From Flaviaesturariibacter aridisoli (GTDB lineage Bacteria > Bacteroidota > Bacteroidia > Chitinophagales > Chitinophagaceae), in NCBI RefSeq assembly GCF_004343705.1, contig NZ_SKFH01000033.1, forward strand, positions 1 through 44,407: a stretch of 44,407 bases of DNA, given 5' to 3'. Every line of letters begins with the position of its first letter. Positions within the stretch are counted from its first letter, which is position 1. The position numbers were made by a program, and so were the translations under genes. Below are positions 1 through 44,407 of this stretch, one piece after another. The notes beneath the pieces were generated by a model, which saw only the letters and a program-made list of their open reading frames with translations, made no database searches and had not been told where the DNA came from.

Positions 1-687
<687 letters not shown>

Positions 688-766
688 ATTTTTTTCTTAT
701 CTATTCTCGCTTGTTTAGCAACGATTCCAATATGTCACTTTATTGATGACTCGATCATCACCAATA

Positions 767-878
767 TTATGGTGGTTTTGCCGAGGGTGTTCACCTCTTC
801 CCATCCCGAACAGAGAAGTTAAGCCCCTCATGGCCGATGGTACTGCACCAACATGCGGGAGAGTAGGTAGCCGCCATA
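767..878 (+). rRNA. 5S ribosomal RNA
   Basis: A complete 5S rRNA about 80 nt after the 23S gene, the normal order of a bacterial rrn operon. The conserved CCCATCCCGAACAGAGAAG box lies at about 801-819 and GGGAGAGTAGGT at about 857-868. The ends (ATGGTGG and CCGCCAT) pair to form helix I, which sets both termini to within two or three bases. A terminator follows directly. Confidence 0.95.
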
Positions 879-886
879 TCTCTTTA

Positions 887-916
887 AAAGCCTCAGTGAA
901 AACTGAGGCTTTTTCT
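887..916 (+). terminator. Rho-independent terminator of the rRNA operon
   Basis: AAGCCTCAGT and ACTGAGGCTT form a perfect stem with a short GAAA-type loop, followed by a T-rich run (TTTTCTTTT). It sits about 10 bases after the 5S gene. Confidence 0.9.
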
Positions 917-987
917 TTTACCCCACCTCCCCCACAAAACTACACGGGGAAAAAGAGCCTATTAAAGAAGACAACGCCTCATAAAAA

Positions 988-1007
988 AGAGACCCCCCCG
1001 GGTCTCT
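988..1007 (-). terminator. Terminator of the small minus-strand gene
   Basis: AGAGACCC and GGGTCTCT pair around a C/G loop. Read on the minus strand the stem is followed by a run of seven T, and it starts about 10 bases after the stop codon at 1018. The plus side also carries TTTTCC, so it may work in both directions and separate the gene from the rRNA operon. Confidence 0.8.
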
Positions 1008-1017
1008 TTTCCTTTTA

Positions 1018-1224
1018 TCATCGTGCGACCCGGTACACCGGGTATTGCATATGGCCCGGCTTGAGGCCGGCCTGTTCGGTGGGCTCATCGGGCCCCGGGT
1101 GCTTACTATCCGCTCCGATGTATTTTTCTGCGAACACCGCGACCGCGACCTGTGCGCCGTGATGTCCGACTTTTCCATCGCGTCCACGGGGTGCCAGCGC
1201 CGCGTCGCTGCTCGCTGAAGCCAT
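1018..1224 (-). CDS. Small conserved-looking hypothetical protein (68 aa)
   Basis: I do not recognise the family. The protein is 68 residues, with no signal peptide or membrane segment, and carries a glycine/histidine-rich centre (GHHGAQVAVAVFAEKYIG) and a tail ending in QYPVYRVAR. Codons are strongly G/C at the third position like the neighbouring genes, and a terminator follows directly after the stop, which together argue that it is expressed. The start is the first ATG; no clear ribosome binding site or -7 element is visible. The 1225-1421 stretch upstream shows nothing else I can support. Confidence 0.55.
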   Translation of the reverse strand: MASASSDAALAPRGRDGKVGHHGAQVAVAVFAEKYIGADSKHPGPDEPTEQAGLKPGHMQYPVYRVAR

Positions 1225-1421
1225 CTTGCCGAAAGGAGAAAAAGCAGAGATCCTGCGCCTATAGCTGGCTCGGTCACGCTAGCCTCGGCGTCTTGCTGCT
1301 CTGCGCCTTCTCGGGACAATACAACTTTCGCGGCACGCTGCAGCACGCGGTCGGGGCCGTTGTACCAGCGGCGGCGGCGGTGGCCGGCGATTGAGTTCCG
1401 GCAACCTCCACTCCTTTCGCT

Positions 1422-1429
1422 TACATTTG
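1422..1429 (+). promoter_or_regulatory. Bacteroidota -7 element before the E1 gene
   Basis: TACATTTG matches the Bacteroidota -7 consensus TAnnTTTG and lies 19 bases before the E1 start codon. No convincing TTTG -33 box is seen at the usual 19-21 base spacing. Confidence 0.55.
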
Positions 1430-1448
1430 CGGCTCACCAACCTTCCTT

Positions 1449-3509
1449 ATGGACCGCGAACGCTTGCTTTACGCTTACCGGCAGATGTACCGGGTGAAAC
1501 AGATGGCCGAAACTTATGAAGCCAACCGGAGCATCACCAAGTACGTGCATTCCACTTCCCGCGGACACGAGTCGATCCAGCTGGCGACGGCACTGCAGTT
1601 GCTGCCCTGCGACTGGGTGAGCCCCTACTACCGCGACGAAAGCCTCCTCCTCGGATGCGGATGGGAGCCCTACGAGCTCATGCTGCAATTGCTGACAAAG
1701 GCAGACGACCCCTTTACCGGCGGCCGCTCCTATTATAGTCACCCCAACAGCCGGAACCCCGGGCGCCCGCAGATGATCCACCAGAGCAGCGCTACCGGCA
1801 TGCAGACCATCCCCACCACCGGCGTGGCGCAGGGCCTGCACTACCTGGAGCAGATCGCTTCACCGCTGCTGCAGAAAGGCCCCGAAGGGGAAATGCCCGT
1901 GGTGATCTGCTCGCTCGGCGACGCATCGGTAACCGAAGGCGAAGTAAGCGAAGCGTTTCAGTTTGCCGTGTTGAAAGGACTGCCGATCATTTACCTGGTG
2001 CAGGACAACGAATGGGGGATATCCGTAACCGCCGCAGAAGGGCGGGCAATGGATGCCTATGAATATGCCGGCGGTTTTAAGGGCCTCAACCGCGTGCGCG
2101 TGGACGGCACTGACTTCGAAGCCTCGTTTGAACTGATGCGCAAAGTGGTGAACCATGTGCGTGCCGAGCGAAAGCCCTGGCTGGTGCACGCGAAAACCTG
2201 CCTGCTCAACCACCATACCAGCGGCGTGCGCAAAGAATTTTACCGCACCGAGGAAGACCTTGCAAAGCACGCCTGCACCGACCCCATCCTCCTCCTTCGC
2301 TCTAAGCTGGCCGGACAGATTGACCCCGCCGAACTGACCCGCATCGAAGAAGAAGTGACCCGCGAGGTAGCCGACGCTTTCGAACGGGCCGTGGCCGCAC
2401 CCGAGCCGGCCGTCGCCGGAGTAAGCGAACATGTGTTCGCTCCCACACCGGTAACGGAGGAGCGCGGCGAGCGCAGTCCGGCCGGTAAGGATAAAGTGAT
2501 CATGGTGGATGCGGCGCTGTTTGCCATCCGCGAGCTGATGGATCAGAACCCGGAATGTTTGCTCTACGGACAGGATGTGGGGAAGCGACTCGGTGGCGTA
2601 TTCCGCGAGGCCGCTACGCTCGGCGAGCAGTTCGGCGACCACCGGGTGTTCAACACCGCCATCCAGGAAGCCTATATCATCGGATCCACCGTGGGCATGA
2701 GTGCTGTAGGCCTGAAGCCGATCGTGGAAGTGCAGTTTGCCGACTATATCTACCCCGGCTTCAACCAGTTGGTAACCGAGATTTCCAAAAGCTGCTACCT
2801 CTCCTGCGGCAAGTTTCCCGTATCGGCCATCATCCGCGTACCCATCGGCGCCTATGGCGGCGGCGGTCCCTACCACAGCGGCTCGGTGGAGTCGACGCTG
2901 CTCACCATCAAAGGGATCAAGATCGCATACCCGTCCAACGCCGCCGATATGAAGGGCCTGATGAAGGCAGCTTACCTCGATCCCAACCCGGTGGTGATGC
3001 TCGAGCACAAGGGGCTCTACTGGAGCAAGGTGCCCGGCACCGAGGAAGCCAAGACCGTGGAGCCGTCGGCCGACTACGTGCTGCCCTTCGGTAAGGGCGC
3101 TGTAGCGCTTGCCGCCGCCGACGAAGCGGTAGAAAACGGCGAGAGCTGCTGTGTGATCACCTACGGCATGGGGGTATATTGGGCCAAAGCGGCTGCGAAG
3201 AATTTTGCCGGCCGCGTGGAAGTGATCGATCTCCGCACGCTCTTTCCCCTCGATGAAGAACTGGTCTTTGCGACAGTGCAAAAGCATGGCAAGTGCCTGG
3301 TGCTCACCGAGGAACAACAGAATAATTCCTTTGCCGAAGCCCTGGCTGGCCGCATTTCCAAAGCCTGCTTCCGCTACCTCGATGCACCCGTAGAAGTACA
3401 GGGCGCGCTCAACCTGCCGGCGGTTCCACTCAACATGGGCCTGGAGGCGGCGATGCTGCCTTCGGCCGCGAAAGTGGCCGCAGCACTGGATGCATTGCTT
3501 CACTCATAG
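1449..3509 (+). CDS. 2-oxoacid dehydrogenase E1, fused alpha and beta subunits
   Basis: A 686-residue thiamine-diphosphate-dependent E1 component that decarboxylates a 2-oxoacid and passes the acyl group to lipoylated E2. Residues about 1-310 are the alpha-type half, with the ThDP motif starting GDASVTEG at 157-164 and ending at N187 in QDNEWG. Residues about 350-686 are the beta-type half (GQDVGKRLGGVF, then the transketolase C-terminal domain). Alpha/beta fusions of this length are known in Bacteroidota and are usually annotated as branched-chain 2-oxoisovalerate or pyruvate dehydrogenase E1; the sequence alone does not settle the substrate. The likely partner E2 is at 40650-42332 on the other strand. 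It converges on the next gene with a 12-base gap. Confidence 0.93.
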   Translation: MDRERLLYAYRQMYRVKQMAETYEANRSITKYVHSTSRGHESIQLATALQLLPCDWVSPYYRDESLLLGCGWEPYELMLQLLTKADDPFTGGRSYYSHPNSRNPGRPQMIHQSSATGMQTIPTTGVAQGLHYLEQIASPLLQKGPEGEMPVVICSLGDASVTEGEVSEAFQFAVLKGLPIIYLVQDNEWGISVTAAEGRAMDAYEYAGGFKGLNRVRVDGTDFEASFELMRKVVNHVRAERKPWLVHAKTCLLNHHTSGVRKEFYRTEEDLAKHACTDPILLLRSKLAGQIDPAELTRIEEEVTREVADAFERAVAAPEPAVAGVSEHVFAPTPVTEERGERSPAGKDKVIMVDAALFAIRELMDQNPECLLYGQDVGKRLGGVFREAATLGEQFGDHRVFNTAIQEAYIIGSTVGMSAVGLKPIVEVQFADYIYPGFNQLVTEISKSCYLSCGKFPVSAIIRVPIGAYGGGGPYHSGSVESTLLTIKGIKIAYPSNAADMKGLMKAAYLDPNPVVMLEHKGLYWSKVPGTEEAKTVEPSADYVLPFGKGAVALAAADEAVENGESCCVITYGMGVYWAKAAAKNFAGRVEVIDLRTLFPLDEELVFATVQKHGKCLVLTEEQQNNSFAEALAGRISKACFRYLDAPVEVQGALNLPAVPLNMGLEAAMLPSAAKVAAALDALLHS

Positions 3510-3521
3510 GTATGGGTCCCT

Positions 3522-4169
3522 TCATTCCTTAGGCTCAGGAATCTGGCGGCGAAACCGCTGGCTGATCTTTTTTATGGTGCCCGTCTGTGCATCGATTTGG
3601 TAATACACTTCATAGTAATGGCCGTGCCAGCGCACCAGTTTTGGAAGGGTTACGAACCAGACCGGCATTTCATTGCCTTTGCGTTTTGCCATTTCGAAAC
3701 TCACCAGTGGCTCTTTCAGGTGCCTGGCACGGATGATGCGGCGGAGATCGTAATAGCCGACGGTAACTTCTCCTTTTAAAAGTAGAAGCAATGCCTTGCG
3801 CGAATGGCCGTCGAAGATGTCATCATCGCGCAGTAGGCGGCCGGAACTGTCCGCGCTTACCCAAAATGAACCAACGAGATGCGGGCCATAGTTCACATCG
3901 AACCGGAGGATGTAGGCAAGCGGATCCTCGTCCGGATCCAGGTCGTCCATGAGGGATTTATGATCTTTCAAAACGGCAATACTCCCCGCTTTGTTGAACC
4001 GGCAATGCGCCATAACCGTGTCGGGGTTTGCCGTTGCAAAGAGATTTGCAAGCGCGGCAAGAACTGCTTTTTGCAAACCGGGGCTGCGGAACCGATCCAG
4101 GGCGTTGGGCTGTGCCGCCAGAGAAAAGGGAAGCAGAAAGGCAAATAAAAGGACCAGGAAGACGCGCAT
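3522..4169 (-). CDS. Secreted hypothetical protein, PepSY-like C-terminus
   Basis: A 215-residue protein that begins MRVFLVLLFAFLLPFSLAAQ, a clear Sec signal peptide, which is why I prefer this ATG to an upstream in-frame one at 4211. The last 40 residues (WFVTLPKL, then YYEVYYQIDAQTGTIKKI) resemble the strand pattern of PepSY-like domains, but I cannot assign a family. It lies 53 bases after the response regulator stop and is probably the last gene of the 7TM / kinase / regulator run, so it may be an output or accessory protein of that system (inference). Confidence 0.75.
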   Translation of the reverse strand: MRVFLVLLFAFLLPFSLAAQPNALDRFRSPGLQKAVLAALANLFATANPDTVMAHCRFNKAGSIAVLKDHKSLMDDLDPDEDPLAYILRFDVNYGPHLVGSFWVSADSSGRLLRDDDIFDGHSRKALLLLLKGEVTVGYYDLRRIIRARHLKEPLVSFEMAKRKGNEMPVWFVTLPKLVRWHGHYYEVYYQIDAQTGTIKKISQRFRRQIPEPKE

Positions 4170-4222
4170 GGACCTGCTTTTCAGTAAGGTGCGCCGGGGC
4201 CGGGAATCCATAAGAAGCCTGA

Positions 4223-4876
4223 TTAATCCACCAGGTTGTTCTTCACCGCGAAGAACACGAGGCCCGCGGTATTCTTGGAGCCGAAGCGCTCCATGAGGCG
4301 GTCTTTGATCGCTTCCACGGTACGGTTGGAGATATCCATTTTCTCGGCGATTTCGGTGGCCGTGTATTCCATGCAGATGTACTTGAGCACGTCTTTCTCG
4401 CGGTCGTTGAGCACGATCTCGCTGTTGAGGGAGGGGATGGCCTTCTGGCGGCTGTGGGCTTTTTTGAGGAGGATGCGGTTGACGAAATTGTTGAGGTAGT
4501 AGCCTTTCTCGTGCACGTCAATGATGGCTTTGCGGATCTCCTGCGGCTCGGCGTTCTTGAGCAGGTAGCCCTGGGCGCCGTTTTCCATCATATGGCTCAC
4601 GAAGCGCTCGTCTTCGTACATGCTCAGCACGATCACGTGGATGTGGGGATAGTCTTTCGATACCTGCTTGGTGGTTTCGATGCCGTCTTTAATGGGCATG
4701 CGCAGGTCCATCAGCACAACGTCGGGCTCGGAAAAGGGGAGGCCGGTGAGCAGCTCCTCGCCGTTTTCGGCTTCCTGCACAAATTTGATATTGGCGTATT
4801 GGCGGAGCGAGAGGATCACCCCTTTTCGGAAAATTTTGTGGTCGTCGGCAATCGCCACTTTAATAACATCAGACAT
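4223..4876 (-). CDS. LuxR/NarL-type response regulator (with the kinase at 4917)
   Basis: A 217-residue two-component regulator. The receiver domain occupies about 5-122, with acidic pocket D11/D12, phospho-acceptor D57 in LMDLRMP and conserved K107 in YLLK. A LuxR-type helix-turn-helix occupies about 152-215 (DREKDVLKYICMEYTATEIA, then NRTVEAIKDRL). It follows the histidine kinase after 40 bases and should be its phosphorylation target. It is similar to the other three regulators in the window, pointing to family expansion. A TAACTTTA stretch upstream is a weak -7 candidate. Confidence 0.93.
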   Translation of the reverse strand: MSDVIKVAIADDHKIFRKGVILSLRQYANIKFVQEAENGEELLTGLPFSEPDVVLMDLRMPIKDGIETTKQVSKDYPHIHVIVLSMYEDERFVSHMMENGAQGYLLKNAEPQEIRKAIIDVHEKGYYLNNFVNRILLKKAHSRQKAIPSLNSEIVLNDREKDVLKYICMEYTATEIAEKMDISNRTVEAIKDRLMERFGSKNTAGLVFFAVKNNLVD

Positions 4877-4916
4877 ACGTTAGCTACCTCACGGGGGTAA
4901 AGTTACGGGATTTGGA

Positions 4917-5738
4917 TCAGGCCTCTTCGCGGGGCACCTCCAGCGTGACCTTGTAATAGGTCTGGGAGGCGTCTTTTTCGAAGTGGATCTTGCCGTGGGC
5001 CACGCGCAGGCGGCTGCTGATGTTTTTGAGACCGAGACCGGTCTTGCTTTTATTCAGCCGCTCGAAGTCGGCCTGCACGATGCCGCGGCCGTCGTGGTGG
5101 AGGCGGAGCACGAAGTGGTCGCCTTGCATATGCTGGGTGATGTGGATGAACGAGGAGTTGGAATGCTTCAGGATGTTGTTGACCAGCTCCTGGATCACAC
5201 GGAATACGAGGAGCTCGGTGTCGGGGCGGAGGCGCTCCTTGTAGTCGTGGAAGCGGCTGGACACGTTGTACTGGCCCGAGCCGCCGATCTTCTGCACGAG
5301 GTCGTTCACGGCGCTCTCGAGGCCGAAGTTGCGCAGGGTGGGGGGCATCAGCTGGTGCGAGATGTTGCGGATCAACTGGATGGTGTCGTCGAGGATCTGG
5401 CGGGCCTGGAAGATGCTCTGGAGCTGCGCGGCCTTATCCAGGTTCACCAGGTTTTCGTTGAGGTACAGGCGGGCCGTGGCCAGCAGCGGGCCGGCGTCGT
5501 CGTGCAGGTCGGCGGCAATGCGGGAACGCTCTTCCTCCTGCAACTTCACCGAAGCATTGAGCAACACCTTCTGCTGCTCCTGCTCCATCGATTGCAGGGT
5601 GTTCTGGTACCGGATGACTTTGCGCTGGTGGAGGATGATGAAGAGGATGAGGCCGGCTACAAGCAGCAACATGCCAAGAGTCCCTAATAAAAGGGCAGTA
5701 GTGACATTTGATGTCGTGGTGGCCTGTAAAAGAAACAT
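4917..5738 (-). CDS. Sensor histidine kinase, HisKA_3 (NarX/DesK) type, one TM
   Basis: A 273-residue kinase. One membrane helix lies at about 13-37, then a coiled-coil linker (about 40-70), the HisKA_3 phosphorylation box RIAADLHDDAGPLL with H79, and a HATPase domain with an N-box near ELVNNILKHSNSS and a G-box GLGLKNISSRL. There is no periplasmic or PAS/GAF sensor domain, so the signal probably arrives through the membrane region or a partner protein. It starts 4 bases after the 7TM gene and is followed by its regulator, so the three are likely one operon. Confidence 0.92.
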   Translation of the reverse strand: MFLLQATTTSNVTTALLLGTLGMLLLVAGLILFIILHQRKVIRYQNTLQSMEQEQQKVLLNASVKLQEEERSRIAADLHDDAGPLLATARLYLNENLVNLDKAAQLQSIFQARQILDDTIQLIRNISHQLMPPTLRNFGLESAVNDLVQKIGGSGQYNVSSRFHDYKERLRPDTELLVFRVIQELVNNILKHSNSSFIHITQHMQGDHFVLRLHHDGRGIVQADFERLNKSKTGLGLKNISSRLRVAHGKIHFEKDASQTYYKVTLEVPREEA

Positions 5739-5742
5739 AGAG

Positions 5743-6426
5743 TTAAAAACTTAGCCTTGGCGCACGGGTCTGTCGGGCGCCAAGCTGATTTTGAAAGATT
5801 AAAATGCTTACCACGAAAAATATGCATTTCAGGGTCGCAAAAACATTTTGAAACATCCAGAATACGCTTCGGGTTCTAAAATCTACCTGGTTGGCAAAGA
5901 GATAGCAGAAGAAAGACCCGGATAAATACAGCATCAAGCCAGCAACGATCCAAAATGAGAACCTGTTATAGATAAATCCGTCATCTACTTTATCCATCTG
6001 TTCATATAAAAATCTAAACGAAAAGAGTAGGATCAAGATAGTTTCAACTCCAATTGGAATTGAGTCAAGAACACTATACCGGCCAAAAATCTTATAAACT
6101 ATCCAGAATATATAGAAACCAATACTTGCGTATTTAAGGATCTTTTGCGAGAGCGTGTCTCGAATAAGCATAAAAAGGACATAGGCGAAAAAGCCGAATT
6201 CAACTGCCGTAAAAAACGAATACATGAGTTTGATTGACTTTGCCGACACCCAGAAGGTTGTAAAATTTACGGCGAACTCAGTAAGGCAGTAGGTAGTAAT
6301 AACTAGTAGGATACGGTTTTTTGCTATGTGACCAGAAGAAAGGTAACAAGCCAAGAATATAGCAACCGGGAGGAGAGGGGAGTATGTTGCTATATAAATG
6401 AAAAGGCTTTCTATAGTTTCGGTCAT
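5743..6426 (-). CDS. 7TM integral membrane protein, candidate receptor
   Basis: A 227-residue, highly hydrophobic protein with about seven predicted helices. It starts METI-like (MTETIESLFIYIATYSPLL) and ends in a basic tail. I do not recognise a named family. It is visibly AT-rich, unlike the GC-rich kinase and regulator genes after it, and lies only 4 bases before the kinase start. The same general shape (YTSPLLELTII near the N-terminus) is seen in the 7TM protein at 6785-7537. Because the adjacent kinase lacks a sensor domain, I infer a receptor or signal-relay role. A transporter or exporter role is the main alternative. Confidence 0.8.
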   Translation of the reverse strand: MTETIESLFIYIATYSPLLPVAIFLACYLSSGHIAKNRILLVITTYCLTEFAVNFTTFWVSAKSIKLMYSFFTAVEFGFFAYVLFMLIRDTLSQKILKYASIGFYIFWIVYKIFGRYSVLDSIPIGVETILILLFSFRFLYEQMDKVDDGFIYNRFSFWIVAGLMLYLSGSFFCYLFANQVDFRTRSVFWMFQNVFATLKCIFFVVSILIFQNQLGARQTRAPRLSF

Positions 6427-6430
6427 CGAC

Positions 6431-6438
6431 CAAATATA
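6431..6438 (-). promoter_or_regulatory. -7 element just before the 7TM start codon
   Basis: On the minus strand the bases read TATATTTG, a perfect TAnnTTTG, ending 4 bases before the ATG at 6426. If used, the transcript would have almost no leader. It would let the 7TM/kinase/regulator genes be expressed separately from the microprotein gene upstream. Confidence 0.5.
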
Positions 6439-6480
6439 GAAAACCTTTTAATCTTTTAAGGATCGGAAGAGGTTGTTACC

Positions 6481-6555
6481 TTAAGCCATCTCCCACCAGT
6501 TCAGCAGATCGCCATCAGCAGGAGGCATGGAGCGGAGGTTTTTGTTAGTTTTCAT
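6481..6555 (-). CDS. 24-residue microprotein between the two 7TM modules
   Basis: An ATG-started frame of 24 codons ending in TAA, too short for usual gene callers. The product begins MKTNKNLRSM, continues PPADGD and ends LLNWWEMA: a basic N-terminus followed by an acidic, tryptophan-rich C-terminus, a layout common in precursor peptides. The upstream 20 bases are A-rich, as favoured for Bacteroidota translation starts. Its codons (CTC CGC TCC, CTG CTG) are more GC-rich than the flanking 7TM genes. It sits alone in a 358-base gap, upstream of and on the same strand as a 7TM/kinase/regulator operon. Translation is not proven; a chance frame remains possible. Confidence 0.45.
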   Translation of the reverse strand: MKTNKNLRSMPPADGDLLNWWEMA

Positions 6556-6719
6556 ACCAGTAGTTTTCGTTTTTAGGTGGTGTAAAACTGCGCCCCTTTA
6601 CAATGGATGTAAATAAGTATAAACACCTACTAACTTCGCGTTTTCTGCGTGAAAGTCACTGCTAATGGGACTTACACGGTGAAGATGGTGGAAGTTTTAC
6701 GAGTAAAAAAACGAAAAAA

Positions 6720-6748
6720 TACTATTGAAAAATAGTAAAAATACTATT
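6720..6748. promoter_or_regulatory. Alternating TACTATT / AATAGTA dyads
   Basis: Three 7-base half-sites alternate in orientation: TACTATT at 6720-6726, AATAGTA at 6731-6737 and TACTATT at 6742-6748, separated by four A-rich bases each time. They can pair as two competing hairpins or serve as protein half-sites. The block lies 165 bases upstream of the microprotein start and 37 bases after the stop of the upstream 7TM gene. LuxR-type regulators bind such inverted half-sites, so an operator is a reasonable guess; a weak AT-rich terminator is the alternative. Confidence 0.45.
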
Positions 6749-6784
6749 TGTATATGGGAACATTACGCGCGGAGGTGCGGCTTT

Positions 6785-7537
6785 TCAGATTCGAAAAGTG
6801 TTGAATTGGGTTTGAATTTCTTTCTTTTTAAGGATAGAATGGCACATTTTAATTGCGATAGCTAGTAAAAGCAAAACATGGTAGGACGTTACAAGTCTCC
6901 AATAGATATATTCATTGAGATAGATGTAACAGTATATAGAAAGAGGAAAAGTCAAAAATGAAATAACTGAGTAACTGAAAATAAGAAAGCACAATCCAGA
7001 ATGTTTAGCCCAAATTATATTCTTCTTATACAAGGCAACGTAATAAAGTACACCTCCTACAGTTAACGTGAGAAAAGATAGAGCTGTTATTAGCTCTCCG
7101 TTATCAAGAATACTATTATAGGACGTGGCGTGAACTAGTTGTTTAATTGAAAAAAGCGAACTAATAAAAACTGTCAAAACTGATAGATTACGACCAAACC
7201 GAAGGGCTCTGCTATTGCAATCCAAATCAAAAATTGTGTAAAAGATATAAACTTCCAATATTTGAAAAACCTGAGTAATTATTTCATTTGAAATAAGATA
7301 GTCCGTATTATTAAAGTAATTCTTATACATTCCATTTACTGAAAAGCCAACATCGGTATATAAGAACAAAATCAAAACTGAAGAAAGGTAGATTACAGAC
7401 AACTTTCTTATAGGCGACTTCCCCCTCTTTGAGAAAAAGATGCAGGCTAAGATGATGATGATGGTTAACTCAAGAAGGGGCGATGTGTAATACAAACTTG
7501 CCCAGATGTAGAATAAAGCTTCTAGAAAGTTTTCCAT
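6785..7537 (-). CDS. Second 7TM integral membrane protein
   Basis: A 250-residue protein with seven or so hydrophobic helices, starting MENFLEALFYIWASLYYTSP and ending in a lysine-rich tail. I chose the ATG at 7537 because it lies 10 bases after the regulator stop with an A-rich run before it; an upstream frame from 7567 would overlap the regulator. It is strongly AT-rich compared with the regulator and kinase genes upstream. It shares the YxSPLLxL start and overall plan with the 7TM protein at 5743-6426 but is otherwise divergent. Here the order is kinase, regulator, 7TM, whereas the other module runs 7TM, kinase, regulator. Confidence 0.8.
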   Translation of the reverse strand: MENFLEALFYIWASLYYTSPLLELTIIIILACIFFSKRGKSPIRKLSVIYLSSVLILFLYTDVGFSVNGMYKNYFNNTDYLISNEIITQVFQILEVYIFYTIFDLDCNSRALRFGRNLSVLTVFISSLFSIKQLVHATSYNSILDNGELITALSFLTLTVGGVLYYVALYKKNIIWAKHSGLCFLIFSYSVISFLTFPLSIYCYIYLNEYIYWRLVTSYHVLLLLAIAIKMCHSILKKKEIQTQFNTFRI

Positions 7538-7547
7538 TGTCTTTTTT

Positions 7548-8210
7548 TTACCCGACCACCAACCCATGCTTCACCGCCAGCATCGCCAGCCCGACTCTGC
7601 TTTTCACGTCCAGCTTGAAAAACAAGGCGTCCCGCAGCACATCCACCGACCGGGGCGTGAGCTTCATCTCCATCGCGATCTCCTTATAGGTCCGGTCGGA
7701 GCAGACGAGCTCCAGGAAGCGCAGCTCCTGGGTCGTCAGGACCGTATGCTGGCCCGCCGGGCGGTCCTGGGCCTGTAGCCGGAACACATTGGCCAGCTTG
7801 CCCGCCGTTTGGGCCGAGTAGTAATACCCCGTGCCCATGACCGAGTCGATGGCGGAGCGCAGCTCGGAGGGCGGTGCATCCTTCTTGATAAAGCCTTTCA
7901 CACCCAGCTGCAGCAGCCGGATCAGCGCCAGCTCGGAGTCGTACATGGTAAGCATCAGCGTGTTCACCTGCGGAAACTCAGCCTGCAGCGCGGCAGCCGT
8001 GTCGTAGCCGTTCATCTGCGGCATGTTGAGGTCGAGCAGCACCACGTCGGGCACTTTGCCGGCGCGGAGCTTTTCGAGCAACTCGGTACCGTCGCCCGAC
8101 TCGTGGAGAACGCCACAGCCTTCGAAACCGCCGATAAGACGGGCCAGAGCATTACGGAGCAGGACGTGATCGTCGGCCAGCGCGATCTGGATGGTTTTGT
8201 TCTTTTTCAT
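7548..8210 (-). CDS. LuxR/NarL-type response regulator (with the kinase at 8152)
   Basis: A 220-residue regulator: receiver domain at about 7-125 with D13/D14, phospho-acceptor D60 in LLDLNMP and K in GFIKKD, then a LuxR helix-turn-helix at about 150-215 (TTQELRFLELVCSDRTYKEIA). The ATG at 8210 is chosen because it precedes KTIQIALADDH, the normal receiver start. It overlaps the kinase 3' end by 59 bases in another frame, implying tight co-expression. It is more divergent than the other three regulators in the window. Confidence 0.92.
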   Translation of the reverse strand: MKKNKTIQIALADDHVLLRNALARLIGGFEGCGVLHESGDGTELLEKLRAGKVPDVVLLDLNMPQMNGYDTAAALQAEFPQVNTLMLTMYDSELALIRLLQLGVKGFIKKDAPPSELRSAIDSVMGTGYYYSAQTAGKLANVFRLQAQDRPAGQHTVLTTQELRFLELVCSDRTYKEIAMEMKLTPRSVDVLRDALFFKLDVKSRVGLAMLAVKHGLVVG

Positions 8211-9006
8211 GCGTATCGCCAATTGGTAGTTCAAAAAGTAAACGGGTGCCTTCGCCCGGTGCCGACCAGACGGTGAAGGATCCGCACAGCAGCTCCACGC
8301 GGCTGCGCAGGGTATGCAGCCCGGTCGACTTACCGCGCTTGGCGGCCACTTCGTCGGGCGTGAAGCCCACGCCGTTGTCGGCCACTTCGATGCGGACGGC
8401 CTTGTCGGAGTATTCGAGGCACAGGCTGGCCTGCCTGGCCTGTGCATGCTTCAGGATGTTGTTGAAGCATTCCTGGACGGAGCGGAACACGAGCAGCTCC
8501 TGTTGCGCGGTGAGAAAGTCCGTGTCGCCCTGGATGCTGAACGCGATGCGGAGCTGCGACACCCGGTGGATGCGCTCGATCTCTGTTTTCAGTGCGTTGA
8601 ACAGGCCCTGCTGGTGAATGATGTCGGCATTGAGGCCGCGGGAGATGGAGCTCAGGTCGTTGATCGCGCCGGTGATCAACTGCTGCGCGTATTCAGCCAG
8701 GTTGTGAACAGGGGCCAGCTCGGTCATCTGGTGAAGCGTCAGCTTGGCCAGGGTGAGCGATAGGTTGATGTTGTCGTGGATCTCCTGTGCAATATTCTTA
8801 AAGGTCAGCTCCTGAATCTCGATCTGCGATCGAAGCAGGTTCTGGGCATGCTCCGACTTCAGCGCAAGCAGCGAAGCCTGGAAGGCCAGGTGGCGTTTCT
8901 GGTTCATCAGCAGCAAGGTCATCAGCACGCCCAGCACCGCGGTGATCACGATGATGGTAGCAACCAGGAACACCGCAATATATCGGGGCGGCGTTATCGT
9001 GTGCAT
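8152..9006 (-). CDS. Sensor histidine kinase, HisKA_3 type, one TM
   Basis: A 284-residue kinase starting MHTITPPRYIAVFL. One membrane helix lies at about 9-34, then a coiled-coil linker, the H-box IAQEIHDNINLSL with H77, the N-box near CFNNILKHAQA and the G-box region (GKSTGLHTLRSRV). Like its neighbour it has no sensor domain. The ATG at 9006 is chosen because upstream in-frame codons lack the hydrophobic start. TAACTTTA lies 5-6 bases before the ATG and may be a degenerate -7 element. It is first in a kinase, regulator, 7TM run. Confidence 0.9.
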   Translation of the reverse strand: MHTITPPRYIAVFLVATIIVITAVLGVLMTLLLMNQKRHLAFQASLLALKSEHAQNLLRSQIEIQELTFKNIAQEIHDNINLSLTLAKLTLHQMTELAPVHNLAEYAQQLITGAINDLSSISRGLNADIIHQQGLFNALKTEIERIHRVSQLRIAFSIQGDTDFLTAQQELLVFRSVQECFNNILKHAQARQASLCLEYSDKAVRIEVADNGVGFTPDEVAAKRGKSTGLHTLRSRVELLCGSFTVWSAPGEGTRLLFELPIGDTHEKEQNHPDRAGRRSRPAP

Positions 9007-9040
9007 GAGTTTAAAGTTACAGGCCCCGGTTGGACTCCGT

Positions 9041-9078
9041 ATGGGAAAAAAAACAGTTTTTGATGGGATTTTTCCCAT
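9041..9078. repeat. Inverted repeat in the divergent intergenic region
   Basis: ATGGGAAAAA at 9041-9050 is perfectly inverted as TTTTTCCCAT at 9069-9078 with an 18-base loop. It lies between the divergent kinase gene and the gene starting at 9246, so it could be an operator or structured leader. A second small hairpin, GTTGG and CCAAC, lies at 9164-9178. Nothing else is supported in 9007-9202. Confidence 0.4.
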
Positions 9079-9202
9079 GGCGGTTCAATTCCACCTCCCT
9101 ATATGGTTTTCTGCCCGCCCCTGTTGTTTTTCTCCCCGCCGCGCCGGAAAAAAAGGGGCTGCCGTTGGGAAAACCAACAGGGAAGCGGCCCCCCGGCGCC
9201 GG

Positions 9203-9210
9203 TAGCTTTG
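9203..9210 (+). promoter_or_regulatory. -7 element before the 9246 gene
   Basis: TAGCTTTG matches TAnnTTTG and lies 35 bases before the ATG at 9246. No good -33 box is visible at the expected spacing. Confidence 0.5.
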
Positions 9211-9245
9211 TAACAGCCGTGTGATACCAGCCCGGCCCCGACACC

Positions 9246-10271
9246 ATGCGCTCCCTGATGCTTGCCCTGCTCGCCCTGCTCCTGGCCCCCGCTTCGCCGG
9301 CGCAACTGGCGCGGCACGCCGTGTACGTCGATACGCTGCCGGCGGGAAGCGCCGCACTCCGGCCCGGGCTCCGCGCTTTTGCCGCCACCGCCGGCCTGCT
9401 CGATGCCGCCCTTACTTCGCTCAACTCGCTGCAGTCGCTGGTGAGTAAAGACAACTACCGAAATAGTGTCCAGGCGCTGAACAACCCCGCGTCGTCGGCG
9501 CTGGGCTTCAGCCTCGAAGGCGAGATCCAGTCGGCGCTGCAACCGGTGCTGGCCAAAACGAAGACCGTCAGTAAAACACGCTTCACGGATGTTGTTGGTG
9601 CACTCGTGCAGGCGCCCAGGCCGGGTAGCGCCATGTTGCTGTCTTCGCTGGCGGCCCTGGTGGGCAACCTGGCGGTGCAGGAAAAACGGGTGGAGCGCGC
9701 CGACGTGGATTCGTTCCTGCAGCGCGTGGGCCGCTACTTCGCGCCCTACGAGCAACTGAATAGCGTCAATGCGCGCTTCGAGCAACAGGTGGCGCGGATG
9801 AACGGCCGCCTCATCGAGTTGCAGTTCGACATCCGCGAGTACATGCTCGACATCGTGCTGCTGCTGCATCCCGGCGAATCGCGCGCGGCGCTGCGAACGC
9901 GGCCCATGGAAGAACTGCTGCTGCAGTACCTCGACGGACCGGTGCTCGAGAGCCTTGACACCGCGCGTCGCCTGCCGCCCTATCCCGGCGACGGCGTGAA
10001 GGGTGCAAAAGACATTTGCAGCAACGTGCAGAAAGTGTTTCGCGAATACCAGAAGCTGTACGGAGACAATTACAACGAGATCCGCGCCATCGTGCAGGCC
10101 GCCCGCGCGCTGGGGCGCAGCGGGAGCGGCGCCACGACCGACGCTACGCTCAAGTCGCTCGAAACACTCTACACCGAAAGCGCCCAGGCCGACGCCCTCA
10201 ACCTGCGCCTGCGTACGCTCGAAGGAAGGCTGGCGGCGCTGGTGAGCAGCACGCAGGTGCTGGCCCGTTGA
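9246..10271 (+). CDS. Secreted hypothetical protein (341 aa)
   Basis: A 341-residue protein with a Sec signal peptide (MRSLMLALLALLLAPASPAQ). The rest is soluble, helical-looking and rich in alanine, leucine and arginine, with no motif I recognise. GC-rich third positions match the genome. The isolated position, with its own -7 element, suggests a single-gene transcript. Function unknown; the predicted location is periplasm or cell surface. Confidence 0.75.
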   Translation: MRSLMLALLALLLAPASPAQLARHAVYVDTLPAGSAALRPGLRAFAATAGLLDAALTSLNSLQSLVSKDNYRNSVQALNNPASSALGFSLEGEIQSALQPVLAKTKTVSKTRFTDVVGALVQAPRPGSAMLLSSLAALVGNLAVQEKRVERADVDSFLQRVGRYFAPYEQLNSVNARFEQQVARMNGRLIELQFDIREYMLDIVLLLHPGESRAALRTRPMEELLLQYLDGPVLESLDTARRLPPYPGDGVKGAKDICSNVQKVFREYQKLYGDNYNEIRAIVQAARALGRSGSGATTDATLKSLETLYTESAQADALNLRLRTLEGRLAALVSSTQVLAR

Positions 10272-10365
10272 ACGAGAAAGCCACGGCCGCATTCCATGGG
10301 CGCCTGAAGCTGGCGGGAAGAGGTTCTGTAAAAATGGGAAGTCGTCGTCGTTTGTCGAAGTGACT

Positions 10366-10423
10366 CCCAAACGTGAATCAATTCCAAATTTCGCCGGCCG
10401 GCGCAAAGCTCTGGCCGTTTGGC
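10366..10423 (+). repeat. attC-like cassette-boundary element, copy C
   Basis: CCAAACG at 10367-10373 is perfectly inverted as CGTTTGG at 10416-10422, enclosing a second dyad (CCGGCCGG) and the stretch GCGCAAAGCTCTGG. The same core, GCAAAGCyCTGG followed by a GTT-containing arm, recurs at 30300-30331 and 30639-30670. Integron attC sites have this plan (RYYYAAC and GTTRRRY arms around a variable centre); here the right arm GTTTGGC deviates by one base. All copies lie next to toxin-antitoxin genes. No integrase gene is in the window. Confidence 0.45.
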
Positions 10424-10456
10424 CAAATGCCCAATCGCAACCACTCTGAAATGCTG

Positions 10457-10487
10457 GTTCCCAATTCGGGAACATTTATTATTTTTG
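10457..10487 (+). promoter_or_regulatory. Probable HigA operator and promoter
   Basis: A perfect inverted repeat GTTCCC-AATTC-GGGAAC at 10457-10473 is followed by TATTTTTG (TAnnTTTG) at 10480-10487. A palindrome overlapping the promoter of a higBA operon is the usual site for autorepression by HigA, which supports the pairing. Confidence 0.6.
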
Positions 10488-10501
10488 CTGAAATACCTTC
10501 A

Positions 10502-10795
10502 GTGCGGGTTATTGCTAAAAAGACATTACGCGACTTCTGGGCTAAATACCCTGATTGCGAGCAACAGCTTAAAGCCTGGTATCAGGAAGCAGATGTTGCG
10601 GCATGGAAGGGGCCTAAGGACATCAAGCGCGACTATCCCAGCGCCAGCATTCTTGCAGATAACCGGGTAGTGTTTAACATAAAGGGCAATCATTACCGTC
10701 TCATTGTGAAAATTAATTATCCTTACCAAATGGTTTGGATCCGGTTCGTGGGCACCCATAGCCAATACGACCGGATTGACGCCGCAACAATTTGA
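10502..10795 (+). CDS. higB: HigB-family toxin (mRNA interferase)
   Basis: A 97-residue protein of the HigB/RelE toxin fold. It starts (M)RVIAKKTLRDFW and has the family pattern KAWYQE, DVAAWKGPKDIK, NRVVFNIKGNHYRLIVKINY and VWIRFVGTHSQYD. Members are ribosome-dependent mRNA endonucleases. The GTG at 10502 is chosen because it gives the normal length and N-terminus; the longer frame from 10373 would run across the cassette-boundary element and operator. It precedes higA by 3 bases, the toxin-first order typical of higBA. Confidence 0.88.
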   Translation: MRVIAKKTLRDFWAKYPDCEQQLKAWYQEADVAAWKGPKDIKRDYPSASILADNRVVFNIKGNHYRLIVKINYPYQMVWIRFVGTHSQYDRIDAATI

Positions 10796-10798
10796 CCT

Positions 10799-11155
10799 AT
10801 GACGATCAAACCTATTAAGACCAAAAAAGACTACCAGGCAGCGATGGCGCGCCTCGGGGAAATTTTTGATGCGCGTCCGGGAACTGCGGAAGGAGACGAG
10901 CTGGAAGTGTTGAGCATCCTGGTGGAGAAGTACGAGGAAAAGCAATTTCCGATCGAGCTCCCTGATCCCATCGAAGCCATTCGTTTTCGTATGGAGCAGC
11001 TCGGATATAACCAGGCCGATCTTGCAAAGGTGGTTGGCTTGAAAAGTCGCGTCAGTGAAATATTGAACCGCAAACGAACGCTCACACTCGAGATGATCCG
11101 CCAGCTTCATGAAGCGCTGAACATCCCGACCGATGTCCTGATTCAGCGCTACTGA
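10799..11155 (+). CDS. higA: HigA-family antitoxin, HTH
   Basis: A 118-residue antitoxin. The N-terminal half (KTKKDYQAAMARLGEIFDA to KYEEKQFPIELPDPIEAI) is typical of COG5499-type antitoxins, and residues about 62-112 form a lambda-repressor-type helix-turn-helix (NQADLAKVVGLKSRVSEILN). It neutralises HigB and should repress the operon through the palindrome at 10457. The module ends at a strong bidirectional terminator. Confidence 0.9.
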   Translation: MTIKPIKTKKDYQAAMARLGEIFDARPGTAEGDELEVLSILVEKYEEKQFPIELPDPIEAIRFRMEQLGYNQADLAKVVGLKSRVSEILNRKRTLTLEMIRQLHEALNIPTDVLIQRY

Positions 11156-11222
11156 CCAGGCCTATGTAAAGTGAAATGTTGCATGCGGAGCAGCACACCG
11201 GTGCGGCCGCGTTAGCACACAA

Positions 11223-11252
11223 AGAAGCCCCGGCGGGTACGCCGGGGCTTCT
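11223..11252. terminator. Bidirectional terminator between converging genes
   Basis: AGAAGCCCCGGC and GCCGGGGCTTCT form a 12-base perfect stem around GGGTAC. It lies between higA (plus) and the small gene at 11306-11509 (minus), so it probably serves both. Confidence 0.85.
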
Positions 11253-11305
11253 CTATAATATAGGTTACCGATACGATCGTGATAGCTTCGCGTTGTTCAC
11301 AGGAG

Positions 11306-11509
11306 TCAGTCGAGGCTGGCGCCGTATTGGCGGAGGGCGCGGGCCTGTTCTTCTTCGGAGAGGTGGCAGTCGATCCAGCCGCTGTTGGCTTCGGGGTCGG
11401 CGTGCGCGGCCTGTACCTGGATGTCGTAAGCCAGTACGTACAGCTTGAATTGACGCAGCAGGGAAAGGTCGGTGAAGTGCATGCGCACCTGTTGTTTCGT
11501 AACGGTCAT
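11306..11509 (-). CDS. Small hypothetical protein (67 aa)
   Basis: A 67-residue protein starting MTVTKQQVRMHFTDLSLLRQ with a C-terminal stretch CHLSEEEQARALRQYGASLD. No signal peptide or membrane helix, and no family I recognise. GC-rich codons and a terminator about 55 bases after its stop support it being real. It is divergent from the gene starting at 11586. Confidence 0.6.
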   Translation of the reverse strand: MTVTKQQVRMHFTDLSLLRQFKLYVLAYDIQVQAAHADPEANSGWIDCHLSEEEQARALRQYGASLD

Positions 11510-11550
11510 GGTGGATGTAAAGAAAAGGGTTTTGTGTAAAATAATAGCCT

Positions 11551-11558
11551 CATATTTG
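11551..11558 (+). promoter_or_regulatory. Probable -7 element of the 11586 gene
   Basis: CATATTTG differs from TAnnTTTG at its first base only and lies 27 bases before the TTG start at 11586. A TTTG is present at 11531-11534, but the spacer is shorter than usual. Confidence 0.35.
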
Positions 11559-11585
11559 CGGAACCCTTACACAATCCTACCCCAC

Positions 11586-11777
11586 TTGAAACTAGAACTG
11601 GTCCCTACCGAAGAATTACACCAGATGCTGGCGCGGCTCAAACAGGAGCTGGAAACCTCCGTTGCCGCCGGCGCTCCCTATGGTGCCCTGAATGTACTCT
11701 ACAACGAATTCATCGAAGTGCGCAATGAGCGCAACCGCCGGCTGCGAACGGACGCCTCCGGCGACGCTAACAACTAA
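11586..11777 (+). CDS. Small hypothetical protein, paralogue-like to the next gene
   Basis: A 63-residue protein, (M)KLELVPTEELHQMLARLKQE, then LNVLYNEFIEVRNERNRRLR. The TTG at 11586 is preferred because the frame upstream holds the -7 element and unlike residues. The pattern, short strand then two helices with an acidic centre and a basic end, matches the product of the converging gene at 11774-11992. The two stop codons overlap by 3-4 bases. Function unknown. Confidence 0.55.
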   Translation: MKLELVPTEELHQMLARLKQELETSVAAGAPYGALNVLYNEFIEVRNERNRRLRTDASGDANN

Positions 11778-11992
11778 TGGAGCTCCGGCTCGGCAGACGC
11801 CCGGTTCTCGTTTTCGGCGGGGCCCAGGCCGCCGCCCATCCGGATCTTCTTATGGAGCGCGATCTCCAGTTCGGTCACATCATACCGGTACTCCTGCAGG
11901 GTATTCCATTCCGTACCGTTCAGGAGGGCTTCCTTCAGTTTGGAAGCGGCACTGGCATACATATCTTTTAATGTATCCAGGTCCAGGTGCAC
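11774..11992 (-). CDS. Small hypothetical protein, tail-to-tail with its paralogue
   Basis: A 72-residue protein when started at the GTG at 11992: (V)HLDLDTLKDMYASAASKLKE, then ENTRY-like NTLQEYRYDVTELEIALHKKIR and a short glycine-rich tail. This start aligns it with the product of 11586-11777; a longer frame from an ATG at 12091 would pass over a probable -7 element (CTATTTTG on the minus strand near 12097). Family unknown. Confidence 0.5.
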   Translation of the reverse strand: MHLDLDTLKDMYASAASKLKEALLNGTEWNTLQEYRYDVTELEIALHKKIRMGGGLGPAENENRASAEPELH

Positions 11993-12205
11993 AAGTTTTG
12001 TATGGTCCACGTTCGAGGCGATTAGGGTGTTTAGATTAGCGGCCTTCTGCACGCCGCAACGCACGTGCCGGCCGGCTAAGCCGGAGGGCAAAATAGAAGT
12101 TTTTGTGAATATTTAAACAGATGGGCTTAGCCGGATTAAGCATTCTAACGGGAATCTAAAAAAGCCCGCTAAGAAGAATTCCGTACCTGCAGGGGGCATA
12201 GAAAA

Positions 12206-12225
12206 TCCCGGCGCGCGGGCCGGGA
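12206..12225 (-). terminator. Terminator after the 12265 response regulator
   Basis: TCCCGGC and GCCGGGA pair around GCGCGG. On the minus strand the stem is followed by TTTTC, and it lies 40 bases after the regulator stop. Confidence 0.65.
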
Positions 12226-12264
12226 CAATACTTTATTTTTTGGGCCCGTCGGGGCGCTGGCTGC

Positions 12265-12933
12265 TTATTGGTCCTGGGTCACGATGCCCGCCTTCACGGC
12301 GTACATCACGAGACCGGCCATCGACTTGGCGCCGGTCTTGACCTTGAGCTTGTCGCGGATGGCTTCCACGGTGCGCGGCGAAATGTCGACCATCTCGGCG
12401 ATCTCCTTGGTGCTCTTCTCCTCGCACATCAGTTTCAGGATGGTTTTCTCCTTGTCGGTCAGGGGCGCTTCGAGGTCCATATCGCGGGGATCGTTGCGGG
12501 TGCGGAGCCGGTTGAGCAGGGCCTTGTTGGTGAGGTCGTTGAAGTAGAATTCGTCTTCGAAGCAGGTCTTTACAGCCTGGTAGATCGTTTCGGAATCGGA
12601 CTCCTTCGTGAGGTAGGAGTTGGCGCCGAGCTCCATCATGCGGCTGATCATCGAGTGGTCGTTGTGCATGGAGAGCATGATCACCTTCACGTCGGGGTAG
12701 AGCTTCTTGATCTCGGGGAGCGTAGCCAGTCCGTCCATGATCGGCATCTGGATGTCGAGGAGCACCACGTCGGGGTGGATGTGGCGAAGCAGGTTGAGGA
12801 GCTGCATCCCGTTTTCTGCTTCCGCTACCATCTGGATGTCGCGGTAAGCGGAAAGGGAGGTGCGCACGCCGGTGCGGAACAGGTGATGGTCGTCGGCGAT
12901 GGCGACTTTGATACGGTCTTCAGGATTTTTCAT
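12265..12933 (-). CDS. Orphan LuxR/NarL-type response regulator
   Basis: A 222-residue regulator: receiver with D14/D15, phospho-acceptor D60 in LLDIQMP and K in YLTKES, then a LuxR helix-turn-helix (DKEKTILKLMCEEKSTKEIA, PRTVEAIRDKL). No histidine kinase is adjacent; the gene stands alone between a -7 element and a terminator. It is most like the regulators at 4223 and 13824, so a shared or distant kinase is possible (inference). Confidence 0.92.
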   Translation of the reverse strand: MKNPEDRIKVAIADDHHLFRTGVRTSLSAYRDIQMVAEAENGMQLLNLLRHIHPDVVLLDIQMPIMDGLATLPEIKKLYPDVKVIMLSMHNDHSMISRMMELGANSYLTKESDSETIYQAVKTCFEDEFYFNDLTNKALLNRLRTRNDPRDMDLEAPLTDKEKTILKLMCEEKSTKEIAEMVDISPRTVEAIRDKLKVKTGAKSMAGLVMYAVKAGIVTQDQ

Positions 12934-12964
12934 AAACAGCTATTGGTTGCGTAAAAAACCAAGG

Positions 12965-12972
12965 CAAAGGTA
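12965..12972 (-). promoter_or_regulatory. -7 element of the 12265-12933 regulator
   Basis: On the minus strand the bases read TACCTTTG, a match to TAnnTTTG, 31 bases before the ATG at 12933. Confidence 0.55.
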
Positions 12973-13065
12973 CCGGCATCTTCCGATGCGATGCTGCGGG
13001 CAACTACGTTTTTTAACATCGTAAAATTACGACATGTGTCTGCGCCGTACAATAGGCGGTTCCCC

Positions 13066-13812
13066 TTAGCCGAATTTTTTTGCCACCACGTAGGCTACGG
13101 CGTCGCCGGGGCGGAAGGGGCGTCGGCGGGGCGTGCTCCACACGCCATCGAGCTGCAGGCCGGCGGCTTCGAAGAAGCCTTCGAGCTCGTTGAGGCTGTA
13201 GATGTAGTCTACCCCGCGGAGGGTATCCACGCCCTGCCCGCTTACGAGGGTATGCTCCGACTCGATGCGGCTGGGGCTGTGCAGCCAGCGGCTGGCCACG
13301 AGGTACTTGTAGCCTTCGAGCTCGTTCCACACGCGCTCCTGGTAATGGCGGAGGGCCACCTCGGCGATGGTCCAGCTGTTGAAGATAAAGCAGCCGCCGG
13401 GGCGCAGGGCGCGGCCGATGGCGGCACAGAGGCGGGCGGTGTCTGCGGGGGGGAAGAAGGCGAAGGAGTTGCCCATGCACAGCACGGCGTCGAAGGTGCC
13501 CGCGGCGGGCTGGTAGTCGAGGGCGGCCGCGCAGACCGCTTCCACGGGGAGGGCTTCTTCGGTGGCCTTGCCGCGGATCTCGTCGATGTAGGGCGCGGAG
13601 TTGTCTACGGCTGTTACGGGGTGTCCGCGGCGCGCGAGCTCGAGGGCATGGCGGCCATAGCCGCAGAGCAGGTCGAGCACGGGGGCGCCGGGCGCGAGCG
13701 GCGCGGATTGCTGAATGAAGTCGCACTCGGCCTCGGTGAGGCCGGCGGGAATGGTGCGGCGCCATACCTCGCGGTAGGGGCCGTCGAAAAAGCGGTCGTT
13801 GATATTGTCCAA
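13066..13812 (-). CDS. Class I SAM-dependent methyltransferase
   Basis: A 248-residue methyltransferase. The SAM-binding fold is visible as VLDLLCGYGRHALELARRG (motif I, about 44-62), VTAVDNSAPYIDEI (motif II), FDAVLCMGNSFAF and LRPGGCFIFNSW. Similar proteins are annotated as generic class I methyltransferases; the substrate cannot be told. It starts 11 bases after the regulator at 13824 and is probably transcribed with it, so the regulator-methyltransferase pair may be functionally linked (inference). Confidence 0.88.
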   Translation of the reverse strand: MDNINDRFFDGPYREVWRRTIPAGLTEAECDFIQQSAPLAPGAPVLDLLCGYGRHALELARRGHPVTAVDNSAPYIDEIRGKATEEALPVEAVCAAALDYQPAAGTFDAVLCMGNSFAFFPPADTARLCAAIGRALRPGGCFIFNSWTIAEVALRHYQERVWNELEGYKYLVASRWLHSPSRIESEHTLVSGQGVDTLRGVDYIYSLNELEGFFEAAGLQLDGVWSTPRRRPFRPGDAVAYVVAKKFG

Positions 13813-13823
13813 GGAGCGGGGGG

Positions 13824-14486
13824 TTATTCGAGAAGGCGGTTGCGCATGGCGTACATCACCAGGCCGGCGATGGTCTTGGCGCCTACCTTGTCCTTCATCT
13901 TCTGGCGGATCGTTTCAATGGTGCGGGGGCTCAGGAATACTTCCTTGGAGATCTCCTCGGTGGTCTTGTCTTCGGCGATGCACTTGAGGATCTTCAGTTC
14001 CTTCTCCGTAAACTGCACCGTGTTGGGATAGTATTGCTTGACCTTTTTCTTGTACTGCAGCTTCAGCAGCACGGCTTTGTTCACGAGGTCGTTGAAGTAG
14101 AACTCGTCGTTCATCACCGTGAGGATGGCCTCGTAGATCTCGTCGGGGTCGGTGGTCTTGGTGAGGTAGGCATTGGCGCCCATCTCCATCATCTTGGTGA
14201 TCATTTCCTGGTCGTCGTACATCGTGAGGACGATGATCTTGACCTCTTCGTACTCCTTGCGGAGCAGGGAGATGGCGTTGGCGCCGTCCATCTCGGGCAT
14301 CCGGATGTCCATCAGCAGCACGTCGGGCTGCTTGATCTTCATCTTGTGCAGGAGGTCCTTGCCGTCTTCGGCTTCCCACAGGATCTTGAGGTAGTTGCGC
14401 CCGGAGAGGGCCATCTTGATCCCGTCGCGGAAAATCTTGTGGTCGTCGGCAATGGCCACCCGGATCTGCTGGTCGTTGACCGTCAT
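13824..14486 (-). CDS. LuxR/NarL-type response regulator, orphan
   Basis: A 220-residue regulator starting MTVNDQQIRVAIADDHKIFR, with phospho-acceptor D60 in LMDIRMP, K in YLTKTT and a C-terminal LuxR helix-turn-helix (EKELKILKCIAEDKTTEEIS, PRTIETIRQKM). The ATG at 14486 fits the receiver start; the longer frame lacks similarity. No kinase is adjacent. It is followed by a methyltransferase gene and preceded by a -7 element. Confidence 0.92.
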   Translation of the reverse strand: MTVNDQQIRVAIADDHKIFRDGIKMALSGRNYLKILWEAEDGKDLLHKMKIKQPDVLLMDIRMPEMDGANAISLLRKEYEEVKIIVLTMYDDQEMITKMMEMGANAYLTKTTDPDEIYEAILTVMNDEFYFNDLVNKAVLLKLQYKKKVKQYYPNTVQFTEKELKILKCIAEDKTTEEISKEVFLSPRTIETIRQKMKDKVGAKTIAGLVMYAMRNRLLE

Positions 14487-14533
14487 GGTGGGGGTTTGGC
14501 TTTTTATAGTTTGAATCGTCCGAGGCTTGCGGG

Positions 14534-14541
14534 CAAATGTA
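14534..14541 (-). promoter_or_regulatory. -7 element of the 13824-14486 regulator
   Basis: On the minus strand TACATTTG matches TAnnTTTG, 47 bases before the ATG at 14486. Between here and 14731 I see no gene. Confidence 0.55.
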
Positions 14542-14731
14542 GGGATTTCAGGTCCTTCCGGGCGCCCGCGCACAGCGGAGGATTGCGATTATACGAAATA
14601 TATCCCGCTTTCGGGTCGGGAAACAGCCGGGCTGGTAGAAAGCATCGGCGGAGCGGCAACTGCTCCGGGCGCGGCAGGTGCCGCGGCGGCGGGCAGGAGC
14701 GGGGTGCTGAAGCTGCCGCCGCCTCCCGTAT

Positions 14732-15175
14732 TTATACGGAGCGCAGTGGCGACTGTGCGTTGTCGAGCCGCCCGATGAGGGCTTCAATGGTTGCCTGCCA
14801 GGCGGCGAAGTCGCGTTCCTTCTCCGACCATTCGGCGCGCAGCTCCGACGCTTCGCCGAGCACGTTACGTAAGGCGGCCACGGCAGGGGCGCGGTAGGGG
14901 GCGAGGTCCACATCGGGGTTACGGTCGAAGAAGCTGTCGATCGGAAGGAGCTCCTCGTCGCCGGCTTCCGAGTAGCGGGTGCCGTTCAGCTGGCGGTCCA
15001 CGTAGGCCGCTGCCACGATGGCGGCGCTGCCGGTGTCGGCGTCGAGGGATTCGCTGCCGGTCGCTTCGTCGAAGATGTCTTCGATCATATCCACCGGGTC
15101 ATCGGTTTCCTCGATGTCGTCCATGTAGTCGAATGCCGCGTCGTTCTCGAAATAGTTATAGCCCCAGGTGCCCAT
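14732..15175 (-). CDS. DUF4259 domain protein
   Basis: A 147-residue acidic protein starting MGTWGYNYFENDAAFDYMDD, the hallmark of DUF4259 proteins. The fold is unknown; family members have been suggested to be immunity-like, but that is not established. No signal peptide. The palindrome CCGTATTTATACGG at 14726-14739 overlaps its stop codon; on the minus strand TATCTTAG about 26 bases before the ATG is a weak -7 candidate. The plus-strand stretch 15176-15399 shows no further gene. Confidence 0.85.
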   Translation of the reverse strand: MGTWGYNYFENDAAFDYMDDIEETDDPVDMIEDIFDEATGSESLDADTGSAAIVAAAYVDRQLNGTRYSEAGDEELLPIDSFFDRNPDVDLAPYRAPAVAALRNVLGEASELRAEWSEKERDFAAWQATIEALIGRLDNAQSPLRSV

Positions 15176-15399
15176 ACGTTTATTGTTGCGGGCTAAGATA
15201 GGAACGGGCCGCTCCGGTCAGCGACGGAGCGCCAAACGTCGCGACAGCTTGCGGCCGCACCCGCTGCGCCCTGGACGGGTGCCGGGGCACCTAGTGCGAT
15301 CAATAAACGGAGGAGGAGTGAATTCCTGTTGCCCAGGCAAGGCACGAACGGTGGTCGCAGCGCTGCACGGCGGATGAACATCCGTTCTTATTTTGCAGC

Positions 15400-16233
15400 A
15401 TGCCGCTTATTTGCCACAACGGTCGCTTTCTCGATGCCGCCACACCGGTGCTCGACGCCGCCAACCCCGCCTTCAGGTGGGGCGAAGGCCTTTTTGAAAC
15501 GATGCGGATGCACAACGGGACCATCCCGCTCGCCGCCCGCCACTGGGCGCGCCTGCAGGACGGGCTGGAGCGACTGGGCCTCAACGCGGCCGCGCTGCAG
15601 CAGCCCGTGCTGGAAAACCTGCTGGAAGAGCTCGCCCGCCGCAACGACTGCAGCGCCGCCGCCCGCCTGCGGCTTGAGGTGTACCGCGATGGTAGCGGCC
15701 TTGGCTTCGTGGCCGAAGCGACCGCGCTCGATGCCGCCGACGCCGGCCTCAACGAACGCGGCTGGCAGGTGGAGGTCTTTCCCGATGCCCGCATCGCCGC
15801 CGATGCCTTTTCGTCGCTGAAGCGCAGCTGCTACCTGCCCTACCTGCTGGCGGCACGCCGCGCCGCCGATACGAGCATGGACGAATGCCTGCTGCTCAAC
15901 GCCTGGGGGCGCGTGTGCGACGGCGCCCGTAGCAGCGTGTTCGTCGTACGGGGCAACGACATCGTAACGCCGCCGCTGTCCGAAGGCGCCATCGACGGTG
16001 TGCTGCGCCGCCACCTGATCGACACGCTGGCTGCCGAAGGCCGCCCCGTGCGCGAAGAAGCGCTGACGATGGAAGACCTCCTCGCCGCCGACGAGCTCTT
16101 TCTCACCAATGCGCTGAAGGGGATCCGCTGGGCCGCCCGGTTTCGCAGCCGCACCTACGGCAACACCCGCGCCCGCCCCCTTTATGAGCGCCTCGGTGAA
16201 CCATTTGCGGCGCCGGCTGTTGCTTCGGAGTGA
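15400..16233 (+). CDS. Class IV aminotransferase (PabC/BCAT-like)
   Basis: A 277-residue PLP enzyme of fold type IV, the family of 4-amino-4-deoxychorismate lyase (folate synthesis), branched-chain and D-amino-acid aminotransferases. Visible: RWGEGLFETMR near the start, the PLP lysine K141 in SSLKRSCYLPYLLA, and ELFLTNALKGIRW near the end. The glutamate that usually contacts the PLP ring nitrogen falls at D174 in RVCDGARSSVFV. The length and motifs favour a PabC-like role but do not prove it. The stop overlaps the photolyase start by 4 bases (GTGA), so the two genes are probably co-translated. Confidence 0.85.
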   Translation: MPLICHNGRFLDAATPVLDAANPAFRWGEGLFETMRMHNGTIPLAARHWARLQDGLERLGLNAAALQQPVLENLLEELARRNDCSAAARLRLEVYRDGSGLGFVAEATALDAADAGLNERGWQVEVFPDARIAADAFSSLKRSCYLPYLLAARRAADTSMDECLLLNAWGRVCDGARSSVFVVRGNDIVTPPLSEGAIDGVLRRHLIDTLAAEGRPVREEALTMEDLLAADELFLTNALKGIRWAARFRSRTYGNTRARPLYERLGEPFAAPAVASE

Positions 16234-17549
16234 CCACCCCGATAACCCTCTTCTGGTTTCGCCGCGACCTGCGCCTGCACGACAACCGCGGGCTTTACGA
16301 AGCGCTGCGCGCCGGCCGTCCCGTACTCCCCGTTTTTATTTTCGACCCACTCATCCTGCGGCAGCTGGAACCCGACGACCGGCGTATGCCCCTTATCCAC
16401 GCAGCGCTCAGCGCCCTGCAGCAGCAGCTGACAGCGGCCGGCAGCACGCTCGACGTGCGGCATGCCGAGCCCATCGCCGCTTTTGCGGAGCTGACGGCCC
16501 GCTACCCGGTGGAAGCGGTGTATACCAACACCGACTATGAGCCCTACGCCCGCAGCCGTGATGCCGCCGTAGCCGGGTTCCTGGCTGAAAAAGGCATTGC
16601 CTTTCATGCATTCAAAGACGGCGTGCTGTACGAGCGCGACGAAGTGGTCAAGGACGACGGGAAGCCGTACCTCGTTTATACACCTTATTATAAGAAGTGG
16701 CGGGCGCGCCTGCGCGCCGACGACCTCCCGTATTTCCCTTCCGAAGAGGCGCTCCCGTATTTCTACCGGTCGCCCGAAATCCCGTTGCCGACGCTGGACA
16801 CTCTCGGCTTTACCGGGGCACCGACCTTACTGCAGGTCGCCTGGCCCGGCGCCGGCTTGCTGGCTGCCTACCATGATACACGCGACCGCCCCGCCGTAGC
16901 CGGCACCTCGCGCCTCGGCCCGCACCTGCGCTTCGGTACGATCTCCGTCCGGCAGCTTGCCCGCGATGCGGTAACCCACAGCGAAACGTTTTTAAAGGAG
17001 TTGTGCTGGCGCGAGTTCTTTATGCAGCTGCTCTGGCACTACCCGAACCCGGGGCGGGCTTTCAAGCCCGAATACGACCGCATCCGCTGGCGCGACGACG
17101 AAGAAGGCTTCAGTCGCTGGTGCGCGGGGCGCACGGGCTACCCGCTGGTGGATGCCGGCATGCGCGAGCTGGCGGCCACCGGTTTTATGCACAACCGTGT
17201 ACGCATGGTGGCGGCCTCCTTTCTCTGCAAGCACCTGCTCATCGACTGGCGGCTCGGCGAGGCCTGGTTCGCGCAACAGCTGCTCGACTTCGAGCTGGCT
17301 TCCAACAACGGCAACTGGCAATGGGTGGCGGGCTGCGGCTGCGACGCGGCGCCCTACTTCCGGGTATTCAACCCCGAGCTGCAGGCAAAGCGCTTCGACC
17401 CGCAGGAAGTTTATGTCAAACGCTGGGTGCCGGAATACGGAACGCCTGATTACCCCGCGCCGATCGTGGAGCACAAGCTGGCTACGGCCCGCTGTATCAA
17501 AGCGTACCAGCAGGCGCTGGGCCGGGCGCAACCCGAATTATTCCCATAG
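16230..17549 (+). CDS. phrB: Cryptochrome/photolyase family protein (CPD photolyase)
   Basis: A 439-residue photolyase that uses FADH- and light to split pyrimidine dimers. The N-terminal antenna domain starts LFWFRRDLRLHDNRGL; the FAD domain shows TSRLGPHLRFGTIS, GYPLVDAGMRELAATGFMHN, RMVAASFLCKHLLIDW and NNGNWQWVAGCGCDAAPYFR. These match class I CPD photolyases. The start is GTG at 16230, overlapping the previous stop. Its 3' end overlaps the converging mqnD gene by 12 bases. Confidence 0.93.
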   Translation: MTTPITLFWFRRDLRLHDNRGLYEALRAGRPVLPVFIFDPLILRQLEPDDRRMPLIHAALSALQQQLTAAGSTLDVRHAEPIAAFAELTARYPVEAVYTNTDYEPYARSRDAAVAGFLAEKGIAFHAFKDGVLYERDEVVKDDGKPYLVYTPYYKKWRARLRADDLPYFPSEEALPYFYRSPEIPLPTLDTLGFTGAPTLLQVAWPGAGLLAAYHDTRDRPAVAGTSRLGPHLRFGTISVRQLARDAVTHSETFLKELCWREFFMQLLWHYPNPGRAFKPEYDRIRWRDDEEGFSRWCAGRTGYPLVDAGMRELAATGFMHNRVRMVAASFLCKHLLIDWRLGEAWFAQQLLDFELASNNGNWQWVAGCGCDAAPYFRVFNPELQAKRFDPQEVYVKRWVPEYGTPDYPAPIVEHKLATARCIKAYQQALGRAQPELFP

Positions 17550-18359
17550 GCGCGGCGCCGGCTGGCCGAGTTGCTCCGTATAAATACGGGCGAAGGTGTC
17601 GATGGCCTGGCGGCCTTCTTCGCCGAACTCCATCGTGTAGTTGTTTACATACAGCTCGATGTGCTGGCGCATCACGGACTCTTCCATCGCCTGCGCGTGC
17701 TGCTTGACGTAGTCGCTGAGCGCAGGGTAGTGTTCGAAGGAATGAATAAGGCTTTCACGGATGGCCGTCTCAACCCGTTTTGCCACGTCCTCGCCGAGCG
17801 ACCGCTTGATGGCGATACAGCCGAGCGGGATGGCGGCGTTGGTGTGGTGTTCCCACACTTCGCCGAGGTCGGCTACTTTCAATAATCCTTTCTGGTGATA
17901 GGTAAAACGGTTCTCGTGGATAATCACGCCCATGTCCACCTGCCCGTTGAGCACGGCGTCTTCGATCTCCGAAAACAACATCGGCACGCGTTGCTTTATG
18001 GTGGGAAAAGCATGGTGCAGCAGGAAGTTTGCCGTAGTGTTCTCGCCGGGGATGGCCACCGTGCAATGCTCGGGGCTGGGAAGGTCTACCAGGCGGCGGG
18101 CGATGAGCAGCGGGCCCACGCCCTTGCCGAGGGCCGCGCCCACGTTGAGGAGGCGGTAGCGGTCGCTGTTCTGGAACAGGGCCGGGAAGCTCAGTTTCGT
18201 CACGTCGAGCTTGTCCTGCGCCGCCCACTCGTTGAGCGTTTGCACGTCTTCAAGCACGGTCTCGAATTGCAGGTCGCTGCCCGCATTGCCGCCATTGACG
18301 AGGGCGTCGAAAATAAACGTATCGTTGGGGCAGGGCGAGAATCCGAGGGTCAGTGTCAT
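17538..18359 (-). CDS. mqnD: 1,4-dihydroxy-6-naphthoate synthase
   Basis: A 273-residue enzyme that forms 1,4-dihydroxy-6-naphthoate from cyclic dehypoxanthinyl futalosine in the futalosine route to menaquinone. It starts TLTLGFSPCPNDTFIFDAL, the signature of MqnD, and has the periplasmic-binding-protein-like fold (NVGAALGKGVGPLLIARR, VAIPGENTTANFLL). Its ATG overlaps the mqnB stop (ATGA), so mqnB and mqnD are co-expressed. mqnA, mqnC and mqnE are not in the window. Confidence 0.92.
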   Translation of the reverse strand: MTLTLGFSPCPNDTFIFDALVNGGNAGSDLQFETVLEDVQTLNEWAAQDKLDVTKLSFPALFQNSDRYRLLNVGAALGKGVGPLLIARRLVDLPSPEHCTVAIPGENTTANFLLHHAFPTIKQRVPMLFSEIEDAVLNGQVDMGVIIHENRFTYHQKGLLKVADLGEVWEHHTNAAIPLGCIAIKRSLGEDVAKRVETAIRESLIHSFEHYPALSDYVKQHAQAMEESVMRQHIELYVNNYTMEFGEEGRQAIDTFARIYTEQLGQPAPRLWE

Positions 18360-19003
18360 AGTGAAAGGAGTTGAGGGATCAGTGTTTCGAGTTGGCGGTC
18401 GAGTGCGGCGATGCTTTCGCGGAGCTGCCAGCGGCTTTTGTCGCGCTCACCGATATAATTGGAAAAAGCCCGCACCTGCAGGAAGGGACGGCTCCATTTC
18501 CGTGCCGCAAAGTGAAAGGCGGCGCCTTCCATCGACTCGGCCACGGCGCCCCAGGCGCTGCGGTAGTGATCGATCGTGTCGGCATTGGTGGAGATCGTGC
18601 TGACGCTGACGGCATTCACCACCGGGAGTCCGCTCAGCGCGGGCAGCTCCGTGTCGTTCGGCAGCCGTCCGCCCTGCCAGGGTGCCGCATCGGGATCACC
18701 AAAGCCGAGATCGAAGGTGCTTTGGAAGCGGCCGCCCTCGCGCACGCCGAGGTCGCCGATGCCGTCGGAGCCGATGGCCACGACCGAAGCGAGGGGGCAG
18801 GCCTCATCGAGGCAGCCGGCAATCCCGGCCTGCAGCAGCAGTGGGGGGGCGCCTTCCGACAAGCGCGTTGCCAGGGCGAAGGCGGTCTCGAGCAGGCCCA
18901 CGCCCGTGATCAGCACTTCCACGCGGCCGCCATACACACCGAGGCGGTCCCGCAAAGGCTGGATCTCGAAAGCGGTGGCGGAGCAGAGCAGGAGGTCGGG
19001 CAT
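18356..19003 (-). CDS. mqnB: Futalosine hydrolase
   Basis: A 215-residue nucleoside phosphorylase-fold enzyme that removes hypoxanthine from futalosine. Typical segments are LLCSATAFEIQPL, VLITGVGLLETAFALA, LLQAGIAGCLDEAC and AVAESMEGAAFHFAA, the last carrying the purine-binding ESMEG motif. It is the first gene of the mqnB-mqnD pair, with a -7 element 4 bases before its ATG. Confidence 0.9.
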   Translation of the reverse strand: MPDLLLCSATAFEIQPLRDRLGVYGGRVEVLITGVGLLETAFALATRLSEGAPPLLLQAGIAGCLDEACPLASVVAIGSDGIGDLGVREGGRFQSTFDLGFGDPDAAPWQGGRLPNDTELPALSGLPVVNAVSVSTISTNADTIDHYRSAWGAVAESMEGAAFHFAARKWSRPFLQVRAFSNYIGERDKSRWQLRESIAALDRQLETLIPQLLSL

Positions 19004-19007
19004 GGCG

Positions 19008-19015
19008 CAAAAGTA
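19008..19015 (-). promoter_or_regulatory. -7 element 4 bases before mqnB
   Basis: TACTTTTG on the minus strand matches TAnnTTTG and ends 4 bases before the ATG. If used, mqnB mRNA would be leaderless or nearly so. Confidence 0.5.
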
Positions 19016-19037
19016 GGAGCCGGCCTGTTTCGCCTTT

Positions 19038-19106
19038 CCGGTTTTGGTTTCTGGCGGTCCCGGCGGCCGGGGTTCCTTAACCAGGTAACCGGAAACCGGA
19101 AACTGT
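19038..19106. repeat. Heptad-phased degenerate repeat and imperfect hairpin
   Basis: The right half reads GGTAACC GGAAACC GGAAACT GTCAACT, four degenerate 7-base units; the left half (TTTCCGGTTTTGGTTTCTGG) is roughly its inverse, so the whole can fold back. It lies between the divergent mqnB and the PTPS gene. Confidence 0.55.
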
Positions 19107-19118
19107 CAACTCCCGGTT

Positions 19119-19126
19119 ATCTTTGC
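19119..19126 (+). promoter_or_regulatory. -7 element of the pterin gene cluster
   Basis: TATCTTTG matches TAnnTTTG, 16 bases before the first PTPS ATG. It may drive the two PTPS genes and folE together. Confidence 0.55.
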
Positions 19127-19142
19127 GGAAATTTTCCGACCG

Positions 19143-19556
19143 ATGGTATTTCTTACGCGTGTAGAGCATTTTAATGCGGCGCACAAGTTATATAACCCCA
19201 GCTGGACCGCCGAGCAGAACGACGCGGTATTCGGCAAATGCGCCAACACCAACTGGCACGGCCACAACTATGAGCTGTATGTGACGGTAAAGGGCAAGCC
19301 GAGTACCGACACCGGTTTCGTGATGGATGTGAAGAAGTTGAGCGAGCTGCTGAAGGTGCACGTGATCGAAAAGGTGGACCACCGCAACCTGAACCTCGAC
19401 GTGGATTTTTTGGAAGGAAAGTTCTGCTCGACCGAGAACCTGGCCATCGGCATCTGGAACCAGATCCAGCCGCAGCTCCCCGACGGCGTGCAGCTGCATT
19501 GCGTGAAGCTGTACGAAACGCCGCGCATCTTCGTAGAGTATTTCGGCGACGTTTAA
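19143..19556 (+). CDS. 6-carboxytetrahydropterin/6-pyruvoyltetrahydropterin synthase family, copy 1
   Basis: A 137-residue PTPS/QueD-family enzyme acting on dihydroneopterin triphosphate. Zinc ligands H14, H39 and H41 (HFNAAH, HGHNY), catalytic C33 (FGKCAN) and the D79/H80 pair (KVDHRNLNLD) are present, as is E98. QueD makes the queuosine precursor; PTPS makes 6-pyruvoyl-tetrahydropterin. The sequence does not separate these. A second copy follows after 47 bases, and folE after that. Confidence 0.88.
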   Translation: MVFLTRVEHFNAAHKLYNPSWTAEQNDAVFGKCANTNWHGHNYELYVTVKGKPSTDTGFVMDVKKLSELLKVHVIEKVDHRNLNLDVDFLEGKFCSTENLAIGIWNQIQPQLPDGVQLHCVKLYETPRIFVEYFGDV

Positions 19557-19603
19557 CGAAGCCGGCGAACCATTCGCTACATTTATACGTTTAAGGTTTA
19601 TTC

Positions 19604-20020
19604 ATGGGAGAAAGAGTTTCCGTATACCGCCGCGAGCACTTCAACGCCGCCCACCGCCTGTTCAACCGGGAGTGGAGCGACGACCTCAACACGAAGGTCT
19701 TCGGCAAGTGCAGCCTGCCGCATTACCACGGCCACAACTACGAGCTCGAGATCAAGGTCACCGGCGACGTGGACCCGCGCACCGGCTTCGTGATGGACAT
19801 GAAGGTGCTTTCCGAGCTCGTGCAGGAGCAGGTGGTGGAGCGCTTCGATCACAAGAACCTCAACCTCGACACGAAAGAATTCCGCGAGCTGAACCCGACG
19901 GCCGAGAACATCGCCATCGTCATCTACCGGCTGCTGCGCCCCTATATCGACAACCAGCTGGACCTGAAGCTGCGCCTGTATGAAACGCCGCGCAACTACG
20001 TGGAATACCCGGCGGAGTAA
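19604..20020 (+). CDS. 6-carboxytetrahydropterin/6-pyruvoyltetrahydropterin synthase family, copy 2
   Basis: A 138-residue paralogue of the gene before it, with the same residues: H17, H42 and H44 for zinc, C36 (FGKCSL), D82/H83 (RFDHKNLNLD) and E101. The two copies differ in the C36-H42 stretch (CSLPHYHGHNY versus CANTNWHGHNY) and may use different substrates or products. TACATTTA 18 bases or so before the start may be a weak -7 element. Heptad repeats begin directly at its stop codon. Confidence 0.88.
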   Translation: MGERVSVYRREHFNAAHRLFNREWSDDLNTKVFGKCSLPHYHGHNYELEIKVTGDVDPRTGFVMDMKVLSELVQEQVVERFDHKNLNLDTKEFRELNPTAENIAIVIYRLLRPYIDNQLDLKLRLYETPRNYVEYPAE

Positions 20021-20048
20021 TTTCAGATTCCGGATTTCAGATTCCGTT
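20021..20048 (+). repeat. Heptad repeat starting at the PTPS stop codon
   Basis: Four 7-base units TTTCAGA TTCCGGA TTTCAGA TTCCGTT begin in the base after the TAA stop of the second PTPS gene. It is one of several families with the same phase (see 25293, 38837 and 40618). Confidence 0.75.
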
Positions 20049-20079
20049 TACAGCAACCAAGCATTAGCGACCCCGAAAC

Positions 20080-20679
20080 ATGGCATATCACAAGAAAGAA
20101 TATTACGACCAGGACGTAACCGAGGGCATGATGGACGCCTACCGACGCATCATTGAGCTGGCGGGCGAGGATACCGGGCGCGAAGGACTGGTGAAAACAC
20201 CCGAGCGCGCCGCCAAGGCAATGCAGTTCAACACGCAGGGTTACACCCTCGACGCCGTGGCCATTCTCAACTCTGCGCGCTTCCGCGAAGACGTGAGCGA
20301 GATGGTGATCGTCAAGGACATCGAGCTCTACTCGATGTGCGAACACCACCTGCACCCCTTTTACGGAAAGGCACACATCGCCTACATTCCCAACGGCTAC
20401 ATCACCGGTCTCAGCAAGCTGGCACGCGTGGTGGACGTTTTCGCCCGACGCCTGCAGGTGCAGGAGCGCCTCACCACGCAGGTGCTCGACGCGCTGCGCG
20501 AAAGCCTCAACCCGCTCGGCGTAGCCGTCGTGATCGAAGCCAAGCACCTCTGCATGATGATGCGCGGCGTGCAAAAGCAAAACTCCGTCACCACCACCTC
20601 GGCCTTCTACGGCGAGTTCCTCGACAACCATGTTACCCGCAACGAATTCCTGAAGCTGATCGGCTCCAGCCTGTCGTAA
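20080..20679 (+). CDS. folE: GTP cyclohydrolase I
   Basis: A 199-residue GTP cyclohydrolase I, which converts GTP to 7,8-dihydroneopterin triphosphate, the substrate of the two upstream PTPS proteins and of folate synthesis. Zinc ligands C87 and H90 ([10 protein letters not shown]) and C158 (LCMMMRG) are present, along with [15 protein letters not shown] and the tail NSVTTTSAF. It is third in the likely pterin operon, and octad repeats start right after its TAA. Confidence 0.95.
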
Positions 20680-20713
20680 TTGGTCTAGTAGTCTATTGGT
20701 TTATTGGTAACTG
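20680..20713 (+). repeat. Octad repeat after folE; left arm of a 14-bp inverted repeat
   Basis: TTGGTCTA GTAGTCTA TTGGTTTA TTGGTAAC are four 8-base units beginning at the base after the folE stop. The last 14 bases (TTTATTGGTAACTG, 20700-20713) are perfectly inverted at 21261-21274, so the four-helix-bundle gene lies between inverted arms. Confidence 0.75.
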
Positions 20714-20755
20714 AGCAGGCGATTTCCTGTTCGATACGTTCAGGGAAAAACACAG

Positions 20756-20783
20756 AATTCCATGAGGGTTTCCTCATGGAATT
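20756..20783. repeat. Perfect 12-bp hairpin upstream of the four-helix-bundle gene
   Basis: AATTCCATGAGG and CCTCATGGAATT pair perfectly around GTTT. An in-frame ATG at 20776 lies inside the stem, making it a poor start and favouring the ATG at 20815. It may be a regulatory hairpin or part of the insertion. Confidence 0.7.
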
Positions 20784-20814
20784 TTCGTTGGCAGGCGATA
20801 CGTTCGCTCAAAAG

Positions 20815-21186
20815 ATGTATTGTCTGGAAGAACTGGAAGTGTATGTGCTGGCACAGCAATTCGGAGAGAAAGTATGGGCGATCGTAGAACAATGGGAGTC
20901 GTTCCCCAAATGGCGCATCGGGAGTCAGCTGACCGAAGCGGCTGACTCCATCGGGTCAAACATTGCGGAAGGGTATGGCCGCTATTTTTTCAAACAACAG
21001 GTCGTGTTTTGCTTTTATGCCCGCGGTTCGTTGATGGAGTGCAGAAGCTGGCTGCTGAAAGCGAAGTGCCGGCAGTTGATCGATACCGAAAAATACGAGG
21101 AGCTGATTGCCGACCTTAAAATCATACACAGGAAGCTGAATGGCTACATTAAGAAGCTGAAGCGTTCCGCGGACAAGAAGACATAA
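20815..21186 (+). CDS. Four-helix-bundle protein (S23 / rRNA intervening-sequence type)
   Basis: A 123-residue protein of the TIGR02436 four-helix-bundle family: MYCLEELEVYVLAQQFGEKV, then SQLTEAADSIGSNIAEGYGR, FCFYARGSLMECRSWL and a basic C-terminus. Relatives are encoded in intervening sequences of 23S rRNA genes and in scattered intergenic insertions; their function is unknown, and RNA binding has been suggested. The start at 20815 gives the usual length. It lies alone between folE and fabD, flanked by inverted octad repeats. Confidence 0.85.
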   Translation: MYCLEELEVYVLAQQFGEKVWAIVEQWESFPKWRIGSQLTEAADSIGSNIAEGYGRYFFKQQVVFCFYARGSLMECRSWLLKAKCRQLIDTEKYEELIADLKIIHRKLNGYIKKLKRSADKKT

Positions 21187-21254
21187 GCCCAAACAGCCTA
21201 CATTTGCCCTCTTGAAGCTGTCGCATTTTTAGACGCCCGATGTAAGCGCCAGTA

Positions 21255-21301
21255 GGTAACCAGTTACCAATAAACGAATCAACCAATAGACCAATAAACC
21301 T
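21255..21301. repeat. Octad repeat, right inverted arm, before fabD
   Basis: TTACCAAT AAACGAAT CAACCAAT AGACCAAT form 8-base units at 21264-21295, the reverse complement of the repeat after folE. CAGTTACCAATAAA (21261-21274) is the perfect inverse of 20700-20713, and GGTAACCAGTTACC (21255-21268) has 6-base inverted arms. Confidence 0.75.
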
Positions 21302-21306
21302 GTTTC

Positions 21307-22197
21307 ATGAAACATGCTTTCGTTTTTCCCGGCCAAGGTGCGCAGTTTCCCGGTATGGGCAAGGCTCATTACGACAACAGCGCGTTTGCCAAGAAATTGT
21401 TCGAGCAGGCCAACGAGCAACTGGGCTTCCGCATTTCCGACGTGCTCTTCAACGGTAGCGAGGAAGACCTGAAGCAGACGAAGATCACGCAGCCTGCCAT
21501 CTTCCTGCACTCGGTCATCGCCTACCGCGGCATCGAAGGGGCCCGCCCCGACATGGTGGCCGGTCACTCGCTCGGTGAGTTTTCGGCGCTAGTGGCCAAC
21601 GGCACCCTCAGCTTTGAGGACGGCCTTCGCCTTGTAAGCCTGCGCGCACAGGCTATGCAGGCCGCCTGCGAGCAAACACCCTCCACCATGGCTGCCGTAC
21701 TCGGCCTGGCCGACGAGCAGGTAGAGACCATCTGCGCCGAGGTGCAGCAGGAGAGCGGCGAAGTGGTGGTACCCGCCAACTACAACTGCCCCGGGCAGCT
21801 TGTGATCTCCGGTACCGTGAAAGGTGTGGAGATCGCGTGTGAGCGCCTCAAGGCCGCCGGCGCCAAGCGCGCCCTCGTGCTGCCCGTAGGCGGCGCTTTC
21901 CATTCGCCGCTGATGGCACCCGCCCGCGAGGAGCTGAAAAGCGCCATCGAATCGACCTATTTCAACACGCCTTCGTGTCCTGTGTACCAGAACGTGGCGG
22001 CGCGCGGCATCATCAATAAAGACGAGATCAAGCAAAACCTGATCGACCAGCTCACCGGCGCGGTGAAGTGGACGCAGTGCGTGCAGGCCATGATCCGCGA
22101 CGGCGCATCCCGCTTTACGGAGTGCGGTCCGGGTAAAGTGCTGCAGGGACTGGTGGCTAAAATCGATAAGAGCATGCAGACCGACGGCTACCAATAA
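21307..22197 (+). CDS. fabD: Malonyl-CoA:ACP transacylase
   Basis: A 296-residue enzyme that loads malonyl groups onto acyl carrier protein for fatty acid synthesis. It starts AFVFPGQGAQFPGMG; the catalytic serine is S88 in AGHSLGE and the catalytic histidine H199 in GGAFHSPLM; the family Q and R residues are in TQPAIF and SLRAQAMQ. Length is normal. It appears to be a single-gene unit here; other fab genes are not in the window. Confidence 0.95.
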   Translation: MKHAFVFPGQGAQFPGMGKAHYDNSAFAKKLFEQANEQLGFRISDVLFNGSEEDLKQTKITQPAIFLHSVIAYRGIEGARPDMVAGHSLGEFSALVANGTLSFEDGLRLVSLRAQAMQAACEQTPSTMAAVLGLADEQVETICAEVQQESGEVVVPANYNCPGQLVISGTVKGVEIACERLKAAGAKRALVLPVGGAFHSPLMAPAREELKSAIESTYFNTPSCPVYQNVAARGIINKDEIKQNLIDQLTGAVKWTQCVQAMIRDGASRFTECGPGKVLQGLVAKIDKSMQTDGYQ

Positions 22198-22263
22198 AAT
22201 TTTAAGAATCTGTTTGCTTTTCGATTTTTTCTCTATTTTAGATGCCTAAACCTCTAACGCTTT

Positions 22264-22761
22264 ATGAGAAAGATTATGTTCCTTTTCGTCGCCCTGCTGG
22301 CGATGGTTTCGTCCTTCGCTTCGGTTACGCCCACGGATGTTCCGAAGAACGCCAACAACATTATGATCCCCGTTGGTTCTACCGGTAAGGCGATCTCCCT
22401 GAAAGCCCTGTCCACGATCAGCATCAAGGAGTACGAGCAGATGTCCGGCCGTCACCTCGGCATGTTCGATCGCATGGGCTTCAAGAAAGCACAGAAGCAA
22501 CTGCGTAAGAACATCGCTACCGACGGTACGCTGAAAGGTAAGCTGGCCAAGCGCACGGAAGGCGAAGGCTTCAGCATCGGCGGTTTCGCACTCGGTTTCT
22601 TCCTCGGCCTGATCGGCGTGCTGATCGCTTACGTTGCTTTCAGCGACGAAGGCAAGAGCAACCGTATCAAGTGGTCCTGGATCGGTCTCGGCGCCGCTGT
22701 GCTGCTGTCGATCATCCTGGTTGTTGCTGTATTCAGCAGCGTGAAGAACTCGGTTGACTAA
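22264..22761 (+). CDS. Membrane protein with signal peptide and two TM helices
   Basis: A 165-residue protein: signal peptide MRKIMFLFVALLAMVSSFAS, a soluble basic segment of about 80 residues, then two helices (IGGFALGFFLGLIGVLIAYVA and WIGLGAAVLLSIILVVAVF). Proteins of this plan are common as unnamed genes in Bacteroidota; I cannot name a function. A strong terminator follows. Confidence 0.75.
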   Translation: MRKIMFLFVALLAMVSSFASVTPTDVPKNANNIMIPVGSTGKAISLKALSTISIKEYEQMSGRHLGMFDRMGFKKAQKQLRKNIATDGTLKGKLAKRTEGEGFSIGGFALGFFLGLIGVLIAYVAFSDEGKSNRIKWSWIGLGAAVLLSIILVVAVFSSVKNSVD

Positions 22762-22784
22762 TCGAATCTGTTTTCACCTTTCGA

Positions 22785-22817
22785 AAAAGCCGGATGCCTC
22801 GCATCCGGCTTTTTCTT
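22785..22817 (+). terminator. Rho-independent terminator
   Basis: AAAAAGCCGGATGC and GCATCCGGCTTTTT form a 14-base stem around CTC, with a T-rich tail, 24 bases after the stop at 22761. Confidence 0.92.
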
Positions 22818-22913
22818 TGCCCTCGCCCGAGGGCTTTTGTGTATCCCGTACGCATTGTCGGGCGCCGAAAGCCGCGCCCCGGGCTGCTTTGAGGACTTTT
22901 ACCTATTTTTTGA

Positions 22914-22948
22914 CGTAGATCTACGATTTGTTCGTTTTGTTAACAAAA
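22914..22948. promoter_or_regulatory. Two perfect palindromes upstream of the metalloprotease
   Basis: CGTAGATCTACG (22914-22925) and TTTTGTTAACAAAA (22935-22948) are both perfect palindromes, 10 bases apart, in the AT-rich region before the protease gene. They look like binding sites for dimeric regulators. No clear TAnnTTTG is present between them and the start at 23003. Confidence 0.5.
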
Positions 22949-23002
22949 ACAAAATATATTGGACATCCAACCCTTTTTCGAACACACACTTACACACACA
23001 CA

Positions 23003-25288
23003 ATGAAGAAACGTTTACTCGTTCTCGGCGCGCTGGCCCTCGGCCTCGCCGCCGGAGCGCAACAGCAGCGCCGTTGCGGCTCCTTCCAGCACTTCCAGCA
23101 ACAGATGGCCCGTAACCCCGAGATGGCCCGCAACCAGCAGGCCATCGAGCAGTTTACGCAGGAAGCCGCGGCACGACCGCAGGCCAACAGCACCCTGCGC
23201 GGAACACCGGTGTACAACATCCCCGTTGTGGTGCACGTGCTCTGGAACACCTCGGCACAAAACATCTCCGACGCGCAGATCCTGAGCCAGATCGATGTGC
23301 TCAACAAAGACTACCAGCTCAATAACGCCGATACCGGCCTCGTGCCCGCAGCCTTCAAGAGCCTTGTAGCCGATTGCCGCGTGTCCTTCTGTATGGCACA
23401 ACGCGACCCCGCCGGCAACGCCAGCACCGGCATCCTCCGCAAGCAAACCACCAAGACCTCCTTCAGCGCCGACACCGACGACGCCAAGTCGAACAGCACC
23501 GGCGGTGACAACGCCTGGGACCGCAACAGTTACCTCAACCTGTGGGTCGTTCCGTCGATCACCTCGGGCGGCCAGGGCGGCATCCTCGGTTACGCGCAAT
23601 TCCCCGGCGGCGCTGCCGCCACCGACGGCGTGGTGATCGGCTACAACTACTTCGGTACCACGGGTGCCGTGTCGGCGCCCTTCAACAAGGGCCGCACCGC
23701 CACCCACGAAGTGGGCCACTGGCTCAACCTGCGCCACATCTGGGGCGATGAGGCGGCCTGTGCCGCCGACGACCTTGTGGGCGACACGCCGCTGCAGGGC
23801 GCCGAGAACTACGGCTGCCCCACCTTCCCGCACACCGATGCCTGCTCCGGCGGCAACGGCGTGATGTATATGAACTACATGGACTACGTGGACGATGCCT
23901 GCATGATGATGTTCAGCAACGGCCAGAAGACCCGCATGTACGGCGTGCTGCAAACCGGCGGCGCCCGCGCGTCGCTGGCTTCCTCGCTCGGTTGCCAGGC
24001 ACCCTCGGGTGGCACCTGCGCCGCGCCCGCAGGCCTGACGGCATCTTCCATCACCACTACCAGCGCCACGATCAGCTGGGGCGCCGTGAGCGGTGCCGCT
24101 TCGTATGCCGTAGACTACAAGGCCACCAGCAGCGGTACCTGGATCGCCATTTCCACCGCGCAAACAACCACCTCCGCCTCCCTCAGCGGGCTGACGGCAG
24201 GCACCTCGTACGACTACCGCGTGCGCACGAACTGCTCGGCCTCCAACAGTGCTTATACGAGCGCACAGTTCACCACGACCTCCGGCGGTACGGGCTGCGG
24301 AACGGCCTATGAGCCCAATGAAAGCCTGGCGGCTGCCGCTGCCGTGGCCACGAATACGGCCCTCTCGGCTGCCATCACCACCACTACCGACCAGGACTGG
24401 TTCAAGGTGACGCTGGCTTCTGCCTCTAATTTCAACATTTCCCTCAGCGGCCTCGCCGGCGACTACGACCTCGTGCTGTATAACAGCGCCGGCACCCAGC
24501 TCGCCATTTCCCAGAACGGCGGCACCACCAGCGAGTCGATCACTACGTCGAACAGCGCAGCGGGCACCTACTATGTTAAGGTATTCGGCTACAACGGCGC
24601 CATGAGCGCTACCTGCTACAGCCTCAACATCGGCGCTACGGTAGTAACGGCGCCCACCTGCCCCGGCACGTACGACAACAGCACCAACGGCACCACCAGC
24701 GGCGCTGCGCAGATTCCCTTCAACACCGATGTGAAAGGAACGATCGGTAGTTCTACGGATGTGGACTACTACAAGTTCGTGATCACCACCGGCGGCAGCA
24801 TCACCCTTACGCTGGGCACGCTCCCCGCCGACTACGACCTGCGCCTCTACAACAGCGCCGGCACCCAGCTGGCCGTATCGCAGAACGGAAGCACCACGAG
24901 CGAGTCGATCTCCTACACGGCCGCTGCGGGCACCTACTATGCCTACGTGTTCGGCTACAGCGGCGCCAACAACGCCACGACCTGCTACACGCTGAAAGTA
25001 GCGCTCGGCACGGCCACGCGCCAGGCCGACCCCGCCATCAGCGGTAAGGTGAAGCTCGATGTGTTCCCGAACCCCGTCGCCCAGACGCTCAACGTGTCGG
25101 CACAGGGCCTCGAAGGCCGCGCCCAGCTCCGCGTGATCGACATGAACGGCCGCCCCGTACTGCAGCAGGGCCTGCTGCGCAGCAGCACCACCATCGGTGT
25201 GCAGGCGCTCGCCCGCGGCGTGTACTCGGTGCAGGTGATCGGCGCCGACGGCACCGTGATCGGACAAACCCGTTTTGTAAAGCAATAA
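23003..25288 (+). CDS. Secreted M43-like metalloprotease with FN3, two PPC domains and a T9SS signal
   Basis: A 761-residue exported protease. Signal peptide at 1-19; catalytic domain about 65-330 with zinc motif HEVGHWLNLRH (H235, E236, H239, H245) and a Met-turn at MNYMDY, as in pappalysin-type (M43) metzincins. A fibronectin type III domain follows at about 335-420, two pre-peptidase C-terminal domains at about 430-545 and 550-670 (both with DYDLxLYNSAGTQLA), and a T9SS type A sorting domain in the last 75 residues (LDVFPNPVAQTLNV, then GVYSVQVIGADGTV). It should cross the outer membrane by T9SS. The ATG at 23003 follows an (AC)n-rich leader; the longer frame upstream lacks a signal peptide. 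Confidence 0.92.
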   Translation: MKKRLLVLGALALGLAAGAQQQRRCGSFQHFQQQMARNPEMARNQQAIEQFTQEAAARPQANSTLRGTPVYNIPVVVHVLWNTSAQNISDAQILSQIDVLNKDYQLNNADTGLVPAAFKSLVADCRVSFCMAQRDPAGNASTGILRKQTTKTSFSADTDDAKSNSTGGDNAWDRNSYLNLWVVPSITSGGQGGILGYAQFPGGAAATDGVVIGYNYFGTTGAVSAPFNKGRTATHEVGHWLNLRHIWGDEAACAADDLVGDTPLQGAENYGCPTFPHTDACSGGNGVMYMNYMDYVDDACMMMFSNGQKTRMYGVLQTGGARASLASSLGCQAPSGGTCAAPAGLTASSITTTSATISWGAVSGAASYAVDYKATSSGTWIAISTAQTTTSASLSGLTAGTSYDYRVRTNCSASNSAYTSAQFTTTSGGTGCGTAYEPNESLAAAAAVATNTALSAAITTTTDQDWFKVTLASASNFNISLSGLAGDYDLVLYNSAGTQLAISQNGGTTSESITTSNSAAGTYYVKVFGYNGAMSATCYSLNIGATVVTAPTCPGTYDNSTNGTTSGAAQIPFNTDVKGTIGSSTDVDYYKFVITTGGSITLTLGTLPADYDLRLYNSAGTQLAVSQNGSTTSESISYTAAAGTYYAYVFGYSGANNATTCYTLKVALGTATRQADPAISGKVKLDVFPNPVAQTLNVSAQGLEGRAQLRVIDMNGRPVLQQGLLRSSTTIGVQALARGVYSVQVIGADGTVIGQTRFVKQ

Positions 25289-25292
25289 GAAC

Positions 25293-25320
25293 GTGAACCG
25301 TGAGCCGTGAGGCGTGAGCG
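25293..25320 (+). repeat. Heptad repeat (GTGARSC type) after the protease
   Basis: GTGAACC GTGAGCC GTGAGGC GTGAGCG: four 7-base units starting 4 bases after the protease stop. The inverse of the same family forms the larger array at 25414-25502. Confidence 0.8.
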
Positions 25321-25376
25321 GTTGCACCCATCCTGTTTTCAACACCCATACACACACCAACACACACACAAGCGAC

Positions 25377-25410
25377 AAGGCCGCCCTTTTGGGCGGCCTT
25401 TTATTTTCTT
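25377..25410. terminator. Rho-independent terminator after the protease
   Basis: AAGGCCGCCC and GGGCGGCCTT pair around TTTT, with a T-rich tail. It lies between the two halves of the heptad repeat, and after an (AC)-rich stretch at 25340-25370 that resembles the leader of the protease gene. Confidence 0.88.
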
Positions 25411-25413
25411 CAT

Positions 25414-25502
25414 TCACGGCTCACGCTTCACGCTTCACGGCTCACGCTTCACGGCTCACGCTTCACGCCTCACGCCTCACGGCTCACGCTTCACGCCTCA
25501 CG
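25414..25502. repeat. Heptad tandem array (TCACGSY), 12.7 units
   Basis: Twelve consecutive 7-base units of the form TCACGGC, TCACGCT or TCACGCC plus a partial one, with only the last two positions varying. The array runs into the 3' end of the minus-strand GNAT gene: the GNAT stop codon and last three or four codons are made of array units. Confidence 0.9.
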
Positions 25503-25945
25503 TCAATAGCGCAGTTGAACCATTCCCCGTCGAAGGTGGCGTTGTATTTCTTGTAGAAGTTGATGGCGGGCTCGTTCCACTGCAGCACCTGCCACACGAT
25601 GCCCGCAAGGCCCTGGCGGGCCGCCTCGTCGATGAGGTTTTCGAAGAGGGCGCGGCCGAGACCATAGCGCCGCATTTCTTCCCGCACATAGAAATCTTCG
25701 AGGTACAGGCGCTGTCCCTTCCAGGTGCTGAAGCGGATGTACCAGAGCGCGAAGCCTTCCACGGTTCCGTCCACCTCGGCTACGAAGGCCCACCACACGG
25801 GGTTTGCGCCGAAGCCGCTCTCGGTGAAATGGGCTTCCGTTACGGTCACTTCTTCGGGGGCGCGCTCATAGAGGGCGAGCTCTTTGACGAGCTCCAGGAT
25901 GCGGGGGCAGTCTTCACGGGTGGCGCGGCGTATGTTGATGTCCAT
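25484..25945 (-). CDS. GNAT family N-acetyltransferase
   Basis: A 153-residue GNAT acetyltransferase: MDINIRRATREDCPRILELV at the start, EVDGTVEGFALWY, LYLEDFYVREEMRRYGLGRA (acetyl-CoA loop of the R/Q-x-x-G-x-G/A type) and WNEPAINFYKKYNATF. The pattern is like the spermidine/diamine acetyltransferase group, but the substrate is unknown. Its last residues (DVRREA and stop) are encoded by the heptad array, so the natural end may have been shifted by the repeat. Confidence 0.9.
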   Translation of the reverse strand: MDINIRRATREDCPRILELVKELALYERAPEEVTVTEAHFTESGFGANPVWWAFVAEVDGTVEGFALWYIRFSTWKGQRLYLEDFYVREEMRRYGLGRALFENLIDEAARQGLAGIVWQVLQWNEPAINFYKKYNATFDGEWFNCAIDVRREA

Positions 25946-25970
25946 AGAAATTGTCGTTAATTAGCGGACC

Positions 25971-25978
25971 CAAAAGTA
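25971..25978 (-). promoter_or_regulatory. -7 element of the GNAT gene
   Basis: TACTTTTG on the minus strand matches TAnnTTTG, 25 bases before the ATG at 25945. Confidence 0.5.
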
Positions 25979-25991
25979 GAACGAAACAACC

Positions 25992-26489
25992 ATGAAGGAG
26001 CTGCTGCTTTCCTATGCACAATACAACGCCTGGGCCAACGAGGCCCTGCTGGGCGCCATCTGCGCGCTGCCGGCCGAACAGCAGGAGCGCGAGTTGGTCA
26101 GCTCTTTCCCTTCCCTTCGAAGAACCCTGTTGCACCTGCTCGACGCCGCCAGCATCTGGTGGCAGCGCGTGCAGCTGCAGGAAAAGGTCGTACGTCCCAG
26201 CGACAGCTTCGGCGGCGACGGCGATGCCCTGGCGCTCGCGCTCAAAAAGATCGACGCGCAGTGGCTCGAGTTTGTGCAAAAGGCCGGCGAGCACGTGCTG
26301 CAGCACGAATTCATCTACCTCGATAGCAAGCGCGTGCAGCACAAGTCGGTAACGGGCCACGTGCTGCAGCACCTGTTCAACCACGCTACCTACCACCGCG
26401 GCCAGCTGGTGACCATGTTGCGCCAGGTGGGCGCCCCCACGGTGTCGAATACCGATTACATCGCCTGGAGCTGGAAGAAGCATGCGTGA
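25992..26489 (+). CDS. DinB family protein
   Basis: A 165-residue four-helix DinB-like protein, a superfamily of putative metal-dependent enzymes, some of them thiol transferases. It shows SYAQYNAWANEALL, a histidine in RTLLHLLDAASIWW, and the C-terminal HVLQHLFNHATYHRGQL with the two metal-type histidines. Substrate unknown. It overlaps the RDD gene by 8 bases. Confidence 0.88.
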   Translation: MKELLLSYAQYNAWANEALLGAICALPAEQQERELVSSFPSLRRTLLHLLDAASIWWQRVQLQEKVVRPSDSFGGDGDALALALKKIDAQWLEFVQKAGEHVLQHEFIYLDSKRVQHKSVTGHVLQHLFNHATYHRGQLVTMLRQVGAPTVSNTDYIAWSWKKHA

Positions 26490-26874
26490 CGAGCCCTGCG
26501 ACATCCTGGCCGACCTCGATGGTCCCGAAAGCGCGCCGGCGCCTTCCTACAAGCGCCTGCTGGCCACGCTGATCGACTTCGCACTCGCCCTGGCGCTGCT
26601 GCTGGCGATCAACTGGTGGAGCTGGCCCGGGAGCTTGCCCGGGCTGCTGCGCTACCTCGTAGCGGGGCATACGCTGCTGGTCATCTTCATGCACCTCGCC
26701 CTGCGGCTCGTTACCCTGCTGTTGCTGGCGCATACGCCCGGCATGTGGGTGCTGCGCGTGGAACTGCTCGACGCCGACGGCCACCGCCCGACACGAATGG
26801 AGCGCCTGCTGGCAGGTTGCTTCGTGCTGTACCGCGGCGTCGATTATTACCCGGTCAACCGGTTGATCCGTTAA
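26482..26874 (+). CDS. RDD family membrane protein
   Basis: A 130-residue protein with a short cytoplasmic N-terminus, the RDD-like start YKRLLATLIDFALALALLLA (helix 1), a second helix at HTLLVIFMHLALRLVTLLLL, then the conserved TPGMWVLRVELLDADGHRPT segment. The role of RDD proteins is poorly known, with transport suggested. It is translationally coupled to the DinB gene. Confidence 0.82.
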   Translation: MRDEPCDILADLDGPESAPAPSYKRLLATLIDFALALALLLAINWWSWPGSLPGLLRYLVAGHTLLVIFMHLALRLVTLLLLAHTPGMWVLRVELLDADGHRPTRMERLLAGCFVLYRGVDYYPVNRLIR

Positions 26875-26903
26875 CCGGTTCATCCATTAATGCGCGGCTT
26901 CGG

Positions 26904-27239
26904 TTACAGCTGGATCATCTGGCCGATGACGTCCTGCGGACTACCGGCCGTGCCCATCACATTCACCTGGTCGAAGTAGTTGTACCAGCCGGCGCCTTCC
27001 ACCATCTTTTCAAAGCCTTGTGCGGCCTCGCTGTTCGGGAAGGTCCAGACGGCGAAGTAATCGTAGCCGGCCCGGTTAAAGGTGGCTGCTTCGTTGCGGC
27101 CCCAGCTTACGATCTGGACGCCGTTTTCCAGTAATTGCTGGATGGCGGGGCCGAGGGCATTCATGTAGTTGCCGCGTTCTTCCTGCGACAGGTCGAGCCA
27201 GGCTTGTTTGGCCTTCCATAATTCCACGTACGTGATCAT
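26904..27239 (-). CDS. Conserved hypothetical protein (111 aa)
   Basis: A 111-residue soluble protein: MITYVELWKAKQAWLDLSQE, IVSWGRNEAATFNRAGYDYF, WTFPNSEAAQGFEKMVEGAG and YFDQVNVMGTAGSPQDVI. The alternating strand and helix pattern suggests a dimeric alpha-beta barrel (ABM/EthD-like) fold; it may belong to DUF6616, which I cannot confirm. The ATG at 27239 is preferred over a long upstream frame that lacks such a pattern. Confidence 0.75.
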   Translation of the reverse strand: MITYVELWKAKQAWLDLSQEERGNYMNALGPAIQQLLENGVQIVSWGRNEAATFNRAGYDYFAVWTFPNSEAAQGFEKMVEGAGWYNYFDQVNVMGTAGSPQDVIGQMIQL

Positions 27240-27257
27240 CGGTTTAGTAGTTTGAAT

Positions 27258-27265
27258 CAAACTTA
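27258..27265 (-). promoter_or_regulatory. -7 element of the 26904-27239 gene
   Basis: TAAGTTTG on the minus strand matches TAnnTTTG, 18 bases before the ATG at 27239. Confidence 0.5.
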
Positions 27266-27401
27266 GTCTTTCTTTCCTGGTTGGAGGCTGTTGTCTGTCG
27301 GGGAGGCTTGCCGGCCGCAGCGGGTCCGTGCTGCGCCTGAGGTTGCGGCGTCCGCAAAATGGGTGTACCTTAAAGAAGGCGTTCACCCGCGCCTCCCGTA
27401 T

Positions 27402-27815
27402 ATGAAGCTTGAGTTCCTGCGAGACATTACGGCCGGCGGCCTCTTCCCGCTGGCGGAGCCCCACAACCTGCTGCGGCTTTTCGACTTTACCCCGGCCGAG
27501 GCGGCGGCGCTGGCACTGGCGATCCAAACGAAGCTGGTGGGTGCCGACAGCCCGTTGCACCTGCACGCGCTGCCCTTCATCAACCCGGTGAACTGCACGC
27601 TCGACCTGGAGCCGTCGCCCAACAACCGGGGCATCGCCCTGCCCGACGACGGCCGCAGCTTTCATTGCTACCTCACGCGCAAGGCATACGACACCATGGC
27701 CCACCTGGTGGATCATTTCGCGAACCCCGGCCACCGCCTGTCGGGGTACCACTGGTTGTACGACGCGCAGCCCGACAAGATCGGGTTGCTGCTGTCGCGC
27801 AAGGGGACCTGGTGA
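27402..27815 (+). CDS. Conserved hypothetical protein (137 aa)
   Basis: A 137-residue soluble protein starting MKLEFLRDITAGGLFPLAEP. Notable stretches are TLDLEPSPNNRGIALPDDGR and DTMAHLVDHFANPGHRLSGYHWLYD. No family recognised. The internal ATG at 27402 fits the start of the ordered region; the frame upstream is arginine/alanine-rich and unlike protein. A terminator follows 19 bases after the stop. Confidence 0.7.
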   Translation: MKLEFLRDITAGGLFPLAEPHNLLRLFDFTPAEAAALALAIQTKLVGADSPLHLHALPFINPVNCTLDLEPSPNNRGIALPDDGRSFHCYLTRKAYDTMAHLVDHFANPGHRLSGYHWLYDAQPDKIGLLLSRKGTW

Positions 27816-27834
27816 GGCAGCGTCCGATAAGAGC

Positions 27835-27867
27835 GAAGCCCGTATTTCTACGGGCTTCTGTTTTTTT
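27835..27867. terminator. Rho-independent terminator between converging genes
   Basis: GAAGCCCGTA and TACGGGCTTC form a 10-base stem around TTTC, followed by TGTTTTTTT. The DUF6261 gene ends 18 bases further on the other strand. Confidence 0.9.
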
Positions 27868-27885
27868 ATGCGAAACGGGAACGTA

Positions 27886-28632
27886 TCAGGGTTGGGTGGT
27901 TTCCGCCTGGGCGGCGGCGCGGCCCTGGCGTTGTGCGAGCTTGTGCATGAATTCTTCGGTGATCTGGTTCAGCGCGGCCACCATGCCCAGCCAGGGCTCG
28001 GCGCCGCCGGTATAGTTGTAGGCGCTGTCGATCTGCTTCATCAGCTCGCGGTAGGCCCGGGCCGAGTCGCGGCGCAGCACCACCATGCGGTTGGCCTCGG
28101 GCTTGGTCAGCTCGTCGTCCGACTGCGCTTCCATGAGCCGCTTGAATTCGAGGTTCGCCGCTTCGAGGGCCGTCAGCAGCGAGTCGAGGCCAAGGGTTTG
28201 CAGGGCGTCGCGCAGGTCGGCCCGGGCGCGGAGGTCGCGCACGAGGTTTTCGATCAGTTTGGTTTCCTTGTCGCCGTCGAATTTCGTCAGCTCCGCGGCG
28301 GTGCTATACGGCTTCAGCGCTTCCAGCAGGAGTGCGGCGGCTGCCCGGCGGCCGTCATGTTCACAGCGGGCAAACCCTTCGCAAAGCCAGAACAGGGAGG
28401 TAGTCAGTTCGTCGCGCCGGGCATCTCCGTTGGCGAGGTCGTCGGTGTAGCGGGAGCCGAGGGCCCGTTGCACCAGTACGTTGCGTTCGGAGGTAATACG
28501 GGTGAAGTCGTCCTTTGCCCGTTGCACCGGCGGGGGCAGCGGATCATTGGAAATGATGCGTTCAATCAGGCGTTCGGCATACAATACCGATTCCGCGTTC
28601 TGGAGATGCTGGAAGTACAGTGTCGTTACCAT
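27886..28632 (-). CDS. DUF6261 family protein
   Basis: A 248-residue helical protein that starts MVTTLYFQHLQNAESVLYAE and ends in a low-complexity tail rich in Q and A. The N-terminal LYFQHLQNAE pattern and all-helical plan (DDFTRITSERNVLVQRALGS, DDLANGDARRDELTTSLFWL) fit DUF6261, a family known almost only from Bacteroidota and of unknown function. TACCTTCT about 20 bases before the start is a weak -7 element. It is divergent from the 41-bp array region. Confidence 0.78.
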   Translation of the reverse strand: MVTTLYFQHLQNAESVLYAERLIERIISNDPLPPPVQRAKDDFTRITSERNVLVQRALGSRYTDDLANGDARRDELTTSLFWLCEGFARCEHDGRRAAAALLLEALKPYSTAAELTKFDGDKETKLIENLVRDLRARADLRDALQTLGLDSLLTALEAANLEFKRLMEAQSDDELTKPEANRMVVLRRDSARAYRELMKQIDSAYNYTGGAEPWLGMVAALNQITEEFMHKLAQRQGRAAAQAETTQP

Positions 28633-28801
28633 GTTGATGGGGTTTAGAACAGAAGGTAGACAACCTTTTACTCGTTTCCATGACCCCTCATCCGGAACTT
28701 TTGCACAGGATGTGCATTACCGGGCGGCAACGGCGGCCGTCTTTTTGCCAACCGGGGCACCTCTTTCGTAAAGTGCTCATTTCCAATGTGTGAAGGTGCC
28801 C

Positions 28802-28965
28802 GCGGAATCCGCGGGCACCTTCACAACTTTGAAACGGTGCGCGCGGATTCCGCGGAGACCTGTTCAGGTTTGTGAGCCGGTGCGCGGATTCCGGCGGCAG
28901 TTGTTCCACCTTGGGAAGGCCCGCGCGGATTCCGCGAGCACCTTCTCCAGGTTGGGCAGCTTTGG
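28802..28965. repeat. Tandem array of four 41-bp units with nested palindromes
   Basis: The core GCGGATTCCGC (first copy GCGGAATCCGC, its own inverse) starts at 28802, 28843, 28884 and 28925, an exact 41-base spacing. Each unit also holds a weaker second dyad of the form ACCTnnnnnAGGT, best in unit 2 (ACCTGTTCAGGT). A decayed fifth unit may precede at 28761. 41 is not a multiple of three, so each unit is read in a new frame and the repeat acts at DNA or RNA level. The rest of 28633-29077 shows no gene I can support. Confidence 0.9.
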
Positions 28966-29077
28966 AAAAGGATGCGAAGTGCTGTGCGGAGGGCTGTCGC
29001 TTTGCAGCGGAGGACCCGGGTGCGGGAACGGATGGTGAACGGTTATCCCGATTTCGATAGCGGTGGAATGTCTGCGA

Positions 29078-29109
29078 CTTGATGCTGCGTGTACTTGCGT
29101 ATATCTTTG
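29078..29109 (+). promoter_or_regulatory. Bacteroidota promoter (-33 and -7) of the accessory block
   Basis: CTTG at 29078-29081 and TATCTTTG at 29102-29109, separated by 20 bases, match the Bacteroidota TTTG / TAnnTTTG promoter. The next gene starts 48 bases later at 29157; an in-frame ATG within this promoter is therefore unlikely to be the start. Confidence 0.65.
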
Positions 29110-29156
29110 AGTTGTGCGCGACCTGTGAACACACTTCAAATTTGATAAAGCAGACG

Positions 29157-29687
29157 ATGAGAATAAAAGGCAACCAAAAGTTTAATATCAAATATGTTTT
29201 GCCAGGACTTGCATTTGTATTGACACTTGTTGTTATATCGCAGACCTACATGACAACTTTGACTGAAAGTAATTTGGTTCCCGTATCAGGTAAAATCACA
29301 TCAATTTATCAGGACAGGTACCGTCATTATAAATACACCGACGACAGAATTACAATTAAACTTGACAACTTTGTTGAACCATTATTTTTTTTTGACAACA
29401 GGTCTGATTTCTTTCCCACGGTAATTGGCAATCTGCATATCGGTGACACAGTGACTTTGCTTCACAGGACAAAAATTCAAGCTCGACTTGGGGGAGGCAG
29501 TGAATTTAAAATAATGAAAATTCAGAAGGGCTCAAATGTTTTGTACGGTTTTGACAAAGCAAAGGAGACTTTTAGCAATGTCGCTGGTTTCACTACATAC
29601 GCAGCAATAGTAATTTGGCTTCTTTATTTTTTTCTAAGGCGGAAACTCAAAAGACAAGAAGGCCGCACGGTGGCCGCAATGCTATGA
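29157..29687 (+). CDS. Membrane protein with extracytoplasmic domain, unknown
   Basis: A 176-residue protein: helix at about 14-34 (VLPGLAFVLTLVVISQTYM), a beta-rich extracytoplasmic domain of about 110 residues (VPVSGKITSIYQDRYRHYKY, VTLLHRTKIQ) and a second helix at about 145-165 followed by a basic tail. No family recognised. The gene is clearly AT-richer than the genome background, which suggests acquisition. Its TGA overlaps the next ATG (ATGA). Confidence 0.7.
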   Translation: MRIKGNQKFNIKYVLPGLAFVLTLVVISQTYMTTLTESNLVPVSGKITSIYQDRYRHYKYTDDRITIKLDNFVEPLFFFDNRSDFFPTVIGNLHIGDTVTLLHRTKIQARLGGGSEFKIMKIQKGSNVLYGFDKAKETFSNVAGFTTYAAIVIWLLYFFLRRKLKRQEGRTVAAML

Positions 29688-30232
29688 ACACTCCTAAAGA
29701 CCTAGAGGCAATCATTCGAAACCGGAAGTTTGTTCAACTATTCAGAAAGCTGGACGAATTCGAGGATAAGATAAATGGCTTCGTTTTGGCTGCATCAAAC
29801 GATTTATTGCTGATGCAGACTTCAGAAGAATTCAACCTAACTGGCTTTTCGGTATTTCCTGTCGATATTGTCCAACGAATCTCAAGTAGCAAGACTAATC
29901 GATTCTTCAGGCACGTTTTAAAGCAAGAAGGATTGCTGGATCAAGTAGGTTGTAACGTACGGGTTGAGCTTGAGTCTTTCGGCAGGCTTTTTAAGTCTCT
30001 TAAATCTGCCAAGCTTTCCGTCATTGTCGAATGCGAGGCGCCGAATGTTGACAGCTTTTCGATCGGTACCATAAAATCGGTTGGGGTTGAAAGCGTTTCG
30101 ATCAACTATTTTAATGCAGAAGGTTTTGTCGAGGAAAGATCTGATAAGATAATGTACAAAAACATCACCCGAGTAACCTTTGGCGACAGGTACAACCTAA
30201 TGTTTGCGAAGTACGTGCGACCAGTCTCCTAA
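29684..30232 (+). CDS. Hypothetical protein (182 aa), coupled to the gene before it
   Basis: A 182-residue soluble protein starting MNTPKDLEAIIRNRKFVQLF, with FVLAASNDLLLMQTSEEFNL, GFSVFPVDIVQRISSSKTNR and ending in ITRVTFGDRYNLMFAKYVRP. The strand-rich pattern is reminiscent of small regulatory beta-barrels, but I cannot assign it. The ATG at 29684 is chosen because it overlaps the previous stop. AT-richer than the genome; likely part of the same acquired unit. Confidence 0.7.
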   Translation: MNTPKDLEAIIRNRKFVQLFRKLDEFEDKINGFVLAASNDLLLMQTSEEFNLTGFSVFPVDIVQRISSSKTNRFFRHVLKQEGLLDQVGCNVRVELESFGRLFKSLKSAKLSVIVECEAPNVDSFSIGTIKSVGVESVSINYFNAEGFVEERSDKIMYKNITRVTFGDRYNLMFAKYVRPVS

Positions 30233-30240
30233 GCAATGCC

Positions 30241-30340
30241 GTCAACAGCGGCTTTGCGCTACGGCCTTCGAGCAGTCGTTATAATTTGTACCTTCCTCTC
30301 GGCCAAAGTGTAAAGCCTTGGTCTTTGGCCGCAAGCTACC
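30241..30340 (+). repeat. attC-like cassette-boundary element, copy A
   Basis: CGGCCAAAG (30300-30308) and CTTTGGCCG (30323-30331) form a perfect 9-base stem around TGTAAAGCCTTGGT, the same core as at 10402-10413 and 30649-30660. The preceding stretch (GTCAACAGCGGCTTTGCG, then CAGTCGTTATAA) also looks like the arms of a folded recombination site. It closes the two-gene unit at 29157-30232. Confidence 0.45.
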
Positions 30341-30524
30341 GACCGGAAGTGATGATTCACAGTTTCGCGCATCACTTGAGCAATTTGGCAATGCCTTGAA
30401 AGTGGCCTGGCAGACTAATCTACATTTATTGTTCCCGGAAAGGGAAATGAAAGTCGAATTGTTTGAGTCCTACGGTATTAAACAAATTACTTTATATACA
30501 GGCAAAAGAGACACGAACACCTAA
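30318..30524 (+). pseudogene. Probable gene remnant (68 codons)
   Basis: An open frame with only a TTG as start, inside the cassette-boundary element. The last 55 residues (SQFRASLEQFGNALKVAWQT, then ELFESYGIKQITLY) look like the C-terminal part of a small protein whose start has been lost. I cannot name the family. The 30525-30637 stretch after it shows no further gene. Confidence 0.35.
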
Positions 30525-30638
30525 AGGATATCTCTACGATTCTTAGTTGGTTGGAACGCCCGAAGCTTGCCGTCTGCGCACAAGATTGTCTATTGCACTA
30601 TGGCCTCCAAACATTCGAAAAGGTCGTACATTCAATCT

Positions 30639-30670
30639 CGGCCACGGCGCAAAGCCCTGGTCGTTGGGCG
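30639..30670 (+). repeat. attC-like cassette-boundary element, copy B
   Basis: CGGCCACGGCGCAAAGCCCTGG followed by TCGTTGGGCG. It repeats the core of copies A and C and ends in GTTGGGC (30663-30669), a match to the integron core site GTTRRRY. A GCCCAAC (RYYYAAC) follows the toxin gene at 31289-31295, so the DUF433/DUF5615 module sits between the two core sites as a cassette gene would. Confidence 0.5.
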
Positions 30671-30727
30671 CTACCGGCGAACACTCCGCTACTTCGGTCT
30701 TATTGCGATTATTCGTAATTTTAGGCC

Positions 30728-30967
30728 ATGGAACTCAAAGAGCTCATCACCGTGGATCCGGACATCTTATCGGGTACGCCTGTCTTTAAGGGAACTCGCG
30801 TTTCGATTGAGACGCTCTTTGACCATTTAGAGGCTGGCGATTCTTTGGAAGTCTTCCTTGACGATTTTCCGACCGTTTCCCGTGAGCAGGCCATTGCATT
30901 GCTGGAAGTTGCCAATCGTCTTCTTACCTCTAAGAACGTGTTGAAGCTCTATGAAGTTGCTGCTTGA
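30728..30967 (+). CDS. DUF433 antitoxin (VapB45-like)
   Basis: A 79-residue DUF433 protein: ITVDPDILSGTPVFKGTRVS, then LFDHLEAGDSLEVFLDDFPT and REQAIALLEVAN. This family has a winged-helix fold and is paired with DUF5615 PIN-like toxins. It overlaps the toxin gene by 17 bases, the usual arrangement. Confidence 0.9.
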   Translation: MELKELITVDPDILSGTPVFKGTRVSIETLFDHLEAGDSLEVFLDDFPTVSREQAIALLEVANRLLTSKNVLKLYEVAA

Positions 30968-31280
30968 TGAGAATCTGCCCAAGCGACTGAAGCTTGACTT
31001 TCCCGATCACGAAACCTATACCGTCCGCGACAAGGGTTGGAACGGGATCAAGAATGGCCAGTTAATGCAACTGATGCTCGAAGATGGTTTCGATGCATTA
31101 CTCACCTTTGACAAGAATCTGCAGCACCAGCAGAACTTCCAGAAGTACACCATTGCGGTATTTGTCCTTTCTCGCTTTAACAATACCTACTCTGAATTGA
31201 CTAAGCTGTCACCAGTCGTTCACCGACATCTAAACAACCCGCCGTTGCCTGCTGGTCCTATTGTGGTAGTCTCCTCCTGA
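30951..31280 (+). CDS. DUF5615 PIN-like toxin
   Basis: A 109-residue PIN-like (Mut7-C type) protein that starts MKLLLDENLPKRL and has DGFDALLTFDKNLQHQQN, the acidic residues expected for a metal-dependent RNase (D6, E7 and the D of LTFDKN). With the DUF433 gene it forms a type II toxin-antitoxin module. Its RNase activity is inferred from the family. Confidence 0.9.
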   Translation: MKLLLDENLPKRLKLDFPDHETYTVRDKGWNGIKNGQLMQLMLEDGFDALLTFDKNLQHQQNFQKYTIAVFVLSRFNNTYSELTKLSPVVHRHLNNPPLPAGPIVVVSS

Positions 31281-31445
31281 TAGGCAGCGCCCAACATGAA
31301 CGATGTCGATTCCTGATCTTTAGCTAGAATACAGAGATTGCAATTTCAAGCGACCATCGCGAATGGTTGATCCGGATGGTCAGGCATCTGCCAGGCCTGT
31401 TGCTGCAACACAAAGGATCCATCCCGGAAATACGCTTGCAGGCGC
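31281..31445. other. Intergenic stretch after the toxin gene
   Basis: It holds GCCCAAC at 31289-31295, the possible outer core site of the toxin-antitoxin cassette, 8 bases after the toxin stop. Beyond that I see no gene, promoter or repeat up to the terminator at 31449. Confidence 0.4.
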
Positions 31446-31496
31446 AAAAACGCTGTTGCCGGTCACCGGCATTCGGGCCTGGCGCCGGCAACAGCG
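31446..31496 (-). terminator. Terminator of the 31528-31992 gene
   Basis: ACGCTGTTGCCGG (31449-31461) and CCGGCAACAGCGT (31484-31496) form a perfect 13-base stem. On the minus strand it is followed by TTTT, 32 bases after the stop of the secreted protein gene. Confidence 0.85.
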
Positions 31497-31527
31497 TGGA
31501 GTAATCAATAAGCAGCAGTACATTTTC

Positions 31528-31992
31528 TTAATACTCTGTTTGCAGGCTGGTATACCAGATCTGGCCCCCGGAAAGGCTGTCATCAAATAGTTTATTGTAC
31601 TCTTTCGCTTTGTCGGCCGGATACATTTTTCGCAACAGGGTCTCTATATCGTATTCGCCCTGGCGCACGACCGGGTCCATAATAAACAGGTAGCTGTACG
31701 TGCCATTGGCTTCTGCCTTCACCGGGAACAAAACCCGCGTTTTCCGGAACACCTCCTGGTCCTTTCCCTCCAGCTTATAGCCCATCGGCCAGAAGATATC
31801 TTTCAGAAAGTGCTCAAACTGTGCCCGCTTGTCGGCTTTCACCGGGTTGACAATGACCCATACCGTGTCGCCCTGCCGCGCAATGGTACGAACACCTGGC
31901 TTTTGCGCAGGATTGCTTGACGTTTGTGCATGCAGGCGGGCTGGTAACAGCATTCCGAAGGAGAGCAGGGCAAGCGTGAGTAGCTTTTTCAT
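31528..31992 (-). CDS. Secreted hypothetical protein (154 aa)
   Basis: A 154-residue protein with a signal peptide (MKKLLTLALLSFGMLLPARL, then HAQ). The mature part contains GDTVWVIVNPVKADKRAQFE and IFWPMGYKLEGKDQEVFRKT, which suggests a dimeric alpha-beta barrel-like fold; no family named. The ATG at 31992 is used because it begins the signal peptide. Confidence 0.72.
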   Translation of the reverse strand: MKKLLTLALLSFGMLLPARLHAQTSSNPAQKPGVRTIARQGDTVWVIVNPVKADKRAQFEHFLKDIFWPMGYKLEGKDQEVFRKTRVLFPVKAEANGTYSYLFIMDPVVRQGEYDIETLLRKMYPADKAKEYNKLFDDSLSGGQIWYTSLQTEY

Positions 31993-32330
31993 TTTATTTG
32001 GTTTAGGGTGAACAATCGAGTTCCGGGAAAGAGACCTGTGGCAGGAAGAACATAGGCACTTGTCCTCCATCGTTCCTGCTACCTTAAAAATAAAACGTTT
32101 TCAAAGTAAACGATGCTCATGCGAACGTATTTATCGGGAGCCTGCTCCTGCTTCAGGTGGACCGTATTTCTACAACGGGCTTCTTTCAGCCGGGCTTGAG
32201 CGGTGCCGCCATGGGTACGGCGGTGCTCCAGCACGGCATTGCCAGCCACGAAGCGTTCTGCGCGTACCGGAAAAAGCGGACCTTGCCGGGGTCGCCCGCA
32301 GCAGAAAGCCGGGCATCCGCCTACACAACC

Positions 32331-32726
32331 ATGTTTACCGATCGAACCATTCCTGTCGACGCCACCCTCCTGTCTTTTGTTTACGAAAAGGCATCGGATT
32401 CCTGGCTGCTTACCTGCACCGGGTCGATCGCGATCACCGTCTACTCGGTGTGGCGCCTCCTGAAGGCACAGAAGGTCATCGCCGTTTCGCCCGACCACGG
32501 GCAGTGGTTTGGCCTGAGCAGTCCGCTAAACCTGGCGCAGGAGGTTTTCGGCCGGCTGCAGGCGCAACGGCTGCTGTCCATTGCCATCCAAAAAGATACG
32601 GGCGACCTGCACCTGCATTTCGACAACGATTACCTGCTCGAGGTGCTGATCACCTCCGCCAACTACGAATGCTATGACCTGGCCATCGGGGCGGAGCGCT
32701 ACATCGCTACGGGCGGCGGCGCGTAA
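32331..32726 (+). CDS. Hypothetical protein (131 aa)
   Basis: A 131-residue soluble protein: MFTDRTIPVDATLLSFVYEK, ITVYSVWRLLKAQKVIAVSP, LLSIAIQKDTGDLHLHFDND and YECYDLAIGAERYIATGGGA. The strand pattern with a terminal WEL-like YECYDL resembles small proteins of the DUF6188 type, without certainty. The ATG at 32331 fits the ordered region; the frame is open upstream to 32157 but with no protein-like pattern. Confidence 0.6.
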   Translation: MFTDRTIPVDATLLSFVYEKASDSWLLTCTGSIAITVYSVWRLLKAQKVIAVSPDHGQWFGLSSPLNLAQEVFGRLQAQRLLSIAIQKDTGDLHLHFDNDYLLEVLITSANYECYDLAIGAERYIATGGGA

Positions 32727-32916
32727 TTGCGCCGGCCTGGAAGCAACGGTCTTTTTCAAGCCGACCGGGCGCGTCTGCTCAAGGCTGAGCCGTGAAAAAA
32801 ATCTTCCATTCTAAATGATTGTGCTACAAGAGTTCCCGTATTTCTGCGGATAGCTCAGGCAGAACAGGCGCGTATTTTCTTCCTACCTTAAAAGGAAGGA
32901 AACCAAACCATACGTT

Positions 32917-34248
32917 ATGAAACAAACCTACCGCGTCCTGACAGGGCTCCTGTTCGTGCTATTCGCTGCGCAGCCGGCGCCGGCACAGATCCTCAAAAGA
33001 ATTGCCGACAAGGCCAAAGCCAAGACCGTGCAGCGCGTCGATAACCAGATTGACAAAGCCATCGACAAATCGCTCGACAGCGTGGAGCAAACCGTTGCCG
33101 GCAACCCCGACGGCGGCAGCGTGGCCACGCCGGCAGGCGCCCGCGCCGACGAGGCTACGGGGAGCACGCCCGAGAAGTCCGCGCCCCGGGGCAACAGCCT
33201 CAAGGCCTATTCGCGCTTCGACTTTGTGCCCGGCAGCAAGATCCTTTACGTGGAAGATTTCGCTGCCGAGTCGATCGGGGAAATGCCGGCCAAGTGGCGC
33301 ACAAGCGGCAGCGGCGAGGTGATGACCATCGACGGCATCGCGGGCAAGTGGCTCAACCTGAAAGAGCGTACGTCGTATACGTCGTCGTTTCATACGGCGC
33401 TGCAGGAAAACTATACGCTTGAATTCGACCTGATCGCCCACTTCAAAGACGATCAGCGGGTGCCGATCGTACAGGTATGGCTCGTGCACCCGATCAGCCC
33501 CGTAAACGCCGCCGGCGTTGCCACTTATCAAAGCGGCATCGCCCTCGACCTGAAACCCAATATCGGTTCCAATACGACGCCCGACGGCGTGCTGCTGAAC
33601 ACCTACAACAGCAAGGGCTCCGTGTACTTCTCCGGCGATGGCGTGCGGCACTCCGTGTTCAACGATTTCAACAAGCAGGCAACGCCGGTGCACGTGGCGC
33701 TGTGGGTGCAGGGCACGCGCGTGCGTGCGTGGCTCAACCAGCAGAAAGTGTACGACAACCCCGGCGCGCTCGAAGCCGGCACCAGCCCCAGCCAGCTGCG
33801 CTTCGAGCTGGACTCCTACGGAGGGCCGCAGGAAAATTACCAGTACTATCTCTCCAACATCAAGATCGCGGCGGCGGCTGCCGACACCCGCAACAAGCTG
33901 CTCAGCACAGGCAGCTTCTCCACAACGGGTATCCTGTTCGATGTGAATTCGGATGCCATCAAGCCGGTATCGGCAGGCGTGCTCAAGGAAGTAGCCGCCG
34001 TGTTGAACGCCAACCCCGGGGTAAAAGTGAAGATCATCGGTCATACCGACAACGATGGCGATGCGGCCGCCAACCTGGACCTCTCGCGCCGCCGTGCGGC
34101 AGCCGTGAAGAACGCGCTGGTGAGCACCTTCAACGTCGATGCCGCCCGCATACAAACCGATGGACAAGGGGCCACCAAGCCCGTTGCCGACAACAAGACC
34201 GCGGAGGGCAAAGCGCAGAACCGGCGGGTGGAATTTGTGAAGTTGTGA
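32917..34248 (+). CDS. OmpA family protein
   Basis: A 443-residue exported protein. Signal peptide about 1-23; a helical, lysine/aspartate-rich segment (RIADKAKAKTVQRVDNQIDK) and a low-complexity linker; a central beta-rich domain of about 200 residues (LYVEDFAAESIGEMPAKWRT, LEFDLIAHFKDD) that looks like a concanavalin/LamG-type fold; and a C-terminal OmpA peptidoglycan-binding domain at about 335-443 (ILFDVNSDAIKPVS, GHTDNDGDAAANLDLSRRRA, NRRVEFVKL). It should anchor the outer membrane to peptidoglycan. CCCGTATTTCTGCGG lies at 32834-32848 in the upstream region. Confidence 0.9.
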   Translation: MKQTYRVLTGLLFVLFAAQPAPAQILKRIADKAKAKTVQRVDNQIDKAIDKSLDSVEQTVAGNPDGGSVATPAGARADEATGSTPEKSAPRGNSLKAYSRFDFVPGSKILYVEDFAAESIGEMPAKWRTSGSGEVMTIDGIAGKWLNLKERTSYTSSFHTALQENYTLEFDLIAHFKDDQRVPIVQVWLVHPISPVNAAGVATYQSGIALDLKPNIGSNTTPDGVLLNTYNSKGSVYFSGDGVRHSVFNDFNKQATPVHVALWVQGTRVRAWLNQQKVYDNPGALEAGTSPSQLRFELDSYGGPQENYQYYLSNIKIAAAAADTRNKLLSTGSFSTTGILFDVNSDAIKPVSAGVLKEVAAVLNANPGVKVKIIGHTDNDGDAAANLDLSRRRAAAVKNALVSTFNVDAARIQTDGQGATKPVADNKTAEGKAQNRRVEFVKL

Positions 34249-34262
34249 CCTAAACCAATAGC

Positions 34263-34289
34263 AAAGGCCCCCGCATCGCGGGGGCCTTT
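34263..34289. terminator. Terminator hairpin between converging genes
   Basis: AAAGGCCCCCGC and GCGGGGGCCTTT pair around ATC, 14 bases after the OmpA-family stop. The T tail is short. Confidence 0.75.
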
Positions 34290-34332
34290 GCATCCCCCTC
34301 CCTCCCGGGGAGGGGTTAGGGGTGGGGTGAGG
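34290..34332. repeat. REP-like element (half unit)
   Basis: CCCTCCCGGGGAGGGG followed by TTAGGGGTGGGG: a G/C-rich hairpin plus G-rich tail, related to the larger element at 37412-37500 and the half unit at 38876-38912. It fills the gap up to the outer-membrane protein stop. Confidence 0.6.
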
Positions 34333-36042
34333 TCAGAAATCAAAGTTCCTTCTCCACGCATTCCACCGAATCCCGCCGCCCACGATGAACGTGCCCGAGC
34401 CGACCGTGTTGTTGTTCGGCCAGGGTTGCGTTGTGTGGCGATACGTGCCGTTGGCCTCGATAAAGAGGTTCGGCCGCAGCTGGTACGAAGCCGTGAGGCC
34501 CAGCTGCACCACGGTGGTCTTGTAGCCCGAGCCCACGTTGAAGCCGTAGTCGGTGGTACGGTGCGGGATGGCATTGGCCACTACGTTATTGGGATCGGGA
34601 ATGGGGTTGGGCAGGAAGATGTTGCTGCCGTACGACACGAGGCCCGTATCGCGGCCCTGGAAGTAGGTCAGTGCTTTTGCAAACAGCGTCAGCTTGCGCA
34701 GCGGCTGGTAGCGGATCGTGCCGATCACTTCCTGGAAGTTGGCGCCGAGCGGGTGGGCGAGGGGCTGGTTGTAGTGCGTATAGTTGGCCACCGAGTCGTT
34801 GTGCGAGTAGGTGAAGGGACGCACGCGGTTGACTTCGAGCTGCAGGTCGAGGTTGCGGATGCCGAAGGCGTCCACGTACTTGGCGCCGAGCTGCCAGCCG
34901 AATTTATTGGCCCACCACCCGTTGCCGGCCTGGATCTCGGACAGCTTGAACTCGTCGAGGAGCACCTGCCCGTAAAACTGGAAACGGTGCGCCACGTTGG
35001 CCTTGAAGTCGAGACCGGCCACCGAGTTGTCGAAGGAGCCGTTGGCCTGCTCGATGGAGCGGTAAAAGATGACGGGGTTGAGGTATCCGAACTCGAAGTG
35101 GTTGGTACGGCCGAACACGATGCCTTCAAAAAGTCCTACGTTGAGCCACTTCGTAACGGCGAGGTCGAGGTGGTGCATCACGGCGTACTTTTTCGGCTGC
35201 AACTTGTCGGCATTGAGGCGGTTGGCCGAGTTGAGCTCCATGAACAGGTTCTGGTACTGGAACTTCCAGATGCGCGTGTTCAGCTTCAGGAATACGGTGG
35301 GGGCGGAGAAGTCGCTCAGGAACAGCGAGCGGTAGCCGGCGCCGATGAAGTTCTTGTCGTAACCGAACGCAATGTCGATGTACTTCGTGGCATTGAAGGT
35401 TACATAGCCCCGCGCGTCGAAGTAGTCCACGCCACCATTCCCTTTGAAGTCTTTGTAAAAGCCCGCGCCGGGAACGGCATTGCGCTCGGCGGTGAACTGC
35501 TGCACGTAGAGCGGGTCGCGCTCCTGGTTGTCGGTCACGTAAGCGGCGAAGCCGATCTTGTTGGCAATGCGGCCGCGCAGCGAAAAGCCACGCGTGTTGA
35601 GAAACAGGTGGCGGTCGTTGTCCTGCTCCTTCGACACCGTGTATTGAAACACGGGATTGACGGCGAGGAAGAAGTCGGGGCTGTGCACTTCGAAGAGCGT
35701 GCCTGCCGTGCGGTAGAAGTTTTTCAGAATGGGCTTGCGGCTCGCATAGTTCTCCCAGGGCTCGGCTACCCATTCCAGGTTGTTCACCTTGGCGAGATAG
35801 AGGTTATAGCGGTCCACCGGCGTCATCATCGTGGAGTCGAGGCGCTGCAGGGCGGGGATGAAGTGTTTGCGGCTGAGGGGCTTCGCGGTGGAGAAGTTGA
35901 GCACCGAATCGTGGCCCGCCTTGATCTCCATGCGCTCGAGGAGTGTGTTTTCGGGAGCGTCTTGCGGCAGGTAGGTGGTCTGGGCCGAAGAGAGGAACGG
36001 CAGCAGCACGAAGGCCGCACCGAGGCATTGTTTATATTGCAT
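34333..36042 (-). CDS. Outer-membrane beta-barrel protein, Wzi/RemB-like
   Basis: A 569-residue protein with a signal peptide (QCLGAAFVLLPFLSSAQ) and a long series of amphipathic strands ending in an aromatic residue (RRNFDF), typical of outer-membrane barrels. Stretches such as DIAFGYDKNFIGAGYRSLFL and GFSLRGRIANKIGFAAYVTD resemble capsule-assembly Wzi and the gliding-related protein RemB of Flavobacterium. The role is by similarity only. The ATG at 36042 is chosen over a TTG 6 bases upstream. It is divergent from the dihydroorotase gene with a 22-base gap. Confidence 0.72.
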   Translation of the reverse strand: MQYKQCLGAAFVLLPFLSSAQTTYLPQDAPENTLLERMEIKAGHDSVLNFSTAKPLSRKHFIPALQRLDSTMMTPVDRYNLYLAKVNNLEWVAEPWENYASRKPILKNFYRTAGTLFEVHSPDFFLAVNPVFQYTVSKEQDNDRHLFLNTRGFSLRGRIANKIGFAAYVTDNQERDPLYVQQFTAERNAVPGAGFYKDFKGNGGVDYFDARGYVTFNATKYIDIAFGYDKNFIGAGYRSLFLSDFSAPTVFLKLNTRIWKFQYQNLFMELNSANRLNADKLQPKKYAVMHHLDLAVTKWLNVGLFEGIVFGRTNHFEFGYLNPVIFYRSIEQANGSFDNSVAGLDFKANVAHRFQFYGQVLLDEFKLSEIQAGNGWWANKFGWQLGAKYVDAFGIRNLDLQLEVNRVRPFTYSHNDSVANYTHYNQPLAHPLGANFQEVIGTIRYQPLRKLTLFAKALTYFQGRDTGLVSYGSNIFLPNPIPDPNNVVANAIPHRTTDYGFNVGSGYKTTVVQLGLTASYQLRPNLFIEANGTYRHTTQPWPNNNTVGSGTFIVGGGIRWNAWRRNFDF

Positions 36043-36064
36043 TACCAAGCTTTAATAAGGGACA

Positions 36065-37414
36065 ATGCTACAAAAAAATTACCTGATCCGGAATATACAG
36101 GTGGTCAACGAAGGCCGCATCGTGACGCAGGACGTATGGATCCGCGGGGGGCGCATCGAAAAGATCGGCAGCGCGCTGAAAGTGGGCGACGTTGCCTGCG
36201 AAGAGATCGACGGCACGGGCAAGCACCTGCTCCCCGGCGCCATCGACGACCAGGTGCATTTCCGTGAGCCGGGTCTGACGCACAAAGCCACGATCTATAC
36301 CGAAGCCAAGGCAGCAGTAGCCGGCGGCGTCACCTCCTTCATGGAGATGCCCAACACGGTGCCGCCGGTGTTTACGCAGGAGCTGCTTGAAGAAAAATAT
36401 GCCATTGGCGCCCGCAGCTCGCTGGCCAACTACTCCTTTTATATGGGCACCTCCAACAGCAATGTAGACGAGGTGCTGCGTACCAACGATAAGAAACAGG
36501 ATGTGTGCGGCGTCAAGATCTTCATGGGCGCCTCCACCGGCAACCTGCTGGTGGATAATTACCTCAGCATCGACCGGGTCTTTGCCGGCAGCGAGCTGCT
36601 CATTGCCACGCACTGCGAGGAAGAGCCGATTATCAAAGCCAACTACGAGCGGCTGAAGGCGGAGAAGGGCGAGCTTACGCCTTCCGATCACCCGCTGGTG
36701 CGCGACGAGGAGGCCTGCTTCGAGTCGTCGTTCAAGGCCGTGCAGCTGGCCAAGAAGCACGGCACGCGGCTGCACATCCTGCACATTACTACAGCGCGCG
36801 AACTGCAGCTGTTCGGCAACATGCTGCCACTTACCGAAAAGCGGATCACGGCGGAAGTGTGCGTGCACCACCTGCACTTTACCTCCGACGATTATGCGCA
36901 GCACGGCTACGACATCAAGTGCAATCCCGCCATCAAGGCGCCGCAGCACCGCGAGGCGCTCTGGGCGGCCCTCCTCGACGACCGCCTCGACGTCATCGCC
37001 ACCGACCACGCGCCGCACCTGCGCTCGGAAAAGACGGGTCCCTACGAGCACGCCCACGCCGGCCTGCCGCTGGTGCAGCACCCGCTGCTCCTGATGCTGC
37101 ACTATTATCAGGAGGGCCGCATTCCGCTGGAAACGGTAGTCCGCAAGATGAGCCATGCGGTGGCCGATTGCTTCGGAATCCAAGACCGCGGCTATATCCG
37201 CGAGGGCTATTGGGCCGACCTGGTGATCGTGGACCTCACCGCCCACACCGATGTGACGCCGGAGAGCCTGCACTATACCTGCGGTTGGAGCCCCTTCGAG
37301 GGGATGCGTTTCCCGGCACGGATCACCCATACTTTCGTAAACGGCCATAAAGTTTATGCAAACGGCCTGTGGAATGAATCTCAGATGGGGCAGCGGCTGC
37401 GCTTTGACCGGTAG
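36065..37414 (+). CDS. Dihydroorotase-type amidohydrolase
   Basis: A 449-residue amidohydrolase of the dihydroorotase family (pyrimidine synthesis: dihydroorotate from carbamoyl-aspartate). Seen: LLPGAIDDQVHFREPGL, AGGVTSFMEMPNTVPP, ATHCEEE, LHILHITTARE and IATDHAPHLRSEK. In the usual HxH metal motif the first histidine is replaced by glutamine (Q63, with H65). The remaining metal histidines and aspartate (HCEEE, HILH, DHAPH) are present, so it may use a modified metal centre. The stop codon TAG is the first base triplet of the 37412-37500 repeat. Confidence 0.85.
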   Translation: MLQKNYLIRNIQVVNEGRIVTQDVWIRGGRIEKIGSALKVGDVACEEIDGTGKHLLPGAIDDQVHFREPGLTHKATIYTEAKAAVAGGVTSFMEMPNTVPPVFTQELLEEKYAIGARSSLANYSFYMGTSNSNVDEVLRTNDKKQDVCGVKIFMGASTGNLLVDNYLSIDRVFAGSELLIATHCEEEPIIKANYERLKAEKGELTPSDHPLVRDEEACFESSFKAVQLAKKHGTRLHILHITTARELQLFGNMLPLTEKRITAEVCVHHLHFTSDDYAQHGYDIKCNPAIKAPQHREALWAALLDDRLDVIATDHAPHLRSEKTGPYEHAHAGLPLVQHPLLLMLHYYQEGRIPLETVVRKMSHAVADCFGIQDRGYIREGYWADLVIVDLTAHTDVTPESLHYTCGWSPFEGMRFPARITHTFVNGHKVYANGLWNESQMGQRLRFDR

Positions 37415-37500
37415 CCCATCCCCGACCCTTCCCAAAGGGAAGGGAGTTTGAAACCGCCTCTGTTCCCCTTCCCTTCGGGAAGGGGTTAGGGGATGGGCTA
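37412..37500. repeat. REP/BIME-like element with 12-bp terminal inverted repeats
   Basis: TAGCCCATCCCC (37412-37423) and GGGGATGGGCTA (37489-37500) are perfect inverted ends. Two inner hairpins (CCCTTCCCAAAGGGAAGGG and CCCCTTCCCTTCGGGAAGGG) lie between. Half units of the same family occur at 34290 and 38876. The first three bases are the stop codon of the dihydroorotase gene. Confidence 0.8.
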
Positions 37501-37510
37501 AACAGAATCT

Positions 37511-38839
37511 ATGCTTGTAGACCAAATAACGCTCAACGACCTGGCCATCTTTCACCCGGAAGAGGAGTACTCGATCTTTCACCGGCTCAACTTCACCCAG
37601 ACGAACGTCGGGAAGGAGTGGCTGCGCCATTTTTTCAGCGAGCCGCTGTCCGATATTGAAAAGATCCGCGGTACCCAGCGCATCCTGCGCACACTGATGG
37701 AACGCGCGGCGGAGTGGCCGAAGGAGATCTCCAACGGCACGATGCACGTGATCGACCGCTTCTTCGACTACCAGCTTGGGTTTATCTCCAGCAGCCACAA
37801 TAAGGTCAGCGCCCTTACGTACCGCCTTTTCAACAGCGGCGACTACTCGATGGTCCGGTACTCGGTGATGCACTTTGCCGATTTCTACCGCGGCCTGAAG
37901 GTGTTGCTGGGGTTGCTCCAGAATACCGAGCTGCCGCGGCAGCTCGCCGCGCACCTGGAACGCATCGATTCCCTGCTGCGCGAGAAGCCCCTGGCGGAAC
38001 TGGCCGCGCTGGACCCGAAGCAAAAGCTCAGCATACAGGAGAACCTGTACTTCGCTTATTACCTGCGTGGGGCCTATAAAAGCCGCACGCTCGAGCTCAT
38101 CGACATCTTCGGGCGCCTCGAGGCCTGGCATTCGATGGCGCTGGCCATGCAGCGCTTCGGTTTGCAGTTCCCCGAATTCGTGGCTGGCAGCCAGCCACAG
38201 CTGCACAGCAAGGGATTGTACCACGTGCTGCTGCGGCAGCCGGTGGCCTACGACCTGCTGATGGACCCGGCGCAGAACTTCGTTTTCCTTACCGGCGCCA
38301 ACATGGCGGGCAAAAGTACCCTGATCAAGGCCACGGGCGCCGCGGTATACCTGGCCCACCTGGGTATGGGCGTACCGGCCGCGCACATGCGCCTCACCCT
38401 GTTCGACGGCCTGCTGTCGAACATCAATGTGACCGACAACATCGTCAAAGGCGAATCGTATTTCTACAATGAGGTGCAGCGCATCAAGAACACCATCGTC
38501 AAGATCAACGACGGGGGCAAATGGCTGGTGCTCATCGACGAGCTGTTCAAGGGCACCAACATGCAGGACGCGATGAAATGCTCGCTGACAGTGATTAAGG
38601 GGCTGGTGAAGATGCACAATTCGCTGTTCATCCTGTCGACCCACCTCTACGAGATCGGGGAGGATCTGAGAGGGTACCCCAACATCGCCTTCAAGTATTT
38701 CGAAACGACCGTGGAGAACGACCAGCTTTCTTTCTCCTACCAATTGCGCGAAGGCATCTCCAACGACCGGATCGGGTACGTTATCCTAAGGCGGGAGAAG
38801 GTCGTGGACCTTCTCGAGAGCCTCGGAGGGAATGTCTGA
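37511..38839 (+). CDS. MutS-like ATPase, C-terminal type
   Basis: A 442-residue MutS-family ATPase without the N-terminal mismatch-recognition domain. Residues about 1-240 are the helical lever/clamp region; the ABC-type ATPase follows, with Walker A at 262-270 (TGANMAGKST), FDGLLSNINVTDNIVKGESY and Walker B LVLIDELFKGTN. Short MutS-like proteins of this type are common in Bacteroidota; their function is not settled and mismatch repair is unlikely. The stop codon lies in a heptad repeat. Confidence 0.88.
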   Translation: MLVDQITLNDLAIFHPEEEYSIFHRLNFTQTNVGKEWLRHFFSEPLSDIEKIRGTQRILRTLMERAAEWPKEISNGTMHVIDRFFDYQLGFISSSHNKVSALTYRLFNSGDYSMVRYSVMHFADFYRGLKVLLGLLQNTELPRQLAAHLERIDSLLREKPLAELAALDPKQKLSIQENLYFAYYLRGAYKSRTLELIDIFGRLEAWHSMALAMQRFGLQFPEFVAGSQPQLHSKGLYHVLLRQPVAYDLLMDPAQNFVFLTGANMAGKSTLIKATGAAVYLAHLGMGVPAAHMRLTLFDGLLSNINVTDNIVKGESYFYNEVQRIKNTIVKINDGGKWLVLIDELFKGTNMQDAMKCSLTVIKGLVKMHNSLFILSTHLYEIGEDLRGYPNIAFKYFETTVENDQLSFSYQLREGISNDRIGYVILRREKVVDLLESLGGNV

Positions 38840-38930
38840 TGTAGGATGTCGGATGTCTGGTTTGACGGGAACGATCTCCCTTTCCTTAGGGAAGGGGCGG
38901 GGATGGGTCGGATGTCAGATTTAAGGTTAC
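38837..38930 (+). repeat. Heptad repeat and REP-like half unit after the MutS-like gene
   Basis: TGATGTA GGATGTC GGATGTC starts with the TGA stop codon itself (38837-38857). A REP-like hairpin (CCCTTTCCTTAGGGAAGGGG with a GGGATGGG tail) follows at about 38877-38910, and a further GGATGTC at 38912-38918. TACCTTTC just before the next gene (about 10 bases) may be a weak -7 element. Confidence 0.7.
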
Positions 38931-38939
38931 CTTTCTGGT

Positions 38940-40583
38940 ATGTTGAAGAAGCTTCTTTCGCTGTTGTTCTTGTTGCCCCTTCTGGTGACGGCGCAGGATA
39001 TCGATGTGCAGCATTACGCGTTCGCGATCCGGCTGTTTGACAGCACCGACCGGATCGAAGGGGAGACGTACCTGGACATCCGCTTCCCCGGCGGCAACCG
39101 CTCCTTTGCTCTCGATCTCGTGGGCAAGAAAGCCAACGGCAAAGGCATGACGGTACAGCAGTTCAACGGCTATAACGTAGCTTCCTGGAAACAGGAAGGC
39201 GACCGCATCCTCGTGGAACTAAAAGAAGGCATCAACAACCAGGACGCCTACCGCTTCCAGGTCAGATACAGCGGCATACCCGCCGACGGCCTCATCATCT
39301 CGAAAAACAAATGGGGTGACCGAACGTTCTTCGCCGACAACTGGCCCAACCGCGCGCACCATTGGATCCCCTGCAACGACCGCCCCGACGATAAAGCCTC
39401 CTTCGAGTTCCGCGTGACCGTTCCGGCGCCCTACACCGTGATCTCCAATGGCGCCGCGGAGCAGGACAAGGATGCCGACGACCCGGAAAAATGGGCCGCG
39501 GGTCCGCGTCATTATTACTACGTGGAGCGTACGCCACAGCCTACCAAAGTGATGGTCATCGGCGCGGCGCGCTTCGCGGTGAAGACCTTTGAGGATAGTC
39601 CGCAGGGCATACCGGTGTCCGCCTGGGTGTACCCGCAGGACAGCAGCAAGGGCTTTTATGATTACGCCGTGGCGCCCTCCATTCTCAAATTCTTCAGCAG
39701 CTACATCGCGCCCTTCCCTTACAGCAAGCTCGCCAATGTGCAGTCGAAGACCATCTTCGGCGGCATGGAGAATGCTTCGGCCATCTTTTATGCCGAGGAA
39801 AGCGTTACCGGCGATCGCAAGTGGGAAGACGTCATTGCCCACGAGATCGCGCACCAGTGGTTCGGCGACATGGCTTCGGAGAAAAGCTTCGCGCACCTCT
39901 GGCTCAGCGAGGGCTTCGCAACGTATTTCACCAACCTGTACATCGAGCACAAATACGGCACCGACAGCATGCGGAAGCGGCTGCAGGACGACCGCCGGAA
40001 GATCATCGGTTTCGTAGCGGCCAATCCCACGCGTGCGGTGGTGGATTCGACGCAGAACCTGATGTCGCTGCTCAACGCCAACAGCTACGACAAAGGTGGC
40101 TGGGTGCTGCACATGCTGCGGCAGGAAGTGGGCGACACTGCGTTTCAAACGATCATCCGGAAATATTACGAAACTTATAAAGGGAGCAATGCCGAAACGC
40201 GCGACCTGCAACGGATCGCCTCCGAAGTGAGCGGCAAGCCGATGGATACCTTCTTCAACCAATGGCTCTACCGGGGGGGTATTCCTTCCTTGTATTTTAG
40301 TAAAAAGGTCAAGGAGGGGAAAGTGCTGATCGAGGTAGCGCAAAAAACGCGTGAGCCCTTTTCCTTTACGCTGGAAGTCGGCCTGCTGGACAATTCCGGC
40401 AAGCTCACGCTCCACAGGATCCCGGTGTCGGAGCGGCAAACCACTATTAAGCTGGAAACCGGTAACCGGTCCGGGATCAAAGTACTGGTCGATCCGAATA
40501 CCTCACTGTTGTTCCAGGAGTCGGCAGAAAAAGGAAATTACTTCCGCGTGCGGAAAGGCGCCGGGCCGGGTAGCGTTAACTAA
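38940..40583 (+). CDS. M1 family metallopeptidase (aminopeptidase N type)
   Basis: A 547-residue gluzincin. Signal peptide about 1-18 (MLKKLLSLLFLLPLLVTAQ), an N-terminal beta domain, the exopeptidase motif GGMENA at 274-279, and the zinc site HEIAHQWFGD (H301, E302, H305) with the third ligand E324 in LSEGFATYF. It is shorter than full aminopeptidase N because the C-terminal armadillo domain is absent, a common variant in Bacteroidota. It likely trims peptides in the periplasm. Confidence 0.92.
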   Translation: MLKKLLSLLFLLPLLVTAQDIDVQHYAFAIRLFDSTDRIEGETYLDIRFPGGNRSFALDLVGKKANGKGMTVQQFNGYNVASWKQEGDRILVELKEGINNQDAYRFQVRYSGIPADGLIISKNKWGDRTFFADNWPNRAHHWIPCNDRPDDKASFEFRVTVPAPYTVISNGAAEQDKDADDPEKWAAGPRHYYYVERTPQPTKVMVIGAARFAVKTFEDSPQGIPVSAWVYPQDSSKGFYDYAVAPSILKFFSSYIAPFPYSKLANVQSKTIFGGMENASAIFYAEESVTGDRKWEDVIAHEIAHQWFGDMASEKSFAHLWLSEGFATYFTNLYIEHKYGTDSMRKRLQDDRRKIIGFVAANPTRAVVDSTQNLMSLLNANSYDKGGWVLHMLRQEVGDTAFQTIIRKYYETYKGSNAETRDLQRIASEVSGKPMDTFFNQWLYRGGIPSLYFSKKVKEGKVLIEVAQKTREPFSFTLEVGLLDNSGKLTLHRIPVSERQTTIKLETGNRSGIKVLVDPNTSLLFQESAEKGNYFRVRKGAGPGSVN

Positions 40584-40584
40584 C

Positions 40585-40617
40585 AAAAAGCCCCACGCTT
40601 TCGGTGTGGGGCTTTTT
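40585..40617. terminator. Rho-independent terminator between converging genes
   Basis: AAAAAGCCCCAC and GTGGGGCTTTTT form a 12-base stem, starting 1 base after the aminopeptidase stop. It serves both the aminopeptidase and the E2 gene that converges on it. Confidence 0.92.
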
Positions 40618-40652
40618 AATATCAGGCATCCGACGTCCTGCATCAGGCATCA
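40618..40652 (-). repeat. Heptad repeat starting in the E2 stop codon
   Basis: On the minus strand the bases read TGATGCC TGATGCA GGACGTC GGATGCC TGATATT, five 7-base units of which the first begins with the TGA stop of the E2 gene. The units resemble those after the MutS-like gene (GGATGTC). Confidence 0.85.
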
Positions 40653-42332
40653 AACCAGCATGGTCACCGGGTTCTCGAGGAACTTCTTAAAGGTTTGCAG
40701 GAAGGCGGCACCCACGGCTCCGTCCACCGAGCGGTGGTCGCAGGAGAGGGTCACTTTCATGACGTTGCTTACACCGAAGCCGTCGCCCTTGCGCACCACC
40801 ACTTCCTTGATGCGGCCAACGGCCATGATGGCCGAGTCGGGCGGGTTGATGATAGCGGTGAACTCTTCGATATCCATCATGCCCAGGTTGGAGATGGTGA
40901 AGGTGTTGCCGGTGAATTCGTTCGGCTGCAGTTTCTTGTTGCGGGCCTTGCCGGCGAGCTCCTTCGATTCGGCGCCAATCTGCGACAGCGTCTTCTGGTC
41001 GGCGAAGCGGATGACGGGAACAATAAGGCCGTCTTCGATAGCCACGGCCACGCCGATGTGCACGTGCTGGTAGGTGCGGATAAAGTCGACCATCCAGCTG
41101 CTGTTCACGGCCGGGTGCTTGCGCAGGGCCATCGCGGCGGCTTTCACCACCATATCGTTGAAGGAGATCTTGACGTCGCTTACCTCGTTCATCTTCGCGC
41201 GGGCTTCCATCGCTCCGTCCATGTTGATCTCCATGGTGAGGTAGAAGTGCGGGGCGTTGAATTTCGATTCGCCGAGACGCTTGGCGATGACCTTGCGCAT
41301 CTGCGATACGTTGGTATCGGCGTATCCTTCTTCACCTGCGACGAAAGAAGTTTGGGGTTTGTTTTTTGTGGTTTGTTGTTGGGCTGACGGCTGCTGTTGG
41401 CTTGCTTGCTGCGGCTTGAAATTGTCAACGTCGCTCTTCACGATGCGGCCACCGTCGCCGGAGCCGGCCACCTGGGAAAGGTCGATGCCTTTTTCTTTGG
41501 CGAGGGCCTTTGCGAGGGGAGAGGCTTTTACACGTCCATCCGAAGAGGCGCCGGTTTGGGCCGGGGCGGCTTCTGGTGCCTTTTCTTCCTTAGCCGGTGT
41601 TCCCGCCTGCGCCGAAGCTGCGGCGGGCGAGCCTTGTTCGTTATTCGCTGTTCCACCGCCGCCTTTGGCTGCGGCTACGATGGCATTCACGTCCACCTTG
41701 CCTTCTTCGCCAATGATGCACAGCAGGTCGTTTACGGCTACTTTCTCGCCGGGTTGCCCGCCCTGGTAGAGCAGGGTGCCGTTCTTGTAGGATTCGAGTT
41801 CCATCGTGGCCTTGTCGGTTTCGATGTCGGCCAGCACGTCGCCTTTTTTCACCGTGTCGCCCACTTTCTTGTGCCAGGAGGCAATGACGCCTTCGGTCAT
41901 CGTATCGGAGAGGCGGGGCATGAGCACCACTTCTTCCATTTTGGAAACGTCTACAGTGGGAGTTGCGGTTGCCGCAGCGGCCGGAGCGGCTGCGGGAGCG
42001 TTGCCCTGCTGTTGCGCAGGGCCTTGTTCCCCTGCTGGTTGCGCGGCGGGCTGGTTCTGCGGTTGCCCGCCTTCGAGGCCGCTGATGTCTTCACCCGGCG
42101 CACCGATGATGCAGAGCAGGTCGTCTACCTGGATCTTTCCGCCCTTGTCGGCGCCGAGTTTCAGGATGGTGCCTTCCTTGTAGCTTTCGAGCTCCATGGT
42201 GGCTTTATCGGTTTCAATATCTGCCAGGATCTCCCCTTTCTTCACGGTGTCGCCGACCTTTTTGTGCCAGGCGGCGATCACGCCTTCGGTCATCGTGTCG
42301 CTCAGGCGGGGCATTTTGATCACTTCAGCCAT
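40650..42332 (-). CDS. Dihydrolipoamide acyltransferase, E2 component
   Basis: A 560-residue E2 subunit that carries acyl groups on lipoyl arms to CoA. Two lipoyl domains (about 1-80 and 131-210) each hold the lipoyl lysine in ETDKATMELES (K43 and K174). Long Ala/Gln/Pro linkers separate them from the peripheral-subunit-binding domain (about 268-305, SPLAKALAKEKGIDLSQV) and the catalytic domain, where DHRSVDG supplies H533 and D537. It is probably the partner of the E1 at 1449-3509; most similar to pyruvate-type E2 in plan. The stop falls inside a heptad repeat. Confidence 0.93.
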   Translation of the reverse strand: MAEVIKMPRLSDTMTEGVIAAWHKKVGDTVKKGEILADIETDKATMELESYKEGTILKLGADKGGKIQVDDLLCIIGAPGEDISGLEGGQPQNQPAAQPAGEQGPAQQQGNAPAAAPAAAATATPTVDVSKMEEVVLMPRLSDTMTEGVIASWHKKVGDTVKKGDVLADIETDKATMELESYKNGTLLYQGGQPGEKVAVNDLLCIIGEEGKVDVNAIVAAAKGGGGTANNEQGSPAAASAQAGTPAKEEKAPEAAPAQTGASSDGRVKASPLAKALAKEKGIDLSQVAGSGDGGRIVKSDVDNFKPQQASQQQPSAQQQTTKNKPQTSFVAGEEGYADTNVSQMRKVIAKRLGESKFNAPHFYLTMEINMDGAMEARAKMNEVSDVKISFNDMVVKAAAMALRKHPAVNSSWMVDFIRTYQHVHIGVAVAIEDGLIVPVIRFADQKTLSQIGAESKELAGKARNKKLQPNEFTGNTFTISNLGMMDIEEFTAIINPPDSAIMAVGRIKEVVVRKGDGFGVSNVMKVTLSCDHRSVDGAVGAAFLQTFKKFLENPVTMLV

Positions 42333-42416
42333 CTTTATTCTTTGATTTTAGGGGCCGAAAATAAGCCAAAAACGAGGAAAACAGCGGGAAACCACGCAAA
42401 CGATAGCGGAGAAGCA

Positions 42417-42461
42417 GGTTTTGAAGGTTTTGCTGGTTTTGCTGGTTGTGAAGGGTTGTAA
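42417..42461. repeat. Tandem 9-bp repeat
   Basis: GGTTTTGAA GGTTTTGCT GGTTTTGCT GGTTGTGAA GGGTTGTAA: five degenerate 9-base units in the gap between rsmG and the E2 gene. Confidence 0.8.
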
Positions 42462-42493
42462 GGCCGTACCGTAAGTGCTGGCAGGGAACAGGC

Positions 42494-42532
42494 TTTCCCA
42501 ATAAACCAGTCGACTAATAAACCAGTAAACTA
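42494..42532 (-). repeat. Octad repeat starting at the rsmG stop codon
   Basis: On the minus strand, directly after the TAG stop of rsmG, come TTTACTGG TTTATTAG TCGACTGG TTTATTGG. It is the same family (TTTATTGG) as the repeats flanking the four-helix-bundle gene. Confidence 0.8.
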
Positions 42533-43177
42533 GGAGACGTACACAATGTACTTTTCCCGGAACCACTCCTCCTCGAAAAGGTCGCTGAGCTCGATCATCT
42601 TGGGACGGGTGCCGGTGGCGTTGATCTCTTCGGCGAGGTCGCCACCTTTGAGGCACACGAGGCCGGAGCGGTACACTGTTTCGCGGCCATCACCCTCTTT
42701 AACCGTAAACTGGCCCTTGCGCAGCAGCGGCTTGCTCCAGCGCAGCAGGTCACCCAAGGGGGCCACGGCGCGCGATACGGCGAAGTCGAACTTTCGGTTC
42801 GTCACCTCCTCGGCGCGGCTGTGCTGGGTGGTCAGGTTGTCGAGCCCGAGGGCCTCTTTAACGGCTTCGACGATCTTGAGCTTCTTGCCGATGGAATCCA
42901 CGAGGTGGAATTTCACGTTCGGGAAGAAGATGGCCAGCGGCACACCCGGGAAGCCGCCGCCGGTGCCGATATCGATGATCTCCAGCCCGTCGGGGAACGG
43001 AAAGGCCGCCGCGATGGCGAGCGAGTGCAGGACATGCTTCTCGTAGAGGCTGTCGATATCCTTGCGGGAAATGACGTTGATCTTCGCGTTCCAGTCTTTA
43101 TAAAGCTCGTCGAGGGCTCCGAATTGTTCGAGCTGCCGGGGCGTGAAGTCGGAGAAGTATTTTAATAAGATGTCCAT
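42530..43177 (-). CDS. rsmG: 16S rRNA (guanine-527-N7)-methyltransferase
   Basis: A 215-residue methyltransferase that modifies G527 of 16S rRNA. Seen: YKDWNAKINVISRKDIDSLY, HVLHSLAIAA, the SAM motif IIDIGTGGGFPGVPLAI, FHLVDSIGKKLKIVEAVKEA and DFAVSRAVAPL. The ATG at 43177 is 6 bases after a -7 element; an in-frame codon 9 bases upstream is not ATG. It ends in an octad repeat. Confidence 0.94.
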   Translation of the reverse strand: MDILLKYFSDFTPRQLEQFGALDELYKDWNAKINVISRKDIDSLYEKHVLHSLAIAAAFPFPDGLEIIDIGTGGGFPGVPLAIFFPNVKFHLVDSIGKKLKIVEAVKEALGLDNLTTQHSRAEEVTNRKFDFAVSRAVAPLGDLLRWSKPLLRKGQFTVKEGDGRETVYRSGLVCLKGGDLAEEINATGTRPKMIELSDLFEEEWFREKYIVYVS

Positions 43178-43183
43178 GCGGAG

Positions 43184-43191
43184 CAAAGATA
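43184..43191 (-). promoter_or_regulatory. -7 element just before rsmG
   Basis: TATCTTTG on the minus strand, a perfect TAnnTTTG, 6 bases before the ATG. The mRNA would have almost no leader. Confidence 0.55.
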
Positions 43192-43213
43192 GGGCGGCCC
43201 GAGGCGCAATGAC

Positions 43214-43240
43214 CGAAGCCCTTCGCCAAGCGAAGGGCTT
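43214..43240. terminator. Hairpin between glycosyltransferase and rsmG
   Basis: GAAGCCCTTCG and CGAAGGGCTTC form a perfect 11-base stem around CCAAG. It lies 28 bases after the glycosyltransferase stop and 23 bases before the rsmG -7 box. It lacks a clear T run on the minus strand. Confidence 0.6.
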
Positions 43241-43268
43241 CTGTTCTATTGCCTGCGTGATCTGCGTG

Positions 43269-44387
43269 CTACCAACTCATCTTCTTCGGCTTCTTCCACA
43301 CCGCCGGCGCAAAAAGAATGTAGTAGAAAAACTGCCAGATGTCCCAGAAGATAAAGCCTGCGAAGAGGTCTTTTTCCCCGAGCTTCTTCATGCCTTTGCT
43401 CCAGACCACCCCGATGCTGATCCAGCGGAGGGCCAGCGGGATGAGCGGCCAGCGCCAGTCGAACAGGACGAGGGAGGCAGCGAGCAGCGGGTAGAACAGC
43501 ACAAAGCTCAGGGTGTAGAGGCCGAGCAGCCACTTGATGGCGGGCTTGTAGTATTTGCCGGTGGAATAGTGCCGGTTCTTCTGGCGGCGCCATTCCTTCC
43601 AGCTTTGTTTCGGGCGCGACAGGGTAAAGGCCTCGGGGTCGATCACCACGGCGGTGTTGTCTTTCGTGGCCACCTTATTAATAAAGAGGTCGTCGTCGCC
43701 GGAGGGGATGTGGTTGATGCTGGAAAAGCCTTTGTGGCGGAAGAAAGTGCCCTTGCGGTAGGCCAGGTTGCGCCCGACACCCATGTAGGGGCGGCCTGCG
43801 AGGGCGTAGCCGAAGTATTGCAGCGCGGTGTGGAAGGTCTCGAAGCGGATGGCCTTGTTGAGAAAGCCCTTCTGGCGGTGGTAGGCGCCGTAGCCGAGTA
43901 CGACCTCTATGCCGTCGTCGAAGGCGTCCTGCATCCGGTAGATCCAGTGCTCCGAGGCGGGCACGCAGTCGGCGTCGGTGAGGAGCAGCAGCTCGTGCTT
44001 CGCTTCCTTGATGCCCACCGACAGCGGGTATTTCTTCCCGGCGATGAGCTTTGCCTCCTGCTGCAGCTCCACGATGTGCAGGTCTTTATAGGTTTTCTGA
44101 AAATCTTCGAGCACATAGCGGGTGTCATCGAGCGAGTTGTCGTTGACTACCACCACCTCGCGCGTGGAGGGGTATTGCTGCAGCAGCACGCCGGGCAGGT
44201 GGCGCACGAGGTTTTCGTCCTCATCGCGGGCGCAGATGATGACGCTCACGGGGTGCTGCCGCGACACCTCGCGGTCGCGCGGCTTCCAGGTGCCGACACG
44301 GCGGAAGAAGTACAGGTAATAATACAGTTGGATCGCCGCAACCACACAAAAGGCGACGAAAAGGGCAAGGCCCCAGCTCATAAGCAT
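43269..44387 (-). CDS. Family 2 glycosyltransferase, membrane-bound
   Basis: A 372-residue GT2 enzyme: N-terminal helix at about 4-26, then the GT-A domain (VSVIICARDEDENLVRHLPG, VVVNDNSLDDT, LLLTDADCVPASEHW with the DxD motif, and FTLSRPKQSWKEWRRQKNRH in place of the usual QxxRW region) and three helices near the C-terminus. It probably transfers sugars to polysaccharide or lipid at the inner membrane; the substrate is unknown. An ATG 6 bases into the gene (44381) is an alternative start. Confidence 0.9.
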   Translation of the reverse strand: MLMSWGLALFVAFCVVAAIQLYYYLYFFRRVGTWKPRDREVSRQHPVSVIICARDEDENLVRHLPGVLLQQYPSTREVVVVNDNSLDDTRYVLEDFQKTYKDLHIVELQQEAKLIAGKKYPLSVGIKEAKHELLLLTDADCVPASEHWIYRMQDAFDDGIEVVLGYGAYHRQKGFLNKAIRFETFHTALQYFGYALAGRPYMGVGRNLAYRKGTFFRHKGFSSINHIPSGDDDLFINKVATKDNTAVVIDPEAFTLSRPKQSWKEWRRQKNRHYSTGKYYKPAIKWLLGLYTLSFVLFYPLLAASLVLFDWRWPLIPLALRWISIGVVWSKGMKKLGEKDLFAGFIFWDIWQFFYYILFAPAVWKKPKKMSW

Positions 44388-44391
44388 GCCG

Positions 44392-44399
44392 CAAAGATA
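44392..44399 (-). promoter_or_regulatory. -7 element just before the glycosyltransferase
   Basis: TATCTTTG on the minus strand matches TAnnTTTG and ends 4 bases before the first ATG (10 before the second), so little or no leader is expected. Confidence 0.55.
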
Positions 44400-44407
44400 C
44401 GCCCCCT

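Follow-up and report, generated by a model that had tools for sequence, protein, structure and literature searches.

The degenerate tandem repeats at the gene edges of the window, by which we mean the whole stretch of 44,407 nucleotides that was analysed, are real and genome-wide. Their abutment on stop codons is real too, yet it is half of a wider gene-edge rule that includes start codons and a strand polarity. Seven-letter repeats at gene edges are known from a few other bacteria; what is different here is that a large number of repeat words obey one set of rules, and this helps to tell possible causes apart. The explanation that we tentatively put first, at a little short of an even chance, is that units of 7, 8 and 9 nt form satellite-like arrays which are born by slippage or template switching, expand in intergenic DNA, are tolerated in untranslated flanks and pass a filter of translation signals. 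They would arise in steps of about one unit, by replication slippage or by hairpin template switching, and would spread as dispersed unit families, often with an inverted pair in one intergenic region. Where they survive would depend mainly on selection acting on the adjacent genes, with arrays being retained in untranslated flanks, and the attachment to stop codons would be mostly a by-product rather than a target. The part that concerns selection on the neighbours is supported by position and codon content.

Arrays in the window and in the genome

The array sites of the window are given below. Lag identity at the named sites, with limits set by hand, was compared with the best stretch of equal length in 200 shuffles of a neighbourhood of about 600 bp, and the brackets give how many shuffles reach the observed value.

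19084..19111, no strand assigned: 7-mer array GGTAACC GGAAACC GGAAAC, flanked by divergent genes, 31 nt upstream of the start at 19143 (lag identity 0.81; 0/200)
20018..20046, + strand: 7/14-mer array ATTTCAG ATTCCGG that runs from the TAA stop of the second PTPS gene, a 14-mer with 100% matches (14/200 at lag 7)
20679..20709, + strand: 8-mer array TTGGTCTA GTAGTCTA TTGGTTTA at the folE stop (0/200)
21266..21300, - strand: 8-mer array, reading ACCAATAA on the + strand, its end 6 nt before the start at 21307 (0/200)
25292..25319, + strand: 7-mer array GTGAACC GTGAGCC GTGAGGC, 3 nt past the protease stop, forming the left arm of an inverted pair (0/200)
25413..25502, - strand: 7-mer array whose + strand reads TCACGSY, forming the right arm of the pair with 25292..25319, spanning the GNAT TGA stop at 25484-25486 (0/200)
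26854..26890, no strand assigned: 16-mer array that lies between convergent genes and overlaps the left gene's stop
38832..38857, + strand: 7-mer array TGATGTA GGATGTC GGATGTC spanning the stop of the MutS-like gene (0/200)
40621..40655, - strand: degenerate 7-mer array TGATGCC TGATGCA GGACGTC GGATGCC from the TGA of E2 (lag identity 0.64, below the genome-wide threshold; 0/200)
42416..42450, + strand: 9-mer array GGTTTTGAA GGTTTTGCT between rsmG and E2
42500..42532, - strand: 8/16-mer array TTTACTGG TTTATTAG spanning the rsmG TAG, called as a 16-mer (9/200 at lag 8)

All nine repeat sites named in the initial annotation are present in the sequence. The strict 7- or 8-base phase that it gave them stood at seven (protease, GNAT, MutS-like, E2, 19088, folE and 21264), which surpass all 200 shuffles, and less firmly at the second PTPS gene and rsmG, where some shuffles do as well. 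A tenth site that was added, 38909-38927, was no better than chance (93/200 neighbourhood shuffles). A stop codon adjoins seven of the nine, the exceptions being 19084-19111, between divergent genes, and 21266-21300, shortly before a start.

Counts for this genome (G000) come from a sample of 1.218 Mb out of 4.374 Mb, on contigs chosen from those listed as containing the pattern, and with genes called by our own codon-model script instead of a published gene finder. Other samples were 540 kb of the about 3.7 Mb of G021, which was picked for its high count, 246 kb of G118 and 120 kb of G004. Scanning 108.5 kb of intergenic DNA, from an 844-kb sample of G000, for autocorrelation, as had been proposed, gave 91 lag-7 arrays against 0.0 in ten shuffles and 18 lag-8 arrays against 0.5; families of 9 bases, beyond the 7 and 8 that had been claimed, exist as well (14 lag-9 arrays against 0.0). 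Within coding DNA there were 6 lag-7 arrays in 731 kb. Many families of 7-, 8- and 9-mers are found within one genome.

The repeats had been described as starting at or in stop codons, and 74 arrays indeed lie at most 5 nt from a stop where 30.5 are expected (204 of 211 arrays placed), while arrays 6-40 nt away are depleted (24 against 59.2). The idea is thus not refuted, neither by a missing stop excess nor by equal spacing in shuffled DNA, but the attachment is not specific to stops, since arrays 6-15 nt before starts are also in excess (31 against 16.1). The z values, 9.1 at stops and 3.9 at starts, belong to arrays that share families and are not independent, and the shuffle deviations behind them are too small. 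Of the intergenic regions, 18/106 between divergent, 15/89 between convergent and 80/324 between tandem genes carry arrays, and 79 of 156 arrays are the sole one of their region. Those spanning gene ends also encode the stop codon and the final residues of some annotated genes.

Strand polarity and translation signals

Among arrays that lie outside coding sequence and are flanked by genes on both sides, the G-richer strand ran outward from the nearest gene, counting both edges, in 170 of 211, inward in 36 and was equal in 5. For G000 and G021 together it is outward in 115 and inward in 10 arrays at start edges, and outward in 123 and inward in 45 at stop edges (13 of 306 equal). Orienting each family by its own majority gives 128:33 at stop edges and 113:5 at start edges, with families of fewer than four arrays omitted (16/211 and 11/95), and these counts were set aside because such orientation inflates them. 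In four samples of three genomes, 69 of 90 pairs of neighbouring arrays are G-rich to the left and C-rich to the right and 1 is the reverse, an order kept by 53 of the 63 complementary pairs, with 1 reversed, and by 16 of the 27 non-complementary ones, with 0 reversed. A 60-kb sample of G126 had 8 outward and 1 inward among 9 arrays, and the polarity was not replicated in G081 (80 kb) or G013 (137 kb), with one array apiece. The initial annotation did not mention strand polarity.

Codon content was compared with 200 shuffles of the unit positions. For two sets of 141 and 77 7-mer arrays, the C-richer strand carries 0.39 and 0.26 ATG, GTG or TTG per 100 nt against 1.34 and 1.55 shuffled, and stops on the G-richer strand amount to 8.64 and 10.51 against 5.63 and 7.41. 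Directly before a start codon, it would be mainly the strand without ATG, GTG or TTG that is tolerated. At gene ends selection would favour the stop-carrying strand, since any array extending into the gene end has to provide a stop, and when a unit holds a stop and its length is not a multiple of three, a stop will come within a few units. Outward polarity at stop edges was seen in 94 of 120 arrays in which the G-richer strand is stop-richer, and in 29 of 48 in which it is not.

The stop codon is covered by the array in 37 of 82 near-stop cases in G000 and 16 of 37 in G021, and covered stops are often in phase with the next unit (21/37 and 7/16), as expected if a stop-bearing unit with a length that is not a multiple of three runs into a gene end. 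Exactly 7 nt downstream the stop is repeated at 15 of 68 near-stop 7-mer arrays in G000, against 26 of 1028 genes, and at 8 of 33 in G021, against 21 of 446. TAA usage is low at the near-stop arrays of G000 (23/82, against 458/1030 genes). For G021 the figures are 12/37 at near-stop arrays, 15/43 at arrays more than 40 nt off and 239/446 for genes, so that TAA is low also far from stops and, in G021, stop use is no particular mark of the arrays that abut one. Orthologues were available for seven stops covered by arrays, and the C-terminal length difference was 0 in six of these and +3 residues in one.

An insertion or slippage process directed at gene ends, as was initially suggested, would agree with the excess close to stops and the depletion further out. 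Such targeting is however not needed, because arrays sit at start edges too, with the same polarity and a spacing peak, and covered stops are often unit-phased. Array-bearing junctions are also rarer where the sister genome's junction is short (1/17 under 40 bp against 16/70 at 40-400 bp), and we consider a process directed at stop codons very unlikely.

What speaks against the translation filter is polarity that persists at edges where neither a start nor a stop seems at stake. In convergent regions 42 of 51 arrays point outward, the outward strand being stop-richer in 34 and stop-poorer in 8; among those lying 3-15 nt past a stop, 38 of 42 do so, and 5 of 8 where the G-richer strand is not stop-richer; and at start edges where that strand has no excess of start-like codons, 14 of 19 are still outward. 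The unit GGGAATC, which read by itself has no ATG, GTG, TTG or stop on either strand, is also polar according to excerpts of a published study (PMC4692102).

Polarity could also come from directional growth as in telomeres, in which the G-rich strand would gain units at its 3' end and gene-pointing arrays would be purged. The gene-proximal end of the G-richer strand is the 5' end in 237 and the 3' end in 54 of 293 arrays, and GTGAGRC precedes GTGAATR in 8 of the 9 G021 arrays containing both. However, regularity shows no significant gradient along the G-richer strand in G000 or G021 (p 0.06-0.82); the lean in G000 is 30 to 54 one way for arrays of at least 28 nt and 8 to 4 the opposite way for those of at least 56 nt. 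The order of GATGAC and GATGTTG is balanced (11 to 12), and growth of this kind seems to us highly improbable.

Sister genomes and inverted pairs

The unit TCACGNN has 329 matches in G000 against 1 and 0 in two genomes of the same genus, 460 in G021 against 0 in G118 of the same genus, and 119 in G081; in 246 kb of G118 there are 3 arrays of whatever type. A pair with 460 and 0 matches of one unit makes gain and loss directly testable, and 88 conserved gene adjacencies of G021 and G118 were compared by anchored distances, from 113 reciprocal best hits. In this pair, arrays add length to conserved gene junctions: the 17 junctions with arrays in G021 are a median of 105 bp longer than in G118 (16 of 17 positive), with the array bases subtracted the residual is -9 bp (Spearman 0.91), and the 71 array-free junctions differ by a median of -3 bp. 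Insertion into overlapping genes was considered when sister junctions of -4 and -1 bp appeared, which went back to doubtful start calls, and the effect was removed by anchored distances. Additive junction length, patchiness, inverted pairing, polarity at start and stop edges, array-supplied stops, codon skew and the scarcity in coding DNA all support slippage combined with a translation filter.

Inverted copies of one family often form the arms within a single intergenic region, and the same family stands on both sides of it in 22 of 38 cases in G000 (random 0.12) and 30 of 30 in G021 (random 0.27). REP/BIME and MITE elements are dispersed intergenic inverted repeats, and a polar mobile element of this type could have inserted arm, spacer and arm together, often beside a stop and with a G-rich 5' arm, leaving lone arms as remnants. 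The order of neighbouring arrays, 69 to 1, argues for such an element. Of 10 different spacers, 1 has a match in the intergenic region of the sister, whereas 52 of 111 array-free pieces of 45 bp do, a comparison with lower power for shorter spacers (6 of 8 in one batch were below 45 bp); arm, spacer and arm may therefore arrive as one unit. Ancestral flank is kept outside the pair at G21|192, G21|224 and G21|217, some G021 spacers have REP-like palindromes, and 9 of 45 spacers match another one (8/21 in G021, 1/24 in G000). Matches to Y1 transposases agree in two sister pairs (4 against 0 in G021/G118, 5 against 0 in G164/G087).

The arms here are however phased tandem heptads, unlike those of REP/BIME/MITE elements, and 36 of 45 spacers match no other. 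When arms were matched locus by locus, an array's own partner was no better than the other arms of its family (median rank 0.46 and 0.52) and was the best match in just 2/24 and 3/21. Half of the arrays stand alone, non-complementary arms retain the polarity, and in many pairs the arrays by themselves account for the gain in length. A linked Y1 (RAYT-like) transposase was rejected, as TCACGNN and Y1_Tnp matches are uncorrelated over 23 genomes (Spearman 0.19, p 0.39) and G081 has no Y1_Tnp (PF01797) match despite its TCACGNN matches. We regard the mobile element as doubtful, although it deserves some weight. Arrays flanking a gene as a cassette are without support, because the cases with the same family across one gene are too few (2/12 in G000, random 0.12; 3/5 in G021, random 0.27).

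Relation to known heptanucleotide repeats

The STRR heptanucleotide repeats of cyanobacteria are degenerate 7-mer tandem arrays between genes, and the intergenic arrays described here are like them in this respect. The kinship to heptanucleotide repeats of other bacteria that was initially noticed holds in kind.

Rehm et al. 2015 (PMC4692102) studied the heptameric repeats GGGAATC of Xanthomonas and GGGGA(C/T)T of Nostoc PCC 7120 as quadruplex DNA. As far as excerpts of that paper tell, these are intergenic, favour positions at most 50 bp from a stop (sense) or a start (antisense), overlap some stops, and form 70 and 75 convergent (inverted) pairs in two Xanthomonas strains. Variable 7-nt intergenic units, a G-rich strand that is sense after stops and antisense before starts, and inverted pairs are thus common to both. 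Going by the same excerpts, however, the published type has one G-tract unit per genome and is under-represented between divergent genes, whereas here there are many families with 8- and 9-mers, and 18 of 106 divergent regions carry arrays. Four G3 tracts with loops of 1-7 nt occur in 0 of 211 arrays in G000 and 0 of 95 in G021, 0 of 306 in total, and such quadruplexes can therefore not be the general cause; four G2 tracts occur in 57 and 37 arrays.

As the same geometry is found with many units, none of which has four G3 tracts, the cause has to lie in a property common to the units, which could be step length, strand composition or translation signals. We hypothesize, with considerable reserve, that arrays are written outward from gene edges by a single process which advances in 7-nt steps, has a strand polarity of its own and is indifferent to the unit sequence, and that this process acts in several phyla (Bacteroidota, and the published Xanthomonas and cyanobacteria). 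The words would then be accidental, and step and polarity would be constants of a shared replication or repair machinery rather than the outcome of quadruplexes, hairpins or gene regulation.

A function at the 3' end of the mRNA, the other initial suggestion, is possible. More broadly, arrays could be untranslated elements under positive selection that bind an RNA-binding protein or form long hairpins setting mRNA ends or stability, and both the 5' and 3' flank positions and the inverted pairing would suit them. Excerpts of Rehm et al. report that Xanthomonas arrays are mostly transcribed, with transcript starts and stops commoner at quadruplex-capable ones, but also that no regulatory role was found (PMC4692102). 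MacGregor 2015 proposed a translational role for the TAACTGA repeats upstream of starts and cited CspB binding of heptamers (PMC4679880). The near absence of arrays in the sister G118 and the many unit families per genome speak against selected elements, which we find improbable.

Those TAACTGA repeats, of marine Beggiatoaceae, are described in the same excerpts (PMC4679880) as intergenic 7-mer arrays, some over stop codons, and as patchy across phyla, five Bacteroidetes among them. They share the intergenic 7-mer arrays and crossed stops with those studied here, and differ in that they consist of one unit and, in the main genome, for the most part sit directly before starts and share one orientation, with 1 indirect repeat in 169 sets, whereas here the units are many and the arms often inverted. 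Exact TAACTGA doublets numbered 0 in 1.218 Mb of G000 and 0 in 540 kb of G021. Dispersed tandem 7-mers are also found in Geobacter metallireducens, as four-unit heptanucleotide elements with GGGACCG at 49 places; unlike the arrays of G000 and G021, they also lie inside genes, and the excerpts of that report (PMC2700814) describe no gene-edge rule.

Repeat arrays in the window and the genome

All nine sites at which the initial annotation had proposed 7- or 8-base repeats are present in the window, which is contig C33 of the F. aridisoli genome (4.37 Mb, 84 contigs). The named period stood above all 200 local shuffles at seven of them, while two are called at doubled periods. The closest match among named records to a 138-aa window protein is from a Chitinophagaceae metagenome genome (88%), followed at 84% and 82% by a pair of metagenome genomes from Flaviaesturariibacter.

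Across the genome the pattern TCACGNNTCACGNNTCACG has 329 matches and its backward control 0. An 844-kb sample with our own gene calls (560 intergenic regions, 108.5 kb) contains intergenic degenerate tandem repeats, here called arrays, with periods of 7 (91), 8 (18) and 9 (14), against means of 0.0, 0.5 and 0.0 in ten dinucleotide shuffles. Periods of 5, 6 and 10-13 gave 0 to 3 apiece, and 731 kb of coding DNA held 6 arrays of period 7. Within a larger sample (1.218 Mb), eleven clusters of at least 4 arrays take in 195 of 211, with 7-mer units such as GTGARSC, GTTTGTA, GATNTCN and GGAAGTC, 8-mer units like TTTATTGG and 9-mer units like GGTTTTGAA. A 7-mer-like run is also seen within the E2 coding sequence (window 41351-41380, TTTGGGG TTTGTTT TTTGTGG).

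Placement and strand polarity at gene edges

Compared with 204 arrays placed at random, each inside its own intergenic region, there is an excess within 5 nt of a stop (74 vs 30.5 expected, z 9.1) and a shortage at 6-40 nt (24 vs 59.2). At start edges there are too few arrays in the first 5 nt (14 vs 25.8) and too many at 6-15 nt (31 vs 16.1). The arrays thus abut stop codons and tend to finish slightly short of start codons.

Relative to the nearest gene, the G-richer strand points outward in 170 of the 211 arrays in the 1.218-Mb sample, inward in 36 and is equal in 5. Up to 10 nt from stops the numbers are 72 outward and 11 inward, with no outward preference further away (9 vs 18); at starts they are 46 and 0 at 3-30 nt, and 33 and 4 beyond 30 nt. 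Convergent regions (26 vs 6) and divergent ones (25 vs 5) are both polar, and arrays further than 60 nt from the genes on either side give 16 vs 10. Pooled with the related genome G021, start edges have 115 outward and 10 inward, stop edges 123 and 45. Intergenic DNA without arrays is skewed in the same sense, but less strongly and only within about 20 nt of starts (GT excess 0.10-0.15); stops show no such skew.

The reading we lean to, tentatively and with slightly less than even confidence, is that arrays would be born by slippage or template switching and afterwards be filtered for translation signals. Such a filter is supported by their codon content, since ATG, GTG and TTG are nearly missing from the strand facing a start as leader (below unit-position shuffles) and the opposite strand is stop-rich, above the shuffle prediction. 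Stop-edge polarity is 94/120 where the outward strand is stop-richer and weak (29/48) where it is not; where an array covers the stop, that codon shares its phase with the following unit in 21/37 (F. aridisoli) and 7/16 (G021). Against the filter, however, convergent regions are still polar (42/51), as are arrays 3-15 nt beyond a stop (38/42), and the GGGAATC repeat of Rehm et al. (PMC4692102) is polar although, judged from the unit itself, neither strand contains a start or stop codon. Rehm et al. also cite another author's hypothesis that the seven bases mirror the stretch of DNA occupying the active site of the polymerase.

Related genomes and known systems

Of 195 genomes of the family, 37 contain the TCACGNN pattern, as do 26 of 296 from the phylum; it is very unevenly spread, and its variable bases differ from genome to genome. 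Its backward control GCACTNNGCACTNNGCACT has 1 match across the 195 family genomes, and 125, 92 and 56 in G408, G284 and G348 of genus g139, elsewhere in the phylum, where it is perhaps another 7-mer family of a distant Bacteroidota genus. Because the control is frequent in other genera, other genomes may carry different 7-mer words. Around one gene, 80 named loci (723 kb) contain 36 arrays of period 7 and 15 of period 8, and one shuffle per period gave 0. The second PTPS gene ends in differing unit words in three related genomes (L058 5421-5498, L059 5419-5454, window 20018-20046).

Array density is 95 in 540 kb in G021 and 3 in 246 kb in its congener G118. With junctions anchored on aligned residues, the 17 of 88 conserved adjacencies that have arrays in G021 are longer there by a median of 105 bp; once the array bases are taken off, the difference is -9 bp (Spearman 0.91), and the 71 without arrays differ by -3 bp.

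Rehm et al. (2015) describe the same geometry with one unit per genome, treated as quadruplex DNA; here, four G3 tracts occur in 0/306 arrays. The TAACTGA repeats of MacGregor (2015; PMC4679880) differ too, as exact TAACTGA doublets number 0 in the F. aridisoli and G021 samples. Among top-ranked literature matches, which include few subscription papers, no description of gene-edge heptad families in Chitinophagaceae was found.

Inverted pairs and their spacers

Of 63 complementary pairs of neighbouring arrays within a region, 53 are G-left/C-right and 1 is reversed; of 27 non-complementary pairs, 16 are G-left/C-right and 0 reversed. Both arms, i.e. the paired arrays, belong to the same family in 22/38 regions (0.12 by chance), and in G021 in 30/30 (0.27 by chance); across a gene it is 2/12 and 3/5, numbers too small for inference. 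A mobile element, with arm, spacer and arm inserted as one unit, is a rather unlikely alternative. Between-arm spacers look ancestral in 1/10, a comparison of low power that would favour insertion as a unit and count against the filter, and 9/45 spacers match some other spacer, which slightly raises the weight of a mobile element and slightly lowers that of slippage or template switching followed by filtering.

REP-like palindromes (GTGCGAGACC-TCT-GGTCTCGCAC and GTCGCC-TCT-GGCGAC) are nested in heptad inverted pairs at several G021 loci (C1 sample positions):
L143, 136124-136565 and 137340-137677, REP-like palindromes in heptad pairs
L147, 203931-204411 and 205054-205390, REP-like palindromes in heptad pairs

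At G021 C1:247762-247883 (L149) there is an inverted repeat with arms of degenerate 9/10-mers (CTTTGTGCC), the sole pair with reversed polarity.
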